Shown here piece by piece: positions 1-64,000 of a stretch of DNA of 64,000 nt. The translations under genes and the position numbers were made by a program. Each line of letters starts with the position of its first letter. Position 1 is the first letter of the stretch. Location of the stretch: contig CAUYUJ010014362.1 in assembly GCA_963575745.1 (NCBI GenBank), positions 347,922 to 411,921 of the forward strand, written 5' to 3'. The stretch is from Prorocentrum cordatum. Lineage: Eukaryota > Sar > Dinophyceae > Prorocentrales > Prorocentraceae. Below the pieces are notes generated by a model. It worked only from the letters and a program-made list of their open reading frames with translations, was not told the DNA's origin and searched no databases.

Positions 1-544
1 AGCGCAGGCAGACCGTCGGCTTCCTGCAAATCTTCGACTTGAATACTCGCCAAAGCTACTGGCGCCGTGAGCCCATTAGCTGCCAGGCAATCAACCGCGC
101 CCTCGAACTGGATGTCAGTCCACGTCGCGCCCACAACAGGGTCAGATTGCAAGATGGCAAGAATCGCCATCGCGAGCCCAGCGCCATGGGGCGCACTGAA
201 GAAACCCGCGCGAACGCGCTAGCTGCCCGTCAGCTGAGACCCGAGCGCCTACACGTCGGCGCGTCGCGATGACTAATGGGCACACCAAACGGCACGGTGG
301 ACACGGGGGGCCGCGCGAGCCCCGTCTCCGTCGCCAAGGACGCTGCCCCGACTCACCATGGGCCGCAGGGGCCCCAGTAGGGGCGAGCCGACGGCCCACA
401 AAAATCCTTCACGACCCCAGCAGGCACACAGAAAACAACGAAACGAGCCCCCTTGAGCCACACAGGCCTTGGGAACCCAGTGGGCACATGGTCGCAGCGC
501 GCCCGAAAACAACTGGCCGCCTTAAACCACGGGGAGAAGCCGCA
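1..544. other. No gene recognised
   Basis: The open frames here are short, overlap on both strands and show no domain or family motif. I see no RNA gene. The stretch is GC-rich and unremarkable. Confidence 0.5.
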
Positions 545-570
545 TGGGTCACTCAACTCCACGACACGTA

Positions 571-745
571 ATCACTATGAACCAGAAGTCACTATGGACC
601 AGAAGGGAGGGCCCCATTGGGCCAGAACTCACTGTGGACCCAACGAGAGCACGTAGTCACTATGGACAAGAAGATGGCCCTATTGGCCCAGTGAGCGCAG
701 CAGGCCAGTATGGGCCACAAAACGTGGTCACTATGGACCGAGACA
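571..745. repeat. Degenerate tandem of TCACTATGGACC-type units
   Basis: The phrase TCACTATGGACCAGAAG or a close variant recurs at about 572, 589, 628, 657 and 728. It alternates with GGCCCCATTGGGCC-like palindromic pieces (for example 608-622 and 675-690). It looks like a decayed minisatellite with no coding content. Confidence 0.6.
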
Positions 746-987
746 CGAGACACGGTACAGGCCACGAGAAACGGGACATGGTACGGTATTTATACCCCGC
801 CCCAGTACCAAGCGGAAGAAGCATGGCACGGCACAACACCGCACAACGTAAGCGGGAGGCGGACGCGGGTCGGCCAGCGCGCGGCCGACCAGCTGAGCGA
901 GGGCGCCCACGCGGCCAGCCGCGGGGTCGTTTCCAGCGCAGGCGGATCTGCGTCAAGGAACAACTCCGTTATTCCGACCCCATAAGC

Positions 988-1807
<820 letters not shown>

Positions 1808-2016
1808 CGGACCTCTCACCCTCAAAGTGCCGCCACGCAGGATTCTGGGCTGGCGCGGTGACGGGACGAGCCGCCGGCAGCCGGACACTGCCCCGCATGG
1901 CGGAAGGAGGCACCACCCCTCCGGGCCACAGCAGCAGAGGCGACGAGGCCGGCGCTCTCAGGACGTGTTCCGCCCACGCCGCGCGCCGAGCGGCCGGGTG
2001 CGCCTCCCGTCTGGAG

Positions 2017-2287
2017 AAGCATCGCGGCGGCTCGGGGATGCACCGCAAGCTCCCAAGGTCGGGAGCGGCCAAGAGGGGGGTGTCCAAGAGGGGGGGTGCA
2101 AATCATAACCCGCGGCATGTGCGCGGCCCAGCGGGGGGGCCAGGGACGTAATGAAACAAGAAGGGGCGCCATGAAATCCGGGGAGATATCATGGCCCGCG
2201 CCATCATATCCACCCCCCCCTAGTCATCACCCCCCTCTTTTCCGCCCCCGAAAGCATCGCGGCGGCTCGGGGATGCACCGCAAGCTC
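2017..2287. repeat. 36-bp direct repeat pair
   Basis: An identical stretch starting AAGCATCGCGGCGGC and ending CACCGCAAGCTCC occurs at 2017-2052 and again at 2252-2287. The two copies are separated by unrelated sequence rich in C and G runs. No gene is visible between 1807 and 2455. Confidence 0.8.
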
Positions 2288-2454
2288 CAAGGGTGGCGCC
2301 GGCAGGCCAGCCGGCCGGGACCCTGCAGAAGCACGAAGGGCGTGCCAGGACACGAGGCCCCCAGCCCGGAAGGCCAGGGGCAGAACCTTCCTGGGCACAA
2401 GCAGTGGCCGACGCGCTGAAGGCACTGACTGCCAGAAAGAAGGGGGCGGCGGAA

Positions 2455-2935
2455 CGCAGGAAGAGCGGAACGAGATAACCAGGGAGAGGAGAAGGAGAAG
2501 GGGCAACAGTATCAGAATCAAGAGGGCGAGGGTGGTAGTAGGAGGAGGAACAGGACAAGGACGACGACGAGGACGACGCAGAGAAGGAGCAGGAGCAGGA
2601 GCAAAAAGGAAGCACGGGCAGAAAGACAACGAAGAGGGGGTGGAGCCATTCCTGGAGGAGCGTGAAGGGACCAGGAGCGACGTGAGGAGCTGGAGGAGCA
2701 GAAGGAAGGGAGAACGACGGCAAAGATAACGAGGTCGTCGAGGATGAACGGGAGAAAGAAAAGTAACGGTGGCAGCAGCAGCGAGGAGAAAAGGGAAACG
2801 GAGACAGAGGATTCGGAGGTTAAGGAACATCAGCAGCAGCAGAGGCAGAAGGAGATAAAAGAGATAGGAGCACGGAGAAGAGCAGAAGGGCAAGAGAGCC
2901 GGAAGAAGGGGGAGAAAGAGAAGGGGAAGGAGGTC
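2455..2935. repeat. Purine-rich (GGAGAA/AGCAGG) low-complexity tract
   Basis: The plus strand is almost entirely A and G in short GAGGA, GAAGG and AGCAG units. The complementary strand gives a Leu/Ser/Pro-rich open frame of low complexity with no recognisable domain, so I do not call it a gene. Confidence 0.75.
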
Positions 2936-4400
2936 CAGACAAGTATATCCCTCCCCTACCTCATGTCTATCCCCTCCCTCATGCTCCTGCCGGTACCTCT
3001 TCCCTCTCGAAATGACGTCATGCTCCGCTCAGAAAGGGGCACGTCCAGGTATGTGGGCGTCTTCGCCGAAGGCTCCACAAGAATGCACCCACGCGGCCGC
3101 GCTGACTCGCGCCCTGGCCTGGAGCCTGACCTCTGCACGTACATACGACTCCTCGTGCTCCTCCACATCCGACCCTCCTCGCCTCCTCCTTCTCCAACCT
3201 CCTCCACTTCTCCTCTCCTCTCTCCCCTATCCTCCCACATCTCTCCAGACTCAGATGACTCTGGCGGGCTGCCGCGGCCACCTACACGGGCAGATATGAA
3301 TGGGATCGGACAGCCAGCATGTGTATGCAATGACATCGACAAGTAAAATACCCTGTTCGAGATTTGCAGCTGGCACAACGGAGGGGAAGTTCCCCATATG
3401 TGCACTCTCCTATGTTCGTCTACCCCGATACCTCACTGACTTCCTTTGTTCTCGCCATTGCTCCCAGAATAACACATACCTGAGACTCGGCGAGTCGATT
3501 CGGCGACCCGATTGCTGGGCAAAACGAAAAAGTGGCCAGGTCTACGCATGCCAGGCATGGATAGAGGAGAGAATGACGATCGAAGAACTCAACAAAATAA
3601 AGAATAATGAGAATAAGAAGCCAAGCATTAACAGCAGCAGCAACGACAAATCCAAAAGCAGCATCCACGGCAGCAACAGCAGCAACAGCGAAAGCAGCGT
3701 TATCAGCAGCAGCGAAAGCCTGATGCGCGTTAAGCTGATCCTCCGCGTTGCGCAGAGGCTGCGAACTGTGCGCGCTGGTTCTGGGCTCCAGATGTAGCGC
3801 GGCCGCCCCATTCAACAGCGCCAGGAGAATACAACCAGGTATGGAGGAGTGAGCCATGAAGCCTATCTTCGAGACAGGAGCAAAATACGGTATCATAGAT
3901 GATACTATATGAAAAAGTGGTCTGGTGTGGAGCCAATGGCACGCGCGCGCGAGCAAGCAACCGACGACAAAGTAACAGATCACTCAAACAGAAAGCAAGC
4001 ACCGTCGCCTCAGGAGAACCATATCAAGTCATCTACGTACGCCATGCGTGGCCACGGAAGATGAAACAATGATAGAATAGGCAGACTGACTGATACTCGC
4101 CAGTCCAACGGGTCACAGGCGTGTTAGACCTGGGCAGGCACGGGAACGCAAAGAGCGGGTCGGTGCAGCATCCCCGCGAGTGTTCGTCATGGCGCCATTC
4201 GCTTTCGGGAGCCTTGCTCTCAAGAGCCTTTGTCGCCATCGCTCGTCCTCGGAGCCTTGACGATCAAAGCTCTTCGCACCATCATTCCTTAGAGCCTTGC
4301 GTGTCAAATCTGTTCACGTCATCGTTCGCACTGGGACAGTCGGCGTTCGAAGCTCTTTACTCCATCGTTCGTATTGGGAGCCTTCGCGTTCAGAGTTCTC
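2936..4400. other. No gene recognised; AGC-rich patch
   Basis: Mixed-composition sequence without a supportable ORF. A short AGC/AAC-rich patch lies at about 3630-3715. The open frames have no family features. Confidence 0.5.
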
Positions 4401-4449
4401 CACGTCATCTTTCGTAATGAGGCCTTGATGGTCGGAGCCATGGTGTTAT

Positions 4450-4800
4450 TTGGGGAGCCATGGTGTTCATGGTGTTATTTGGGGGGGCATGGTGTTATGT
4501 GGCGTCTCTGGGGCTGATTGGGGGTAGTGGCTGGGCCCTTTGCGGGCCCTCTTGGACCCTCTTGGGTCGTCCTAGGGGACTTTTGCGCCGTCTTGGGCCT
4601 CTTGGAAGGCTCTGGCACTTTGTGTGGCTCTCTTGGGGACATATTGAGGCCCTCTTGGGAGCCTCTTGAGGCCGTCTTGGGGCTCGCTTGGGGCCGTCTT
4701 GGGGACCTCTTGGACTGTGTTGAGGCCCTCTTAGGCAGACTTGGGCCGGTTCTTCCGGCCCCTTGGGGGGGGGGCTCTTGGGCCGTCTTGGGACCATCTA
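4450..4800. repeat. CTTGGGGCC/CTCTTGG-rich dispersed repeat
   Basis: Words such as CTTGGGG, CCTCTTGG and GGCCGTCTTGGG recur every 10-20 bases with drift. The same class returns at 7250-7480, in short patches at about 9560-9620, in opposite orientation at 10655-10775 and 14101-14375. The open frames in it (Gly/Leu- or Arg/Pro-rich) are by-products of the repeat. Confidence 0.8.
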
Positions 4801-4983
4801 TGGGGCCGCTTGGGCCGTCGTGTACCCTTCTTGGCCCGAGAAAGCGAGAACTCAAAACCATCCATAACCCCAAGGAACATCGAGGATTGTCCCAACCATC
4901 CTGTGGTGTTGGGCCCTCGATTTAAAGACACAGCGCCCCACGTTCCTCTCATCTCCTCTCCTCCTCTCCCTCCCCCCTCCTCA

Positions 4984-4996
4984 CATCACCACCACC

Positions 4997-5030
<34 letters not shown>

Positions 5031-5226
5031 TCATCAACATCATCATCATCATCATCTTCATCATCTTCATCATATTCATCATCATCACCATCACCATCAC
5101 CATCACCATCATCATCAGCAGCAGCATCCGCATCCGCATCCGCATCAGCATCATCATCATCAACATCATCATCATCATCATCATCATCACAATCGTCACC
5201 GTCATCGTCAGTATCATCGTCATCAT
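4984..5226. repeat. CAC/CAT microsatellite
   Basis: A CAC run starting near 4984 passes into CAT, CAC and CGT triplets to 5226. This produces spurious His-rich and Asp-rich frames on the two strands. Confidence 0.95.
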
Positions 5227-5237
5227 GGTTCCAGTGA

Positions 5238-5430
5238 CGCAATTCGCATGCGTTTCCCCCGCCCAATACGACGCTTCCTGGCCCCATCGGGAGCTCCACC
5301 GAAGGTCCCAGTGAGTGGCGTAGTTCGCATGCGTTTCCCACACCCACTACAACGTTTCGTGGTGCCAAAGGGAGCTCCACCGAAGGTCCCGGTGGCGCAG
5401 TTCGAATGCGTCTCCCCCACCCAGATGGGG
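5238..5430. repeat. About 80-bp tandem repeat, 2.4 copies
   Basis: Units start with CGC(A/T)(A/G)TTCGCATGCG at 5238 and 5319 and with CGCAGTTCGAATGCG at 5396. Each full unit contains GGGAGCTCCACCGAAGGTCC about 50-60 bases in. The spacing is 81 then 77 bp. The CGCATGCG core is palindromic. Confidence 0.85.
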
Positions 5431-5940
5431 TCGCAGCAGATGGGGTCGGAGGATCGCGCCGCATTGTCGAGGCATCGCCGATGCGGCGCGATGCGGAACC
5501 CGATCTTCTCCACGCCGACGTCGCCGATGCATTGGCGATGCGGCACGATCCTCTGGCCTCATCTACTCGGACCCCATCTAGAAGGCCTCTAGTTACCAGT
5601 TTACCATTTTGAGCATATCCCTGTCGCTAGACTTGGCATCACCTTAAATCGGTGCCGATCTTGAGGATTCGCTCCGTTTCTCAGGGCGCATCCCTAAGAC
5701 TGTAATCGCTTTTGGCTTGCCCATTCGAGGGATAGGAATCAGTTCGAGTCTGGTGAGTTTATAGACATCCGCCGCCGCTTGCCAGGGCTCTACTGGGCCC
5801 GGGACGCTTGAGGAAGGAGCAAAAAAATATACATCATATTTAGAAGCGCCGCGTGGATTTCCCGGATAGGCACTGGGCCCCACTGGCGGCTTCTCTGGCA
5901 CCGCCCCTGGAGCCCATGCTTCGTCCAACTCTGCCTCTGG
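5431..5940. other. No gene recognised
   Basis: The left end (5450-5550) has repeated GATGCGG/GGCGATGC words that look like a short palindromic minisatellite. The remainder has no supportable ORF. Confidence 0.5.
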
Positions 5941-6560
5941 TTACCTCTGCTATCTGCATGGCTTCGTCCAAACTATCCGCCTGGCTTCCTCTGCTATCCG
6001 CATGGCCTCGTCTGCTAGAGTAGAGTAGAGAAGAGTAGAGTTGAGTAGAGTAGTAGAAGAGACTATGTGAATAGGAGCAGAGAACACTAGAGTAGGTTTG
6101 GGGTCGTCAATCTAAATGTCTCCTTTTCTCTGTCATCCAGATGGCCTCGTCCAAACTATCCGCACGATTCCCTCTGCTGGCCGCTTGGTTTCGTCAGCCT
6201 GTGTAGAGCAGAACAGAGGAAGTATATCAGAGAAGTGTAGAGTAGGAGGGAGGAAAGTAGATTAGAGTAGAATTAGAGTACGCAAGGCAAAGTCGGAGTA
6301 TCATAGGGTAGGAGTAGAGGCTATTCGCTTGGCTCCGTGTGCTAGAGTAGGAGTAGAGGAAAGTATATTCAGGTATGGGTCGAGTTGAGTAGGAGTATGG
6401 CAGAGTAGGAGTAGGAGTAGAGGAGAGTATAGTAGGGCTCGTCAAAGTATCCGCTTGGCAGCCTCTGCTATCCAGATGGCTTCGTCCAAACTATCCGCGT
6501 GGCTTCCTCTGCTATCCGCCATGGCTCCGTATGTTATAGTAGTGTTGAGTTGAAAAGTGC
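5941..6560. repeat. Mixed minisatellite: ATGGCTTCGTCCAAACTATCC units and GAGTAG tracts
   Basis: The phrase (A)TGGC(T/C)TCGTCCAAACTATCC recurs at about 5959, 6140 and 6477 beside CTCTGCTATCCGC. Between the copies lie purine-rich AGAGTAGAGTAGA tracts (6017-6105, 6190-6440). The Ser/Tyr-rich minus-strand frame is the repeat read in one phase. Confidence 0.75.
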
Positions 6561-6820
6561 ATATTCTAGGCACTTCGCGTAACCTCACCAGCCCATCCAT
6601 TAACGATGTCAGGCGAATTGCCCTGATCAGGCAAGTGGGGAGCACGCAGTGGAATAAAGGCTAGGAAGCCGCCATACCCCAAGAGGGCGAGGGCAGAGGA
6701 GGAACCAGAGGAGGAAGAGGAGGAGGAGCAGGGGGAGCAGGAGGAGGAGGACCAGTGTAAACCCAAGACCGACCCATCAACAGTGTGGCAATGAACCTTC
6801 CTAACCAGCAGCATCTTTGG

Positions 6821-7010
6821 AAGCTGTACAAACTCTGAAGACGAATGTGCGCGGCGCTGAAGCGAGAGCCACATTCTGAAAAGGAACTGCCCTCCATACG
6901 TGAAGCTGCTGCAAATATTCCAGATGAAGGCGCGCGGCGGTAAGGCGAAAGCCACATTTTGAACAGGTACCTTGTCCCATTCGTGAAGCTGTTGCAATGT
7001 TCAAACTTCA
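6821..7010. repeat. 82-83-bp tandem repeat, 2.3 copies
   Basis: Units start with AAGCTG at 6821, 6903 and 6986. Each contains CGCGGCG followed by GCGA(A/G)AGCCACATT. The period is 82 then 83 bp and divergence is moderate. It is not a multiple of three, so the overlapping open frame is unlikely to be a protein repeat. Confidence 0.8.
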
Positions 7011-7249
7011 GGATCATACTATGTGAGGACATCTCAAGCGAAACGCCCTGCCCGCCATTTCGAGTGGCCTCGGGTTGTGACAGGGAGGAGTTAGTTATAT
7101 CGAAAAGGAATGGAGGAGGCGGGGGAGGAGGGAGGAGGGAAAAGGGAGGGGTGAAGAGGAGGATTAGGCGGATGAGGAAGAGGGGGATTAGGAAGAGGAG
7201 GGCGAACAGGAAAGTCAGAGTTTTTGTTTTGAGTTTTTGTTCCATATGC

Positions 7250-7480
7250 CTCTCGAGAGCTCCTTGTAAGGTCTGTTGGGGCGTCTTGGGGCGGCCCCTT
7301 GGCGGCCCTGGCGCCTCTTGAAGCGTCTTGGGTGCCTCGGGGGGCCTCTCGGGGGCCTCTTGGGAGTCTCTTGAGCAGCCTCTTGCGGGCATCTTGGGGG
7401 CGTCTTGAAGGCCTCTTGGGGCCTCCTGGGCGCCTCTTGGGGCACTATCCGGAGCCTCGGAGGCGATCTTAGGGCCATCT
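7250..7480. repeat. CTTGGGGC(G/C)CCTCTTGG-rich repeat tract
   Basis: Same class as the tract at 4450-4800: GGCGTCTTGGGG and GGCCTCTTGGG words at 10-18-bp intervals. It is preceded at about 7090-7220 by a purine-rich GGAGGA tract. Confidence 0.8.
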
Positions 7481-7848
7481 TGGAGGTGACCGATGAAAGA
7501 AGCGGGGCATTTAATTCCGCCCTCCCCCCCACGATGCCCACTGGGCCCAAAACCTGAGTAACGTCAGTGATTGTGTCCTTCTCGCCGATGCCATCTTGTT
7601 GGACGCTCCGATACCTCGCGGGGCGCCCCATCCGGGTCCAGGGGGAGGGGGTAAGGGGAGGGGTCAAGACATCCCCTCTGCCCGCAAGCCGTCTCGCCCA
7701 CTCCCACCCGCCCTCCCGACACAACGCCTGCGTCTCTGCACGCCGCCCAGGAACGCCACGCCTGCACGGGCTCCGCGTGCGCCGGGCACCCTGAAGGCCC
7801 AGGCGTGGCGCGGGCAGCAGGGCGTCTCTGCCAAACACCGATGCCAAT

Positions 7849-7912
7849 GTGGTCGCTGGGCGCCTGCGCGGGCTCGAGACGTGGTCGCTGGGGGCCTGCG
7901 CGGGCTCGAGGC
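7849..7912. repeat. 32-bp tandem duplication
   Basis: Two adjacent units start GTGGTCGCTGGG at 7849 and 7881 and end GCGGGCTCGAG. A weaker third version is at about 8017-8047. Apart from this, 7490-8085 holds no gene I can support. Confidence 0.8.
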
Positions 7913-8086
7913 GAAGTGCACGTTGCCTTGTTTTTGTCGACAGGGACGGGTGGCCTGCGCGCAGCAGGCAATGTGCCGGCACCCCCGCCGCCCCCCCCTC
8001 AAAAAGCAGCGTGCGAGGCGGTCGCGGGACGCCCGCGCGTGCTCGAGATATGGAGGCAGAGCGAGTGCTGGATTGTCTTTTAGCGC

Positions 8087-8183
8087 AGGATGGTGAGGAG
8101 GAGGAGGAGGAGGAGGAGGAGGAGAGGAGAGGAGGAGGGAGGAGGAGGGGGAGGAGGAGGGGGAGGGGGGAGGGGGAGGGGGA

Positions 8184-8215
<32 letters not shown>

Positions 8216-8335
8216 GAGGAGGAGAGGAGGAGGAGGAGGAGGAGGAGGAGGAGGAGGAGAGAGGAGGAGGAGGGGGAGGAGGGGAGGGAGGGAGGAGGAG
8301 GAGGAGGGGGAGGGGGAGGGGGGGGGGGTGCCAGG
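8087..8335. repeat. GAG/GGGGGA purine microsatellite
   Basis: Almost uninterrupted G and A on the plus strand: GAGGAGGAG runs alternating with GGGGAGGGGGAG, ending in a G10-type run at about 8322-8330. It is a homopurine/homopyrimidine tract and could adopt triplex or G-quadruplex structure. Confidence 0.95.
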
Positions 8336-8469
8336 TGGCCTGGTTTTTTTGTTTGGGGGGGGGAATTGATAACCCCTTCGCGAAGGGGAAGAAGGGGGTG
8401 GGAAGAGGAAACGCTTTGAACCACTGACGCCCTAAAAAAGGCTCGTGGGATCAGAGTCGAAAGGAATAG

Positions 8470-8790
8470 AGGATAGTTATAGTAGGGTAGAGTAAGTAGA
8501 GTTGGCAAGGGTTGGGTAGGAGTAGAGAAGGATAGAGTAGAACAGAGACGAGTAGAGTAGAGTGGGGTAGATATTAAGAGTAGTGAGGAATTGAGTAGCG
8601 TAGAGTACACGAGAGTGGATGGAGTAGGGTAGCGTAGAGTAGAGTAGAGCGTGGCAGGGGAGAGTAGGGTAGAGTAGAGTTGCGCATATAGAGTAGGAGT
8701 GGAGTAGACTATAGTCGGAGTACAATGGAGTAGAGTAGTGCTGAGTAGAGCAGGAGCAGAGTAGAGCAGCGTAGAGTCGAGGAGGACAGC
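8470..8790. repeat. AGTAGAGT degenerate pentamer tract
   Basis: AGTAG and AGAGT words in loose tandem, the same class as at 6017-6440. The long Ser/Thr/Leu/Tyr-rich minus-strand frame across it is a repeat artefact. Confidence 0.85.
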
Positions 8791-8794
8791 GTCC

Positions 8795-9108
8795 TGGTAG
8801 GGTAGAGGTCTCGACTTGGAGTCCACACTGGGTGATTGAAGGGGCCCTGGGACACACAAATAAATACACACAAATAAAAGGATTCCCCATATTTTCTTAT
8901 ATTTTCTGGGTTTTTGTCTTCCACCCCACTTCCCATATTTTTCCATATGTTCCTGGGGATCGACGATTAATTGTGTCTGTGTTTTTTCCCCACCTGAGTG
9001 CTGTACTCCCCCACCCCAGGAGCGACGCACGCGCCTCCCCGGCCAATGCCCGGAGGGCGCTCGCACCGCTCCTTCGGCCCAGGAAGTCGGGGGCCCGTGC
9101 CCCGGGGG
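8795..9108. other. No gene recognised
   Basis: Contains two related phrases around ACACAAATAAA (8853-8880) and CCCCATATTTT/CCCATATTTT (8883-8945). Nothing else is supportable. Confidence 0.45.
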
Positions 9109-9304
9109 AAAAAAAAAATGTTTCTATATGTATTTATTTATTTATATATAGATATACATATACATATACATACACACACTAATAATAATAATGATAATAA
9201 TACTAATGATAATAATAATAATGATAATAATAATAGTTATAGTAATAATAAGCAATAATAAGAATAGTAATAAGAATAACATTAATAAGAAGAATACAAA
9301 TGAA

Positions 9305-9337
<33 letters not shown>

Positions 9338-9342
9338 TGTGT
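9109..9342. repeat. AT-rich simple-repeat island
   Basis: Composition switches abruptly from GC-rich to AT-rich. There is A9, then ATTTATTTATTTATATATA and CATATACATACAC words, a long AATAATAATGATAAT tract (9180-9290), and a (TA)n run at 9305-9338. The junctions to GC-rich DNA on both sides are sharp. Confidence 0.9.
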
Positions 9343-10960
9343 AAATGGGGCGCCGGCCGTCCCGGGGTGCCCGCCGCCGCCCGTGCGATGGAAGAGCCCT
9401 GCGGCACCCGCACCAGACGTCGCTGGCTCCGTGGACGCGCGGGGCAGCCGCGGACGCGGCGCCCCCCGTCTGGCTCGCCCGGCCTTCCCGATCCTCGCCG
9501 CTCCCGGGCCGCGCCCCAGCTGGCGGCCCCCACCAGGCCTCCGCCGCCTTCGGGCCTTCTTGGGGCCTTCCTGAGGGCGGCCTGTTGGGCGGTCGCAGGG
9601 ACCTCTTGGGCCGTCTCGGAAGCTTGTGGAACCCTCGTGGGTTGCTTGAACTCCGGAACGGCGGAAACGCGAATAACGCTTGGCAGCATAGAGGACATAT
9701 GCGAATTGGGCATGGTCAGGCTTCCAGGTCGGCCGAGATGACATGTGCGATGTGGGCTTCGTCGGGCCTCCAGGACGGCCTATTGGAACCGTTTTGGGTT
9801 GTGTTGGGTGCAGTTTTTGTGATCTTTTGGCCCGCCTGACGCCCTAGGACGCCGTCTCGGGGCCTTCTCTGGGCCATGTTAACAAGGGCCCCCAACTTCG
9901 CGCTTCGCGCTGCGCGAAACGCGAAGTGCGAATAATTTCGCGCTCCCGCGCCGCCTCCCAGGGGAGAAAAGGAGGATGAGGGGGAATCGGAGCAGGGCCG
10001 CGATGCGCGAAGCGCGAATAACTTCGCGCCCTCGAGTGACCCCTTGGTCCAGCCTGGCGCCCAGACGGCGCATTGGCAAAAACAGAAATTATGCGCGGGG
10101 CGCCACCTCAAGGGAGGAGGGAGGAGCGGGGCAACGGAGGGCGGAAGAAAGCCAGGAGGGGAAAAACGCGAACGCCAATGATCGTCACATGCGTTGCGAA
10201 CGCATACGAACCATTGTTTCTCAACGGACTCCCTCGATCGAGACGCCCCAATTCGGCATGCAACCATAGTTGCGACGGAAAAACTATTCGCACTGTGAAT
10301 AGTTTCCAAAAAATGATGTGCGTTTCCTCAATTGAATTCGAGAACTAGCCCAACTCAGGAGCTGAGGTGCACGCCAATTAACAGGGAATGCTGATAAGCA
10401 TCAAACTAAAGTATCTACGCCTCAGATCGGTGTGTTACCAAAGCTGAAACGAAATAGTTAGCTGCACCCTTTTCATGTTTATGAGAGGCACTTCATTAAA
10501 GATATAGGCAAGCTAGGGAGCTGGGAGGCACACCGCTCAACAGGAAATCATGAGACACAGTCGCCTAGTATCGAGACGTCTGAGATTGGCGCGCGACCAG
10601 AGCTACAACTACTTGCACTCTGCAACTTGTTTGAGAGAGCTCCTGTGATCGACGCCCTCCAAGGTGGCCCCAAGAGGCCTCCAGAGCTCACAAGAGGCCC
10701 CCAAGAAAGCCCCAAGAGTGCCCCAAGACACCCCAAAAGAGCCCCACGAGGACACCAAGACTCATCCAAGCAGCACCACGAGCCTGCTCGGCCTCGGCCT
10801 GCTCGCGAGCCCTCGTTGAACGACTGCCCGTAAAAGAAGCAGTTGTAGTAGTGGCGATAGTGGCAAGAATGGTAGTCGAAGCGGTCGTCGTAGATATAAA
10901 AATGGTAGAATAGTCGCTATAGCAATCGAAGCGCCAGCATCAAAGGCAACTGCGGAAACA
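9343..10960. other. No gene recognised; short palindromes and CTTGGGG patches
   Basis: No supportable ORF. Short CTTGGGC-type patches occur at about 9555-9620 and 9790-9880, and the CCCCAAGAGGCC class at 10655-10775. At 9895-10035 the palindromic words CGCGCTTCGCGC, GCGCGAAGCGCG and GCGAATAA(C/T)TTCGCG recur. Confidence 0.5.
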
Positions 10961-10997
10961 ACGCCTACATTTAGCGTTTGTACAAAGCACCAACTCT

Positions 10998-11400
10998 GGA
11001 AGCAGACCGAGTTCGGGCATCTAGATACTCGAGCCTAGCGCGTCTGATGAGTTTCTTTCGACCGCTGTGCCAAACAGCTCTGTAGCTCATCTACAGCTCG
11101 AGTTGCATCCATAAACCCATGATGAGCTCTGAAAAATTAGCAGAGTACGAACAGTTTGTCGGACCAAGCTGTGCTGCCCCACCGAGTTCGGGCATCTAGA
11201 TACTTCAGACGAGTGCTCTTTATGATTTTCTCCCGATTGATGTGCCGAACAGCTCTCTAGCTCATCTGCAGCTGGAGTTAAATCAAGAAAAGCATCGTCA
11301 TCTCTGAACAAAAATAGCAGAGTACGAATAGTTAGGACCCAGCTGTGGTAGCACACCGAGTTCGGGCATCTAGATACTTCAGAGGGACACGTTCTACGGG
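10998..11400. repeat. About 175-bp satellite monomers, variant type
   Basis: The phrase CCGAGTTCGGGCATCTAGATAC starts at 11007, 11182 and 11356, a spacing of 175 and 174 bp. The intervening sequence carries the same landmarks as the monomers downstream, such as GCTCTGTAGCTCATCTACAGC and the AGAGTACGAATAGTT word. This is a divergent upstream edge of the satellite field at 11.7-17.1 kb. Confidence 0.8.
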
Positions 11401-11739
11401 AACATATTGGAACGGGAGCTTCCTCGCCCGCGTCCAAGCGAGCTTTGAATCGCAGGTAAGACCTGCGAGTCCGGGAACACGACGCTTAGGAAAGTTTGGA
11501 AACCGCGTTTCGGGGAGCTTACACACGACGCGCGCCGTGCTCTGCTGACGCACATCAAACTGGGTCCCGGCGGTAAACCGTCAACCAGGTTTTTTTGCGG
11601 TTTGCGGTCTCGCTAATCAGGCCCTCATGGGGCAGCTCCCCTCTTCATTGATCGACTCCCTCCAAGATGGCCCCAAGAAGCGCCCAGGAGGCACACTGGG
11701 CGCCGGCGGTAAACCGTCAACCTTTGTTACCGCCGGGGG

Positions 11740-12881
11740 ACTCGTAGAGCTTCCTGAGAATATGTAATGTCGAGAAAAATGGCAGAGAACGAATAGTTTT
11801 TTCAGCCCAAGCGATATCAGACCTCTCGATCCAACAGCCGAACGCCCCCGATGCTTCTGGATTGTCTTCTGCACGAGCTTTGTAGCTCTCCTACAGCCCG
11901 AATTACGTGTAAACAATGCGAATAGTATGGGAAACCTAGCTCGAGTATCAGACCGAGCTCAGACCTCTGAATGCAACAGGCGGACGCGTCTGATGTCTCT
12001 GAATCGATTCCTGTGATTACCAGCTCTGCAACCCCCCTACAGTCCGAGTTAAGTGCAGAAAACCGACAATACCTCTCAGGATGACTCGAACAATACGAAC
12101 AGTTTCGCGGGCCTCTTTCGGGCAGCAGGCCGAGTTCCGAGCTCTGGATTCGACAGACGGACGCGCCTGATGTCTCCAAATCGATTCCTGTGACTACCAG
12201 CACTGTAGCCCCCCTACAGCCCGAGTTAAGTACAGAAAACCGACAGCACCTCTCGAGATGACTCAAATAATACGAAGAGTTTGGCGATTCTGGATCGGAC
12301 AGCAGACCAAGTTCAGAGCTCTGCATTCAACAGACGATCGCGACTGATGATTCTGAATCGGTGTCTGTAAGTATCGGCTCTGTAGTTGTCATATAGCTCG
12401 AGTTTATTACAGAAGACCGAGAGCGCCTGTCAAGATGACTCGAATAATACGAATAGGTTTGCGGACCTAGCTCGGCTAGCAGACCGAGTTCAGACCTCTG
12501 GAGGCAACAGACGAACGCGCCTGATCAGTCTGAATCGATTAGCTGTGCTTACCAGCTCTGTAGCTGTCCTCTATCTGGAGTTAAGTCCAATATACCGACA
12601 GCGCGTTTCAAGATGACTCGAAACGGCCGATCCCGCCACAGTGCTTTTCGATAATAATATTCACCCGATCGAGCTGACATCAAGATGGCGAGCGGGAATA
12701 AGATCGAATATCACTGGAAAAAAACTAAGGCTCTAACGAATGTTCAAATTTTGAGAACATAATTTTCAACTGAGCAAAAGTCAGCAAAAGTTCCGTCGAT
12801 ATTTTTCGAGCCAACTAGCCCGCCAGTGCGTCCGACTTACTCTTAAGCTTCCAGCTGCTAGCTTAGGGAAGCTCTACGAGT
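11740..12881. repeat. TIR-bounded satellite block A
   Basis: Begins with ACTCGTAGAGCTTCC (11740-11754) and ends with its reverse complement (12867-12881). Inside are four monomers of about 176 bp, with the landmark AGACCGAGTTCAGACCTCTG or a variant at about 11951, 12126, 12302 and 12478. Monomers carry a small CTGTAG/CTACAG hairpin. Directly upstream is a conserved hairpin, GGCGGTAA (11705-11712) paired with TTACCGCC (11727-11734). No protein is encoded. Confidence 0.85.
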
Positions 12882-12941
12882 CACTGAGGCCCCAAGACTG
12901 GGCGACGGCGGTAAACCGTCAACCTTCGTTACCGCCGGGGG

Positions 12942-14098
12942 ACTCGTAGAGCTTCCTGACAACATGTAATGTCGGAAAAATTACACACCAAAAATAGTTT
13001 TTCAGCCCAAGCAATTTCAGACCTCTCCGATGTAACAGCCGAACGCCCCCGATGCTTCTGGATTGTCTTCTGTACGAGCTCTGTAGCTCTCCTACAGCCC
13101 GAGTTACGTGCGTAAATCGACAGCACCTCTCAAGCTGACTCGAACAATACGAATAGTTTGGCAAACCTAGCTCGAGTATCAGACCGAGTTCAGACCTCTG
13201 CATGCGACAGGCGGACGCGTCTGATGTCTCTGAATCGATTCCTGTGATTAACAGCCCTGCAGCCCCCCTACAGCCCGAGTTAAGTGCAGGAAACCGACAG
13301 CACCTCAGGATGGTTCGAACAATAATAGTTTCGCGGACTCGGCAGCAGACAGAGTTCCGAGCTCTGGATTCGAAAGGCGGACGCACCTGATGTCTCCGAA
13401 TCGATTCCAGTGATTACCAGCCATGCAGCCCCCCCCCCCCCACACAGCCCGAGTTGAGTGCAGAGAACCGACAGCATCTCTCAAGATGATTCGAACAATA
13501 CGAATAGTTTCGCGATTCAAGATCGGGCAGCAGACCAAGTTCAGAGCTCTGGATTCAACAGACAACGGCCACTGATGATTCGGAAACAGATTCTGTACGT
13601 ATCAGCTCTGTAGCCGTCATGTAGCTCGAGTTAAGTACAGAAAACCGAGAGCGTATGTCAAGATGACTCGAATAATACGAATAGGTTTGCGGACCTAGCT
13701 CGGCTGGCAGACCGAGTTCAGACCTCTGGGTTCAACAGGCGAACGCGCCTGATCAGTCTGAATCGATTAGCTGTGCTTACCAGCTCTGTAGCTGCCCTGT
13801 ATCTCGAGTTAAGTCCAATATACCGACAGCGCGTGTCAAGATGACTCGAAACTGCCGATCCCGCCCGTGTGCTTTTTGGCAGTGAAAGGTACCCGATCGA
13901 GCTGAGATCAAGATGGCGAGCGGGAATAAGATCGAATATCACGGGAAAAGATACTAGAGCTCTAACGAATGGTTGAATTTCGAGAACAAAATTTTCAACC
14001 GAGCAAAAGTCGTCAAAACGTCCGTCGAGATTTATCTTGCCAACTAGCTCTCATTACTTAGCTTCCAGCAATAACTTGCTAAGGGAAGCTCTACGAGT
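12942..14098. repeat. TIR-bounded satellite block B
   Basis: Second copy of the block: the same 15-bp inverted ends at 12942-12956 and 14084-14098, the same upstream GGCGGTAA/TTACCGCC hairpin (about 12908-12936), and four internal monomers with landmarks at about 13180, 13343, 13530 and 13707. It also carries a C10 run at 13430-13441 not seen in the other copies. Confidence 0.85.
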
Positions 14099-14100
14099 TA

Positions 14101-14375
14101 TGGCCCCAAGAGGCCCCCAGGAGGGCCCAACAGGCCTCCAAGAGGCCCCCAAGATGCCCCCAAGAGGCCCCCAAGAGGCCCAAAGAGGCCCCCCCGAGGC
14201 ACCCAAGACGCTGCTGGAAGCCCCCGGGGCCGCCAAGAGGCCCCCAAGACGCCCCAAACGGCCTCCAAGAGGCTCCCAAGAGGCCCGAAGAGGCTCCCCC
14301 AAGGCACCCAAGACGCTTCTAGAAGCCCCCAGGGCCGCCAAGGGCCCCCAAGACGCCCCAAAAGGGGACGAAGTG
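14101..14375. repeat. GCCCCCAAGAGGCC tandem-like tract
   Basis: GGCCCCCAAGAGG and GCACCCAAGACGCT words repeat in two related halves of about 130 bp. This is the reverse orientation of the CTTGGGG class at 4.45 and 7.25 kb. The Pro/Arg-rich or Gly/Leu-rich open frames are artefacts. Confidence 0.8.
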
Positions 14376-14439
14376 CCCGAACGCCTCACGCCACGAGGGG
14401 CCCGAACGACTCACACCAGGACGAGGCCCTCCAGCGCTT

Positions 14440-15620
14440 TCGTAAAGGTCTTCCGGCGCTCTGGGGAGCTCCCCTGCAGCGCTGCTGAAGCGCTGCCAGA
14501 ATCGCTCCCATGCGTGCCTGCACGCGCGCAGGCACGCGTGGACGCTTGCCGGAAGCTCTCCCGGACCAGCTGCCGGGTCAGGCGAGGCGCTGCGAGGCTC
14601 GTGGAGCGACGGAGATAGGCTGCTGGCGGGCACCACCACCGTCCGGCCTATAATCTTAAACCCTCTAGCTCTCAGAGAGCTCTCCGGGAACATTGTCCTT
14701 TCTGGCCGGGTCGATCAGCTAGCTCCACCCCGCGCTCGAATTCCTCTAGCTCATCGATGTCGAAGAGCTCTACGAGGTACTAGCTGAGGGAAGCTCTACG
14801 AGTTACTAGCTCCACCCCGCCCCGGAATTCCTCCAGCTCATCGATGCCGAAGAGCTCTACAAGGTAAACCCGGAGAGCAAAGGGAGCACACAGCGGAAGG
14901 CTTTCCTGGCAAGCCTTCGGAAGCTCTCGTGGAGCGCTTCTGGGGCTCTGGGGGGCTTCCCTGCAGCGCTTCTGTGGAGCGCTGCCACGAACGATTCCAC
15001 GCGTGCCGGCGCGCGTGCAGGCTCGCGTGGGCGCTTGCTGGAAGCGCCCCCGGACCCGCTGCGAGGTTTTACAAGCCGCTGCGGGGGTCCTGGACCGGCG
15101 GAGATCGGCTGCTGGCGGGCACCACCTCCGTCCGGCTTCTAATGCAAAACCCTTCAGCTCTCAAAGAGCTCTCCGGGAGCATTGCCCGCCCGGGCCGGCT
15201 GGATCAACTAGCTGCACCCCGCGCCGGAATTCTTCTAGCTCATCGATGCCGAAGAGCTCTACGAGGTACTCGTATGCTTCCAGCAACTAGCCAAGGGAAG
15301 CTCTACGAGTTATTATTCTAGCTCATCGATACCGAAGATCTCTACGACGTATATTCCCAGAGAGCTCTCTGAGAGCTAGAGGGTCTTGCATTAGAAGCCG
15401 GACAGTGTTGGTGCCTGCCAGCAGCCCATCTCCGCCAGTCCGGGATCCTCGCAGCGGCCTGTAAAACCTCGAAGCGGGTCCGGGAGCGTTTCGGGCACAC
15501 GTCCACGCATGCTTGCACGCGCGCGGGCACGCGTGGAAGCGTTCGTGGCAGCGCTTCAGAAGCGCTGCAGGGGAGCCCCCAAGCCCCACATCACGAGAGC
15601 GTCCGAGGGCTCGCCAGGAA
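14440..15620. repeat. About 300-bp repeat: two direct copies and one inverted
   Basis: Copy 1 (about 14450-14700) and copy 2 (about 14925-15185) are in the same orientation. Copy 3 (about 15360-15600) is inverted. Shared landmarks in order: a CAGCGCT palindrome, CACGCGTG-rich words, GGAGAT(A/C/G)GGCTGCTGG and AGAGAGCTCTC. Two isolated copies of the 15-bp end of the neighbouring TIR blocks, GGAAGCTCTACGAGT, lie at 14789-14803 and 15296-15310, so fragments of that family are interleaved. Confidence 0.75.
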
Positions 15621-15925
15621 AGCTTTCGGGTGTGTGTTGCTTTCGCTCTCCGGTCTCTCCGGGTTTTGGACGCCACCAAGTGCTTCCACGGATCCGCCCC
15701 TACAGTGGCGCACCTGATGTCGCAATCCTCAGCAAGTTGATTCATATCATTCTGAGACCGCGCACTCTCCTGCGGTACAAACGATCGCGGCATTCCCAAA
15801 TCCCTCGGGCCCAGTTCACCACGCACAGACTATCTTCTGCCATTTCAACCGATACTGGGCCCTCCGGGCCCTCCTGCCAGACTGGGCGCCGGCGGTAAAC
15901 CGTCAACCTTTGTTACCGCCGGGGG

Positions 15926-17081
15926 ACTCGTAGAGCTTCCTGACAACATGTAATGTCGGAAAAATTACACACACAAAAAATAGTTTTTCAGCCCAAGCAA
16001 TTTCAGACCTCTCGGATGCAACAGCCGAACGCCCCCGATGCTTCTGGATTGTTGTACGAGCTCTGTAGCTCTTCTACAGCCCGAGTTACGTGCGTAAATC
16101 GACAGCACCTCTCAAGATGACTCGAACAATACGAATAGTTTGGAAAAACTAGCTCGAGTATCAGACCGAGTTCAGACCTCTGCATACGCACCTGATGTCT
16201 CTAAATCGATTTCTGGGATTACCAGCCTTGCAGCCCCCCCTACACGAGCTAAGTGCAGGAAACCGACAGCACCTCTCAGGATGACTCGAACAATACGAAT
16301 AGTTTCGCGGACCTAGATCAGGCAGCAGACAGAGTTCGAAGCTCTGGGTTTGATAGCCGGACGCGCCTGATGTCTCCAAATCGATCACAGTGATTACCAA
16401 CCAGGCAGCTCCCCTACAGCCCGAGTTGAGTGCAGAGAACCGACAGCATCTCTCAAGATGACTCGAACAATAGGAATAGTTTCGCGATTCTAGATCCGGC
16501 AGCAGACCAAGTTCAGAGCTCTGGATTCAACAGACAACGGCCAATGATGATTCTGAATCAGATTCTGTACGTATCAGCTCTGCAGATGTCCTGTAGCTCG
16601 AATTAAGTACAGAAAACCGAGAGCGTCTATGAAGATGACTCGAATAATACGATTAGGTTTGCGGACCTAGCTCGGCTAGCAGACCGAGTTCAGACCTCTG
16701 GGTTCAACAGACGAACGCGCCTGATCATGTCGATTATCTGTGCTTACCAGCTCTGTAGCTGTCCTGAAGCTCGAGCTATCTTGAGGAAACCGTCACCGCG
16801 TATCGAGATCACTCGAAACGGCCGATCCCACCTGGGCGCTTTTTGTCAGTCAAAGGTACCCGATCGAGCTGATATCAAGATGGCGAGCGGAAATAATATC
16901 GAATATCACGGGAAAAAATATTAAGAGCTCAAACAAATTGAGGAATTTCGAGAACAAAATTTTCAACCGACCAAAAGTCACCAAAAGGTCCGTCGAGATT
17001 TTTCTTGCCAACTAGCTCTCCAGCGCGCCGGAATTACTCTTAAGCTTCCAGCGATAGCTTGCTAAGGGAAGCTCTACGAGT
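15926..17081. repeat. TIR-bounded satellite block C
   Basis: Third copy of the block, separated from B by 1.8 kb of other repeats: 15-bp inverted ends at 15926-15940 and 17067-17081, the conserved hairpin upstream (about 15892-15920), and internal monomer landmarks at about 16160, 16327, 16504 and 16681. It carries small deletions relative to A and B, notably near 16045 and 16186. Confidence 0.85.
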
Positions 17082-17089
17082 TACAGTTT

Positions 17090-17515
17090 CGTGGTTGCAC
17101 TCGTGGGCAATCCTACGAGCGAGCCTCTCAGGGTTTCCCCAGGCGAGCCCCACGTATCCACAGGACAAGGGGCGAGCGTTTTCCTAAAGATGGGCTCCCA
17201 TCAGGGCTGCATTTTCGTCACGCACGCAACTGCATTCCACCAGTCTGTAGCATTCCACTTGATGCTGAACCAGCGTAAATTACCACTCGCCGCTAGCATG
17301 AGACAATGCCAGCTATCAGTGTTTACATGCGCTCTCCCTCCCACTCTCCTCGTACCTTCCCTCCTCCTGGCCCCCGTGAACATGGATGCGAGTCTGTCCC
17401 TCCGCATTGACCATTCCCCCCGCGCGGTGTAACATAGTCTGCAGCGTCTGGCGCCACGCTCGCTCCACGGACGTCTGTGGAGGGGCCAGATCATGAACTT
17501 GGAAGCGTCCAAAAC
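17090..17515. other. No gene recognised
   Basis: A plus-strand open frame of 113 codons starts at 17091 but has no recognisable motif and a similar-sized frame opposes it. I leave it uncalled. Confidence 0.5.
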
Positions 17516-17519
17516 CCGG

Positions 17520-17790
17520 ATAGCAAAGAGGCGCTCACACAAACGAGCACACGCACATCAGCACGCACGCACGGCCACACACATACAACACGAGGACACA
17601 AACGCACGCCAGCATGCTCAGCACACACGCACACACACACGCACACACACACGCACACATCCACACGCAGAGGTCGAAACACACGCGCGAACGCGCACAC
17701 ACACACACACACAAAAACACACAACATCTCACATACACACCCACGGACACGCACACGCACCCAAATCACACAAGCACACACCGCGCGCCC
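17520..17790. repeat. CA-rich microsatellite
   Basis: CACACACGCACA words in loose tandem. The Thr/His-rich and Val/Cys-rich frames read through it are artefacts. Confidence 0.95.
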
Positions 17791-17794
17791 CCGG

Positions 17795-17915
17795 CCTCCC
17801 CGCCGGCGCTGTGGGGGGGGGAGGCACCGCCCCATTTTGCGGCCGGACCTCCCTGCACTCCAGCCACTCCGCCCTCGCGGAGCACCACTGGGAAAAAGCG
17901 CGGGGGCCCCAGCGC
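17795..17915. repeat. Dispersed GC-rich module, copy 1
   Basis: A GC-rich segment containing GGGGGGAGGCACCGCCC, CTCCAGCCACTCCGCC and CTCGCGGAGC in that order. The same ordered phrases recur at 24870-24985. In both places the segment is followed directly by an ACAGACAC tract, so the module and the satellite travel together. Confidence 0.75.
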
Positions 17916-17924
17916 CGCGCGCGC

Positions 17925-19125
17925 ACACAGGCAGACACACGCCCACACACTCACACGCATACACACGCGCACAGACACAGAGACACACAGACACACAGAC
18001 ACACAGAAACACAGACGCACAGACACACACACAGACACAGAGACACACACGGACACACTGACACACTGACACACACACACTCACTCACAGACACAGAGAC
18101 ACATAGACGCACAGACACACAGGTACACACACACAGACACACAGACACGCAAACACACAAACACACAGACACACAGACACACAGACACACAGACACACAG
18201 AGACGCAGAAACAGACACACAGACACACAGACACACAGACACGCATACACACGAACACACATACACAAACACACAGACACACAGACACACAGTCACACAG
18301 ACACACAGACACACAGACACACAGACACACAGACACACTGACAAACACTGACACAGTGACACACTGCCACTGCCACACTGACACGCTGACACACAGACAC
18401 GCAGACACACAGCCACACAGACACAGAGACACAAAGGCACACGACACACAGACACACAGACACACATACTCACAAAAGACACACACACAGACACACAGAC
18501 AAATTAACAAAAAGGAACACAGACACACGGACACGCAATCCTCGAAGTCGCCCAGCCTCCACCGCCCACCGACGAGGCCAGCGCCGCCAAGGTCGCGCTG
18601 GCCCCCCAGAACCGTCGGCAGCGGCGGCCACTCCCGCACAAGGATGCTCACGCCCACACGCGAACACCCGCACACACACACGCACGCAAACACTCACGCA
18701 GCCACAGACACACGCACACGCACACACACACGCAAACGCACACCAGCGCACACACACATGCCAGACACAGACACACAGACACGCTGACACACAGACACAC
18801 AGACACACAGACACACAGAAACACGGACACACAGACACACAGAAACACAGACACACAGACACACAGACACACAGACACAAAGACACACAGGCACACAAGC
18901 ACACAGTCACACAGACACACGGACACACAGACACACAAGCACACGCACACACAGACACAGATACACACAGAAAGACAGACACGCAGACACGCAGACACAC
19001 AGCCACACAGACGCACCGACACACATACACACAGGCGCACAGACACACAGGCACACTGACACACCGGCACACAGACACACCGACACAGACACAAGAACAC
19101 TCAAACACACAGACACACAGCCACA
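17925..19125. repeat. ACAGACAC octamer/dinucleotide satellite
   Basis: Long tract built from CAGACACACAGACACA with many variants (ACGCAGACAC, ACACTGACAC). It is interrupted at about 18535-18660 by a GC-rich spacer. Frames through it encode repetitive Cys/Val/Ser or His/Thr strings and are not genes. Confidence 0.95.
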
Positions 19126-19348
19126 CAGACACCCCTCCCTCCCCCGCGACCCCCATGCGGCCCTCGACGCACCCCGCCCCCCGCCACTCCCGCTGGCGCT
19201 CCAGAGGGGGGAGGCTTGGCTTGGCTTGGAGTCGACTGAAGCGGGCTCTCAGAGCCCAGTCGCAGTGTCCACACGGCAGCGTTAGCTGTTACAATTCAGC
19301 CTGTACACTATAAAGCGCGAAGCGCGTAGATATACACAAGCACAGGCA

Positions 19349-19960
19349 TCAACATGAAAAGAGACGGCAAACACGCGCAAGACGAGCTGTGGCTGCAAGC
19401 AGCCGTTCCGCGGCACTCAGTTCAGCTTGAGTAACTGTGCAAGCATCGCTCAAACACCAGGCCTCTCTGCACACCTCCGTCCAAACACAGTCGTTAGTAT
19501 TTGTCCGAAACCCGATATCGAGCCAGCAGCCACACCCAACCCCTAAGGCCGAGACGCCACCATCCCAGGCACCCCGAATGGCAACGACATTCATCGTGTA
19601 AGTAAATATAGAATCGTACGACTCTTTGATATAAGTTAGGCCCTCGCGGGCCTCATGTGTCAGTCTGTCAGCTCTCTCATTATTTTCCCTAAAGATATGC
19701 TTCACAATGTCACGTCCCTTCATAGGTGGTCTCCCTCCCTCCTGCACACATACGTTGTATAACCGATCCTGCAAGTTGGCGACTCGTTTGCGATAGTCCA
19801 CCTGTTCACATGCCCACACACCGTTGATCCACGACACAATCAGCAGACTATCCCCGCAGATCTCCACAGGTAGTCCAGGGGTGGTAAAATCCCAGACCGT
19901 CTCACGCATGTACGATAGTGCAATACGTTTGCTGAGTCTCAAATTCGTCTCCTCCTCCAT
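19349..19960 (-). CDS. RNase H-like ORF with permuted halves
   Basis: 203 codons starting at the ATG that directly follows the stop of the RT ORF, in the same frame. It should degrade RNA in the RNA/cDNA hybrid during retrotransposition. Residues about 34-48 (CGDSLLIVSWINGVW) look like the strand with the third catalytic Asp (D37), and NNERADRLTHEAR (93-105) like the C-terminal Asp segment (D98). Then come WDGGVSALGVGCG (132-144), resembling the first catalytic strand (D133), and TQAELSAAERLL (177-188), resembling the Glu helix (E180). The usual order is the second pair after the first, so the domain appears circularly permuted, or built from two half copies. The ORF then stops at TGA. Confidence 0.6.
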   Translation of the reverse strand: MEEETNLRLSKRIALSYMRETVWDFTTPGLPVEICGDSLLIVSWINGVWACEQVDYRKRVANLQDRLYNVCVQEGGRPPMKGRDIVKHIFRENNERADRLTHEAREGLTYIKESYDSIFTYTMNVVAIRGAWDGGVSALGVGCGCWLDIGFRTNTNDCVWTEVCREAWCLSDACTVTQAELSAAERLLAATARLARVCRLFSC

Positions 19961-22900
19961 CTATCTTCTCTTGGGTTCCCTTTCCTCCTCCATACCTCCA
20001 CTAATACCGAACTCCTCCTCCTTCTCGTAGTTGGTACCACATCCTCTCTTGTGTTCTGGCTGAAAATATTTGTGTATATGCTCGGCCGCCGTCACGACAG
20101 CCCACGTGAAAAAATCATTGCGTAGCATGCAGTCCCACCAGTCATCATCAAAGAACTGCTGTAGTGGGTACTGCCATGTGCGCCGAGCCGTCACTTCCCT
20201 CCCCATTTTCCTCCTCCTCATATCCCCTTCCTCCCGACGAATACGTGTGGAAGCATGTGCATGGAAAAATGCGGCAGCTCGATCACGCATGTGATCCCAT
20301 TGCTTAGGGAAGGCCATCATACCGAATCTCGCATCATACCAACAGCGATAGTGGCAGTTATGCACAGGCACAGATTGGATAAAATTAGACAAATCCTTGG
20401 CAACATTCCAGCATGCTAACAATAAACGCTGTGACAGTGGCATAAAACCTGCCTCCTGCAATAATGTCCTGCATCTCCTCCTCCGACGCAGCTCATAGTC
20501 CTGAATGGATTCCTCTGGCAGTCTCCTCGTGGCCACGATCTGCAGCAAGCATTGGCCCTCAAAGCGGTGGATGTCCTCAAGACTGCTGTCATCCAACGTG
20601 AGATTCTCTCCTCCATACAGTATCTGAGATTGAATCCGTTCCGTATATCTCTGAAACTTAGCATTGATAGGTACACATCTGGCCCCATAGTAGGCCTTCT
20701 GTGCATAGAAAGCCCTCCTTGCAGCATCCAGTCGATAGGCCAGATCCTCATGAGAATGTGCCCGATAGTCGGTGGTAATGAATACACCCAGCAGCACCGT
20801 AGACGTCACACGAGATAAACGAAAAGTCTGAAATCCATTGGTCGTCGATGAGATCTCAATATTATGTGCCTGTGAGATCGTACCGTCCTGTTCAAAACTC
20901 ACATCCTGTCCAAATACAAGGTATTCGCCAAGCAGAGGGATGGGAGTGGCATTAGCTTGAATGGGTTTCCATTCCATGCCGTGTCGCACAAGAGAGTGTG
21001 TGAGCACCATGTGGTTGACCGTATGTTGAACCGTCGTACTCCATTTTGCCCCTACAATCTCGCAACTGTAACCGTACCCAAAGACATCCCACGTATGAAA
21101 CGTCGCACTCCACATGTGGGCAGCAATAAGGTTGAAAGCCAGTGGCCCTTCTGGACCTCCAGTCCTAATATTCACATCCCAAGAGAATCCCCCAATACTC
21201 AGACCCTCACCTGTGACCTCACAACTCCCATAAAGTACAGCCTCCAGAAGGGGTATCTGAAACTGCAGAGGTACCTGACTCCATTGAAGGGCCTCACGGA
21301 GTTTCCCCACAGTGGCATGGTCGAAGGCCCTACGGATATCACAGATAGCAACGTGCAGTTCTTGATCACGCCATTTGGACGCATGTTGGCCCATATTTTT
21401 GAGGGCCGCAGTGATTTCGAAAGTCTTGCGGTTACGCTGGAATCCGTAGAGACCCAAACGGCGTAGTACACCCGAAGACTCCACAGACTCCTCAATCATA
21501 CACACAAGCGTGCTGACATACCAACGTGCGATAGCATTGAGCAAGCACAGGAACCTGCAGTCGGACATGTTACTAGTGAGAGTCTTCTTCGGCATAACAC
21601 AAACAAGGATCTCACGCCAACTTTCAGGGTATGGGATCACACCCCAAAAGACCTGGTCAAAGATTGTGTGCATCTTATTCAGAGAGGCCCATGGTATTTT
21701 CTTCAATATCTCGCACGGCACACCGTCCCGTCCTGTCGCCCTGGACGATCGGAGCCGACTCCGAGCACGCAAGAGCGTGCTGAAAGGTAAATTCGAGGCC
21801 GGCATCATGTTGGCCTCCCGTCGCAGCTCCTGCAACAGGCGACTGTTGGCCGAACGTGCCTCAAGAGATGAGAACTGCTCCTGACAAGTACGATGTATGA
21901 TCCTCTCCCAATGCTGTCTATCCTCCGTCCCTCCCAGATTGTGTAGTGTGTTGCGTACACGTCTGCGCACGGGCGGGATCTGCCACTCCAGACGAGCACG
22001 GCGGTATTGTCTCCGCAGGGCGTTGAGCTGACGTGTCAGCTCACGCCTCTCAGGACTCTGTCCAGGCGGAAGTGCACGACGCCGTTCAAGCAACGGCTGG
22101 AGTCCTGACGGTCGCACGGGAGGTTTTCGAGCGGCATCCCTGGTCTGAAAAGCAACTCCCTGGGTAAAACTGTTCACGAGTCCAGAAGCCAAACCACGAA
22201 AGTCCCGAGGAGTACCACATCCAGGACCGTCGTCGTCGCAGGTCTTTGTCTCGTAAGGTATACCATTGGGGGTCCCTTTGAGGCCCATGTCATCATCATC
22301 ACCGTCACCCTGGAAATCATGAATCCGTTCCATCATCTCATCACATTGTGTACGTGCGATGTTCTCGTCATACCATGTACTTGGCGTGTAACCTACCAAC
22401 TGCACCCGTGGTCTATAACATGCATTCCAAAATCTGTCAGGACTCCCGTGGTCTCTAGCAGAAAGAAAAAGCATCGCATGGTCAGACAAGCGGCTGGTAG
22501 CCAGCTTACCCCCTCTGTGAAACTCGTATGATACCGTCATCTCCGCTATATCCCAGCGAAGAGGTATACACATATAGTCGAGCACAGCGGACCTTGCTGG
22601 CACGCGCCCCCTCGCGTAGCCTGTCCACGTCACAGACCTATCTTGAAATGTGTTGGCAGCCTTCAAACCAAACTCCATGAGCATACCTAATATCCTCCTC
22701 CTCATGTCGTTGTTGATCCTCTCCCTCTCTCTGATCTTAGTACCCTCCTCCGAATAAACCATCCTCCCATCCACACCACCACCCGTGATAGCATATCTAA
22801 TACCCTTGAATTCCCCACAAGTGTTCCCAGGGAGCTCCACATTGAAATCCCCAGAGATAACCACGCTCGGAGTCCTATATTTCCCACTGCATTCTCTAAT

Positions 22901-23293
22901 AATCCGTGTAAGTTCCGCAACCGTTTCGTCACATATAGTCTCGGCATCTTTGACGCTCTCATCTGGAAGATAAACGCTCGCAAAGATAATTGGGTGGTTT
23001 TTCTTGCCCAAGACAGCCACGACCAGCCTAGATTGTGTAGTGATAATATCCCGAATCTGTCCCTTCCATTGTCCGTTCATCATAATGGCCGCCTTCCCAT
23101 CCTTTGATGGGAAAACACTAAACCCCAGGCGTGTGCACTCACTAGATATCAGATGTTGTCCCTCCTGAATAGCCGCAAGGCCAACATGGGCCAGACAGTG
23201 TATCACTTCCGCCGCTCTGCATTTTTTGCACCAGCCCTTTGACAGTTCCACGTCGCAGCATTCATTTGAAAGAACTGTCGGGCACTCTTTCAC
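19961..23293 (-). CDS. AP endonuclease-reverse transcriptase polyprotein
   Basis: 1110 codons. N-terminal AP-type endonuclease: SGDFNVELPG at about residue 147 and SDHA near 269 match the conserved Asp-Asn and Ser-Asp-His motifs of this fold, which nicks target DNA. Reverse transcriptase follows: GRDGVPCEIL near 520, motif A as CDIRRAFDHA near 650 and motif B-like RTGGPEGPLAFNL near 708. A canonical motif C (Y/F-x-D-D) is not visible; the expected place, after FGYGYSCEIVGAK, reads directly into sequence resembling the segment beyond it. The ORF ends in an in-frame UAG (19961-19963) followed at once by the RNase H-like ORF. Likely inactive if motif C is truly absent. The start is uncertain because the frame overlaps the upstream ORF end by four bases. 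Confidence 0.8.
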   Translation of the reverse strand: MKECPTVLSNECCDVELSKGWCKKCRAAEVIHCLAHVGLAAIQEGQHLISSECTRLGFSVFPSKDGKAAIMMNGQWKGQIRDIITTQSRLVVAVLGKKNHPIIFASVYLPDESVKDAETICDETVAELTRIIRECSGKYRTPSVVISGDFNVELPGNTCGEFKGIRYAITGGGVDGRMVYSEEGTKIRERERINNDMRRRILGMLMEFGLKAANTFQDRSVTWTGYARGRVPARSAVLDYMCIPLRWDIAEMTVSYEFHRGGKLATSRLSDHAMLFLSARDHGSPDRFWNACYRPRVQLVGYTPSTWYDENIARTQCDEMMERIHDFQGDGDDDDMGLKGTPNGIPYETKTCDDDGPGCGTPRDFRGLASGLVNSFTQGVAFQTRDAARKPPVRPSGLQPLLERRRALPPGQSPERRELTRQLNALRRQYRRARLEWQIPPVRRRVRNTLHNLGGTEDRQHWERIIHRTCQEQFSSLEARSANSRLLQELRREANMMPASNLPFSTLLRARSRLRSSRATGRDGVPCEILKKIPWASLNKMHTIFDQVFWGVIPYPESWREILVCVMPKKTLTSNMSDCRFLCLLNAIARWYVSTLVCMIEESVESSGVLRRLGLYGFQRNRKTFEITAALKNMGQHASKWRDQELHVAICDIRRAFDHATVGKLREALQWSQVPLQFQIPLLEAVLYGSCEVTGEGLSIGGFSWDVNIRTGGPEGPLAFNLIAAHMWSATFHTWDVFGYGYSCEIVGAKWSTTVQHTVNHMVLTHSLVRHGMEWKPIQANATPIPLLGEYLVFGQDVSFEQDGTISQAHNIEISSTTNGFQTFRLSRVTSTVLLGVFITTDYRAHSHEDLAYRLDAARRAFYAQKAYYGARCVPINAKFQRYTERIQSQILYGGENLTLDDSSLEDIHRFEGQCLLQIVATRRLPEESIQDYELRRRRRCRTLLQEAGFMPLSQRLLLACWNVAKDLSNFIQSVPVHNCHYRCWYDARFGMMAFPKQWDHMRDRAAAFFHAHASTRIRREEGDMRRRKMGREVTARRTWQYPLQQFFDDDWWDCMLRNDFFTWAVVTAAEHIHKYFQPEHKRGCGTNYEKEEEFGISGGMEEEREPKRR

Positions 23294-24228
23294 TGACGAT
23301 TGTACTCCTTAAGAAATGTATCCTTTGTGATCTGCACACCGTATGTCGTCACAAGATTCCCCCATGCATCATCCCAGAGCTGCCAGCCCGTACCTTCACG
23401 GAATTCCCCCAGAGCGAAAGGGCGTTGACCATTCACAGTACAATAGATGGTGCTCACAGGGTGGCCGATCTCAGGACGAAGTGACACCGTAGGAATCTGT
23501 GCTCGCATAACTGCCATGAATCGGCTCGTAGCTTTGACATGTGGTCGCTTCCATGGTGCACAGTCCACCGAGAATCGCAGTGAAGTCGGATCTATGGGTT
23601 GAGAAAGGCCCTGGATGAGATGTTCAGGCGATGGCATCTGGATACCTGGGGGGGGAGGAGTACGATTCTGCACAGGAGTCACAACTTGATCGAGGTATTT
23701 TTTCCATCTCCAAATGATGTCTGCCCCTACTCCCCCCTTCACCGCCATCTTCATGTTACCAAACATTACCCGGCCTGAGTTGAGTCGTTCAGTCCTGTCT
23801 GAGTCGAGCAACGCCCTGTCGTCCTCGCTGAGCACGCTGGCAATATTTTTAATAATCATCATACAATCCTCATATGTCAACATTTGTTGGTTGCGCACAG
23901 CAGGGTTTCGCCAATCCTTGACCCACCCCTTAACCTCCAGGAAAGTCGGGCGCCACATGTTACGTGCCGCCTGTTGTGCTGTCGTACCTCCCGTACCTCC
24001 GCCCGATCCTGGACCCGACGCGATCGAAGGAGCACCTCCCGCTTGAATAGACGCAACAAGGGACTCAAGTTTCGTCTGACGGTCTCCGAGGTTGTCTATG
24101 GCCTTCTGCTGAACATCCATTCTGGTCGTATGTTGATCGAGGGTATGTCGAATGGCTGTCTGGTTGTCTTTGCTGGCGAGACCCCATTTCAAGCAACAAA
24201 CGAATACTGTCATTCTTCTCATTGGCAA
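23290..24228 (-). CDS. ORF1-like protein, C-terminal part
   Basis: 312-codon frame just upstream of the EN-RT ORF, overlapping it by 4 bp (ATGA type). The start used is not secure: the first part of the genuine reading frame probably lies in the overlapping ORF at 24065-24583. Residues about 25-60 have heptad-like Leu/Ile/Val spacing suggestive of a coiled coil, then a Gly/Ala linker, then a globular part rich in Trp and Arg with no family I recognise. By position it is the ORF1 product that would bind element RNA. Confidence 0.6.
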   Translation of the reverse strand: MPMRRMTVFVCCLKWGLASKDNQTAIRHTLDQHTTRMDVQQKAIDNLGDRQTKLESLVASIQAGGAPSIASGPGSGGGTGGTTAQQAARNMWRPTFLEVKGWVKDWRNPAVRNQQMLTYEDCMMIIKNIASVLSEDDRALLDSDRTERLNSGRVMFGNMKMAVKGGVGADIIWRWKKYLDQVVTPVQNRTPPPPGIQMPSPEHLIQGLSQPIDPTSLRFSVDCAPWKRPHVKATSRFMAVMRAQIPTVSLRPEIGHPVSTIYCTVNGQRPFALGEFREGTGWQLWDDAWGNLVTTYGVQITKDTFLKEYNRQ

Positions 24229-24583
24229 TCACATTTTGTCTCCTCACCTCCTCCGCCTGTCTATCATCCTCTGATACCCGTGCACGAACAGAGCGATCGT
24301 CAGGGAAAGGCACTGTTGCAGATATGTTATCCTGAGAGGATTTCACTTCTTGCAACATCTTTTTGTCAGCGCTGTACCTACTGAGCCACTGTGTGTCTGT
24401 GACTTCCTGAACACCGTACCTGTTGAGCCACTGTGTGTCGGTAACCTCTGATTGTCTGGACCGTCGCTTGTTGAGCTGCCGAAATTCGTAGCCCGCCGTT
24501 GTCACAAGAAGAGATAGCGACAATGTGCCCGTCAGACCAAAGAATGTGCAATGTGCGAACAATGTGTCCGTCAGACCAGACAA
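24065..24583 (-). CDS. ORF1-like protein, N-terminal part (frame-disrupted)
   Basis: 172-codon frame. Residues 3-30 are hydrophobic, then basic. Residues about 46-75 hold a tandem peptide repeat, EVTDTQWLNRYG followed by EVTDTQWLSRYS. The C-terminal third, in this frame, shows the out-of-frame translation of the coiled-coil region seen in the next ORF. A single small indel near 24190-24230 would join the two ORFs into one ORF1 protein. Function inferred from position only. Confidence 0.5.
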   Translation of the reverse strand: MSGLTDTLFAHCTFFGLTGTLSLSLLVTTAGYEFRQLNKRRSRQSEVTDTQWLNRYGVQEVTDTQWLSRYSADKKMLQEVKSSQDNISATVPFPDDRSVRARVSEDDRQAEEVRRQNVIANEKNDSIRLLLEMGSRQQRQPDSHSTYPRSTYDQNGCSAEGHRQPRRPSDET

Positions 24584-24700
24584 TGTGCAGTGTCAGAACA
24601 ATGTGTCCGCCAGAACAATGTGTCCGTCAGATCAGACAAGAAGCAATAGCAACAATGCGTCCGTCAGAAAATGTGTCCGTCAGACCAGATAAGATACGAA
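24500..24700. repeat. AATGTGTCCGTCAGACCAGA repeats at the 5' end of LINE 1
   Basis: The phrase AATGTG(T/C)CCGTCAGACCAGA or a shortened form recurs about every 20-40 bp between 24520 and 24700. It sits where the 5' UTR of the minus-strand element would be. A repeated 5' UTR is known from some LINE families as promoter monomers; that role is only an analogy here. Confidence 0.6.
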
Positions 24701-24869
24701 GAAAGCTCCCTGCAATGTCGATGTACACACTGCAGCACAAAAACAAGCAAGACAAAGCACCTAGCTGACCTGTGTCGTCGCCGAACTCGTCGGTGCTCTG
24801 ACGGCAGGCTATGGCCCCGCGCTGGCGGGCCGCCCGCTCCCCTGGACGTCTGTGGGATCCAGCCGTCCT

Positions 24870-24985
24870 TGAGCCGCCCTTGAGGGGGGAGGCACCGCCC
24901 AATTTCGGGGTCAGCCCTCCCTCCACTCCAGCCACTCCGCCCTCGCGGAGCGCAAGGGGAAGGGGAGGAGGGGGAAGGGGAAAGC
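24870..24985. repeat. Dispersed GC-rich module, copy 2
   Basis: Same ordered phrases as at 17795-17915 (GGGGGGAGGCACCGCCC, CTCCAGCCACTCCGCC, CTCGCGGAGCGCA). It is followed by a GGGGAAGGGGA tract and then by ACAGACAC satellite. Confidence 0.75.
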
Positions 24986-24994
24986 GCGGGGCTC

Positions 24995-25390
24995 AAACAA
25001 ACGAGAAACGGACACACGGACACACAGACACACAGACACACAGACAGAGAGACACGCGGGCACACACGCACAGAGACACACGGACACACAGACACACAAA
25101 CGCACAGACACACAGACATACAGACTCACAGACACGGACGCACAGACAAACAGAGACACAGATACACAGACACACAGACACACAGACCACAGACACACAA
25201 ACACACAGCCACACACACACGCAGACACGCAGACACACAGACACACAGACACACAGACACACAGACACACAGACACACAGAAACTCAAATACACAGACAT
25301 GCAGACACACAGACACACAGACACACAGACACACAGACACACAGACACACAGACTCACAGACACACAGACACACAGGCACACACTCAGAG
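24995..25390. repeat. ACAGACAC satellite tract
   Basis: CAGACACACAGACACA units, the same satellite as at 17.9-19.1 kb. It abuts the 3' end of the Helitron-like coding region. Confidence 0.95.
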
Positions 25391-25412
25391 AGCCGCCGTC
25401 GAGGCGCAGCAC

Positions 25413-26924
25413 TCAGAGAGCCTCCTCCGACAGCGCCACAATCGATGGCTCGCTCACCACGTCATCTCTTTCCGGGCGCAGGCGGCGCAACGTCTGTCGC
25501 AGCTTCTCGTCAGTCCACCTGCCGATGCTGACGGGCACGTCCTCCTGGCGCAATCGGAAGGCTCCAGCGACCTGGCCGAGCAACTCCTGCCGCTTGTTGT
25601 GCTCGGCGATGCCCAAGCGCGTCCGCCGTTCTTCAGGATCCTCCTGCCGCGCGCGCTCCTCCGCGGCAGCGGCGGCGATTTCCCTCGCCGTCGCGCGCCC
25701 GCCACGCCCCCCGCGCTCGCCGCCCGAGGATGGCTCCGAAGCCGCATTGGTTGCGCTAGCCCCTCCAGCACCCTCGCCGCCCCCTGTCGGCGCCCTCGCG
25801 GCGACGCCATCGCTGCCGGGCACTGCGCCAGCCTCAGCCGCGGGCGCCGCACGCGGGGCCTTCCCTGCGTTCTTCTCCTTGAACACCTTCAACTTTCCCT
25901 CCGGGATGGGCCCGCCCACACGCCCATGCCAACCATCTTTGTGCTGCTGCTTGAAATGCAGCCCGCACAGATCCCCGCATCCCTGCTTTTGCGCGCTCCG
26001 GCATTGCCAACCAGCTCCGTTCCCCCACGTCCGAGCCATGCACTTCGCGGGGTCAATGTTTTCTGGCGCAAAGCGCCGCCATTCGTCCCCCGCGAGCGAC
26101 GCCCCCGCGCCTGGCTGGACTACAGCAGGCACAGGGTCCGCGGACGGAACGCCAGCGGCCCTGCCAGCGTCGTCGTCCTCGTCGCCCGCGCGGCCCGGAG
26201 CTGGCGGGGACAGCCCGCGCTTCTTGCCCCTGCGCGATGGCGGCTGCGGCTGCCCCGAAGCGCTGGGGCCCCCGTCGCCAGCGCCAGGATCCCCGCCACC
26301 CGCCCGACGCCGCTTGCCCGGTGGCTCACCGCCCGACGCCTGCTGCCCGGCGGGCGCACTCGGCGGCGCAGACGGCGCGGCAGCGGCGCTGGAAGCAGCG
26401 CCGCCGCCGCCGCTGCCGCTCCCCGCAGACCCCGCCGCGCGCCCGCCTGCATGCCCGAGAGGCGCAGTCGGCGGAGCCGGCGGCGCACCAGACGGTCCCG
26501 CACCAGCGCTGCCGCTGGCGCCCCCCGCAGACCCCGCCGCCGCGCGCCCGCCGCCTCCGCCCCGCGGACCCGCCCTGCGCACATACGCAAACACATAGGC
26601 GCCAATGTGCACCTGGTGGTTTCCGGCGATCTGCGCCCAAGTCTGGAGCTGGACAGCACTGTCGTCGAATTTGGCGTATTCGTTCACGCCCACGGATGCA
26701 TACGCATAATAGTGTCCGCTTGTCGCGCTTTCGCCCTGGTGCACCACGACCCCCGAGAAATCGTACTCGCACTGGGAATCCAGAGGCCGCAGAATCTGAG
26801 GAAAGCGCACAGGGCGTCTGTCGTACCACTGGCCTATCACCCGCTCCACGATCACGAAGAGCACCGGCGGCGACCGCTCCAGTACCACTGCTATACTTGA
26901 CAGACAGCACCCCGCCCACATCAT
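25413..26924 (-). CDS. USP protease, C-terminal catalytic part plus Cys/His tail module
   Basis: 503-codon frame. The first 100 residues hold the C-terminal half of a C19 peptidase: a VLFVIVER-type strand, then YDFSGVVVHQGE, SGHYYAYA (His box) and YAKFDD. It would hydrolyse ubiquitin or ubiquitin-like conjugates together with the N-terminal half in the next entry. After a long Ala/Gly/Pro linker, residues about 285-345 hold a Cys/His module, CMARTW...QC...C..LC..H, with HGRVGGPIPEGK at its end; a related module is in the 35139-37715 ORF. The C-terminus (from about 370) is Ala/Glu/Arg-rich. The first residues of the frame are not certain because it is joined to its partner by a frameshift near 26922. 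Confidence 0.7.
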   Translation of the reverse strand: MMWAGCCLSSIAVVLERSPPVLFVIVERVIGQWYDRRPVRFPQILRPLDSQCEYDFSGVVVHQGESATSGHYYAYASVGVNEYAKFDDSAVQLQTWAQIAGNHQVHIGAYVFAYVRRAGPRGGGGGRAAAGSAGGASGSAGAGPSGAPPAPPTAPLGHAGGRAAGSAGSGSGGGGAASSAAAAPSAPPSAPAGQQASGGEPPGKRRRAGGGDPGAGDGGPSASGQPQPPSRRGKKRGLSPPAPGRAGDEDDDAGRAAGVPSADPVPAVVQPGAGASLAGDEWRRFAPENIDPAKCMARTWGNGAGWQCRSAQKQGCGDLCGLHFKQQHKDGWHGRVGGPIPEGKLKVFKEKNAGKAPRAAPAAEAGAVPGSDGVAARAPTGGGEGAGGASATNAASEPSSGGERGGRGGRATAREIAAAAAEERARQEDPEERRTRLGIAEHNKRQELLGQVAGAFRLRQEDVPVSIGRWTDEKLRQTLRRLRPERDDVVSEPSIVALSEEAL

Positions 26925-27892
26925 ATGGCCGGCGCCTGCCGCCCCTGAGCATCATCGAGGTGAGCGTGCGCCGGACATCCTGGCCCTGGCTCACCGACAT
27001 GCCTTAATCCCAGCCGGATCAAGTCCTCCAGATCGCACGGCCCCCGGTGGTCGGGGCCGAGCAATTCGGAAGGCACCACCTTCAGAAACGTCCTAATTTC
27101 CCCCTTGTCCGAACTTGCTGTGCACGCGGCGCATCGCCTCCGCTGCCGAAACGCAATGCCGCAGACGCGCTGCTGGAGCACACTGCGCTGCCCGTGAGCC
27201 CCCCTTGCGGTACAAACGGGGTGTTCGATCTCGGTAACGGCATGGAGGGCGGCCAAGAAGAACTCTGACGCGTCGCATTGCTTCGGTCTCCCTTGCTGAT
27301 CGAATTCTGTGAATTCTCGCTCACCAAAAAGCCCCGCGCGCGCGGCGGCAGCCAGCGGCGCGTCGGTGTCGACCCCCCCGCCCTGGACAGAGAGAGCCGT
27401 GGCCTGAGCTCCGAGCGCGCACGCCGCGCAAGATGCCGCACCCAGAGGGCACCGCTGGTCGTGAACGTAGAAAAGCCGACGGAAGGGAGCCAGGCGTAGC
27501 AGCACCTGCGCGACTGCGCTCACGAAGCAAGTATTGCCGAGGTTTGCGATGCCCACGCCAGAGCCGCGGCCGCAGCGCCACTGCAGCTCCCTGGTCACCT
27601 CCTCCTGGGACACGCCATAAGCTGCCATGCACAGATCCCGGTCCAGCGGGCGCAGCTCTGGCGGCTCTGCACCATCGCCAACAGTCGCCGCCGTGCGAAA
27701 CATGTCCCCCCAAAGATCCCTCGGCACTACGGTGCCCCCCCCCACCGGCACCGCGGCCGCCACCCGCGCGCCGTCGCCCCCGCAAAACAGCGCTCCCCGT
27801 CGACGATGCCGCCGCCGCATCTCCGGTCCCCGTCGCGTCACCGCCGCGGCCGCGGCCCCTGCCCCGCCCCGCAAGCCCTGCGTCCGGCGCAA
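26921..27892 (-). CDS. USP protease, N-terminal catalytic part
   Basis: 323-codon frame with the Cys box GIANLGNTCFVSAVAQ at about residue 107-122, matching the GLxNLGNTCFxNxxLQ signature of ubiquitin-specific proteases (family C19). The nucleophile is the Cys of NTCF. Further conserved-looking pieces are EFDQQGRPKQCDASEFFLAAL (around 200) and the DLEDLIRLGL region. A frameshift at the end separates it from the His box half. Upstream it follows the PIF1 helicase directly: a C9 run at 27735-27743 lies where the helicase frame would have to shift into this one. So it was probably the C-terminal domain of a Rep-Hel-USP polyprotein. Confidence 0.75.
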   Translation of the reverse strand: MRRTQGLRGGAGAAAAAVTRRGPEMRRRHRRRGALFCGGDGARVAAAVPVGGGTVVPRDLWGDMFRTAATVGDGAEPPELRPLDRDLCMAAYGVSQEEVTRELQWRCGRGSGVGIANLGNTCFVSAVAQVLLRLAPFRRLFYVHDQRCPLGAASCAACALGAQATALSVQGGGVDTDAPLAAAARAGLFGEREFTEFDQQGRPKQCDASEFFLAALHAVTEIEHPVCTARGAHGQRSVLQQRVCGIAFRQRRRCAACTASSDKGEIRTFLKVVPSELLGPDHRGPCDLEDLIRLGLRHVGEPGPGCPAHAHLDDAQGRQAPAI

Positions 27893-30221
27893 TGTATGCC
27901 GGTGGCACCGTCAGAGCCTGACCCGGGCGCAGCGCGTGCGAGGGCAGAGGCGTATGCACAGACGCCGCAGGGGCTGCCTCCCCGTCCGAAGGAACTGATC
28001 CGGCTGCTTCGTCGTCGTCGTCGTCCGCCTCACCGACGCCCGCTGAGGTCCCCGCGGCCCGAGACGGGCCCAGCGGCGACGCCCGTGGCACCACCGGCGG
28101 CGCGGGCGCCGAGCTCGACTCCGGGGCCCTCCGCGCGGCGGGCCCATCCCCCACGTCCCAGCCGTACTCCTGCGCCTTCTGCTTGGCGATTTCGAAACTC
28201 TCGAGCATCTTTTTTTCAAAGCGTTGGACACCGTCGCGGACGTACTGGGGCGGGCCCCGCTCCAGAATGTCCCAGGGCGGCAGGTTGTAGACGAGCACGC
28301 GGTCGGCCACGCGAACGCGACTGAGCATGACGTACAGGTGCAGCCACCAGTCATCGGCGCCCATGTTCATGGGCTTCTGGAGCACCATGGTGGCCGCATC
28401 CATGCCCATGCCCTGCGCAGTCTGCACGGTACGAACTTTCTCTGGCAGCAACGGGATCTGGTACCTCGTAACCTTCACCTTCCGAAGCTTTCGCTCGCCC
28501 TCGTCTTCGTAGTGATGGTTCCACTCCCAGGACGCCCTGTGCGGCGCGATCTGCACAACCCCTTTTCCGAACCCAAAGTCCTTCTCGAGGCCATCAAACC
28601 TGACGAGGACACCGCGCGGCAAACATTTGCATCGATAATAACCGATCCGGTGGGCGTCGTGAAGCTTCTTTTCGCGCCAATCCGCGTCTGGCGTCTCGAA
28701 CTCTCGCGGGTGGAACCTCACGTCCACGACTTCCCCCACGGCGTCCTGGACGATCTGGTGCTTCGCCGACAACTTCACGTTCAACCGCACACGCATGCCG
28801 ATGCACAGCGGGCACATGCCGATGAGGTGACCAGTGTTGTTCACGTTCGGCACCTGAAGCATGGCCTTGTGATGCTCCGCACCGAATGGCCTTGGAGGCA
28901 GGTCCACGGCCTGCACGTACAGCAGCATCTGCCCTCTATCCCTGGCCTCTCGCACGGCCCGATACTGCATCTGCCTGTGCACGGCCTCCCAGGCGATGCC
29001 CATCTCGAACCCGTCCTTGACATGGGGGTCCTGCAACCGCTTGTCGTTCTTACCAGGTCGGACCACCCACTTTTGCACCATCCTTTTCTGCTCGGCCGTA
29101 AACTTTTTGCCCTGCCTCATGGTCTTCAAGAAGCCGGGCATGAAAGGGCAGGGCGCGTGCGGAGTAACGAGACGGTCCTTGAAGCGGTGCGTCTCGTACA
29201 GAAACATCGCGTGGGTGAGCCCGTCCAGGAACATGGACTGCCCATTGCGGACGTGAACCGGCGCCTCGGGCGACTCGGGCTGCAGCAAGGAAGACCTTCT
29301 GCCCTTGCCGCTCACCGGCCCCAACTGATAAAAATCCCCCAGGAACATGACAATCGGAACCTTCCCGAACGTGTGGCCCCGCGCCATGTACAGGTTCACA
29401 TCGCAATTATACTGAGCCTTACGGGCTTTGCACATGCGAAACGATGCAGCGCCGAGAAGCTGGGGCGGCACCATGGACACCTCCTCCACGATGACGGCCT
29501 TGAGGTCGTTCATGCGGTCCACGATGTCATCGACCTTCTGTCTAGACAGCGTTCTGATGTCCATGGCCTGTTGGCCGCTCAGCCCGAAGCCGCTGTGGAT
29601 CGTCTCCCCCCCGATGACGCGCGCAGCGCTGTTCGACGAGGCCACGGCGATCTCCGATCCCGCGCCGAACACCTCGTTGAGCAGACGTCGCAGCAGTTTT
29701 ACCACCTCCGTCTTCCCCGTCCCGCCCTCCCCGTGCAACAGGAGAGCCATCTGCTCCACCGGCTTAGGGCTTTTTCCGCTGTCCAGATCTTGATGGTATG
29801 CCACGATGGCCTCCACCTGGCCCACGAGCAGGGCGACCACCGCCTTCTGCTCCTGATTGAACGTCACGGGGTTCTCCGCCCTGTTCGCCCACTCGTCAAA
29901 CAGCCTCTCCGCGATGTCGCGCGCCCGCGGCGGCCGCTTCTCGTCGCCGGCAACCGCGGGCGCCGGCGGCCGACCAGGCACGAGCACGGCAGGCGCCGAA
30001 CCCGCGAGGCCGCTCCGCCCGTCGCCATCCCCAGGCAAGCCCTCTGCTCCCTTTTTCCTGTATCGGAACGCCTCCTTCTGCTGTGCTTTGCCCTCCTCGA
30101 ACTGGGAGTCGTCCAACTCGACACAGCATTCCAGTACTCGCGACAGCAGGCTGCGGCTTATGGTCTTTCGCATAGCCGTCAAGGAAGATATTCTTATAGA
30201 CCAAGCTTTGTGACGACCCAC
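27321..30221 (-). CDS. PIF1-type DNA helicase of Helitron
   Basis: 966-codon frame; the genuine part is about 30175-27745. It is an ATP-dependent 5'-3' helicase that would unwind the element during rolling-circle transposition. Walker A GEGGTGKTEVVK is near residue 160, EEVSMVPPQLLG is the Walker B-like region, MFLGDFYQLGPV near 290 is the PIF1 family motif, and VRTVQTAQGMG...YVMLSRVR near 610-645 matches the final helicase motifs. Upstream there is a spacer rich in Lys/Glu. The last 140 codons are translated in the wrong frame: they overlap the USP Cys box and show its out-of-frame version. The first residues also overlap the preceding ORF by a frameshift near 30175. Confidence 0.85.
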   Translation of the reverse strand: MGRHKAWSIRISSLTAMRKTISRSLLSRVLECCVELDDSQFEEGKAQQKEAFRYRKKGAEGLPGDGDGRSGLAGSAPAVLVPGRPPAPAVAGDEKRPPRARDIAERLFDEWANRAENPVTFNQEQKAVVALLVGQVEAIVAYHQDLDSGKSPKPVEQMALLLHGEGGTGKTEVVKLLRRLLNEVFGAGSEIAVASSNSAARVIGGETIHSGFGLSGQQAMDIRTLSRQKVDDIVDRMNDLKAVIVEEVSMVPPQLLGAASFRMCKARKAQYNCDVNLYMARGHTFGKVPIVMFLGDFYQLGPVSGKGRRSSLLQPESPEAPVHVRNGQSMFLDGLTHAMFLYETHRFKDRLVTPHAPCPFMPGFLKTMRQGKKFTAEQKRMVQKWVVRPGKNDKRLQDPHVKDGFEMGIAWEAVHRQMQYRAVREARDRGQMLLYVQAVDLPPRPFGAEHHKAMLQVPNVNNTGHLIGMCPLCIGMRVRLNVKLSAKHQIVQDAVGEVVDVRFHPREFETPDADWREKKLHDAHRIGYYRCKCLPRGVLVRFDGLEKDFGFGKGVVQIAPHRASWEWNHHYEDEGERKLRKVKVTRYQIPLLPEKVRTVQTAQGMGMDAATMVLQKPMNMGADDWWLHLYVMLSRVRVADRVLVYNLPPWDILERGPPQYVRDGVQRFEKKMLESFEIAKQKAQEYGWDVGDGPAARRAPESSSAPAPPVVPRASPLGPSRAAGTSAGVGEADDDDDEAAGSVPSDGEAAPAASVHTPLPSHALRPGQALTVPPAYIAPDAGLAGRGRGRGRGGDATGTGDAAAASSTGSAVLRGRRRAGGGRGAGGGGHRSAEGSLGGHVSHGGDCWRWCRAARAAPAGPGSVHGSLWRVPGGGDQGAAVALRPRLWRGHRKPRQYLLRERSRAGAATPGSLPSAFLRSRPAVPSGCGILRGVRARSSGHGSLCPGRGGRHRRAAGCRRARGAFW

Positions 30222-31356
30222 GCATGCGCTCCAACTGGGCCACCGCGGGCACCTCGCTATCCTTCAATGCGTGCGCGGGCATCTGTCGGTGCGCCGCCCA
30301 CGCTTCGTCCGATTCGCCCTCGTCCACCTCCTGAACAAAACCGTCCAGCGCTCCGCCGCCGGCGCCCGCCCCCTCCTCGTCTGCCTCCCCGGCAGGCCGA
30401 TTCCCCGCTGCCTCCAGCTCAGCAGACTGCTCGAAGTCCTTGGCCTCCGGACGGACTTTGGTTCGCGGCCGCCCCTTCGCCTCCGCCTCCACGTCGAGGT
30501 TCGTCGCGACCTGGACGGTCCAGCGTGCCATGAACTCGGCGGCGCTGGGGCGCTGTGCAAAATGGACCGGGCCATCCTCTGAGCCCCGGTTCAAATCGAT
30601 GTCCTCGATCGTGAACCACTTTCCAGCTCGCCGCTCGCAATCCTCGTACTGCCTGGACAACGCCAACTGATTGGCCCACCACTCCTCCCAGGCAGGCTTA
30701 TGCTTCCCAGACGCGTCGACACCGGCCCTGTAGGGCGCCCAGGCCGCAGCCCCCTTCTCAGCAGGCTGCAACGGACGAAAGATCACAGACTTGAACAGCG
30801 CGTTCACCTCTGCCTCTCCTTCGAAGGCATCGTGAAGCCGAAGAACTTGGGCACCCTGAACGGCGCGCCGACGCGGAGCCTCTGCACTCGGAAGGCGGCA
30901 GTTGGGTGCGTGTCCGCGAACGCGTACGTCTCGAAGTCCTGCGGGTCGAAGTGGAGCGGGTTGGCCTGCGCCGTGTACACGTACATGGCGTAATGGTACA
31001 TGCCCATGGACTTCAGGGGCTCCCTGTCGCCGCGATGCAGCCAGTCCATCTTCATGTCGTGGTCCAGCCGCGCCTTGTATGCCACCGCCTGCTGCTGCTC
31101 CTGCTCGGGCTTCCCCCCCCCAGCAGCACCGGCGGCCGCGCCCTCCCCGACAACGCCGTCGACGACCTCGGCGTGCAGCGCTGCGCGCCCGTCGCCCAGC
31201 GCATCCATGATACCGCCCCCCCCCTCGCCGTCCTCTTCTCCCGCGGCCGGCTGGTCCACCTCGATGTGGTCTGCGCGCGGGTCGGTCCAGAAGTCGTCCA
31301 TTTTCTGATGAACGGCGGAGCTTGCCTGGAACGCCAGCGCCACGATCCCCTTGCAA
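29896..31356 (-). CDS. Rep-helicase linker segment
   Basis: 486-codon frame of which only about 30820-30180 looks like genuine protein. This part starts at EAEVNALFKSVIFRPLQPAEKG and ends at SLVYKNIFLDGYAK. It contains WEEWWANQL and FMARWTVQVATNLDVEAEAKG and is acidic near its end (DGFVQEVDEGESDEAW). It bridges the end of the Rep ORF (frameshift near 30820) and the start of the helicase ORF (frameshift near 30178). In Helitrons this interval links Rep to Hel. No separate function is recognised. Confidence 0.55.
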   Translation of the reverse strand: MQGDRGAGVPGKLRRSSENGRLLDRPARRPHRGGPAGRGRRGRRGGGRYHGCAGRRARSAARRGRRRRCRGGRGRRCCWGGEARAGAAAGGGIQGAAGPRHEDGLAASRRQGAPEVHGHVPLRHVRVHGAGQPAPLRPAGLRDVRVRGHAPNCRLPSAEAPRRRAVQGAQVLRLHDAFEGEAEVNALFKSVIFRPLQPAEKGAAAWAPYRAGVDASGKHKPAWEEWWANQLALSRQYEDCERRAGKWFTIEDIDLNRGSEDGPVHFAQRPSAAEFMARWTVQVATNLDVEAEAKGRPRTKVRPEAKDFEQSAELEAAGNRPAGEADEEGAGAGGGALDGFVQEVDEGESDEAWAAHRQMPAHALKDSEVPAVAQLERMRGSSQSLVYKNIFLDGYAKDHKPQPAVASTGMLCRVGRLPVRGGQSTAEGGVPIQEKGSRGLAWGWRRAERPRGFGACRARAWSAAGARGCRRREAAAAGARHRGEAV

Positions 31357-34300
31357 TACAGAGTCCAGGTGTCATGAGAGCAATAGCACTCGTGGCCATA
31401 CTGCATCTGAAACATCATCTCGGGCAGCTTCTTCAGGAGCGACCGGTGCGAGCTGGTCGTGAGCTTGATGACAGTTCGCCTGGCAGAGTCGAGCACTCCG
31501 CCCCAGCCGCTGCGACGAGCGGCAGCAGCGGCCCGGGCCCCATCGACGTCCTCCTCGCCCTCCGCCTCCGCCGCCTCATCCGCCTCCCGTTCGGCCTTCT
31601 GCTGGAGTCGAAGCCACTCCAACCCGGTGCTCTGCGCGTGCAGCACTCCGAGGTCCCCCGCGATCGGCCCCGCCTTGGTCGTGTAGTCCGTCTGGTAGTG
31701 GGCCATATTGATGGCATCCATGAAAACGGCCTCCAGCGAGTGCAGCACGTGCTCTTGCAGGCTGCCGGGCGGACCGCTGCCGCTCGCGCCAGCAGCTGCG
31801 GCGGCGGCTGGCGACGAGGGCGCGCTCGATGCAGGCCTGCCAGACGCCGCCGCGTTCGACGCGGCGCGGCCTGGCGCCCGCGACTTCGGCTCTCTCTGGA
31901 CGGCTGCCTCCGACAACTCGCGCTCCGCGCGCCGGTCGCTGTAGTAGCCCAAGCCCTGCTTCCCCTTCTTGAACACGAACCCGGGCCGGCTGCCTTCGTA
32001 ACACGCAGCCGCGCAGAACCTCGCGGTGTCCTCGCCACGTGGCTCTGCTAGCCCGACTGCCTGCTCGACGCCGCGCTGTTCCGGCGTCGGCGGAGGCGGC
32101 GGACGCAGGTCATGCGCATCGGCCAGATCGCACTCGCACGGATCTTCATCGCCCCCACCCATGTCCCAGATCTCCGCGTCGGGATCGTCCATCGTGGTCG
32201 GCGCCCCGCCGAGCAAGCCTCCTCCCCTGGGCAGGCCGAGGCGGCGGGCCACGGGCAGGCGCCCCCCCCCCGCCGCAGCCGCGCGCGCCGCCCTCTGGCC
32301 CGCCCCGCCCCCGCCCTGCGTTGCGGCCGACACCCCCGAACCCGTGGAACCTCCGCTCTGCCCGGTGCCCTCGTCGCCACCGGCGCCGCCAGTCTCGACG
32401 CCAGCCAGCGCTTCCGACGCGTCGGCGACCAGCTCGGCGAACGCAACCAGCTCCGGAGGCGGCGGCACGACCGGGTCGCCGTCGCGCGAACCCCCGACGC
32501 TGGCGTCGCCAGGCAGGTCGAGCACCACGCGGTCCAGACACTGGACGTCCAGGTTGCTCCGCAGACACACATGGCCCACAGGGTTCGTGCTCCCATGGCA
32601 CGGGTGGTACCGCACCACGTCGACGCGACCAGCTCTGCCGTACCGGTTGCAGCGGTGCGGCCACGGGCCGTACGTGCACTGTTCGTCGAGGACCAGGCGT
32701 TCGCCCGGCGGGTTCCGCTGGTCCTCCTGCGGTGGGCCGTACTCGATCCGCGCCCCATCGGGCAAGACCAAGTCCTTTCCTTTGCGCAAGCGCCGCCAGA
32801 CGAAGGAGGCGGCCGGAAGCTTCCTGGACGGGTGGCTGTAGACCGCAGTCTCGTACTCGTGGTAGAAGCCGAGCCGGCACACCTTGCAGTGCTGAGGCAC
32901 GTCGTCATTCGTCTTGTGCTTCCAGCAAGTGGGACCGCACCTGTGAAGGTGGCTCCGGATGATACACTTGCGTGCGTCCCGCGCGAAGCAGCGCGCCCAG
33001 GTGTGCGCCTCCTCCCTCGAGCCCTCCGCAAAGTGCATCGCCGCGGTGCCGTCCGCGCGCACGCGGTACGCAGGCTTGCGGCGGTACTGCGGCTGCAGCG
33101 TCGCGTGCGCACCCGTGAGAGGCTCGCCAAATACCGCTGGGTACTGTGCCCGCTGCTCATGGGGATCGGGCTCTGGATCTGCCAGCGGCGCAAACGGGCG
33201 CTGCCGGAGCGGACCCTCTATTGCGGGCTGTTGCTGCTGCAGCGTCGCCCGCTCCTCCACGAGATCGACGTTCATCATGGCCGCAACCTGATTCCGCAGC
33301 TCTTCTGTGGACAATTTGTTGTCAGCACGGACGGAGCGACGGCCCTCTTCGCACGCCGTCTTGCAAAACTTCCCGAGCTGACGACGCGAGGCGCCAGCGA
33401 TGGTATTGTGCTTCAATTGGAGGTCGCTCTCCTCTCGCTTCCCGTCCGCGAACGCGAGTCGTCGATCCCGCGGGCCGAGCGGAAGCGGCGGCAGCCGGTC
33501 CGGCCCGTCCAAGCCCAGCTGCCGGCCCACCTCCTCCGCCGCGTCGAACTGCACGCTGCCGACCGTGGCGAGCACGGCCTCCCTCCACTTCCTCAAACGC
33601 TCCTCGAGGCCTTCGACGTCCCCCGCGCGCAGCCTCGCGAGGAACGCGCCAGTCATCGGGTGCAGGCGCCACAGGTGGATGTGCGGATGGATACCGCTGC
33701 GCCCCTGCGACTCCACGGGTCCGAAGAACGCGCGGACGAGCCCGAACGCTCCACACGCCCCCGTGGCGGCCACGCCGTCGGAAACGCCCGTGGCCCCGCG
33801 CTGCGGCGTGACGCCGACGACATGCTCCAGGAACAGTTCCAGCATGAGGTTCGTGACCATGGCATGCGACACCGAGTCAGCGGCCACCCGCCGCAGCATG
33901 TCCCGCGTCGAAGGCATCACGGGAGCAGTCTCCTCCAGCAGCCGCCATTGCTGCACGGAGGCGCCCTCGTACATCAGGGACACCATCAGGTTCCGAGTGT
34001 CCGCGATGTTCGGCGTCGTGAACACCAGGGGCGGACCGAAGAGCCGGGTGTAGCTGGTACTGATGTGCCGCAGCGTGGTCCGGTGCGCGTCGGAGCCGAC
34101 AACATCACGGTTGCTGAGCAGCATGCTGCGCAGCGCGCTCTTGACGTTCCGGGGCACGCCCTCGTGGCCCAGGGCCTCCTTGATGCCCGCCCCCCTGCCG
34201 AGCACGGCCACGACCTGCGCCAGCTCCTCTGGCGTCAGTGCGGCGAGGTCCGCGATGTACTCCCCCAGGCGCTGCTTGCGCACGAATAACCTGGCCGACT

Positions 34301-35000
34301 GAATGATAGCCTTCCTGCGCCAGAGGCAATACTGGGCCGTGAGCAGGTCAGCGTGGCGACGCCAGCGCGGCACGGGCGAGTCAGACGCGGCGGGCGCCCA
34401 CGCGGCGTCGGGCGCGGGCGCCCGCGCAGCGTCGGGTGCCGAGACGTCGTCGGCGACCTCGTACTCGAGCTCCTCGCGAGCCATGAGGCACCTGCACCAC
34501 TCGTCGTACGTCAACTTCGCCTCCCTCTCGAGTCCGAAGACGCCGTCGCAGCACGGAAACGCGACGGGGTCGAAAGCACTCCAGAAACCGGGGGAGAACA
34601 TGCTGACAGGCTCGGTTCCAGTGGGCACGACGACCCGGACCGCACGCCTCGCCGCCCCGCCCTCAGCGCCCCCGTCCGGCGCGCCGCCGCCGCCGCCGCC
34701 ACCGGCCGCGCTCTTCCCGGCAACTCCCGGAGGAGGCCGCGTGGCCTGAATATTCTGCTCCGTCTGCTCCAGCTTCTTCGTGAGTGCCTCCTTCTTGCAG
34801 TTGGTGAGCAACTTCGCAGCCTTGTGGGCCTCTTTCGCAGCCTCCGCCAAGCGCCGGTCGGAATCTCGGTCCTGGAAATTCTCCATGCCGTCGCACTGCC
34901 GCGTTAGTGCCTCCGCACGCTGCTTCTCGCGCACAATCACCTCCGCCCTCTGGAGGCTGAGGTGCACGTTCTGCCACTGCTTGTCCAGATCGGCCAGCAT
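30804..35000 (-). CDS. Helitron Rep (HUH endonuclease) region
   Basis: 1398 codons. The N-terminus is coiled-coil-like (residues 1-100, rich in Gln, Arg and Lys). LMLELFLEHVVGVTPQ followed by GACGAFGLVRAFFGPVESQG and HPHIHLWRLHP (about residue 430-455) matches the Helitron-like N region, with HPHIH as the HUH metal-binding motif. RSHLHRCGPTCWKHK near 690 and CKVCRLGFYHEYE resemble the Cys/His segment of this family, and STNPVGHVCLRSNLDVQ near 830 matches the NP...R.N.DIQ segment. A catalytic tyrosine pair cannot be assigned with certainty; YGHECYC...LYCKG near 1200 is a candidate. The ORF is in the same frame as the upstream 858-codon ORF, separated only by a UAG at 35139-35141 and 46 open codons, so the Met at 35000 may not be the true start. 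Confidence 0.75.
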   Translation of the reverse strand: MLADLDKQWQNVHLSLQRAEVIVREKQRAEALTRQCDGMENFQDRDSDRRLAEAAKEAHKAAKLLTNCKKEALTKKLEQTEQNIQATRPPPGVAGKSAAGGGGGGGAPDGGAEGGAARRAVRVVVPTGTEPVSMFSPGFWSAFDPVAFPCCDGVFGLEREAKLTYDEWCRCLMAREELEYEVADDVSAPDAARAPAPDAAWAPAASDSPVPRWRRHADLLTAQYCLWRRKAIIQSARLFVRKQRLGEYIADLAALTPEELAQVVAVLGRGAGIKEALGHEGVPRNVKSALRSMLLSNRDVVGSDAHRTTLRHISTSYTRLFGPPLVFTTPNIADTRNLMVSLMYEGASVQQWRLLEETAPVMPSTRDMLRRVAADSVSHAMVTNLMLELFLEHVVGVTPQRGATGVSDGVAATGACGAFGLVRAFFGPVESQGRSGIHPHIHLWRLHPMTGAFLARLRAGDVEGLEERLRKWREAVLATVGSVQFDAAEEVGRQLGLDGPDRLPPLPLGPRDRRLAFADGKREESDLQLKHNTIAGASRRQLGKFCKTACEEGRRSVRADNKLSTEELRNQVAAMMNVDLVEERATLQQQQPAIEGPLRQRPFAPLADPEPDPHEQRAQYPAVFGEPLTGAHATLQPQYRRKPAYRVRADGTAAMHFAEGSREEAHTWARCFARDARKCIIRSHLHRCGPTCWKHKTNDDVPQHCKVCRLGFYHEYETAVYSHPSRKLPAASFVWRRLRKGKDLVLPDGARIEYGPPQEDQRNPPGERLVLDEQCTYGPWPHRCNRYGRAGRVDVVRYHPCHGSTNPVGHVCLRSNLDVQCLDRVVLDLPGDASVGGSRDGDPVVPPPPELVAFAELVADASEALAGVETGGAGGDEGTGQSGGSTGSGVSAATQGGGGAGQRAARAAAAGGGRLPVARRLGLPRGGGLLGGAPTTMDDPDAEIWDMGGGDEDPCECDLADAHDLRPPPPPTPEQRGVEQAVGLAEPRGEDTARFCAAACYEGSRPGFVFKKGKQGLGYYSDRRAERELSEAAVQREPKSRAPGRAASNAAASGRPASSAPSSPAAAAAAGASGSGPPGSLQEHVLHSLEAVFMDAINMAHYQTDYTTKAGPIAGDLGVLHAQSTGLEWLRLQQKAEREADEAAEAEGEEDVDGARAAAAARRSGWGGVLDSARRTVIKLTTSSHRSLLKKLPEMMFQMQYGHECYCSHDTWTLYCKGIVALAFQASSAVHQKMDDFWTDPRADHIEVDQPAAGEEDGEGGGGIMDALGDGRAALHAEVVDGVVGEGAAAGAAGGGKPEQEQQQAVAYKARLDHDMKMDWLHRGDREPLKSMGMYHYAMYVYTAQANPLHFDPQDFETYAFADTHPTAAFRVQRLRVGAPFRVPKFFGFTMPSKERQR

Positions 35001-35138
35001 GTCGGAGTCCGCGACTGCGGCGCAGTACTCGCCCTCTTCGACACCCTCGCCGCCCCCTCCCTCACCAGCCTTGCCCTCGTCGCCCTCTGAGTCCTCCCCG
35101 CCAGCGCCCGCAGCGTCCTCACCGGTGGGGTCCCCGCC

Positions 35139-37715
35139 CTAGCCCCCTGCCTCGCCCCCGCCGTCAGCCGCCGCGTTCGCTTCGCCCTCCGCGCTCGCAG
35201 CGCCTGCACTCGTCCGCTTTGGCGGGGCCGAGCCCGCGCCGGGCTGCACGGCATCGGCCGGGCCCTCCTGGCGAGCGTCGCCGCCCTTACCCCCCACGGC
35301 CACGCACGCCGCGAGACAGCGAGGCAGGCCCAGGAGCGAGGAGCCGTCGCCATCGCCGTCGCCCCCGGGGTCCGCAAAGTTTCGCGCGGCCTCTTCGTCC
35401 CACCGCACCGCGGCGTACTGCTCGTTCGTGTCGCGAAGGTACTCGTAAGCGCGCCTGAAATCGGCGAGGGGCACGCCGAGCTCCTCCAATAGCGCCTTCT
35501 GCAGGGTGGCGGGGTCGGACACCGCGAAGACAATCTGCACAAACTCGACGAGGTCGCTCTCCCGCGGCGGCAGCGACAGCACCTGCCGACCGCCGTCCGC
35601 CTGCGGGAACGCCACGAAGTTCCCCACGTACGCCTTGATCTTCTGGTCGATTGGAGCCCACTCGCCAGAATCGGCCTTGCAGTTGAACCGCCGCACGATG
35701 CCCCGCGCGATGGGCAGCAGAAGCTTCGCGCCCAGCGTGAGATTCCGCAGCGGCAGTGGCAGCCGCCCGATCCAGAGGTCGTTGGCCAGCGCGCAGGTCG
35801 GCATCGTGGGCAACCTCTTGGTGAGCGCGCCGTGACACCCTGCACAGATGGGCACCTTCTGCTTCGCGTCGGCCACGAGCACTCCGTCTGACTGGCGCCT
35901 GTCAATCGTGAAGCACTTCTTGTGCAAGAGCCACAGCTTCCCGTCTGGGCCAGGGTCGCGCACTGCGGACGCCTCCAGCTCCTCGAGGGGGATGCCGCCC
36001 GGGCGCTCGACGCCGTCGGGGCCCTCGCGCACGAAGCGCCACCGGGCGTGGTACCGCGCCGGGTCCAGCAGCGCGTGGGCGCGCTGCCGCTGCGTCAGGC
36101 GCATGGCCTGAGCCTGCGCGCCTGCGGCCTCGGATGCCTCTCCCCTCGCCGCCTCGAGCTCGGCGCGCGCGGGCCGCTTCGGCACCTCGTCGCAGAGCAG
36201 CGAACGCTCCCCGGCGCCGTCCGGCTGCTGCCAGAAGTGCACGCGCTGCAGCTCCGCCCAGTGGAGACGAGCGCAGACGCAGCAGGCGACCCTCGAGCGC
36301 ACGGCGCGGCGACTCTGCCCGGGCTCGGGCCCCTCGGCGTCCGACGCCGCCGGAGCAGCGCCCAGCGCGTCCAAGTCCACGGGCGGCATGTCCACGCCCG
36401 CGGGCGGCACGGCCCCGTCCGCGCCTGGCAGCTTCCACCAGGCGCGCGGCGCGTCCGGCGCGGCAGCGGCGGCGGCGGCGCCCCCCGAGACGTCGGCGGG
36501 CGCTGCGCAGGCCGGCCAGTCGTGAGACCCCGTGACGAGGTGCTCAGAGAAGGCCTCCACGCACTGCCGCCACTCCTGGGGCCTCACGGGCCGCACGTCT
36601 CCGTCCTTCTCCGGCCACTGCTCGGCCAGGTAGAACAGGCGCTTCCTGTACTCCGGCCACCCGTGGTGTTTTTTTTGCACGTGCGTCATGAAGCCGGCAT
36701 GCGTGGCGAAGTTCTGGTCGCAAAGGCGGCACGGGAACGGCGGGAGAGCCTCCGGGGCCTCGTTGAACGCCCGCAGAGGGTGGCGCTCGTCACGCGGCAG
36801 AGGCACATACTTCGGCTGGAGCCTGGGCACGCGCGCCTTGCGAGCGGCAGCGATGGCCGGGGTAGGCACGGGCGGGGCGCCGCCGGCCTGCGTCTCGCGC
36901 AACCGCGCCTCCTTCACGGCCAAGCCGTACCGTTCCGGACACTCGCGCGTCAGGGAGCTGTGGCGCTTGTCCGGGTCCCACAGCCCGAAGGGTCGCTGCT
37001 CGGGACTGCCGTGGCTCCCACAGAACACTCCCTGACGCTTGCACGGGTTCCTGCTGCACTGCCAGAGAACGCATCCTCCCTTGTACGGGCGCCAGACGCG
37101 CGCGACGCACCTGCCCGCGGCGAGCGGCGCAAGGTCCAGGAGCCAGGCGGGCAAGGTGCCCTCCTCGCTCACGTGAGGGTCATCCAGAGCCACGTTTACC
37201 TCCACGTCCCCTGCCCTCACTGTCTTCCCTGCGAGGCGCTCCTCCTCTTCCTTCCGCAGCCGCTCCTGCTGCAACCGCTCCTGGTCCCTTCTCGCCGTCC
37301 CGCGAGTCCGCGGCCCTGGCCCCTCGGGAGCTGGCCTCTTGGGTCCGCCGCCGAGCAGCCGACCCGCACCCCCGCCCGCGCCCCCCTCGCCGTCGCCGCC
37401 CGCGCCACCGTCGCCCGGCCCCTGCGCACCAGAGCCCGACCCCGACGCTGGTCCACCGCCCGCACCGCTGCCCGAAGAGGACCCGCCGCCGCCGCCGCCC
37501 CCGGAAGAGTCGTCGCCGCCGGCCCCTCCTCCCACCACCTCATCCCCGGCATGTCCGGTCCAACCAGATGCGCACGAATTCCTGCGAATACTTCTTCGCC
37601 ACCCTTGCAACACCCCGCGCGAGTTTCGCTTCCTTGAAATCGGGCTGCCCGCGCCGATCGGCGAACGCGTCCGGCCAGACACCGCCGTGACGGGCACGGA
37701 ACTGGTCGAGGGCAA
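35139..37715 (-). CDS. Helitron N-terminal protein: Cys/His module, C2H2 finger, DUF6570-like
   Basis: 858-codon frame; its genuine part begins near 37545, after a frameshift from the 935-codon ORF. Residues about 195-245 hold RCVARVW...WQCSRNPC...FCGSH, related to the module at the C-terminus of the USP ORF. A C2H2 finger C-RL-C...H-VQKK-H lies near 330-355. HKKCF...CAGCHGAL and PTCALANDLWIGRLPLPLRNLTLGAKLL (about 620-655) match DUF6570, the region that normally precedes Rep in Helitron proteins. The frame ends at UAG (35139-35141). Beyond it the same frame stays open into the Rep ORF with a Gly/Glu/Asp-rich stretch, so UAG is the only interruption. Long Gly and Ala runs are low complexity. 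Confidence 0.7.
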   Translation of the reverse strand: MPSTSSVPVTAVSGRTRSPIGAGSPISRKRNSRGVLQGWRRSIRRNSCASGWTGHAGDEVVGGGAGGDDSSGGGGGGGSSSGSGAGGGPASGSGSGAQGPGDGGAGGDGEGGAGGGAGRLLGGGPKRPAPEGPGPRTRGTARRDQERLQQERLRKEEEERLAGKTVRAGDVEVNVALDDPHVSEEGTLPAWLLDLAPLAAGRCVARVWRPYKGGCVLWQCSRNPCKRQGVFCGSHGSPEQRPFGLWDPDKRHSSLTRECPERYGLAVKEARLRETQAGGAPPVPTPAIAAARKARVPRLQPKYVPLPRDERHPLRAFNEAPEALPPFPCRLCDQNFATHAGFMTHVQKKHHGWPEYRKRLFYLAEQWPEKDGDVRPVRPQEWRQCVEAFSEHLVTGSHDWPACAAPADVSGGAAAAAAAPDAPRAWWKLPGADGAVPPAGVDMPPVDLDALGAAPAASDAEGPEPGQSRRAVRSRVACCVCARLHWAELQRVHFWQQPDGAGERSLLCDEVPKRPARAELEAARGEASEAAGAQAQAMRLTQRQRAHALLDPARYHARWRFVREGPDGVERPGGIPLEELEASAVRDPGPDGKLWLLHKKCFTIDRRQSDGVLVADAKQKVPICAGCHGALTKRLPTMPTCALANDLWIGRLPLPLRNLTLGAKLLLPIARGIVRRFNCKADSGEWAPIDQKIKAYVGNFVAFPQADGGRQVLSLPPRESDLVEFVQIVFAVSDPATLQKALLEELGVPLADFRRAYEYLRDTNEQYAAVRWDEEAARNFADPGGDGDGDGSSLLGLPRCLAACVAVGGKGGDARQEGPADAVQPGAGSAPPKRTSAGAASAEGEANAAADGGGEAGG

Positions 37716-40347
37716 TCAGAACGCCCTTGTCCGTCTCTGCAGCCGCGGCGCCCTTCTCCACCGCGGCGAGCAACGCGGGATCCCTCTCGAGCGCGGCGAG
37801 CAGGCGCTGCTGGTCCAGGTCCCAGTGCCCCGCGGCGAGGTTCCACGTGAAGCCCACGCCCGCCCGCTCCTGGCGCACGAAAGTCGCAACCTGCCGCGCC
37901 GCCTGAGGCGCCAGCTTGAGGAGCTGCTGCCACACGGGCCACTCGGGGATCGCCTGCGGCTTCAGGTCCGCCAAATACACGGGCGGGACAGCACAGGAGG
38001 CCTGCCGCGCGCACTCCCGGGCCTCCACCCTGCACATGATGTCGCGGTCGCCCTCGAGCTGCTGCAAGCGCGCGGCCAGGGCGCCACCCATGCGAGCGAC
38101 GCCGCCGCGCGCGCGGCACCAGGCCCGCAACAGCCAGAGCTCCGCGGACACGTCGCCCGGCTCGCCCGCATAGTAGCCGCGCCGCCCCTGGGGGAACGCG
38201 TCGGCGGCGAAGCCCGACTCCACGGCCTGAGAGAAGAACGCACCGCCATGGCCAGCCCACGATTTCGGGATACCGAAGGCGCGCGGCCACGGCGACAGCC
38301 TGCTCCCGTCGGGCCCCGCGCGCTGGTACCAGGGCTCCAGGGCGTGTCGCTGGTCGAGCTGCACGCTCGCTTCGCAAGTGTCCTGGCGGAAGCACTCGTC
38401 CTCCAGCAGGAGGCGACGGAACACAGCGAATCCGTTCTCCCCCCTCGCCGCGCACTGGGCCGCCCGCGCGCGCTTCCTGGCGCGGGCGCGCTCCGCCTCC
38501 ACCGCCTCGCGCTTCACCGCCTGGCTAGGCAGTTTCTTCGGCGCGAAATGCAACCTCTTACACGAACCATCAACCTCTCCGTCGGTCAGCTCCCGCGCGA
38601 AATCCTGCTGACACTTGTAGCACAGGAAATCGGAGGCCAGGCGCAGGAGCACGCCGCCGTGCACCGGGGCGCCAGCAGCGCCGTCCCGCCGCGCCTGCTC
38701 TGCGTACCGCGCCTGCCGCGTCGCCTCGCGCACCTCCCCCGGCCTCCAGACCTCTCCCTCGGCGGCGTCCAGCGACGGCAGCAGCGGCGCGCGGACCGGC
38801 CCGGGCTCGCCGTCGTCGCGGAGCGGCGCGCGCCAGCGCAGCGGCTCGGAGCGGCAGCAGACCCAGACCTCGCGCTCCACGCCCTCCTGCTCGAGCCGTT
38901 GGAGCAGGCGCTGCCACTGCTCCCTAGGCTCCCGCACGTCCGACTTGGGCACGGGCGCGCGGCGCAGCAGCTCGGGGTCGGCCTGGCGCAGGCGCCGGAT
39001 CGCCTGCGACCGCGCCACGTTGTCCTGCGCCGTGGCCGCGTCGAGTCCCAGGGCGACGACCCGCAGCCGCTCCAGCTCCGCCACCTGCCGCTGCAGCTCC
39101 GCGCCCGGGGCCTCCCCCGCGAAGAACCTGGGCGCGACGGGCACCGACGACAGCATGCAGGTCGCCAGCACGTACCGCACGAAATCCTTGTGCTCCTCGC
39201 CGATGCCCGCGGGCAGCTCCTCCTCGTCCGCCATGCCCTGCGGCTCTTCCTCCGCGTCCGCCACCGCTGCGTCTCCCTCCTCCTGCTCCCTCCGCTCGTC
39301 GGTCCTCTCCTGCTCCAGCTTTTCCTGCTCCTGCTCCTCCTCTTCCTGCTCCTCTTCCTCCTGCTCCTGTTCCTCCTCCTTCTCATCCTCCTCCCCGAGC
39401 GCCTCGTGGCGCGGCTCTTCGGCCGCCGGGGCAGCCATGGCTTCGCGGAAACGCCTGTCTTCGGCCAGGGCAGCGAAGACGTCGAGCCCGAGCGGGGCGC
39501 CCTGCAGCGCGTCCACGTACGACAACAGGGCGCCCACGAGCGCGGTCTTCACCCGCCGAGCGAGCGCCCTGTCTGCCCTCTGGAACCTAGCGAACATGTC
39601 CGGCGTGACCTCCGCGCGCCGCTCCTCCGCGAGGCAGTCGGCCGGGTCCTCCCCCTCCTCCTGCTCCTCCTCCTCCTCGCAGGCCTCCTCCTCCTCCGCC
39701 GCGCGCTGCAGCAGCTCCTGCCGCCGCGCCTCGAGCGCCCGCGCCTCCGCCTCCCTGCGCTCGGCATCGCGGCCCGCGGCGGCCGCCTGCGCGTACTTCT
39801 GCCGCAGCGCGTCGAAAGTCGCAGGCGCGTTGAACGACGCCGCGCGGCCCTTCCGCTCGTGGTTCGCGATGAAGTTCGCCAGCTTGCGCTCCTCGTCATC
39901 CTCCGCTTTCTCCACCGGCATCCTCTGGTTCTTCTCGCACCACGCCTCGAGCGCCTGGCCCTGGATGAGATCCGCGTCCAGCGCCGCCTCCAGCTGCGCG
40001 CGCCAGCCCTCGTCGAGGCCCTCGACGCCGCGCGCTCGGACGTGCTCCACCCAACGCGCGAGCAGATGCTCCCGCGGATCGTCGTCGTGACCGAAGCGCT
40101 GCGGCCCTCGCCCGTGCTTCTCCACGAACGCCTTCACCTCGAGCACGCGCTCCTGCGCCGTCCGCCGCTGCCACGCACGCCTGTCCACCAAACGATCGAA
40201 CCTCTCCTTGTTGTCATCATCCAGCTCGTGGTGGCCAGTGCAGACATTGTTGATCCAACGCGCGAGTTTTGCCTCCTCCTCGTCTTCTGCCCCTTGCTTC
40301 GGCAGCTCGTCGAGCACCTCCACGTGCTCCCCGATGCGGTCCAGCAT
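37540..40347 (-). CDS. Protein with helicase-associated-type repeats
   Basis: 935 codons. The N-terminal 190 residues and the last 60 contain repeats of the helicase-associated type: a hydrophobic helix, then H-G-x-x-P, then L-(A/G)-R-W-(V/I). Examples are VEVLDELPKQ...KLARWINNV, FVEKHGRGP...LLARWVEHV and FRARHGGVWP...KLARGVARV. Such repeats are thought to bind nucleic acid. The middle is highly charged (Glu runs near 330-350). A Cys pair (LCYKCQQDF near 590) and Trp-rich segments follow. At the end, frame continuity is lost near 37545, where the next ORF takes over. Upstream, the repeat series continues in another frame at 40217-41200. Confidence 0.6.
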   Translation of the reverse strand: MLDRIGEHVEVLDELPKQGAEDEEEAKLARWINNVCTGHHELDDDNKERFDRLVDRRAWQRRTAQERVLEVKAFVEKHGRGPQRFGHDDDPREHLLARWVEHVRARGVEGLDEGWRAQLEAALDADLIQGQALEAWCEKNQRMPVEKAEDDEERKLANFIANHERKGRAASFNAPATFDALRQKYAQAAAAGRDAERREAEARALEARRQELLQRAAEEEEACEEEEEQEEGEDPADCLAEERRAEVTPDMFARFQRADRALARRVKTALVGALLSYVDALQGAPLGLDVFAALAEDRRFREAMAAPAAEEPRHEALGEEDEKEEEQEQEEEEQEEEEQEQEKLEQERTDERREQEEGDAAVADAEEEPQGMADEEELPAGIGEEHKDFVRYVLATCMLSSVPVAPRFFAGEAPGAELQRQVAELERLRVVALGLDAATAQDNVARSQAIRRLRQADPELLRRAPVPKSDVREPREQWQRLLQRLEQEGVEREVWVCCRSEPLRWRAPLRDDGEPGPVRAPLLPSLDAAEGEVWRPGEVREATRQARYAEQARRDGAAGAPVHGGVLLRLASDFLCYKCQQDFARELTDGEVDGSCKRLHFAPKKLPSQAVKREAVEAERARARKRARAAQCAARGENGFAVFRRLLLEDECFRQDTCEASVQLDQRHALEPWYQRAGPDGSRLSPWPRAFGIPKSWAGHGGAFFSQAVESGFAADAFPQGRRGYYAGEPGDVSAELWLLRAWCRARGGVARMGGALAARLQQLEGDRDIMCRVEARECARQASCAVPPVYLADLKPQAIPEWPVWQQLLKLAPQAARQVATFVRQERAGVGFTWNLAAGHWDLDQQRLLAALERDPALLAAVEKGAAAAETDKGVLIALDQFRARHGGVWPDAFADRRGQPDFKEAKLARGVARVAKKYSQEFVRIWLDRTCRG

Positions 40348-41200
40348 CGCGCGGGCGCGCGCACGCCTCTCCTCCCGCCGGCCGGCCCACGAGCCCGTCG
40401 AACCGCGCGCGCTGCTCGGGGGTCAGCGCCACCTCCCCAAAACTCACGTGATTAACCCATTTTCCGAGCGCGGACTCACGCTGGTGCGGCAAACGGCCGT
40501 GCTCCTCCACGTGCCTCGCCAGCTCGCCCAGCATCTCCTCCGAGTGGTCCCGCGATCGCGCCTCCGCGCCAGCATGCTGGACACCGCTCGCGTCGATGCC
40601 CAGGTGCGCCGCGAGCGCAGCCCTGTGCGCATCGGCCTCCAATCGCACCCGCTTCTGTTGCTGAACATTCCATTGCCGCGAGGATGGCGCGTCTTCGTCG
40701 CCCTCCGCCCGCAATCGCGTTGCCAGCTCATGCAACTGATTGCGAGTCATGCGCGCCAAGACCTCCGCGTCCACACCGTCGAGCGCGCCCCCGCGCGCGC
40801 CCTGCGCCCCTGCGGCACCCTGCTCCACGCGGCGCTTCGGCGCCACGGCCCTCAGCGCGCCACGCCCCGCACCCGCTCGCGGCGACCGCGACACCGAGCT
40901 CGAACGCCCGCGAGCGACGACGCGACACCACGGCGCGCTCTCGGCTTCCCCCCACTCTACATCTCCAGAACCCACCCACTCCTCCACCGCGCACACGTGG
41001 CCGCCGTCGAGCCACAGCAGAGCACCAGCGCAGAAGCCCGCCGCGCCCCCCAGCGCCCACGCCACACGCCTTCCTTCCTGCGCTTCGAACGCTTCCGCAG
41101 ATTCCGCAGAGACGCAGAGAACACGCGCGAGTGCAGGAAGCGGGAGCGCAAGTGCTGGACCACGACCTCCAGATTCCAGCGCTGCAACAGCGACCCACAA
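40217..41200 (-). CDS. Continuation of helicase-associated-type repeat protein
   Basis: 327-codon frame. Residues about 235-280 (LGELARHVEEHGRLPHQ...LGKWVNHVSFGEVALTPEQRARFDGL) form one more helicase-associated-type repeat that continues the series of the 37540-40347 ORF. The last 40 codons are out of frame: a small indel near 40360 separates the two. The N-terminal half is Ala/Gly/Arg-rich and not recognised. Confidence 0.5.
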   Translation of the reverse strand: MWVAVAALESGGRGPALALPLPALARVLCVSAESAEAFEAQEGRRVAWALGGAAGFCAGALLWLDGGHVCAVEEWVGSGDVEWGEAESAPWCRVVARGRSSSVSRSPRAGAGRGALRAVAPKRRVEQGAAGAQGARGGALDGVDAEVLARMTRNQLHELATRLRAEGDEDAPSSRQWNVQQQKRVRLEADAHRAALAAHLGIDASGVQHAGAEARSRDHSEEMLGELARHVEEHGRLPHQRESALGKWVNHVSFGEVALTPEQRARFDGLVGRPAGGEACARPRDAGPHRGARGGARRAAEARGRRRGGGKTRALDQQCLHWPPRAG

Positions 41201-42111
41201 GCGCCCGAACCCTCGTGGTTCTTACACGCGCGACCGAAATTCCGCGCGGCGTCGCCCCCCACGAGATCAGCCACTGCGCTCTGCAGGCACTTCCCACGCC
41301 ACTCGACCGGAGAACTGGCGCGCGCGCGGCGGTTCCCCCGCCCGCGTCCGCCGCGCGGCCGTGGGCGCGGTGGGCGCGCGGCACCGAACGCACTCGCAGA
41401 CGTGGGCACGGCGCCGTCCTGCGTCGCCCCGCTGAGCCCCGCCGGACACACTCCGAGAGCGATCATGGCGCAGGCAGCGCAGACGGCCAGGTCCCCGACG
41501 AAGCCCTTGGACTCCTGCGCGGTCGGGCACTTCGCCCCGCCGATGCCCACGCCCGGAGAGAAACGGCACGCACAGACGCGGCGGCGGCCACACGTCCGCG
41601 CCGAGAGCCCGTAGAGCACGCAGCAGAACCACCTGGCAGTAACGACCGCGGCTGCACGATCGGCCAGCTCGGGCGCGTCCGCGAGCTCCCGCGCGAACAC
41701 ATCCTGGTGCCGCCACCAGCGCGCCACCGCGATCTTCCTCGTCATCACCACTCTGCTGTCTGGCTGTGGTGGGCAGACAGCCGAGAGCAACGAGAACGCA
41801 GGCAGCGCGCAGGGCCGCATCGCCCACGGCCCACGACGACGCGTCGAGCGCAGCCGCGACGGCGGCGCGGGGCGCGCGCCCCGACGGCTCACTCGGGTCG
41901 ACGGCACGGGCCGCGCGCGCGGTGAGGAACTGCTCCAATCGCTCGCTCTTGCAAGCCGCCCCCCGCGCGCTGCGGCCCAAGACCCGCTCTGGCGACGCGT
42001 CACGCAGCAAGGCGCAGGGCACGACGGGGAGCAACACACGGTGTACAAGCTGCTCGTTCCGCTCGGCCGCCGCCCCCGTCCGTCGCGTCCACTCCGCCTC
42101 CCGCCGCGCAC
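40957..42111 (-). CDS. Cys-rich N-terminal segment of Helitron chain
   Basis: 384-codon frame overlapping other open frames in this GC-rich stretch. The most protein-like part is about residue 165-310, with cysteines spaced as in CGRRRVCACRF...KCP and AVCAACAMIALGVC, and with RACKNHEGSG. Family not recognised. By position it is the N-terminal extension of the Helitron coding chain, but which of the overlapping frames is translated is uncertain. Confidence 0.35.
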   Translation of the reverse strand: MRGGRRSGRDGRGRRPSGTSSLYTVCCSPSCPAPCCVTRRQSGSWAAARGGRLARASDWSSSSPRARPVPSTRVSRRGARPAPPSRLRSTRRRGPWAMRPCALPAFSLLSAVCPPQPDSRVVMTRKIAVARWWRHQDVFARELADAPELADRAAAVVTARWFCCVLYGLSARTCGRRRVCACRFSPGVGIGGAKCPTAQESKGFVGDLAVCAACAMIALGVCPAGLSGATQDGAVPTSASAFGAARPPRPRPRGGRGRGNRRARASSPVEWRGKCLQSAVADLVGGDAARNFGRACKNHEGSGACGSLLQRWNLEVVVQHLRSRFLHSRVFSASLRNLRKRSKRRKEGVWRGRWGARRASALVLCCGSTAATCARWRSGWVLEM

Positions 42112-42706
42112 ACCGAGACCGCCGGCACGACGCGCGGCGCGCTTTCCGGATCGATTTCTGCTCGCGCTCCGCCGCCTTCAACGTGGAATCATCGACGACC
42201 TCCTCATGGACCACGTCGTGTTCTGCGCGCAGACACTCCTGCACCCGCTCGTCCCATGCGCGCGACTTCCCGACCGGCGCTGGGCGCTCCGCGCACCACC
42301 TGCAGTTTCCGGGACCACTCCCTGCCCTAGTCCCGTCCTCGTGAGCGCCCTCGACCGGGTCCCGGTCCCGGTCCCGGAAACCGCGCGCCGGGCAGTCAAA
42401 CGCCCGTGAAAAAATAGCGAGCATTTCCCCCTCCCAGTGCGGAGCTCTCTGCCGTGTGCAGCAAGCAGTCGGAGGCATTAAATCTAAACTGATCTGATCT
42501 GCCCTGTCCAGTACGGCCCAGGTGGTGCCTCTCGGCCTGGAGTGGAGGGTTCGGGCCCAGTACGGCGCCCGGGACGAGTACGTGCTGGCCCCTACAATAG
42601 CACCCCGGTACAGCTGTGCTATTGGGTCCACCAGTCGCCACTCGCCCCCGCCCGAGACGACAAAGGGCCCGGCACGGCTCCCGATGTCGTCCTCCAAGGT
42701 CCCCAT
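41267..42706 (-). CDS. Possible N-terminal ORF of Helitron chain
   Basis: 479-codon frame. Residues about 150-260 (NCRWCAERPAPVG, then a Lys/Arg/Glu-rich helix-like stretch) look like protein. The last third overlaps the 40957-42111 frame and may be out of frame. No family recognised. Confidence 0.35.
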   Translation of the reverse strand: MGTLEDDIGSRAGPFVVSGGGEWRLVDPIAQLYRGAIVGASTYSSRAPYWARTLHSRPRGTTWAVLDRADQISLDLMPPTACCTRQRAPHWEGEMLAIFSRAFDCPARGFRDRDRDPVEGAHEDGTRAGSGPGNCRWCAERPAPVGKSRAWDERVQECLRAEHDVVHEEVVDDSTLKAAEREQKSIRKARRASCRRSRCARREAEWTRRTGAAAERNEQLVHRVLLPVVPCALLRDASPERVLGRSARGAACKSERLEQFLTARAARAVDPSEPSGRAPRAAVAAALDASSWAVGDAALRAACVLVALGCLPTTARQQSGDDEEDRGGALVAAPGCVRAGARGRARAGRSCSRGRYCQVVLLRALRALGADVWPPPRLCVPFLSGRGHRRGEVPDRAGVQGLRRGPGRLRCLRHDRSRSVSGGAQRGDAGRRRAHVCECVRCRAPTAPTAARRTRAGEPPRARQFSGRVAWEVPAERSG

Positions 42707-42730
42707 AGCACCCCGGCACGGCTGTGCTAT
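42597..42730. repeat. Two copies of an ATAGCAC/GTGCTAT hairpin
   Basis: ATAGCAC at 42597-42603 pairs with GTGCTAT at 42616-42622. The same arms recur at 42705-42711 and 42724-42730. The 12-nt loops are near-identical (CCCGG(T/C)AC(A/G)GCT). They lie close to the 5' limit of the Helitron coding chain. Their role is unknown. Confidence 0.75.
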
Positions 42731-42739
42731 AGAGCGCCA

Positions 42740-43155
42740 AGGAGGCGGCGAGGTGAAAAGAGAGAACTCCGGTCCGAGAGATGGACCGGAGTGAGAAGGT
42801 TCGCGCTCCCGAGCCTCCGGCCAGAGCCGGAAGCCCGAGAGCGCGTCCAGCGCCGCTCAGGCGCCGCGCCTGTCGCGCGCGCCCCCCCCGGCCGGCCCCG
42901 CGGGGCTGGGGGCGCGCTGGCGGCCGCGCGGCGCTGCGGCGCGGGCGTCGGGGCGTGTCGTCGACGTCGTTTACGTCGTCGCTCCCGCTGTGCTCTGGCT
43001 GCCTTTCTTTCTGCGTGTCTCCTCTGCTGTTCTTCTCTCCCTCTCTCGTGTCTTCTTTGTTTTTTCCCCATATCCTAAGGATTGGGGTTCTTGTTATTAC
43101 TCTGACGCCTCCCACTGCTCCTCCTTCCTCCTTCCTCCCGCTCGCGCCTCCCTCC
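42740..43155. other. No gene recognised
   Basis: GC-rich left half and CT-rich right half. No supportable ORF or repeat family. Confidence 0.45.
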
Positions 43156-43159
43156 TCCC

Positions 43160-43435
43160 AATGATAATCACCAGATAAGACAAGACAAGATAAGATACTA
43201 CAAGATAAGATAAGATAGCACAAGATATGATAAGGTAATATAAGATATATGACAAGGTAGGATAATAGATAAGATAAGACAGCCTATGGAGTAATAAGAT
43301 AAGACAAGATATGATGCGATAAGATGAGTTGATATAAGATAAGCTAAGACAAGATAAGAGATTTCAAGATAAGATAAGATAGAGGGTAATACAGGTAAGA
43401 TAAGATAGGACTCGATAAGATAAGATGAGACTCAC
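43160..43435. repeat. GATAA pentamer microsatellite
   Basis: GATAAGATAAGA units with frequent interruptions, then ACTCACTCAC words to 43485. Confidence 0.9.
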
Positions 43436-43490
43436 TCTCACTCAGACTCACTCACAGTCACATTCACTCACACTCACACTCTCTCATGAT

Positions 43491-44255
43491 CACAAAACGC
43501 TGCCAGGGGCATGATTTGGGAGCCCCAAGGGGGAGCCACCCTGGCTGATCTCACGAGCCCGTTCGCGCCGATTTTGGTGGGACGTCTCAGCTAAAATTGC
43601 CGCTTGGCCTCCCCAGCGTGTCTCTCTTGAGAGCCTCATGGTCACAAAACGCTGCCAGGGGCATCATTTGGGAGCCCCAAGGGGGGGCCACCCTGGCTGA
43701 TCTCACGAGCCCGTTCGCGCCGATTTTGGTGGGACGTCTCAGCTAAAATTGCCGTTTGGCCTCCCCAACATGTCTCTCTTGAGAGCCTCATGGTCACAAA
43801 ACGCTGCCAGGGGCATCATTTGGGAGCCCCAAGGGGGAGCCCCCCTGGCTGATCTCACGAGCCCGTTCGCGCCGATTTTGGTGGGACGACTCAGCTAGAA
43901 CTGCCGTTTGGCGCCCCCGACATGTATCTCGTGAGAGCCTCATGGTCGCAAAACGCTGCCAGGGGCATCATTTGGGAGCCCCAAGGGGGAGCCACCCTGG
44001 CTGATCTCACGAGCCCGTTCGCGCCGATTTTGGTGGGACGTCTCAGCTAAAATTGCCGATTGGCCTCCCCAACATGTCTCTCTTGAGAGCCTCATGGTCG
44101 CAAAACGCTGCCAGGGGCATCATTTGGGAGCCCCAGGGGGGGTCCACCAGGGGCTTCATAGTCACCAAACGCTGCCAGGGGCAGCATTTTGGCTTCCCAA
44201 AGAGGAGTCGCCCCGGGCCTCCTAGTCGCCAGACACTGCCAGGGGCACCATTGGG
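43491..44255. repeat. 152-bp tandem satellite, about 4 full units plus decayed remnants
   Basis: The phrase C(A/G)CAAAACGCTGCCAGG starts at 43491, 43643, 43795, 43947 and 44099, exactly 152 bp apart each time. Units contain GGGAGCCCCAAGGGGG, CTGATCTCACGAGCCCG and TTTTGGTGGGACG. After 44115 the array decays into shortened versions at about 44163 and 44225. 152 is not a multiple of three and no frame stays open through the units. Confidence 0.95.
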
Positions 44256-44259
44256 ATTC

Positions 44260-44400
44260 AGACTCGCACCCAGACTCACTCATACACAAGCTCACTCACA
44301 CTCAGATTCATTTCTTCAGAATCAGGCACACACAGACGTACCCATACTCAGACTCACCCACACTCAGGCTCACCTAACCCAGACTCCGTCAGAAGCCAGT
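44260..44400. repeat. ACTCACTCAGACTC-type degenerate tract
   Basis: ACTCA and CACTCAG words without strict period, between the 152-bp satellite and the GA tract. Similar words precede the satellite at 43440-43485. Confidence 0.7.
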
Positions 44401-44407
44401 AGCGAAG

Positions 44408-44418
44408 AGAGCAGAGAG

Positions 44419-44467
<49 letters not shown>

Positions 44468-44554
44468 CGGGAGAGAGCGAGAAAGAGAGAGAGAGAGAGA
44501 GAGCGCGCGAACGCGAGCGCGAGCGCGAGCGCGAGCGCGAGCGCGAGCGCGAGC

Positions 44555-44586
<32 letters not shown>

Positions 44587-44709
44587 GCGAGCGAGAGAGA
44601 GAGAGAGCGAGGAAGAGAGAGAGAGAGAGAGGAAGATAGAGAGAGAGAGAAGGAGAGAAAGAGAGAGAGAGAGAGCAAGAGAGAGAGAGAGAGGAAGCGA
44701 GAGAGAGGG

Positions 44710-44750
<41 letters not shown>

Positions 44751-44757
44751 GAGAGAG
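44408..44757 (-). repeat. (TC)n 3' tail of LINE 2, full copy
   Basis: On the plus strand a GAGAGA tract with a (GCGAGC)n patch at about 44505-44590. It directly follows the 3' UTR of the minus-strand element, so it reads as a (TC)n tail on the element strand. The second copy has the same arrangement at 60963-61220. Confidence 0.85.
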
Positions 44758-44761
44758 CGGA

Positions 44762-45127
44762 CAAGTAGGCGGACCAGGGTCCGTCCGCGAGGCGCACTGC
44801 GGTGCGACAACTCGCAAAACACTATTTGCGGCGGTGCAGCCTTTAGATACGAGGGCGGGCAACAAAAAAAAAACCCTCCCCCGGCGCAGTGCGACAGACG
44901 CTACAGACGGCGGACAGACGGTGATGATCTCACCTGTCAGACCGCGTAAAGAAAGAGGCCCCAACAAGAAAGGCGACGTGCTGACACGTGGCTAGGCGGC
45001 TTGGCAGACCGCCAGTTGGGCCCTTGGCCGCAAAGCGGCGCGCAGTGACGGGGCACCCCCCGCCCCCACGCCCTGACACCGTGGACGCGGAGCCACGCGT
45101 ACACACGGGCAGGCAGAGAGGAGGAGA
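44762..45127 (-). other. 3' UTR of LINE 2, full copy
   Basis: Closely similar to 61229-61589. Shared phrases include GGACAAGTAGGCGGACCAGG next to the tail, AACTCGCAA..CACTATTTGCGG, and GCCACGCGTACACACGGGC near the coding end. One clear difference is an A9 run near 44863-44871, where the other copy has three A. Confidence 0.8.
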
Positions 45128-45967
45128 TTAGCGCGGGGCACCAGGTGGAGCGCCGCGGAACGATGACAGCAAAGCTTGGATGGTGAGTGACGGCACGGCA
45201 CCATCGGGCGAGGGCGTGAGCAGCTCGGCGAAGGCTCGCCCGGCGCTGTGGAGGCGCTGGAGTAGAGGGCCTTGGCGAGCTTGGGCGGCGGCCAGGTCCG
45301 CGGCGAGAGCAACGCACCTCTGCTGGAGGACAGCCATAGCCTGGGACAGCTCGGTTTCGCGGTCGGTGAGGGGTGGCTGCTCAGTGCCAGCGGCCGAGGG
45401 CCTCGAGACAGAGGCGAGGTCCTCGGTACGCCTGTCCAGATGGTGGACTAGCGTAGTGCGGCACCCTGTACGCTGTCGTCCGTCACCCTTGAAAGGTGAC
45501 TGGAGGGGAACACGCGACCCCAGCGCTGGAGCCGCTAGGGCCACGCCCCGAGAGGTCGGGAGAGCCGCATCCTCTCGCTCAGCAACGATGGAAGCGTGGA
45601 CGGGGCGCGAGGGCCTGTCTGGTTCAGTGCCCTGCGGGGGGGCTGAAGCCGCCCCCGCGGGCTGCCGCTGGTGGGGGGGCGGAGTGGTCTGCGCGGTGGG
45701 ACCAATCATGATGCCGCGCAAGGGCTCTGAGGTCGGCCGCGTAGAAGGGTGGCGTCTCGGTAGGGCGGCATGGTCGGCAGCGTGGGGTGTCGGCGGTGCG
45801 TCGTCTATGCCACTCAGTCCGCGGGGGTCACCCAGGTCGTCGTCGGCGTCTTGGCGGTGGCCGAAATCATCGTATGGGGGCGATGTCGCTCTCGGGGACG
45901 GAGTCGCGGTAGGCGTCGAGAGGTTGCCCGACGGGGCAGGGTTTTCGCTGACTTGTCCGTCGTCCAA
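45128..45967 (-). CDS. C-terminal tail ORF of LINE 2 polyprotein
   Basis: 279-codon frame ending at TAA (45128-45130), matching the last third of the intact ORF at 61590-64000. It is Pro/Ala/Thr-rich and disordered in its first 180 residues. Residues about 205-260 (DRETELSQAMAVLQQRC...QGPLLQRLHSAG) have a heptad pattern suggesting a coiled coil. In this copy it is cut off from the RNase H part by a frameshift near 46133. Two hairpins of the shared-core family lie in it. Confidence 0.55.
   Translation of the reverse strand: MDDGQVSENPAPSGNLSTPTATPSPRATSPPYDDFGHRQDADDDLGDPRGLSGIDDAPPTPHAADHAALPRRHPSTRPTSEPLRGIMIGPTAQTTPPPHQRQPAGAASAPPQGTEPDRPSRPVHASIVAEREDAALPTSRGVALAAPALGSRVPLQSPFKGDGRQRTGCRTTLVHHLDRRTEDLASVSRPSAAGTEQPPLTDRETELSQAMAVLQQRCVALAADLAAAQARQGPLLQRLHSAGRAFAELLTPSPDGAVPSLTIQALLSSFRGAPPGAPR
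45518..45540 (-). repeat. Core hairpin H1
   Basis: Arms CCCCAG and CTAGGG around CGCTGGAGCCG (45524-45534). One C/A mismatch on the plus strand is G-U on the element strand. Homologous to H15 at 61977. Confidence 0.7.
45631..45661 (-). repeat. Core hairpin H2
   Basis: Ten-bp arms CCTGCGGGGG and CCCCCGCGGG (9 of 10 paired) around GGCTGAAGCCG (45641-45651). Homologous to H16. Confidence 0.8.
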
Positions 45968-46131
45968 AGCGTCCGATCCCCCACCGAAGCTGAACAGGTC
46001 GTCCTCCTGTTCGTCAGCGTCTTGAAGGTGAGCGGCGTTGTCATGTGGGTGCGAGGCCGCTCTCAGTGGCGGAGTCGAGGGCGACGTGCGGGTGCCCGAC
46101 GGGGCAAGGTTGGCGCTGGCTGGCCCGTCGC

Positions 46132-47205
46132 CTAGAAGTCAAGGCCCCCGCCAAAGCCGAACGGGTCGTCCTCCTGTTCGTCGAATATCGCCCGTTGGGC
46201 CTCGGCCCAGAGCTCGTCCGGGTTCTGTGGGATGTCTGGTCCAGCCGCAGGTGGTGCCTGGTCAGACAGCAGGGGGGTTGGTTCCATTTTGTTGAGTTCC
46301 GCAGCTGTAAACCCAGCCCTGCGGTGTGGGAGGGGGAGTGTGCGGTGTCTACGCTCGTAGATGGCGACAGCGACTCCATGAAGCACGGTCGCTTGGCGAT
46401 GTCGTGTTTTGGCAGCTTCGACAATGTCGTCTGGAAGGTTGTGGGTACGTGCCGCCGTTGTGGCGAGGGCGTCAGCCTGACGATTGAACTCCTCCGCGAT
46501 GGCCCGATGAGCCCGAGGTCGATGCCCATGTCTCCCAGGTGGCTTGCGATTTTCTCGACGCGGAACATGTTGGGCTTGGCCATGACGCATCGGTGGATCT
46601 TTTCCCAGAGCTCCACGTGCGTGCCCTGCGGTGGTGAGTGTCCGTCGATGATACTTTGGAAACCATCGACCACCGCCTGGTTGTCCACGAAAACGTGTAC
46701 GGGCCGTTCAGCACATGCTGTGAGGTGGACAATGGCGAGGGTCTCCGCAAGCTGGGCGTTCTGCGTAATGCCGTGAACGCGTGCACTGTAGTTCATGCGG
46801 TGGTCGATGCCGTAGTAGACGCCGTAGCCCGCTCGTGCTAGCAATGGGATGGCTTGGTTGGTGCATGCACCGTCCGTGGCAGCGTAGACCCATGTCCAAC
46901 CAGTGTCGTGGTCAAGGTAGGTGGTGTAGGTGTCCCGGGCTGAAGCCGCAGGATCTCCCTCAGGGGGGGGCCGCGGCATGGGCTGTGGCAGCGGGTCCCT
47001 CGCGAGGTCGGCCTGCAGGTCAAGGAGGGCTGGGTCTTCGTCGAAGAGCCCGCAGTGTCTTGTGCGCGGCGGGAGACGGGCCCACTGGTCGTCACTGATG
47101 AGGGTGGTGAGAGGGAGTCTTTCTCGGGCCCAGCACTTGCAGTCGCGAACAGTGTGCTCCTGAGTTTCCTCTTCCTCGTCGCAGTATCGGCAGATGGGGC
47201 TGGGT
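46132..47205 (-). pseudogene. Broken zinc finger-RNase H region of LINE 2
   Basis: The sequence matches the open RNase H region of the second copy but needs at least three frame changes: near 47204 (GGGTCAG here, GGGATCAG in the other copy), near 46501 (GATGGCCCG versus GATGGGCCCG), and near 46133 (one base lost, creating TAG). Visible pieces: YAATDGACTNQ (first Asp strand), AETLAIVHL (Glu helix), VHVFVDNQAVVDG (third Asp), and, in another frame, AEEFNRQADALAT (C-terminal Asp). This is an RNase H type I domain that should remove RNA from the hybrid. Broken, or affected by sequencing indels. Confidence 0.75.
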
Positions 47206-50200
47206 CAGCAGACGTGTTTGATCGGGATCGTCGCTGTTGGGTGTGGCCCCCGCCCGACAGGTAGTTCAGGAGGAGCGCCAGCTGCCAGGCAGTGCATTTG
47301 GCTGCTCCTTTCGTTCGGGCGAGCCACGTGCTGGCGAAGAGGTCGAGGCCCTGTCTGACAGAGGCAAGGTATCCAAGGTCGTGACGCCGTGGCTTGATCC
47401 TCCTCAGAAAGGCTCTGCGTTGTGTGGCCCGCAGCATGTGAAGGAAGGCGTTTTGGGGTAAGTTCAGCCAACTGATCTGGCAGCCCCAGTCGTCGTACAT
47501 GATGCCAAATGTGGGCCAGGTCCAACGGAGCTGCTGGAGCGTCTGGACAAGACGTCCGACAGGTCCTCCCCCAAACAGGGTCTGAACGTGGTGTTGGAGA
47601 TCCCTGACGAGACCGCAGAGTGTAGCGTCGCGATTAACCTGTCGCCGCAGACACAGGAAAACGTCACGCTGCGTGATGGCGTCAATCTCCAGGGCGTGTC
47701 CTGGGACGCACACGGCCATGAGAGTCCAAAACTCGACCCACTTGTTTCCCTTGGGGCGGATCGCCGCCTTAAGGGCATGGTTGTAGGCAGTTTTGACGGG
47801 GCCTGATGGGGCTTGAATGTCGGTGCCCGTGGTACAGACGCTGGCAGCTAGGGAACGGGCGTGCCGCGCCTTAATAAGCATCGGCGATGGGAGCTTGCCA
47901 ATGCGCGGCAGGCGACTAGTCGCCCTCCGAACACGGGCGTCAGCGGTGGCCGTGAGGTTAAGCGCGGCTGGAGCCGGCGCTGCCTCGGCGTTGATGTAGA
48001 TCCCGACGAGCTTGAAGGAGTCGACCACGCGTAAGGGCCGTTCCGCCAGAGTGAGCTGGGTAACGGCGGCGTGAAGCTCGTCGGTGAGCGCCCACCCCGC
48101 CACTTTGCCAGGGTGAATGCGTTGACCTGAAAATCGATCAAACTTGGCGGTTTCATCAAGAGAATTCTGCAACTCAGGCGCGGTGTGAGTAGTGGAGTTG
48201 CTGTCGTCAACAAAGGTAGTGCTGAGTGATCGCGGAACGTATCGATGCTGTCTCTTGGTCCACACACACATGAGCAGCTTAATGTCGTCCAGGGACCAAG
48301 AGCTTCCCTGGAGGTGACCGTTTGTCCTGGCCAATTCCTTAGAGTACGCTCCGTTCATGCGGATGTAGCGTTTGTGGCGACTGTAGAAGTTTCTGCGGAC
48401 AGTAACGATGTCTTGGGGGCACCCCGCGTGAAGCGCAAGGTTAAGGCAGATGTCCGTGATGAGGTAGTCGAAGCACTTCTGTCGGTCAAGGGCAGCCCCA
48501 GCTAAGGGAAGGAGTAAGGCCCTGGCGTGTTCGATGCGCAGGGCAAGAGAGGTGCTGACGTCCCCAATGGTAGCTTTGGGGACAGCGCCAAAGCTCGTGG
48601 CGTGGGTCCATCCTTTCCGCCAGTCCGTGAGACTGCGGTAAGCTGGCGCTTCCCACGCATACATCCAAACGGAAAGCACCGAGAGAAGTCGTTGGTCCGT
48701 TGGGAGTTCGCCTCGGCCTTTTCGGAGGCACGGGTTTGGCACATGAAGGAGGGGTTCTGGGAGGGTGCCAGTGCGTTGCATAGCGCGTAAGACGCTGGCG
48801 AAGAGGCGAAGGATGTCGTCGGGTAACTCCTTAGCCTCCTTAGTAGTCCAGCCGTCCAGTCCCCCCGCACGGCGCGGTGAACGGGTGCGAATAAAGTGGA
48901 TGAGTTGGTCGTCGGTGAGGTGGAAAGGGGTAGCTGGTGATGGCGTAGGCAGCTCTTGTCGGTACTCGACGTAGAAGTCAGCCCACGTCGGCATGGCTTC
49001 GGCGTCATGTCCTGCACGGGCGCGGTACCTGCCCAAGATGGGCTCCCAGGTGTCGACCATGAGCTTAAGCATGTCTTTGGTAATAGCAACAATGGCGTTG
49101 GCAGGGAGAATGTCGGGGACTTGTGCAGGTGGTGGTTCACAAGTGTGGTCTTCGTCGTTGTCCGTGTCGGGCGAACTACCGTCGCTGGGGCTGAAGCCGC
49201 CAGCTTCGGTGTCAGCGTCGCTATCGTCCGGGCTAGCTTTGTCAGGTTTGAAGGCGTTGGTGTCGCAGTGGAGTTGCGTATCGTCAGGTGTGGTAGGCGT
49301 GCGGAGATACGCCGTGGGCGAGCTGTCAGCAGCCCGCGCGTATATGGCCGCCTTTCGCCCGCTTGGCTCGCGGACGCCCTCAGCCCATATCTTGATGCGT
49401 TCAGCTTTGGCACGGTTCGCACGTCGCGCCAGCTCTAGGTCGAGGTTTTGGATCAAACCGTCAAGGTGCTCTCCGTGAGGTGCTGGCTCGTCGGGGGTCC
49501 AGGCCTCGGGGAAATCTAGGAGAACCGTGGGGCGCAGCTTGTGACATAGGAGGCGGGCCGCGGTCCACGTGCAGTCGATGCGCTGCGCTAGGTACGGCGG
49601 GATGGCACGGCAGTCTAAATGATGGTGCTGTCCGATGAAGCGAAGCTCACAGAGTTGCCGATGGAGCTTGCGCAGTCGGTTCATGCGTATCGTGGAAGCT
49701 CCGTAGGTGGGGAAGGCACGGGGGGCAACTGGTCGCTCCTCGAACATGGGCGTGAGCCCGTGCATGGTGGGGGGCTTCTTTTTTGGGTGGTCAGGCGGTG
49801 GAGGTGGCAGGTCGCGCAGACGGGTGAGATGGTACTCATGACTGGCCTCGTTAGCCAGGGCGAACATGCGTTCCACGTCGTCGCGTGCGTCGGCCAGCTC
49901 CATGCGGTCCTGATATCGCCCAGCGATGAGGGTCCCTAAAGCCTGCAGTTCGTGACCCTCGTGAGCTCCATCGTTGGGAGGGTAGGGCGTGGGGGCAAGA
50001 AGGCGTCGGGCCGTATGGTCGAGGCGACTGAGGTCAAGCGTGACCTGCAGGCCAACATGGGACTTCGCTGGCAAGTCGCGCAGATAGCAGAAGTCGGAGA
50101 CAAGGGATCGCGCCGCTTGGTTGGCAATGATATAATCGATGCGCGAAGTGCGGGGGCACTTGGTGACGCGGTCCCAGTCAGGGATATTGCCGTATGTGTG

Positions 50201-50299
50201 CATGGTGTGGTCTGGTGTGCCCTCAGCGACGTTAAACCATCCGTGCTGCAACATGTGCAGCAGGTGTGGATTGTCGTCGATGTTCGTGTTGGCGTCCAT
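46838..50299 (-). CDS. LINE 2 endonuclease C-terminus and reverse transcriptase
   Basis: 1153-codon frame; the same frame is open upstream to about 50.5 kb and carries endonuclease sequence there (IYIASLYGVAGGD, FICMDANTNIDD). Residues 55-90 (SRIDYIIANQ...SHVGLQV) are the end of the AP endonuclease. The reverse transcriptase follows: QRLLSVLSVWMYAWEAP near 510, motif A DRQKCFDYL near 604, TNGHLQGSSWS near 665 as motif B, and the catalytic TTFVDDSN near 695 as motif C. A thumb-like region with RWTWPTFGIMYDDWG is near 940. The last 120 codons, below about 47205, are out of frame: the zinc finger CRYC...H...C seen in the second copy is lost by a 1-nt indel. Confidence 0.85.
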   Translation of the reverse strand: MDANTNIDDNPHLLHMLQHGWFNVAEGTPDHTMHTYGNIPDWDRVTKCPRTSRIDYIIANQAARSLVSDFCYLRDLPAKSHVGLQVTLDLSRLDHTARRLLAPTPYPPNDGAHEGHELQALGTLIAGRYQDRMELADARDDVERMFALANEASHEYHLTRLRDLPPPPPDHPKKKPPTMHGLTPMFEERPVAPRAFPTYGASTIRMNRLRKLHRQLCELRFIGQHHHLDCRAIPPYLAQRIDCTWTAARLLCHKLRPTVLLDFPEAWTPDEPAPHGEHLDGLIQNLDLELARRANRAKAERIKIWAEGVREPSGRKAAIYARAADSSPTAYLRTPTTPDDTQLHCDTNAFKPDKASPDDSDADTEAGGFSPSDGSSPDTDNDEDHTCEPPPAQVPDILPANAIVAITKDMLKLMVDTWEPILGRYRARAGHDAEAMPTWADFYVEYRQELPTPSPATPFHLTDDQLIHFIRTRSPRRAGGLDGWTTKEAKELPDDILRLFASVLRAMQRTGTLPEPLLHVPNPCLRKGRGELPTDQRLLSVLSVWMYAWEAPAYRSLTDWRKGWTHATSFGAVPKATIGDVSTSLALRIEHARALLLPLAGAALDRQKCFDYLITDICLNLALHAGCPQDIVTVRRNFYSRHKRYIRMNGAYSKELARTNGHLQGSSWSLDDIKLLMCVWTKRQHRYVPRSLSTTFVDDSNSTTHTAPELQNSLDETAKFDRFSGQRIHPGKVAGWALTDELHAAVTQLTLAERPLRVVDSFKLVGIYINAEAAPAPAALNLTATADARVRRATSRLPRIGKLPSPMLIKARHARSLAASVCTTGTDIQAPSGPVKTAYNHALKAAIRPKGNKWVEFWTLMAVCVPGHALEIDAITQRDVFLCLRRQVNRDATLCGLVRDLQHHVQTLFGGGPVGRLVQTLQQLRWTWPTFGIMYDDWGCQISWLNLPQNAFLHMLRATQRRAFLRRIKPRRHDLGYLASVRQGLDLFASTWLARTKGAAKCTAWQLALLLNYLSGGGHTQQRRSRSNTSADPAPSADTATRKRKLRSTLFATASAGPEKDSLSPPSSVTTSGPVSRRAQDTAGSSTKTQPSLTCRPTSRGTRCHSPCRGPPLREILRLQPGTPTPPTLTTTLVGHGSTLPRTVHAPTKPSHC
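46933..46953 (-). repeat. Core hairpin H3
   Basis: Arms TCCCG and CAGGA around GGCTGAAGCCG (46938-46948). One C/A on the plus strand is G-U on the element strand. Its homologue H17 has perfect arms. Confidence 0.75.
47961..47981 (-). repeat. Core hairpin H4
   Basis: Perfect arms AGCGC and GCGCT around GGCTGGAGCCG (47966-47976), inside the RT ORF. Confidence 0.75.
49184..49204 (-). repeat. Core hairpin H5
   Basis: Perfect arms GCTGG and CCAGC around GGCTGAAGCCG (49189-49199). The element frame reads GGFSPS here. Confidence 0.8.
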
Positions 50300-50397
50300 G
50301 CAGATGAAATACGGGGCTGAGCCGACCCTTGCGGCGGCGCAGTCAGCGAGCCGAAAAAGATCTGTGCTGTCTCCTCCAGCAACCCCGTAGAGGCTCG

Positions 50398-51666
50398 CTA
50401 TGTAGATCCCAGCGGGCCCGTGGTTGATTCGTCGCCGCCTGCGGCGGTGCTGAGTGCAGAGCGGGAGAAAGGCCTCGTGCCATCTTTTCTTGGCCTTGAG
50501 GGCGACGATACAGGGCGCAGTGTCGTCGACAGTGGAGTCGACAATGGCATCCTAGAGAGGATGGCGACCCCTCCCGAGGCGCCAGTGTTGCCCACGACGG
50601 TGTGGTCTGTGCCGCCGTGGGCAGCTCTGCGCTGGGCTCGCGCCAGATCCAGGTCAGGTCCAAGACTGGCGTGGAATCCCCCGTGGTGTGGATTGGCGGC
50701 GCTGGTAGCGATGGCTTGTCTGGTCGGCTTGGCATGTCGGGTCTCCTGCAGTGCTATGACTGCGGCGTTGTGGTCGACACCAAGAGCGGTGATGGTTGGC
50801 CAGTTCGCTGAGAGACTGGTGATGTTTAGGCTGACGAGGTGTATGGAGCGACCTGGCCCGTCTCCATCGGTGGAGCAGGGGTTTGCACGCCCCGCACGGT
50901 GTAGGTCAGCCTGACCCTCGCCCAGGTAGAAGGCTTGGCCACAGTAGGAGCTCATGGCGTTCCTATGGATTAGCTTGACCGGGGCTGAAGCCGCCGTCAG
51001 GCCAGAAGTATAGGCGAGACATGGTCGGCACTGCGCCAGGGGGGGGTCATAAACGTCAATGAAACTGTCTCGAAAAATCCTCCTCACTCCTGTGCCATAG
51101 GGGACGAGGGGAGGAGAGGTGAGACGGTAGCAGAGGGAGAGGGAGGCGACTCCTCGATCCGTCCTGCCGAACACAAAAGCAAAAGCGAACCAGCGGCGGC
51201 GGCTCGGCGCGGCAGCGGCACAACGCACGCGCATATACTGCGCACGCGACACCGCTGGTCCGTCCTGCGGTGGCGCGCCCGCCCCGTCAGTATCTTGATG
51301 AGCAGCCTCTGGTGGAACAGCTCGAGCAGCGCGGTCGGTGGCCTGGCGCTGGGCCTCGTCCATGCCCGCTGCCGTGAGGCCCGCGTTGCGGACAGGGCTG
51401 ATTCCCCGCGGGGCCGCCGCTGCCGCGGCAGCGGCTGAGGTGGCGGGGGCTCCGCCCCGACTCTGAGGTGAGAGCGGTGAGCCACCGCCGAAACCCGCCG
51501 CAAGGTCCTTGACACGGTACTTGTTCTTGAACGGGTCGACGGTCGGCGCCTCGTCGATGGGGACGATCACGCGGGTGGGCAGCGGCGGCTCGTGGTCCGT
51601 GGACGGCGTCGGCTCGAGGTCGACCTGGCCAGGTTCGATGACGCGGGCACCGAAGCGTGGCACCAC
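50398..51666 (-). CDS. LINE 2 AP endonuclease, N-terminal part
   Basis: 422-codon frame. The first 200 residues are low-complexity Ala/Pro/Arg-rich. From about residue 270, SIHLVSLNITSLSANWPTI is the first strand of the AP endonuclease fold, AAVIALQETRH (about 300) carries the conserved Gln-Glu-Thr of the active site, and GASGGVAILSRMPL (about 365) is the next conserved strand. A frameshift near 50525 moves the rest of the endonuclease into the RT frame. The domain would nick target DNA for target-primed reverse transcription. The start at 51666 is arbitrary: the frame is open a little further upstream, while the 2171-codon ORF ends at 51567 in another frame. Confidence 0.7.
   Translation of the reverse strand: MVPRFGARVIEPGQVDLEPTPSTDHEPPLPTRVIVPIDEAPTVDPFKNKYRVKDLAAGFGGGSPLSPQSRGGAPATSAAAAAAAAPRGISPVRNAGLTAAGMDEAQRQATDRAARAVPPEAAHQDTDGAGAPPQDGPAVSRAQYMRVRCAAAAPSRRRWFAFAFVFGRTDRGVASLSLCYRLTSPPLVPYGTGVRRIFRDSFIDVYDPPLAQCRPCLAYTSGLTAASAPVKLIHRNAMSSYCGQAFYLGEGQADLHRAGRANPCSTDGDGPGRSIHLVSLNITSLSANWPTITALGVDHNAAVIALQETRHAKPTRQAIATSAANPHHGGFHASLGPDLDLARAQRRAAHGGTDHTVVGNTGASGGVAILSRMPLSTPLSTTLRPVSSPSRPRKDGTRPFSRSALSTAAGGDESTTGPLGST
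50976..50999 (-). repeat. Core hairpin H6
   Basis: Arms TGACCGG and CCGTCA (six pairs, one bulged C) around GGCTGAAGCCG (50983-50993), inside the endonuclease ORF in a different reading phase from H5. Confidence 0.75.
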
Positions 51667-54600
51667 TTCGGGGGCTCGGCCATCAGCCTGAGTCTCGCGA
51701 GGCGGCGAGCTCGTGGAGCTCCCTGGGGCCTTGCGTGAGCTGTGGCGGCTGCAGGACCTGCTGCGCGGGACGCGCCCGCCCGTGTGGCGGTCGCGTGGCG
51801 AGGTCGCCTGGGCATTAGCGCGCTCGGAGTCCGCCCTGCTCGGGGATCGGATCGGCGCCGCGCAGGGTGATGGGCTGGCTGGCGGGGGCCGCCTGCGCCG
51901 CCCTCCGCCGTTGCTGTGGCCTGGTCAGGGTCAACAGCGTCGGGGCGGGGGCTGATGTGGTGGGCACTTCCGTCGCTGTGCCGCGGGGAGGCGCTGTGGT
52001 GCGCCTGGGTGTACGTGAGGACGAGCGGGACGAGCGGCTGCCTCTCTCGCACAGGTGGGGCAGGTTTTGCCTGGGCAGGGCGCAGCGATGCGGCCACGTT
52101 TGGCGGGGGCGTGTGTTGGCGCGGTTGCCAAGCGCGCACGTTCGCATCGCGCCATCCTTCAGGCCGCCCTGTCCTGCCACGGCTTGGTGCAGCCCCCTGG
52201 GCTGAAGCCGCAGGGGTTAGCACTGCGGGTTGGTTGCTGGGTGTGCTGTCATGGCGGCCTGGGTAGTGGCCCCAGGCACGCGTGGACCCTGGCACGGGCG
52301 AGGTGGCCCGTGGGGGGGACTGCACGAGTGCCCGCGAGTGACCGCTGGCCGCTGGATGCACCCTGGCGTGGGGGGCATGGCCGTAGCTGGAGGCAGCTGC
52401 TCCAACCGCCGCGGGCCTGGCGCCAATGGGGCCACGGTGATAGGCGGCACCCCCGCCGTACACCGTGTTGCCGCCTGTCGGGACACGCGCGGGGGAGCGG
52501 TTGCGTGGAGTGCTCGGCTGACCTGCGTCGCGTTGGTCTCGCTGCTGAATGCGCTGCTGGTGCTGTTGGTAGCGCTGCTGGTCGGCTCTCGAGAGCGGGC
52601 GGGTGTCGGGGAGGACAGTGGGCACGACGGGCCGCCGCCAGCCCTGGTAGACGTGCTCGAAGGCGTGGTCTGGGTAAGTCTCCCCGACGGGGGAATATCG
52701 CCGCACATGCTCCATGTAGTCAATGTTCTGCGGCTCGGGGAGCGCCGTGATGTTTACGGCGCGCTGGTGCGCTGGTCCATAGAGACAGAAACTACCACGG
52801 TTGCTGCGGTCGTGATTCAGCTCGGCTTCGGTCGTGGCTCGGCTCACCATGGCGTCGCAGAGGCGCATGTCGTAGTCGAGAGCTTGAGGCCCAGGGCCGC
52901 CCTCGGCGTCCCAGTACAGTACCACATCTCGCCAGCGGGTGCGGGTAGTGTGGATGCACTCGGCGATGGACTCGCAGACGGTCCTGACTGTGACACGATC
53001 CCTGTGCATGTTGGTGATGGTTAGGGAGTAAGGTCGGCGGACCGTTTTGTTGAAGGTGAAGTCCTCCTTGAGGGCCTGGTGGGGGCCGAAGAGCACGTAG
53101 CCTTCCCTCCACAGCGGTTGGTCGGGGGACGGGTCTTCAGGCATCCCCGTTCCTGTGAACCAAGGTGGCCGCCGCGTGCCGTCGGGCAATCCCTGCCTGG
53201 GGACCCGCCGCGGCCTCGGTGGAAGGTACCATTGACCCTGGTAACCAGCTTGGCCTGGTTGTGGAGGCTCCCCCCCGGGGCCTGAAGGCGCTCGGGGGGG
53301 CTCCTTGAGGTCGTGGTGGGCCGGCGCGTTGCCAAATTGGCGGGCAAGGATGTGCGGCGGCATCCCTGTGGCACGGACGTCGAGCAGGCTGTGTGGACTG
53401 GGCGGGTGAGGGCACCTGCTGGAGAGGCAGCATGTGTCAGAGTCCCTGTTGTCGGTGCTGAATGCACACGTCCAGCTGTTGCAAGAGTAGTCCGTGGACC
53501 AGTCCATAGGTGCACGTAGTCCGCTGAGGGCGCAGTCTGGGCACGCTGGTTGGCCCGAGGTGCCGAGCTGCGTGTTGCGGCGGGCCGCACAATACTGACA
53601 GCATTGGAATCGGCACTGTAGGCATGACCAGCGTCCTGGTAGGGGCGGGAGCGCTTGCTCGTTTGTGCCTGGGTCGTCTGGGTGGGGTCGGGGTCGATCC
53701 CACAAGGGCCAGACGTCGGCAAACCAGGACTGGCCTGTTGTGCGGACGACCTCGGCGGGGAGGCGAGCGTCGTCGGCATGGCGCTCGATCCACTGGGGCC
53801 CCATGTCCGCTGGTACCATGACCGTGCGCCAAGTGTCGTCCGCCTTGACGTGGACTTGGGTCGGTGCCCAGAGCTTGGTAGTGGTATCGCCATGGTCGTG
53901 GTGGAGGATGACCCAGCCGTCACGACCCACCACCTCAGGGTCGATGACGCGATGGCCCATGACGGTCGTCCCCCACGGTAAGTAGGCGCCGTCGTGGTGA
54001 TCGCCAGGGTCAAGCCAGACCTCGATGCCAGGGGCATTGACACGGGCCCGCACATCACGGACGTGGAAGGCGAGAACGTGGTAGGCGGTCGGCTCCACTT
54101 CCGACACGATGTGCTCCCACGTCTCGATGTCGCTGTAGTCCGAGGTGGAGTTTTCGCCACTCTGCCGTGACGCACGAGAGGCGGATCGCCGTGGGCGGGC
54201 GTGGCCTCGGGCGAGGGCCGCGGCAGCCCTGATGAGGGACGGCATACGGCGGTTGTCGTCTCCTGGTGTCGTCGATGAGCGGTCTGGACTGTGTGCCAGG
54301 GCGGCACCTGACTGGTAGGTGCGCGGTGGACCAGGCTCGGCCCCAGGGCTGGAGCCGCTGGGGCGCGACTCGCGTGCGTCGGGGTGCCCGCGCACGGGGA
54401 CGGCTTGCAAGCCAGTGTACACAAGGTCGATCAGTGGCTGCGGGTCCAGCTGGAGCTTGCGAAGCGAGACGCGTGGCCGGGGCTGGTTGGGGTCGGCCCT
54501 GGTGGCTGCTTCAGTGTCGTAATGCTGTTTGGCCCATGCTCGCGCTGCCTCTTGCGAGTATAGTGCCTGCGGCGGTGGCCACGCTGCCGCGATGCCCAGC

Positions 54601-57600
54601 CTGCGCCGAGTGCTAGCTTCCTGGTCGTGGGCTTCAGCGGCCTCGCGGAGATCTGGATGATCGTAGCCAGCGATGTGGAGGGCGTGCGCACAGTCGCCCA
54701 TGCCAAATACTTGTGACAAGGCACGGCACCTGGAGGCAGCTTCCGTGGGGGCACACCAGTCCATGCGGATGAGGAGGCCCAGGACCCGAGGGTAGATGAG
54801 GCGCGCTCCGTGGGCCTCCCCTTTCACGAAGTTGTGCCAGTTTTCACCGCTCGGTGGTTGGGTGGCCTCGCACATCCAGAGCGCGATGGGTCCCCACGCG
54901 AGGGTGACGTCTTCGAGGCTGTAGGGCGGGTGGGGCGGCACTGCGTACCACGCGGCCAGCGAAGGGTGCACACTCACGTACGTGCGGCCAACGTTGGTGC
55001 CAGTTCGACCCTTCGTTTCACGGCGGGGGCCTGGCAAGAGGGGCCCTCCGCTGGCGGCGAGACGGGCCGCAAGGTCGCCACGGGTCCCATGCCAGAAGAC
55101 AGTGGGCGCGTCGGTGGTGGGTTTGCGGAGGTCCCACGTGAGGTAGGGGAAAATCGTCTCGCCTGTGTTTCCGCCCGAGTCTTCGAGCACCCAAGTGAGG
55201 CGGTTCGGGGGCCTCTGCATGATGTCAGTCCACGGCCCCAGCGCTTGGAGTGTTAGATCATGGGTGAATCGAGGATGGTCGTGAAGTCGCAGAGCGTCTT
55301 TGATGTCCTCTGTAGACACGCCACTGTTACCAAGCGCAAAGCCGTTTTGGTACAGGGCGTTGAGGATGCTCGTCGGCGGCACGGGCGCCGCTGGGTCGCG
55401 CTGAATAGTGTTGCGTAAGTTGCGCGTCGGTGGCTTGAGGGCTAGATGGGGCGTACCAGGGCCTAAAGGCGCCTGGGGCCTGGCGGGTGATGCATAGCGT
55501 GCTCGCCGACGTGGTGGTTGGGTGTCCGTGTCGGAAGAGGAACCACGAGCGTCTGCATGTCGGAAGATGGACCACGGCCTGTCGCGGGTGCGCTCACGTG
55601 GTTCCCTTGCCTCGGCGTCGCTGGCGTGGGCTGTGGCGTCTTCGTGAGTCGGTGGATTATCGTAGACCGCGCCGCTCTTGGAACCGTATCGCAGAGACGG
55701 GCTGGTCGATCGTGGTGTGACGGACGAGGCTCGCGATACGGCGGCAGTGACTTCAACGATGGCGGCGGTGGTGGCGGTGGTGACATCGGCGACTGCGGCG
55801 GCAACTGCTGCGGCGTAGTGTTCCTGTAGCAGCGGATGTCGGAGTGAGTGCACGTGCTGGTCCTCGTGTTCTCCGGCAAGCGTGCGTGGCATTGTGTATG
55901 TGGCCTCATCGCGCGGCCTCCTGATCGGTTGGCAACAGCGGAGGCACCACTGGGCCGTGGATGAGTCCAGGGCACGCACACAGATGCGGGCTCCTACGTG
56001 TCCGACGGCTCCTTGAGCGAGGAGTTTGGCGCCGACAAGAAGAAGACCGCACACCACTCCGCCAGTGGCGATAGCTCCGAGTTTGCCGCTGGCCCATTTC
56101 AGGACACCCCCGAGGCCGACCCCGACTGCGCTGGCTCCACCCGGGACAATATCTTTGAGTTTGGCGCTGGCCCACATGAGAGTACCCCACAATGCGGACG
56201 TGACGTTGTATGCCGTTGTGCGTCGGGGTGTGGTGGGCACAGATGGGCCTGGTGCCGCCGCTTGACGTCGTCGTCGTTGTCGGTAGCTGGGGTCTCGGCT
56301 CGGTGTCGGCAGGTACCCATCGAGCTGGTCCTTATACGGCATTGCTATCACGATGGCGTACGTGGCTACAAAGAGGCAAATGAGGCAGCCACAGTGTCGT
56401 GATGCCGCTGCGCTGTGCTGGGCGTCGTAGGTGCCGCTGGCATCTGGGTTCGCGTCGTCGATGGGGTCGTTATCGGTGTCGGCCTGCCAGTGGTCGATAA
56501 AGCTGAGATTGGAGTCAGTCCCGTTAACACGGCAGACAGGAGTGCGGGGCGTGGTGCTGCCACCTGCGGTCTGGAGATGTCCAGGTCCAGCCAGTTCTGC
56601 AGCGGGGCTGAAGCCGCCACTGCGCGGGCTGGCTTGAGCTGGCGATGCAGTAGCATGGCTTGTCGCGTCGGCGACAGTGGCGCCTTCAGCGTCGTTGAGC
56701 TGTGCGCAGGGGTCGGTCTGGGCCGAGTCGTTGGGCGGACTGCTGTGCGACGGGGTGTGCTCTGAGTGGGGTTCGCTGTCACGGTCATGCTGGGCCGTGT
56801 CGCCTGGTGGTGTCATGCCGTCACGATCCTGGGTTTCCATGTCGTCCTGACTATCGTCCGACGCGTGGAACGAGCCCAGGGATATGTTGCTGATATCGTC
56901 CGACGCGTGGAACGAGTCCTGGGGTATGTTGCTGATATCGCTGGCCGCGATGTGCTGGAGCAGCCATGATATGGGGTCGTCTGCGACCTGCTCACCTGTG
57001 GCGTGCTGGGCGAGGCCAGCTGGCGGTGGAGGGTTTAGCGGTTCCATCGGTGCCGCGGCGAGCTCCGCCTCGACAAGCGGCTGCATGTCTGTCGGGTGGT
57101 GCAGGATCGCGTCCGCGAGGTACGCCAGGGCGTCTTGGTCAGGTGGAGGGAGGCCTCTTGGTAGTAAGGCGTGGGCCCGTGAGAGGTATGACGGCAAGGG
57201 TGCCGTGAAAGCCTCAGTGCCGACGAGCTGAGCACGAGCGCCCTGGTATTCCAGAAGGAGGCCAAAGTAGCGGGTGGAGTACTCGCGGCTGCCCTGGATA
57301 CGAGTGAGGTTGCGGTTGGTGCGCTGTCTGTCAGGGCCCGCTCTATGCCAGATGTCCTCGCACATGTCGATCGCGGTGCGCTGGCGCAGGGCGTCGTTTT
57401 TCTCCTCGGAGTCCTCCTGGAAAAAGTGGTCGTACTGTGGCAGATGGAGCGTCGCCAGGATGTACGGGGCGCAGTCCTCGAGCCATGCCCAGAACACGTC
57501 CTGATGGTCCTCACCTGGTGCCCACGCCGCGGCGCACGGTATGAGCCGTGCTCGGATCATCATCAGGTGCCAGAAAGCGGGGTCCTCCTCGGGTTCGCCC

Positions 57601-58082
57601 CTGGCGCACAGGGGGGCAATGAGACCCGTGGGACTATAGCGGGGCACGACAGCGGGGCTGAAGCCGCCACTGTGTGCATGGCCTTGGTCAGCGGCCCCGT
57701 CGAGGATGTGCTGCACGACGGTCGAGGCCACGCTGAGGGTGGACTGCGATGCATGTGTCGTAGTTGACGAGGGCGTGCATGCACTCGCGATGGCGCCCAA
57801 CGGTCCCTTGCCGCACGGACCCGCGGCGGCGGTGCTGTTCACGATCGGGTCCAAAATGGTGCAATGATCGTACTTGTAGATGCTGTCATCGTAAAGGTGC
57901 GCCTGTTGGGGCGCACCGCCTGAAGACGGGTGTGCTCCAGCTAGCGAGGGGAGGGCCAGGCTGCAGGCAAGGCGCCGCATGATGGCGAGGCCAGGCGGGC
58001 GGCGCGAGCGATGAGCCAAAAGCTGCATGTCAGCACGCGTCCTCAAATACCCCTGAATGCTCATGTACATTGCAACAATCAC
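51567..58082 (-). CDS. 2171-codon ORF of LINE 2, function unknown; possible ART-like domain
   Basis: Very long open frame between ORF1-like genes and the endonuclease. The frame starts at GTG; the first ATG is at 58068-58070. Residues near 620 (CGCLICLFVATYAIVIAM) and near 720 (GGVVCGLLLVGAKLLA) look like membrane-spanning segments. Residues about 990-1110 have an ADP-ribosyltransferase-like pattern: TVFWHGTRGDL, then GRTYVSVHPSLAAWYA, then GARLIYPRVLGLLIR. This is only a motif resemblance. Residues about 1485-1520 are Cys-rich (CLQCRFQCCQYC...CPDC) and may bind zinc. The last 350 residues are Pro/Ala/Arg-rich, likely disordered. Six shared-core hairpins lie in it. No counterpart is visible in the partial copy because the window ends first. 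Confidence 0.6.
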   Translation of the reverse strand: MIVAMYMSIQGYLRTRADMQLLAHRSRRPPGLAIMRRLACSLALPSLAGAHPSSGGAPQQAHLYDDSIYKYDHCTILDPIVNSTAAAGPCGKGPLGAIASACTPSSTTTHASQSTLSVASTVVQHILDGAADQGHAHSGGFSPAVVPRYSPTGLIAPLCARGEPEEDPAFWHLMMIRARLIPCAAAWAPGEDHQDVFWAWLEDCAPYILATLHLPQYDHFFQEDSEEKNDALRQRTAIDMCEDIWHRAGPDRQRTNRNLTRIQGSREYSTRYFGLLLEYQGARAQLVGTEAFTAPLPSYLSRAHALLPRGLPPPDQDALAYLADAILHHPTDMQPLVEAELAAAPMEPLNPPPPAGLAQHATGEQVADDPISWLLQHIAASDISNIPQDSFHASDDISNISLGSFHASDDSQDDMETQDRDGMTPPGDTAQHDRDSEPHSEHTPSHSSPPNDSAQTDPCAQLNDAEGATVADATSHATASPAQASPRSGGFSPAAELAGPGHLQTAGGSTTPRTPVCRVNGTDSNLSFIDHWQADTDNDPIDDANPDASGTYDAQHSAAASRHCGCLICLFVATYAIVIAMPYKDQLDGYLPTPSRDPSYRQRRRRQAAAPGPSVPTTPRRTTAYNVTSALWGTLMWASAKLKDIVPGGASAVGVGLGGVLKWASGKLGAIATGGVVCGLLLVGAKLLAQGAVGHVGARICVRALDSSTAQWCLRCCQPIRRPRDEATYTMPRTLAGEHEDQHVHSLRHPLLQEHYAAAVAAAVADVTTATTAAIVEVTAAVSRASSVTPRSTSPSLRYGSKSGAVYDNPPTHEDATAHASDAEAREPRERTRDRPWSIFRHADARGSSSDTDTQPPRRRARYASPARPQAPLGPGTPHLALKPPTRNLRNTIQRDPAAPVPPTSILNALYQNGFALGNSGVSTEDIKDALRLHDHPRFTHDLTLQALGPWTDIMQRPPNRLTWVLEDSGGNTGETIFPYLTWDLRKPTTDAPTVFWHGTRGDLAARLAASGGPLLPGPRRETKGRTGTNVGRTYVSVHPSLAAWYAVPPHPPYSLEDVTLAWGPIALWMCEATQPPSGENWHNFVKGEAHGARLIYPRVLGLLIRMDWCAPTEAASRCRALSQVFGMGDCAHALHIAGYDHPDLREAAEAHDQEASTRRRLGIAAAWPPPQALYSQEAARAWAKQHYDTEAATRADPNQPRPRVSLRKLQLDPQPLIDLVYTGLQAVPVRGHPDARESRPSGSSPGAEPGPPRTYQSGAALAHSPDRSSTTPGDDNRRMPSLIRAAAALARGHARPRRSASRASRQSGENSTSDYSDIETWEHIVSEVEPTAYHVLAFHVRDVRARVNAPGIEVWLDPGDHHDGAYLPWGTTVMGHRVIDPEVVGRDGWVILHHDHGDTTTKLWAPTQVHVKADDTWRTVMVPADMGPQWIERHADDARLPAEVVRTTGQSWFADVWPLWDRPRPHPDDPGTNEQALPPLPGRWSCLQCRFQCCQYCAARRNTQLGTSGQPACPDCALSGLRAPMDWSTDYSCNSWTCAFSTDNRDSDTCCLSSRCPHPPSPHSLLDVRATGMPPHILARQFGNAPAHHDLKEPPRAPSGPGGEPPQPGQAGYQGQWYLPPRPRRVPRQGLPDGTRRPPWFTGTGMPEDPSPDQPLWREGYVLFGPHQALKEDFTFNKTVRRPYSLTITNMHRDRVTVRTVCESIAECIHTTRTRWRDVVLYWDAEGGPGPQALDYDMRLCDAMVSRATTEAELNHDRSNRGSFCLYGPAHQRAVNITALPEPQNIDYMEHVRRYSPVGETYPDHAFEHVYQGWRRPVVPTVLPDTRPLSRADQQRYQQHQQRIQQRDQRDAGQPSTPRNRSPARVPTGGNTVYGGGAAYHRGPIGARPAAVGAAASSYGHAPHARVHPAASGHSRALVQSPPRATSPVPGSTRAWGHYPGRHDSTPSNQPAVLTPAASAQGAAPSRGRTGRPEGWRDANVRAWQPRQHTPPPNVAASLRPAQAKPAPPVRERQPLVPLVLTYTQAHHSASPRHSDGSAHHISPRPDAVDPDQATATAEGGAGGPRQPAHHPARRRSDPRAGRTPSALMPRRPRHATATRAGASRAAGPAAATAHARPQGAPRARRLARLRLMAEPPKWCHASVPASSNLARSTSSRRRPRTTSRRCPPA
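52194..52216 (-). repeat. Core hairpin H7
   Basis: Perfect arms CCCCTG and CAGGGG around GGCTGAAGCCG (52200-52210). Confidence 0.85.
53270..53300 (-). repeat. Core hairpin H8, compensated variant
   Basis: Seven C (53270-53276) pair with seven G (53294-53300), plus G77/C93. The inner part is GCC-TGAA-GGC (53280-53289) instead of GGC-TGAA-GCC: both sides of the inner stem are swapped while the loop is kept. Possibly a member of the family, possibly chance. Confidence 0.45.
54340..54364 (-). repeat. Core hairpin H9
   Basis: Perfect 7-bp arms GCCCCAG and CTGGGGC around GGCTGGAGCCG (54347-54357). Confidence 0.85.
56599..56623 (-). repeat. Core hairpin H10
   Basis: Arms GCAGCGG and CCACTGC (six pairs plus one C/A, which is G-U on the element strand) around GGCTGAAGCCG (56606-56616). 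Confidence 0.8.
57644..57677 (-). repeat. Core hairpin H11
   Basis: Inner arms ACAGCGG and CCACTGT around GGCTGAAGCCG (57656-57666). After a bulged G the stem continues with GCAC pairing to GTGC, giving the longest stem of the set. Confidence 0.85.
57911..57935 (-). repeat. Core hairpin H12, variant core
   Basis: Seven-bp arms GCGCACC and GGTGTGC (one G-T pair on the plus strand) around GCCTGAAGACG (57918-57928), the same variant core as H14. Confidence 0.65.
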
Positions 58083-58383
58083 GCCCCCTGCAAGACTGCG
58101 GGTGTCCCTACACCAGATATCTTGCGCGTGCTGCTGCCAAAACAGACATGAGGTGATAAGAAAGAGATACGACGCGAAGAGGGAAGAGATGCCTCTGAAG
58201 GCGCTTCCTCGGAGGGCTGAGGCGGGCTCTCTGAGGCACCTTCAATAGGGTTCCTGGGTGGCCCGACCCTTGTCTTTGCCTTTGTCAGCCCCTGGGGGCC
58301 CCGTCCCTGGGGTGACCTGGCCTGGCTGGTCGATCCACCCGCAGACAGCCACGGGATCAGCGGCCGCTGCAGCTTCCTCCTTC

Positions 58384-58827
58384 TTAGTTGCCAGAGTGGC
58401 CACTTGTGGCAGGTGGAGTGCCCCCCGTGAGGTGCCCGAGGAGGGCCTGGATGTCGCCGCGCAGTGCAGCAGCTTCGGCGGTTGCCGTCTGTTGCTGGGT
58501 GACGACGGTGGCAAGCCCCCGTTCCAACCCCGAGACGTGCTCCGTGAGTGTGGCCTGGGAGGAGAGAACGCCCGCAAGCTGGACCTGCATGTTATCCACC
58601 GTGTTGGCTAGCAGCTCGTGCTGTTGTTCCATGTGCTGGATGCGGGTCGTGGCAGCATCTGGCGGTTGAGAGGCCGATGCGAATCGCTCACCGAAGGTGT
58701 TGAGTTCGTGGGAGGCCTCGCTGTATTCATCGCCTGATGAGAGGATCTCGACGTCCTCGGCGTCGCCTGGTACTTCGGCGGCTGTGGCAGCGTCGCCTTC
58801 GGAGTGGCCCCCGCCTTCTGCCGCCAC
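58384..58827 (-). CDS. Coiled-coil ORF1-like segment of LINE 2
   Basis: 147-codon frame that begins internally: the same frame is open upstream to the UAA at 58963-58965. The acidic N-terminus (EDVEILSSGDEYSEASHELN) is followed by a long heptad-patterned helix (HMEQQHELLANTVDNMQVQL..., to near residue 130), typical of ORF1 coiled coils that trimerise. Ends at UAA 58384-58386. It shares one reading frame with the two ORFs upstream, separated from them only by stop codons. Confidence 0.55.
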   Translation of the reverse strand: MAAEGGGHSEGDAATAAEVPGDAEDVEILSSGDEYSEASHELNTFGERFASASQPPDAATTRIQHMEQQHELLANTVDNMQVQLAGVLSSQATLTEHVSGLERGLATVVTQQQTATAEAAALRGDIQALLGHLTGGTPPATSGHSGN

Positions 58828-58962
58828 CGTGCCATGCCGGGAGTCATGACCACCTGCTCCTGGGGCGGCCGTTTGTTCAGCGGCTCCGCCCGTGCCGTGC
58901 GGGGGTGCAGAGGAGCTGCGGCCTGGGGCGCAGTGTGACCTTGCGTGCGGCGGGGCGTCACG

Positions 58963-59706
58963 TTACCCACTGGAGGATCGGTGGCGCTTGGCTAAAGGCT
59001 CCTCCTTGGGGATCAGGAGCGGTGCGACGCCTTTGCCTTTGGGCGTGGCAGTCATGAGGTCGTGGAGATAAGGGCTCTGGGCCGCTTTGGTGAGGAGTGT
59101 GCCGGTGGCGGGGCTAAAGCCGCCACCACGGGCTGGCGGCGTCACAGGCTCTGTAATGGTGGTAGGCGTGACGATGGTGACGTTGTCCCGCTTCGGCACT
59201 ACCTCAGCCAACGGGGCCTCGGCGATGCTCCACGGGATGGGGCACCCCGCAACTTGTACCGTGTATGTGAGTGGGGGCCGATGGGCACGCACTAAGGCAA
59301 ACTGGGCCGCAGTGGCTGGGTCCCAGGCGGTGTGGTAGACCTCACAGTCCCATTTGACGGACGGGCCCGTGAGAGTCTTGGCGAGCTGGGTCAGCGTGGC
59401 GTGGCGTGCCGCAATGCCAGTGATGCGGTAGCGCGCCTTGGCGAGGGAAGCCTCGCAGCCGCGGATGCTGACGGCCGCAGCCCTGGCGGCGTCTGACCCC
59501 CGTGGAACACGGATCCCCAGTAAGCCTGACTTGCCGTGCCTGACGACTCCCAGGGCCTTGAACTCCACCGACTTCTGGAACGCATCTGCCATCGTGATGG
59601 GATGGTCCTCAGGGAACCACACGGTCTGATACTTGTCAGCGGTGGGCTCGTCAGCACCTCCGTTGCTGAGGTCGTAGGTAGCGCCGAGTTGCCCTGATCC
59701 CGCCAA
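58963..59706 (-). CDS. ORF1-like segment 2 of LINE 2
   Basis: 247-codon frame whose listed start is a TTG; the same frame is open upstream to the UAA at 59818-59820, so the true segment is up to 284 codons. It contains WFPEDHPITMADAFQKSVEF and IRGCEASLAKARYRITGI, a mixed alpha/beta pattern, then WDCEVYHTAWDP and a VPWSIAEAPLAEVVPKRD-like tail; family not recognised. By position it is an RNA-binding ORF1 component. Hairpin H13 lies near its end. Ends at UAA 58963-58965. Confidence 0.5.
   Translation of the reverse strand: MAGSGQLGATYDLSNGGADEPTADKYQTVWFPEDHPITMADAFQKSVEFKALGVVRHGKSGLLGIRVPRGSDAARAAAVSIRGCEASLAKARYRITGIAARHATLTQLAKTLTGPSVKWDCEVYHTAWDPATAAQFALVRAHRPPLTYTVQVAGCPIPWSIAEAPLAEVVPKRDNVTIVTPTTITEPVTPPARGGGFSPATGTLLTKAAQSPYLHDLMTATPKGKGVAPLLIPKEEPLAKRHRSSSG
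59105..59129 (-). repeat. Core hairpin H13
   Basis: Arms GTGGCGG and CCACCAC (six pairs plus one C/A, G-U on the element strand) around GGCTAAAGCCG (59112-59122). Confidence 0.75.
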
Positions 59707-59817
59707 GACCTTGTCGACCGCTTGGAGACTGACGCCGAAGGTGGCGGCCAGGGACCTCTTCCCGACGCCCGATCCAAACCTGCCTAGGCTTTTGCAGGGT
59801 TCAAGGATGGTGACGGC

Positions 59818-60615
59818 TTAAAAGTTGCCGTGGAAGAGGGCCTTGAAGGTGTCCTGGAGCTGACTATCGAGCTCCTGGCGGCGAGCGTCTTTCTTGGACT
59901 CCCTGTGCTTTTGGTTTTGGCGCGCCTTGTCCTGTGGAGCGGATTCCCCTCGAAAAGGGCCCTTGGTGCGTGGACCACCGTTCACGGGGGCACCTCCCGA
60001 GAACTGGTCCTCGAAGGCCTGATGCATGGAGGGGACTGCGGCAATGGCTTCGGTTTCATGTATGGTCGCCCGAATCCAGCATACGTGGTCGGCAGGGTCG
60101 ATGGTGGCGACGGCTACTTTTTCCGTGCATGCGACCTCCTTGGTGCCCAGCTGGTACACGGTCACGGGGACGTGCGTGTGGACCACTTTGGGCGCCTTGG
60201 GGTGACGCTTCAGCACAGGGACGGCGAGCTCGGTGCCGACGTAGTTGTCGTTTTTTGGGCCCATGACAGCAATCGCGAGCTGACCCGTGGTTCGCTTGCC
60301 CTGCTCGAGGTGGTGTTGCAGCAGCCGTTCACCGCTCTCGTAGTCGTGGAGGCTGATTCTGGGCTTGTACGTCTTGCCGTCGTCAGGAGATGTGGGTTCG
60401 GCGAGGACAGGGACCTTCCAAAAGGCCGGGTCCAAGGCGATGAATTGGGTGTCCGCAGCCTGAAGACGTGCGGAACCCGCTGGTGGGTGTGATGTGTCAC
60501 CGCCAATGCGCTTAGGCTTGCTGCGCTGGTGATGGTCAAGCGTGTAGCTGATCTGGTTGGTGGCACACATGCGGATCAGGGCGCTGCCGAGCTTCTTCGT
60601 GTTGGACTTGTGCAT
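59818..60615 (-). CDS. ORF1-like segment 1 of LINE 2
   Basis: 265 codons from an internal Met. In the same frame an ATG at 60808-60810 opens a 37-codon basic leader (MAPKKPDRRRSSKQ...), interrupted by UAG at 60697-60699. Beyond the UAG the frame continues (QAGSDRPTAAYNGLAEL...) into this ORF. It contains SLHDYESGERLLQHHLEQGKR and HVCWIRATIHETEAIA; the C-terminus is Lys/Arg/Gln-rich. Family not recognised. Likely first protein of the element by position. Ends at UAA 59818-59820, after which the frame stays open into the next segment. Confidence 0.55.
   Translation of the reverse strand: MHKSNTKKLGSALIRMCATNQISYTLDHHQRSKPKRIGGDTSHPPAGSARLQAADTQFIALDPAFWKVPVLAEPTSPDDGKTYKPRISLHDYESGERLLQHHLEQGKRTTGQLAIAVMGPKNDNYVGTELAVPVLKRHPKAPKVVHTHVPVTVYQLGTKEVACTEKVAVATIDPADHVCWIRATIHETEAIAAVPSMHQAFEDQFSGGAPVNGGPRTKGPFRGESAPQDKARQNQKHRESKKDARRQELDSQLQDTFKALFHGNF
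60452..60474 (-). repeat. Core hairpin H14, variant core
   Basis: Perfect arms TCCGCA and TGCGGA around GCCTGAAGACG (60458-60468), identical in core to H12. Confidence 0.65.
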
Positions 60616-60810
60616 GTCATACGTTGCCTGGAGCTCGTCCGCGTTCAGTTCGGCAAGCCCGTTGTATGCGGCCGTGGGGCGGTCAGACCCCGCTTGCTAG
60701 AACGCTGCGATGCAGTCCTGCTTGCGTTGGAGGAGAGATCCTTCAGCCGCAGGACGGGAACTCGGAGGCTGCTTGGAAGAGCGACGGCGGTCCGGCTTCT
60801 TGGGGGCCAT

Positions 60811-60962
60811 TGCTGCGGGCGCTCGGGTGAGGAGAGGTGACGCGAATCAGTAGGGTCCTGCGGGGACCCCTCCGGTCTCGCGAGGCCTGGGAGTCTGGCT
60901 CCGAGGCGGGGCGCTTCGCGTCGCGGCTGCGGTCTGAGTGCTGGGCACTCTCGAGCCGAGAC
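60811..60962 (-). other. Presumed 5' UTR of LINE 2 full copy
   Basis: GC-rich stretch between the ATG at 60808-60810 and the (TC)n tail of the upstream copy. It contains the palindromic word GGTCCTGCGGGGACC (60854-60868). No promoter motif can be named. Confidence 0.45.
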
Positions 60963-61034
<72 letters not shown>

Positions 61035-61220
61035 GGAGGGGGAGTTGAGAGAGGAGACAGGCGAGAGAAAGAGAGAAGAGAGAAGAGAGAGAGAGAGAGA
61101 GAAGAGAGAGAGAAGAGAGAAGAGAGAAGAGAGAAGAGAGAGAGAGAGAGATAGAAGAGAGAGAGAGAGAGGAAGAGAGAGAGAGAGAGAGAGAAAGTGG
61201 AGAGAGAGGGGGGGGGGGAG
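60963..61220 (-). repeat. (TC)n 3' tail of LINE 2, second copy
   Basis: Plus-strand GAGAGA tract interrupted by GAAGAGAGAAGAGA words and a G9 run at about 61209-61218. Counterpart of 44408-44757. Confidence 0.85.
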
Positions 61221-61228
61221 AGATCGGA

Positions 61229-61589
61229 CAAGTAGGCGGACCAGGGTCCGTCCGCGAGGCGCACTGCGGTGCGACAACTCGCAAGCACTATTTGCGGCGG
61301 TGCAGCCTTAAGATACGAGGGCGGGCAACAAAACCCCCTCCCCCGGCGCAGTGCGACTGACGCTACAGACGGCGGACAGACGATGAAGATCTCACCTGAC
61401 AGACCGCGTGAGGTAAAAGGCCCCCACAAGAAAGGCGACGTGCTGGCACGTGGCTAGGCGGCTTGGCGGACCGCCAGTTGGGCGCTTGGCCGCTAAGCGG
61501 CGCGCAGTGACGGGGCACCCCCCGCCCCCACGCCCTGACACCGCGGACGCGGAGCCACGCGTACACACGGGCAGGCAGAAAGGAGGAGA
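61229..61589 (-). other. 3' UTR of LINE 2, second copy
   Basis: Closely similar to 44762-45127, with scattered substitutions and shorter A runs. Confidence 0.8.
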
Positions 61590-64000
61590 TTAGCGCGGGG
61601 CACCAGGTGGAGCGCCGCGGACCGATGACAACATAGCTTGGATGTTGAGTGACGGCACGACACCATCGGGCGAGGTCGTGAGCAGCTCGGCGAAGGCTCG
61701 CCCAGCGCTGTGGAGGCGCTGGAGTAGAGGACCTTGACGCGCTTGGGCAGCGGCGAGGTCCGCGGCGAGAGCTAAGCACCTCTGCTGAAGGGCAGCCATA
61801 GCCTGTGACAGCTCGGTTTCACGGTCGGTGAGAGGTGGCTGCTCAGTGACATCCGCCGAGGATCTCGAGACAGAGGCGAGGTCCTCGGTACGCCTGTCCA
61901 GGTGGGCAAGCGGCGTGCGGGACCCTGAACGCTGACGTCCGTCACCGTTAAAAGGTGACTGGAGGGGCTGGCGCGACCCCAGGGCTGGAGCCGCTAGGGC
62001 CGCGCCCCGAGAGGTCAGGGGAGCCGCTTCCTCTCGCTCAGCAACGGAGGAAGCGTGGGTGGGGCACGCGGGCCTGTCTGGTTTAGTACCCTGCGGGGGG
62101 GCTGAAGCCGCCCCCGCGGGTCGCTGACGATGGGAAGGTGAAGTGGTATGCACGGTGGGGCCAGTCGTGATGCCGTGCAAGGCCGCTGAGGTCGGTCGCG
62201 TAGAGGGTTGGTGGCTCGGTGGGGCGGCATGGTCGGCAGCGTGTGGTGTCGGCGGTGCGTCCTTAATGCCACCCAATCCTCGGGGGGCACTCGGGTCGTG
62301 GTCGGCGTCCTGGCGGTGACCGATATCATCGCATGTGGGCGTTAACGCTCTTGGGGACGGCGTCGCAGTAGGGTTTGCGAGGTTTCCCGACGGGGCGGGG
62401 TTTTCGTTGGCTGGTCCGTCGTCCAAAGCGTCCGATCCCCCACCGAGGCTGAAAAGGTCATCGTCCTGCTCATCAGCGTCTTGAAAAGGAACGGCGTTGT
62501 CCTGTGGGTGGGCTGACGCACTCAATGGCGGAGTCGGGGGCGCCGTGCGGGTGCCCGCCGGGGCAGGGTTGGCGCTGGCTGACTCGTCGCCCAGGAAGTC
62601 CAAACCTCCACCAAAGCCGAACGGGTCGTCCTCCTGTTCGTCGAATAACCCCCGTTTGGCCTCGGCCCAGAGCTCGTCGGGGTTTTGTGGGATGTCTGGT
62701 CCAGCCGCGGGTGGAGCCTGGTCAGACAGCAGGGGATTTGGTTCCATTTTGTTTAGTTCCGCAGCAGTGAACCCAGCCCTGCGGTGTGGGAGAGGAAGAG
62801 TACGATGTCTCCGCTCGTAGATGGCAACAGCGACTCCATGGAGCACGGTCGCTTGGCGGTGTCGTGCTTTGGCAGCTTCAACGATGTCGTCTGGAAGGTT
62901 ATGAGTACGTGCCGCCGCTGTGGCGAGGGCGTCAGCCTGACGATTGAACTCCTCCGCGATGGGCCCGATGAGCCCGAGGTCGATGCCCGTGTCGCCCTGG
63001 TGGCTATCGACTTTCTCTACGCGGAACATGTTTGGCTTGGCCATGACACATCGGTGGACCTTTTCCCAGAACTCCACGTGCGTGCCCTGCGGAGGTGAGT
63101 GTCCGTCGATGATCCTTTGGAAGCCGTCGACCACCGCCTGGTTGTCCACGAAGACGTGTACGGGCCGTTCAGCACATGCCGTGAGGTGAACAATGGCGAG
63201 GGTCTCCGCAAGCTGTGCGTTCTGCGTGATGCCGTGAACGCGCGCACTGTAGTTCATGCGGTGGTCGATGCCGTAGTAGACGCCGTAGCCCGCTCTTGCA
63301 AGCAAAGGGATGGCTTGGTTGGTGCATGCGCCGTCCGTGGCCGCGTAGACCCATGTCCAACAAGTGTCGTGGTCGAGGTAAGTGGTGTAGGAGTCCTGGG
63401 CTGAAGCCGCAGGATCTCCCTCAGGCGGGGGCCGCGGTATGGGTTGAGGTAGCGGGTCCCTCGCGAGGTCGGCTTGCAGATCGAGGAGGGCTGGGTCCAC
63501 ATCGAAGAGCCCGCAATGTCTTGTGTGCGGAGGAAGACGGGCCCACTGCTCGTCACTGATGAGGGTGGTGAGAGGGACTCTTTCACGGGCCCAGCACTTG
63601 CAGTCACGCACAGTGTGCTCCTGAGTTTCCTCTTCCTCATCACAGTAACGGCAAATAGGGCTGGGATCAGCGGACGTATTTGATCGAGAACGTCGCTGTT
63701 GGGTGTGGTCCCCGCCCGACAGGTAGTTTAAGAGGAGCGCCAGCTGCCATGCGTTGCATTTGGCAGCTCCTTTGGTGCGAGCGAGCCACGTGCTGGCGAA
63801 AAGGTCGAGGCCCTGTCTGACCGAAGCGAGGTGACCAAGGTCATGACGCCGTGGCTTGATTTTTCTGAGAAAGGCTCTGCGTTGCGAGGCGCGCAGCATG
63901 TGGAGGAAGGCGTTTTGGGGAAGGTTCAGCCAACTGATCTGACAACCCCAGTCGTCGTACATGGTGCCAAATGTGGGCCAAGTCCAACGGAGCTGCTGAA
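61590..64000 (-). CDS. LINE 2 polyprotein C-terminus: RT end, zinc finger, RNase H, tail (partial)
   Basis: Open from the window edge to TAA at 61590; the true start is outside. Residues counted from MYDDWG at 63962: the RT thumb/connection region comes first; CRYCDEEEETQEHTVRDC near 110 is a C-x2-C-x9-H-x4-C zinc finger common at the end of LINE RTs; RNase H type I follows with Asp in YAATDGACT (about 207), Glu in LAETLAI (about 250), Asp in VFVDNQAVVDG (about 275), and HQGDTGIDLG...EEFNRQADALA as the C-terminal active-site segment. The last 430 residues are Pro/Ala-rich, then a predicted coiled coil (ETELSQAMAALQQRC...). All four RNase H acidic residues are present, so this copy could be active. 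Confidence 0.85.
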   Translation of the reverse strand, partial: QQLRWTWPTFGTMYDDWGCQISWLNLPQNAFLHMLRASQRRAFLRKIKPRRHDLGHLASVRQGLDLFASTWLARTKGAAKCNAWQLALLLNYLSGGDHTQQRRSRSNTSADPSPICRYCDEEEETQEHTVRDCKCWARERVPLTTLISDEQWARLPPHTRHCGLFDVDPALLDLQADLARDPLPQPIPRPPPEGDPAASAQDSYTTYLDHDTCWTWVYAATDGACTNQAIPLLARAGYGVYYGIDHRMNYSARVHGITQNAQLAETLAIVHLTACAERPVHVFVDNQAVVDGFQRIIDGHSPPQGTHVEFWEKVHRCVMAKPNMFRVEKVDSHQGDTGIDLGLIGPIAEEFNRQADALATAAARTHNLPDDIVEAAKARHRQATVLHGVAVAIYERRHRTLPLPHRRAGFTAAELNKMEPNPLLSDQAPPAAGPDIPQNPDELWAEAKRGLFDEQEDDPFGFGGGLDFLGDESASANPAPAGTRTAPPTPPLSASAHPQDNAVPFQDADEQDDDLFSLGGGSDALDDGPANENPAPSGNLANPTATPSPRALTPTCDDIGHRQDADHDPSAPRGLGGIKDAPPTPHAADHAAPPSHQPSTRPTSAALHGITTGPTVHTTSPSHRQRPAGAASAPPQGTKPDRPACPTHASSVAEREEAAPLTSRGAALAAPALGSRQPLQSPFNGDGRQRSGSRTPLAHLDRRTEDLASVSRSSADVTEQPPLTDRETELSQAMAALQQRCLALAADLAAAQARQGPLLQRLHSAGRAFAELLTTSPDGVVPSLNIQAMLSSVRGAPPGAPR
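61977..61999 (-). repeat. Core hairpin H15
   Basis: Arms CCCCAG and CTAGGG around GGCTGGAGCCG (61983-61993). Homologue of H1, here with the standard first core base. Confidence 0.75.
62090..62120 (-). repeat. Core hairpin H16
   Basis: Arms CCTGCGGGGG and CCCCCGCGGG around GGCTGAAGCCG (62100-62110). Homologue of H2. Confidence 0.8.
63394..63414 (-). repeat. Core hairpin H17
   Basis: Perfect arms TCCTG and CAGGA around GGCTGAAGCCG (63399-63409). Homologue of H3. Confidence 0.8.

Follow-up and report, generated by a model that had tools for sequence, protein, structure and literature searches.

The recognition of RNA by LINEs is ascribed to a 3′-end signal or to cis preference. HeT-A and TART of Drosophila pair an element devoid of reverse transcriptase (RT) with an RT-bearing partner on which it relies, in head-to-tail arrays, and we know of no repeated hairpins in them. 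Kibi and Koshi are LINEs targeted to TC repeats, for which, to our knowledge, a hairpin array has not been reported. The operator of MS2-type phages has an unpaired base on the 5′ side, 2 bp between this bulge and the loop, and a tetraloop with a pyrimidine at position 3 and an A at position 4. In single-stranded RNA phages of this type, a short hairpin is bound along one RNA at a single strong site and at several weaker ones scattered over it (PMC8472981). In stringent LINEs, a stem-loop in the 3′ tail is recognised by ORF2 (PMC4176376).

Here, the whole 64,000-nucleotide stretch of Prorocentrum cordatum DNA, referred to as the window, was found to contain 18 copies of one hairpin between 45516 and 63417, all 18 on the minus strand, which is the sense strand of the carrier. 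The carrier is a 16.2-kb dinoflagellate LINE of the endonuclease-RT-RNase H type, set head to tail in (TC)n; a single strand encodes an APE-like endonuclease, an RT whose match is below the cut-off and an RNase H. Copy 1 (44757..60964, minus strand, about 16.2 kb; ends approximate, from comparison with a partner element and other copies) begins near 60964, where (CT)n precedes its 5′ end, and its 3′ end near 44757 runs into (CT)n. The 3′ part of copy 2 (61217..64000, minus strand) lies head to tail with copy 1 and is cut by the window end. Direct repeats of the two copies have a period of 16.46 kb, and the long-range repeats found in a check for LTRs in these tandem copies have this same period.

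All frames are on the minus strand. The 5′ ORF region (58387..60696, by open-frame reading) has stops at 59818-59820 and 58963-58965 which are sense codons in all nine other copies aligned there. ORF1 (51570..58241) is an open frame of 2224 aa with no assigned function: it gave no Pfam family above the cut-off and no match to solved structures better than E 0.39, and the predicted structure of a 236-aa piece had a pLDDT of 39.8, too low for use. Further frames contain the APE-like endonuclease (50401..51924; PF03372, E 6.5e-06), the RT (46841..50551; weak PF00078, E 0.1, below cut-off) and, in copy 2, the RNase H (61593..63998; PF00075, E 2.2e-07). The sole database relative found for the RT frame is 28% identical and carries PF00078; no RT relative was confirmed in viral contigs and none was found in phages. 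Within the same genome, 131 of 8565 first-look candidates were scored and all were 99-100% identical, so that divergent LINE families of the genome were out of reach of this search. No coat-like domain was detected in the LINE and partner frames scanned.

On the RNA the hairpin unit consists of an arm, a bulged C, G-N-C, a UYYA loop, G-N′-C and the second arm. The bulge is C at most sites and A at three partner sites; the loops are UUCA, UCCA and UUUA, with another loop in three single rows among the aligned copies, and the upper stem between bulge and loop has 3 bp (G-C, any pair, C-G) at 23 of 23 sites. No match above the gathering score was obtained with Rfam 15 in the window, and no described family like these hairpins turned up in our searches.

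We derived a covariance model from 22 hairpins and scored it unfiltered over both strands of the whole 64 kb. It returned 17 matches of at least 27.7 bits and a decayed copy at 21.0 bits, with the next best at 14.3 bits; as 15 of the 18 window hairpins belong to the training set, the gap to the background is the informative part. Starting at the 5′ end of copy 1, the model places hairpins at 60468 (60452..60474), 59122 (59105..59129), 57928 (57911..57935; core CGTCTTCAGGC, middle pair U-G), 57666 (57649..57673), 56616 (56599..56623), 52210 (52194..52216; arms CCCCTG/CAGGGG), 50993 (50976..50999; arm with one bulged base), 49199 (49184..49204), 47976 (47961..47981; loop UCCA) and 46948 (46933..46953), and no further one in the gap at 49.2-51.0 kb. 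Copy 1 also contains those at 55471 (55456..55476; core CGCCTTTAGGC), 54357 (54340..54364; arms GCCCCAG/CTGGGGC, identical in all 11 aligned rows), 53290 (53272..53298; core CGCCTTCAGGC, middle pair C-G) and 45651 (45634..45658; arms GCGGGGG/CCCCCGC, unchanged across 13 aligned rows). The last before the 3′ end, at 45534 (45516..45542), has a decayed core (CGGCTCCAGCG) and a broken inner stem in the window; the intact core is kept in 10 of 11 aligned rows. Copy 2 holds the counterparts of 45534, 45651 and 46948 at 61993 (61970..62006), 62110 (62093..62117) and 63409 (63394..63414), respectively.

A sequence-only reading of this DNA had listed 16 places and counted about 17. The unit is present at all 16, including the decayed copy (given as 45524) and the site given as 50983, where only 3 arm pairs adjoin the core without a break, or 6 if one bulged base is allowed. 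The family is real; 53290 and 55471 had been missed. Its statements that the orientation is the same throughout and that the unit is absent from 1-44 kb hold, with 18 of 18 on the minus strand by the covariance model and no core-plus-arm unit in 1-44699.

The LINE carries about 15 hairpins in 16 kb, within coding sequence and about every 1.2 kb, and the one nearest the 3′ end is some 780 nt away from it. When doublets are merged, by a rule picked after the data were seen, the gaps range from 1028 to 1794 with a CV of 0.17; randomly placed points give 0.68, and none of 20000 such sets was as even. Unmerged, the CV is 0.38 versus 0.91 (P 0.0002). Chance origin is ruled out by shuffles. The core with at most one mismatch was observed 13 times where 2.76 would be expected, a count that none of 100 shuffles reached, and the core pattern with an arm of at least 5 contiguous pairs occurred in 44700-64000 14 times on the element strand and never on the opposite strand, against a mean of 0.002 and a maximum of 1 in 500 shuffles. 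Among exact cores in the window, 8 of 9 have at least 5 contiguous arm pairs, compared to 1 of 22 elsewhere in the genome (L037), the 22 being drawn from the first 100 places listed after three element copies were left out. A second hairpin above noise was not found in the 9-kb surroundings of L037 (L053), and a host-wide hairpin was rejected on these two grounds. The 22 outside cores say little on host mRNAs as such.

The arms had been proposed to be site-specific and to pair, and this was borne out across 23 distinct sites: 92.2% of cells are paired versus 60.0% in shuffled data, where none of 500 shuffles reached the observed value, and pairing falls to 33-50% when the columns are slid by 1-3. 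The middle inner pair varies and still pairs (GC 13, UG 5, CG 4, UA 1). The cross-site invariance of the G-C, the C-G and the loop U and A is partly built in, since several sites were found by scans requiring them. Pairs changed on both sides show no excess in the 23-site test (8 versus 7.4 in shuffles); within one site the inner arm is nearly invariant, compensation on both sides is confined to two outer pairs, and 12 of 27 changed pair cells among aligned copies break the pair. At 59122, 7 of 12 rows have C-G as pair 8, just beyond 59105..59129; 2 have G-C there, and in the other 3 the bases do not pair. Over 26 sites the sense RNA is the better folder, with a mean pair probability of 0.84 versus 0.58 for the antisense; in context (131 nt for 57928), the hairpins 57928 and L050:1124 are not favoured.

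The hairpins are also conserved beyond their surroundings. Counting substitutions only, with 10-21 aligned rows per site, the mean divergence is 0.0095 in hairpins and 0.049 in flanks, the hairpin being the less diverged at every one of the 15 sites. Codon position 3 of ORF1 diverges by 0.0091 inside hairpins (56 sites) and by 0.164 outside (2168 sites); at 59122 this freezing is absent (0.111 versus 0.135, 8 sites). In the RT and RNase H frames, codon positions 1 or 2 diverge more inside hairpins than outside, an excess stemming partly from changes private to the window copy. Hairpin structure and selection on it are well supported.

The partner element, 7.5 kb long, carries up to 8 hairpins in the same orientation, unevenly spaced. 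Its DNA resembles that of the LINE at the ends and otherwise only over about 36 nt at a hairpin, and its cores are partly other than the LINE cores. No RT or endonuclease was detected in it and no Pfam family in seven of its frames. Seven LINE frames searched by tblastn against seven partner stretches gave no match at E 1e-3; the strongest matches (E 0.004) lie over the shared hairpin. Sense orientation holds for all 20 hairpins in four partner stretches, all 6 in partner B and all 7 in another subfamily of the LINE. Because a partner without detectable LINE protein sequence carries them in the same orientation, they act in cis as RNA: the hairpins are cis-acting RNA elements of the LINE and its partner. 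The reading as a repeated RNA structure is supported by pairing, sense-only orientation and conservation beyond the flanks.

The data suggest that the hairpins are docking sites marking the RNA for the jumping machinery. As the best explanation, to which we give a probability of about 0.5, they would be packaging-like hairpins for RNP assembly at many sites, bound by a protein of the element; we infer the protein binding, the element origin of that protein and the RNP assembly alike. An RNA-binding protein encoded by the LINE or the partner would read the fixed part, that is the bulge, the two fixed pairs and the loop U and A. All it would require of the arm is a helix, whatever the sequence. 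Many such proteins along one RNA could build a compact RNP or particle, which would deliver the right RNA to the RT. More tentatively, and somewhat short of an even chance, this may amount to a virus-like packaging code, in which one operator hairpin recurs at fairly even intervals over a 16-kb coding RNA, its particle-building reader comes from the LINE or the partner, and the RT-less partner is selected to keep the operators.

A host protein is an equally possible reader of the hairpins. That such a protein serves nuclear export, transport, stability or decay escape of a very long RNA, the LINE and the partner both having evolved many sites for it, would fit a partner that retains the hairpins without detectable LINE protein sequence. 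Repeated hairpins do serve RNA export or localisation elsewhere, as in the CTE and the ASH1 zip codes; the rarity of armed cores elsewhere in the genome, with 1 among the 22 sampled, speaks against this and we consider it rather unlikely. The hairpins might serve reverse transcription, as places where it pauses, switches template or is primed, or act on the single-stranded cDNA. This would account for the sense-only orientation and for maintenance in a partner presumably using the same RT, yet the hairpins are spread along the whole element instead of lying at its ends and the sense RNA is the better folder; we regard it as improbable.

Bacterial palindromic elements insert with, or create, inverted flanks, and the sequence-only reading had offered a mobile unit of this kind as an alternative. 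The 23 identical nucleotides shared by 56616 and 57666 between different flanks, and the about 36 nt common to 45651 and the partner hairpins with nothing around, would agree with it. Such a unit would be expected in either orientation at many unrelated genomic places, however, and all are sense, with arms at 1 of the 22 outside cores. Of eight aligned copies, L025 and L027 carry an extra hairpin; the six that lack it differ there by substitutions, and the site shows no inserted segment. Among aligned copies a clean empty site was not found, and the loss of 55471 in L014 is a deletion extending outside the hairpin. The mobile reading is thereby already weakened and quite improbable. At nearly all sites the loop together with the following base spells UYYAG, which resembles the splice acceptor consensus, and cleavage or splicing there would, at about 1.2 kb spacing, yield even fragments. 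Open frames of 2940 and 2486 aa nevertheless continue through the hairpins uninterrupted in fetched LINE copies and codon position 3 is freest outside them, so that the uncut RNA is translated; processing at these sites has a very slim chance. A repeated protein motif, GGFSPA, with incidentally palindromic codons is hardly credible: SGGFSPA is encoded at 56616 and 57666, but the hairpins occupy all three codon phases and the ORF1 third positions are frozen inside them, both of which contradict it, and the partner cores are partly different.

The preferred reading, RNP assembly on hairpins bound by an element protein, would if true put to a new use a principle already familiar in RNA phages. 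The hairpin resembles the MS2-type operator in its 5′-side bulge, short upper stem and tetraloop with a pyrimidine at position 3 and A at position 4, and differs in having 3 bp from bulge to loop, a bulge that is mostly C, and a UYYA loop. Unlike the ssRNA phages, the 16-kb LINE holds about 15 near-perfect, fairly regularly spaced copies. An RT-less partner, an RT-bearing element and head-to-tail arrays recall HeT-A and TART, but these arrays lie in (TC)n. Insertion in a (TC)n microsatellite is shared with Kibi and Koshi. As in stringent LINEs, a hairpin of the LINE RNA would flag that RNA to the element's own machinery, and a 3′ tail is common to LINE and partner; in place of their 3′-tail stem-loop there are many hairpins, spread through coding sequence (PMC4176376). 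As far as our searches reach, the hairpin feature is new. A spaced array of one free-armed hairpin, kept through coding sequence and present in an otherwise different partner too, would give the RNA a second identity signal, distributed along it, and how a LINE picks its own RNA would become directly testable with a 27-nt ligand. It would also connect retrotransposons with RNA viruses, whose packaging signals are dispersed along the RNA.

The hairpin core read on the plus strand as GGCTGAAGCCG is CGGCTTCAGCC on the element strand. At all 16 places where the sequence-only reading had located it, the core or one of its named variants was present with pairing arms around it, although the unit at 45524 (hairpin 45534) was decayed and that at 50983 (hairpin 50993) had only 3 contiguous pairs. 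A relaxed scan of the window yielded two extra sites, 53290 and 55471. A covariance model trained on 22 hairpins and run unfiltered across the whole window gave 17 matches at 27.7-38.3 bits, followed by the decayed site at 21.0 and the next best at 14.3; 15 of these 18 matched sites were part of the training set. The single orientation that had been claimed held for 18/18 units (minus strand, 45516-63417), as did their absence from 1-44 kb, with 0 core-plus-arm units found in 1-44699. Core-plus-arm units numbered 14 on the element strand versus 0 on the opposite strand, and the proposed comparison with shuffled sequence gave a mean of 0.002 and a maximum of 1 (500 shuffles).

The hairpins are carried by a ~16.2-kb LINE, present as two head-to-tail copies on the minus strand, 16.46 kb apart (copy 1, 44757..60964; copy 2, 61217..64000). 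Its domains comprised an APE-like endonuclease, an RNase H and a weak match to reverse transcriptase (RT), and the sole database relative found was a 1722-aa protein with PF00078 that shared 28% identity across 86% of the RT region. Since (CT)n both precedes the 5′ end and continues from the 3′ end, we infer that the LINE inserts into TC repeats, which would account for tandem arrays. The P. cordatum genome is reported at approximately 4.15 Gbp (PMC10449503), and the assembly searched here contained 4.13 Gb in 21875 contigs. The LINE 5′-terminal 18-mer had 908 exact genomic occurrences (control, 0). Among 8565 first-look candidates from an RT search, the 131 scored were at 99-100% identity with open frames of up to 5505 aa; LINE copies with long open frames exist. 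Within the 2224-aa frame ORF1 (51570..58241, minus strand), we regard the stretch 54570-55277 (-) as reminiscent of ADP-ribosyltransferase-like folds, its predicted model being not informative (pLDDT 39.8).

Just downstream of a LINE copy 3′ end, a 152-bp repeat formed 4-5 head-to-tail units (43483-44238). Long open frames with a Helitron-like N-terminal domain (PF14214) and DUF6570 (PF20209), at 64-74% GC, occupied 30804-37715 (-), probably a Helitron adjoining the LINE array. The exact 21-nt dinoflagellate spliced leader was present in 14218 copies in genomic DNA (reversed control, 0), which marks the host as a dinoflagellate; relics of retroposed mRNAs are a likely source of these copies. 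DinoSL relics are described as lying upstream of genes (PMC11453091).

Hairpins of the same kind were found in a ~7.5-kb partner element (contig C2, 406.5-413.6 kb), whose similarity to the LINE was confined to the latter's opening 35-40 nt and closing 400-530 nt. Seven LINE frames gave 0 tblastn matches at E 1e-3 against seven partner stretches, and the best weak matches (E 0.004 and up) lay over the shared hairpin. The most complete partner copy contained 8 hairpins together with its own long frames of 986 and 1239 aa, so that the partner may well encode proteins, possibly a hairpin binder among them; 0/7 scanned frames matched Pfam at E 0.1. Four further partner stretches (21.5 kb) displayed 20 hairpins at 26-38 bits, all sense, the next match scoring 14.0; positions 2624 and 3376 of partner stretch L050 had no counterpart in the training set. 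A partner hairpin 22-mer, with at most one mismatch, occurred 277 times in the genome (control, 0), and among the matches listed most were paired at a distance of 128-129 nt. Twenty 5′ ends were sampled among those listed of the 908: 17 were LINE-type starts, one interrupted by a T-rich stretch, and 3 had a LINE leader with a partner-like body. One leader-fused partner, examined over 7 kb, carried 6 hairpins, all sense. These fusions suggest that the partner acquires its leaders anew from current LINEs. In the chimeric partners L064, L067 and L078 (contigs C188, C352 and C738) the LINE 5′ leader was ~160 nt long, and the leader variant of one was also found on a divergent LINE start, L079. A GCGGGGG hairpin was common to both elements (window 45651; L050 4912/5026), with a second hairpin 114-117 nt away and no similarity between LINE and partner around it.

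On the RNA the unit consists, in order, of arm, bulged C, G-N-C, UYYA, G-N′-C and arm, the bulge being A at three partner sites. Pairing was compared across 23 distinct sites (15 LINE, 1 extra LINE and 7 partner; an eighth partner site duplicated another and was omitted). Standard pairs filled 92.2% of pair cells versus 60.0% when shuffled (0/500 shuffles as high), dropping to 33-50% on sliding. Both-sided changes (n = 8) were not above the shuffled 7.4. Inner pairs 1 and 3 were G-C and C-G at 23/23 sites, and the middle pair was GC at 13, UG at 5, CG at 4 and UA at 1. All these figures are in part built in, because several sites came from scans requiring arms or core parts. A fairer test of the arms is the core alone: at least 5 contiguous arm pairs enclosed 8/9 exact cores in the window and 1/22 elsewhere in the genome, among the matches listed (25 fetched, 3 dropped as element copies). 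A lone core with 7 arm pairs (L053 4356-4382; C48:617863) lay in surroundings whose translation looks like the RT of another LINE; it is probably due to chance, since no second hairpin rose above noise within 9 kb. In 131-nt contexts of 26 sites, mean predicted pair probability was 0.84 for sense and 0.58 for antisense. Folding did not favour hairpins 57928 and L050:1124, formed the arm only in part at 50993 and L050:6648, and lacked the inner stem at the decayed 45534.

Between copies, mean substitution divergence was 0.95% in hairpins versus 4.9% in flanks and lower in hairpins at 15/15 sites (25 hairpin columns, 60-nt flank each side, 10-21 rows per site, substitutions only; 23 alignments, 16 at 56616, were dropped because the hairpin was not spanned or held a gap or insertion). 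At codon position 3, divergence was 0.9% inside hairpins (56 sites) versus 16.4% outside (2168 sites) in ORF1, and 0.5% (21 sites) versus 10.4% in the RT frame; 59122 was an exception, with 11.1% (8 sites) versus 13.5%. Some first and second positions of hairpins in the RT and RNase H frames were more divergent than outside, partly through changes private to the window copy. The hairpins occupied codon phases 0, 1 and 2, phase 0 clearly at one site. Among 27 changed pair cells, 15 were still paired and 12 broken, and the outermost of seven counted arm pairs held 17. The suggested covariation of arms within sites was seen at 59122 pair 8 (12 rows: C-G 7, G-C 2, unpaired 3) and 57666 pair 7, with no other both-sided compensation. 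A LINE subfamily at 84-89% identity retained 7/7 hairpins (6.3 kb examined).

With two doublets merged, gaps in LINE copy 1 were 1028-1794 (mean 1245), with a CV of 0.17 versus 0.68 for random placement (0/20000 trials as even); the merging was chosen after positions were known, and random sets were treated by the identical rule. Unmerged, the CV was 0.38 versus 0.91 (P 0.0002). Partner spacing was less even (585-1622, doublets aside).

The sequence-only reading had offered a mobile palindromic unit as one origin of the hairpins. In its favour, 23 identical nt are common to 56616 and 57666 with different flanks, and ~36 nt to LINE 45651 and partner hairpins with nothing alike around. The copies with and without a hairpin speak against it. 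In LINE copies L025 and L027 an additional hairpin, scoring 29.2 and 31.6 bits and with U-A as its middle pair, lies 37 nt from 56616; six other aligned copies lack it, one being rearranged at the place and one having a deletion just downstream. No inserted segment separated the two states, the difference consisting of substitutions from which gain and loss cannot be told apart. In LINE copy L014, hairpin 55471 was removed by deletion.

The array looks as a repeated protein-binding site on RNA should look, because the hairpins are sense-only, fairly evenly spaced and element-specific, because the core is fixed while the arm may be any helix, and because they outconserve their surroundings and persist in the RT-less partner. 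A putative protein would bind the repeated hairpins along the element RNA, and the dispersed sites would serve ribonucleoprotein assembly, which in our analysis best accounts for hairpin number, spacing and sharing. The main rival is that a host protein reads the hairpins for export or stability. No match was found in Rfam. Among the papers listed, titles and abstract openings on dinoflagellate LINEs and their hairpins, LINE coding-region hairpins, retrotransposon bulged-tetraloop hairpins, regularly spaced hairpins and the core sequence described no such array, and at that depth an earlier description may exist. For assembly on the element RNA, the array of LINE and partner may be likened to the packaging sites dispersed along MS2 RNA (PMC8472981), and stringent LINEs are described as using a stem-loop in the 3′ tail (PMC4176376).
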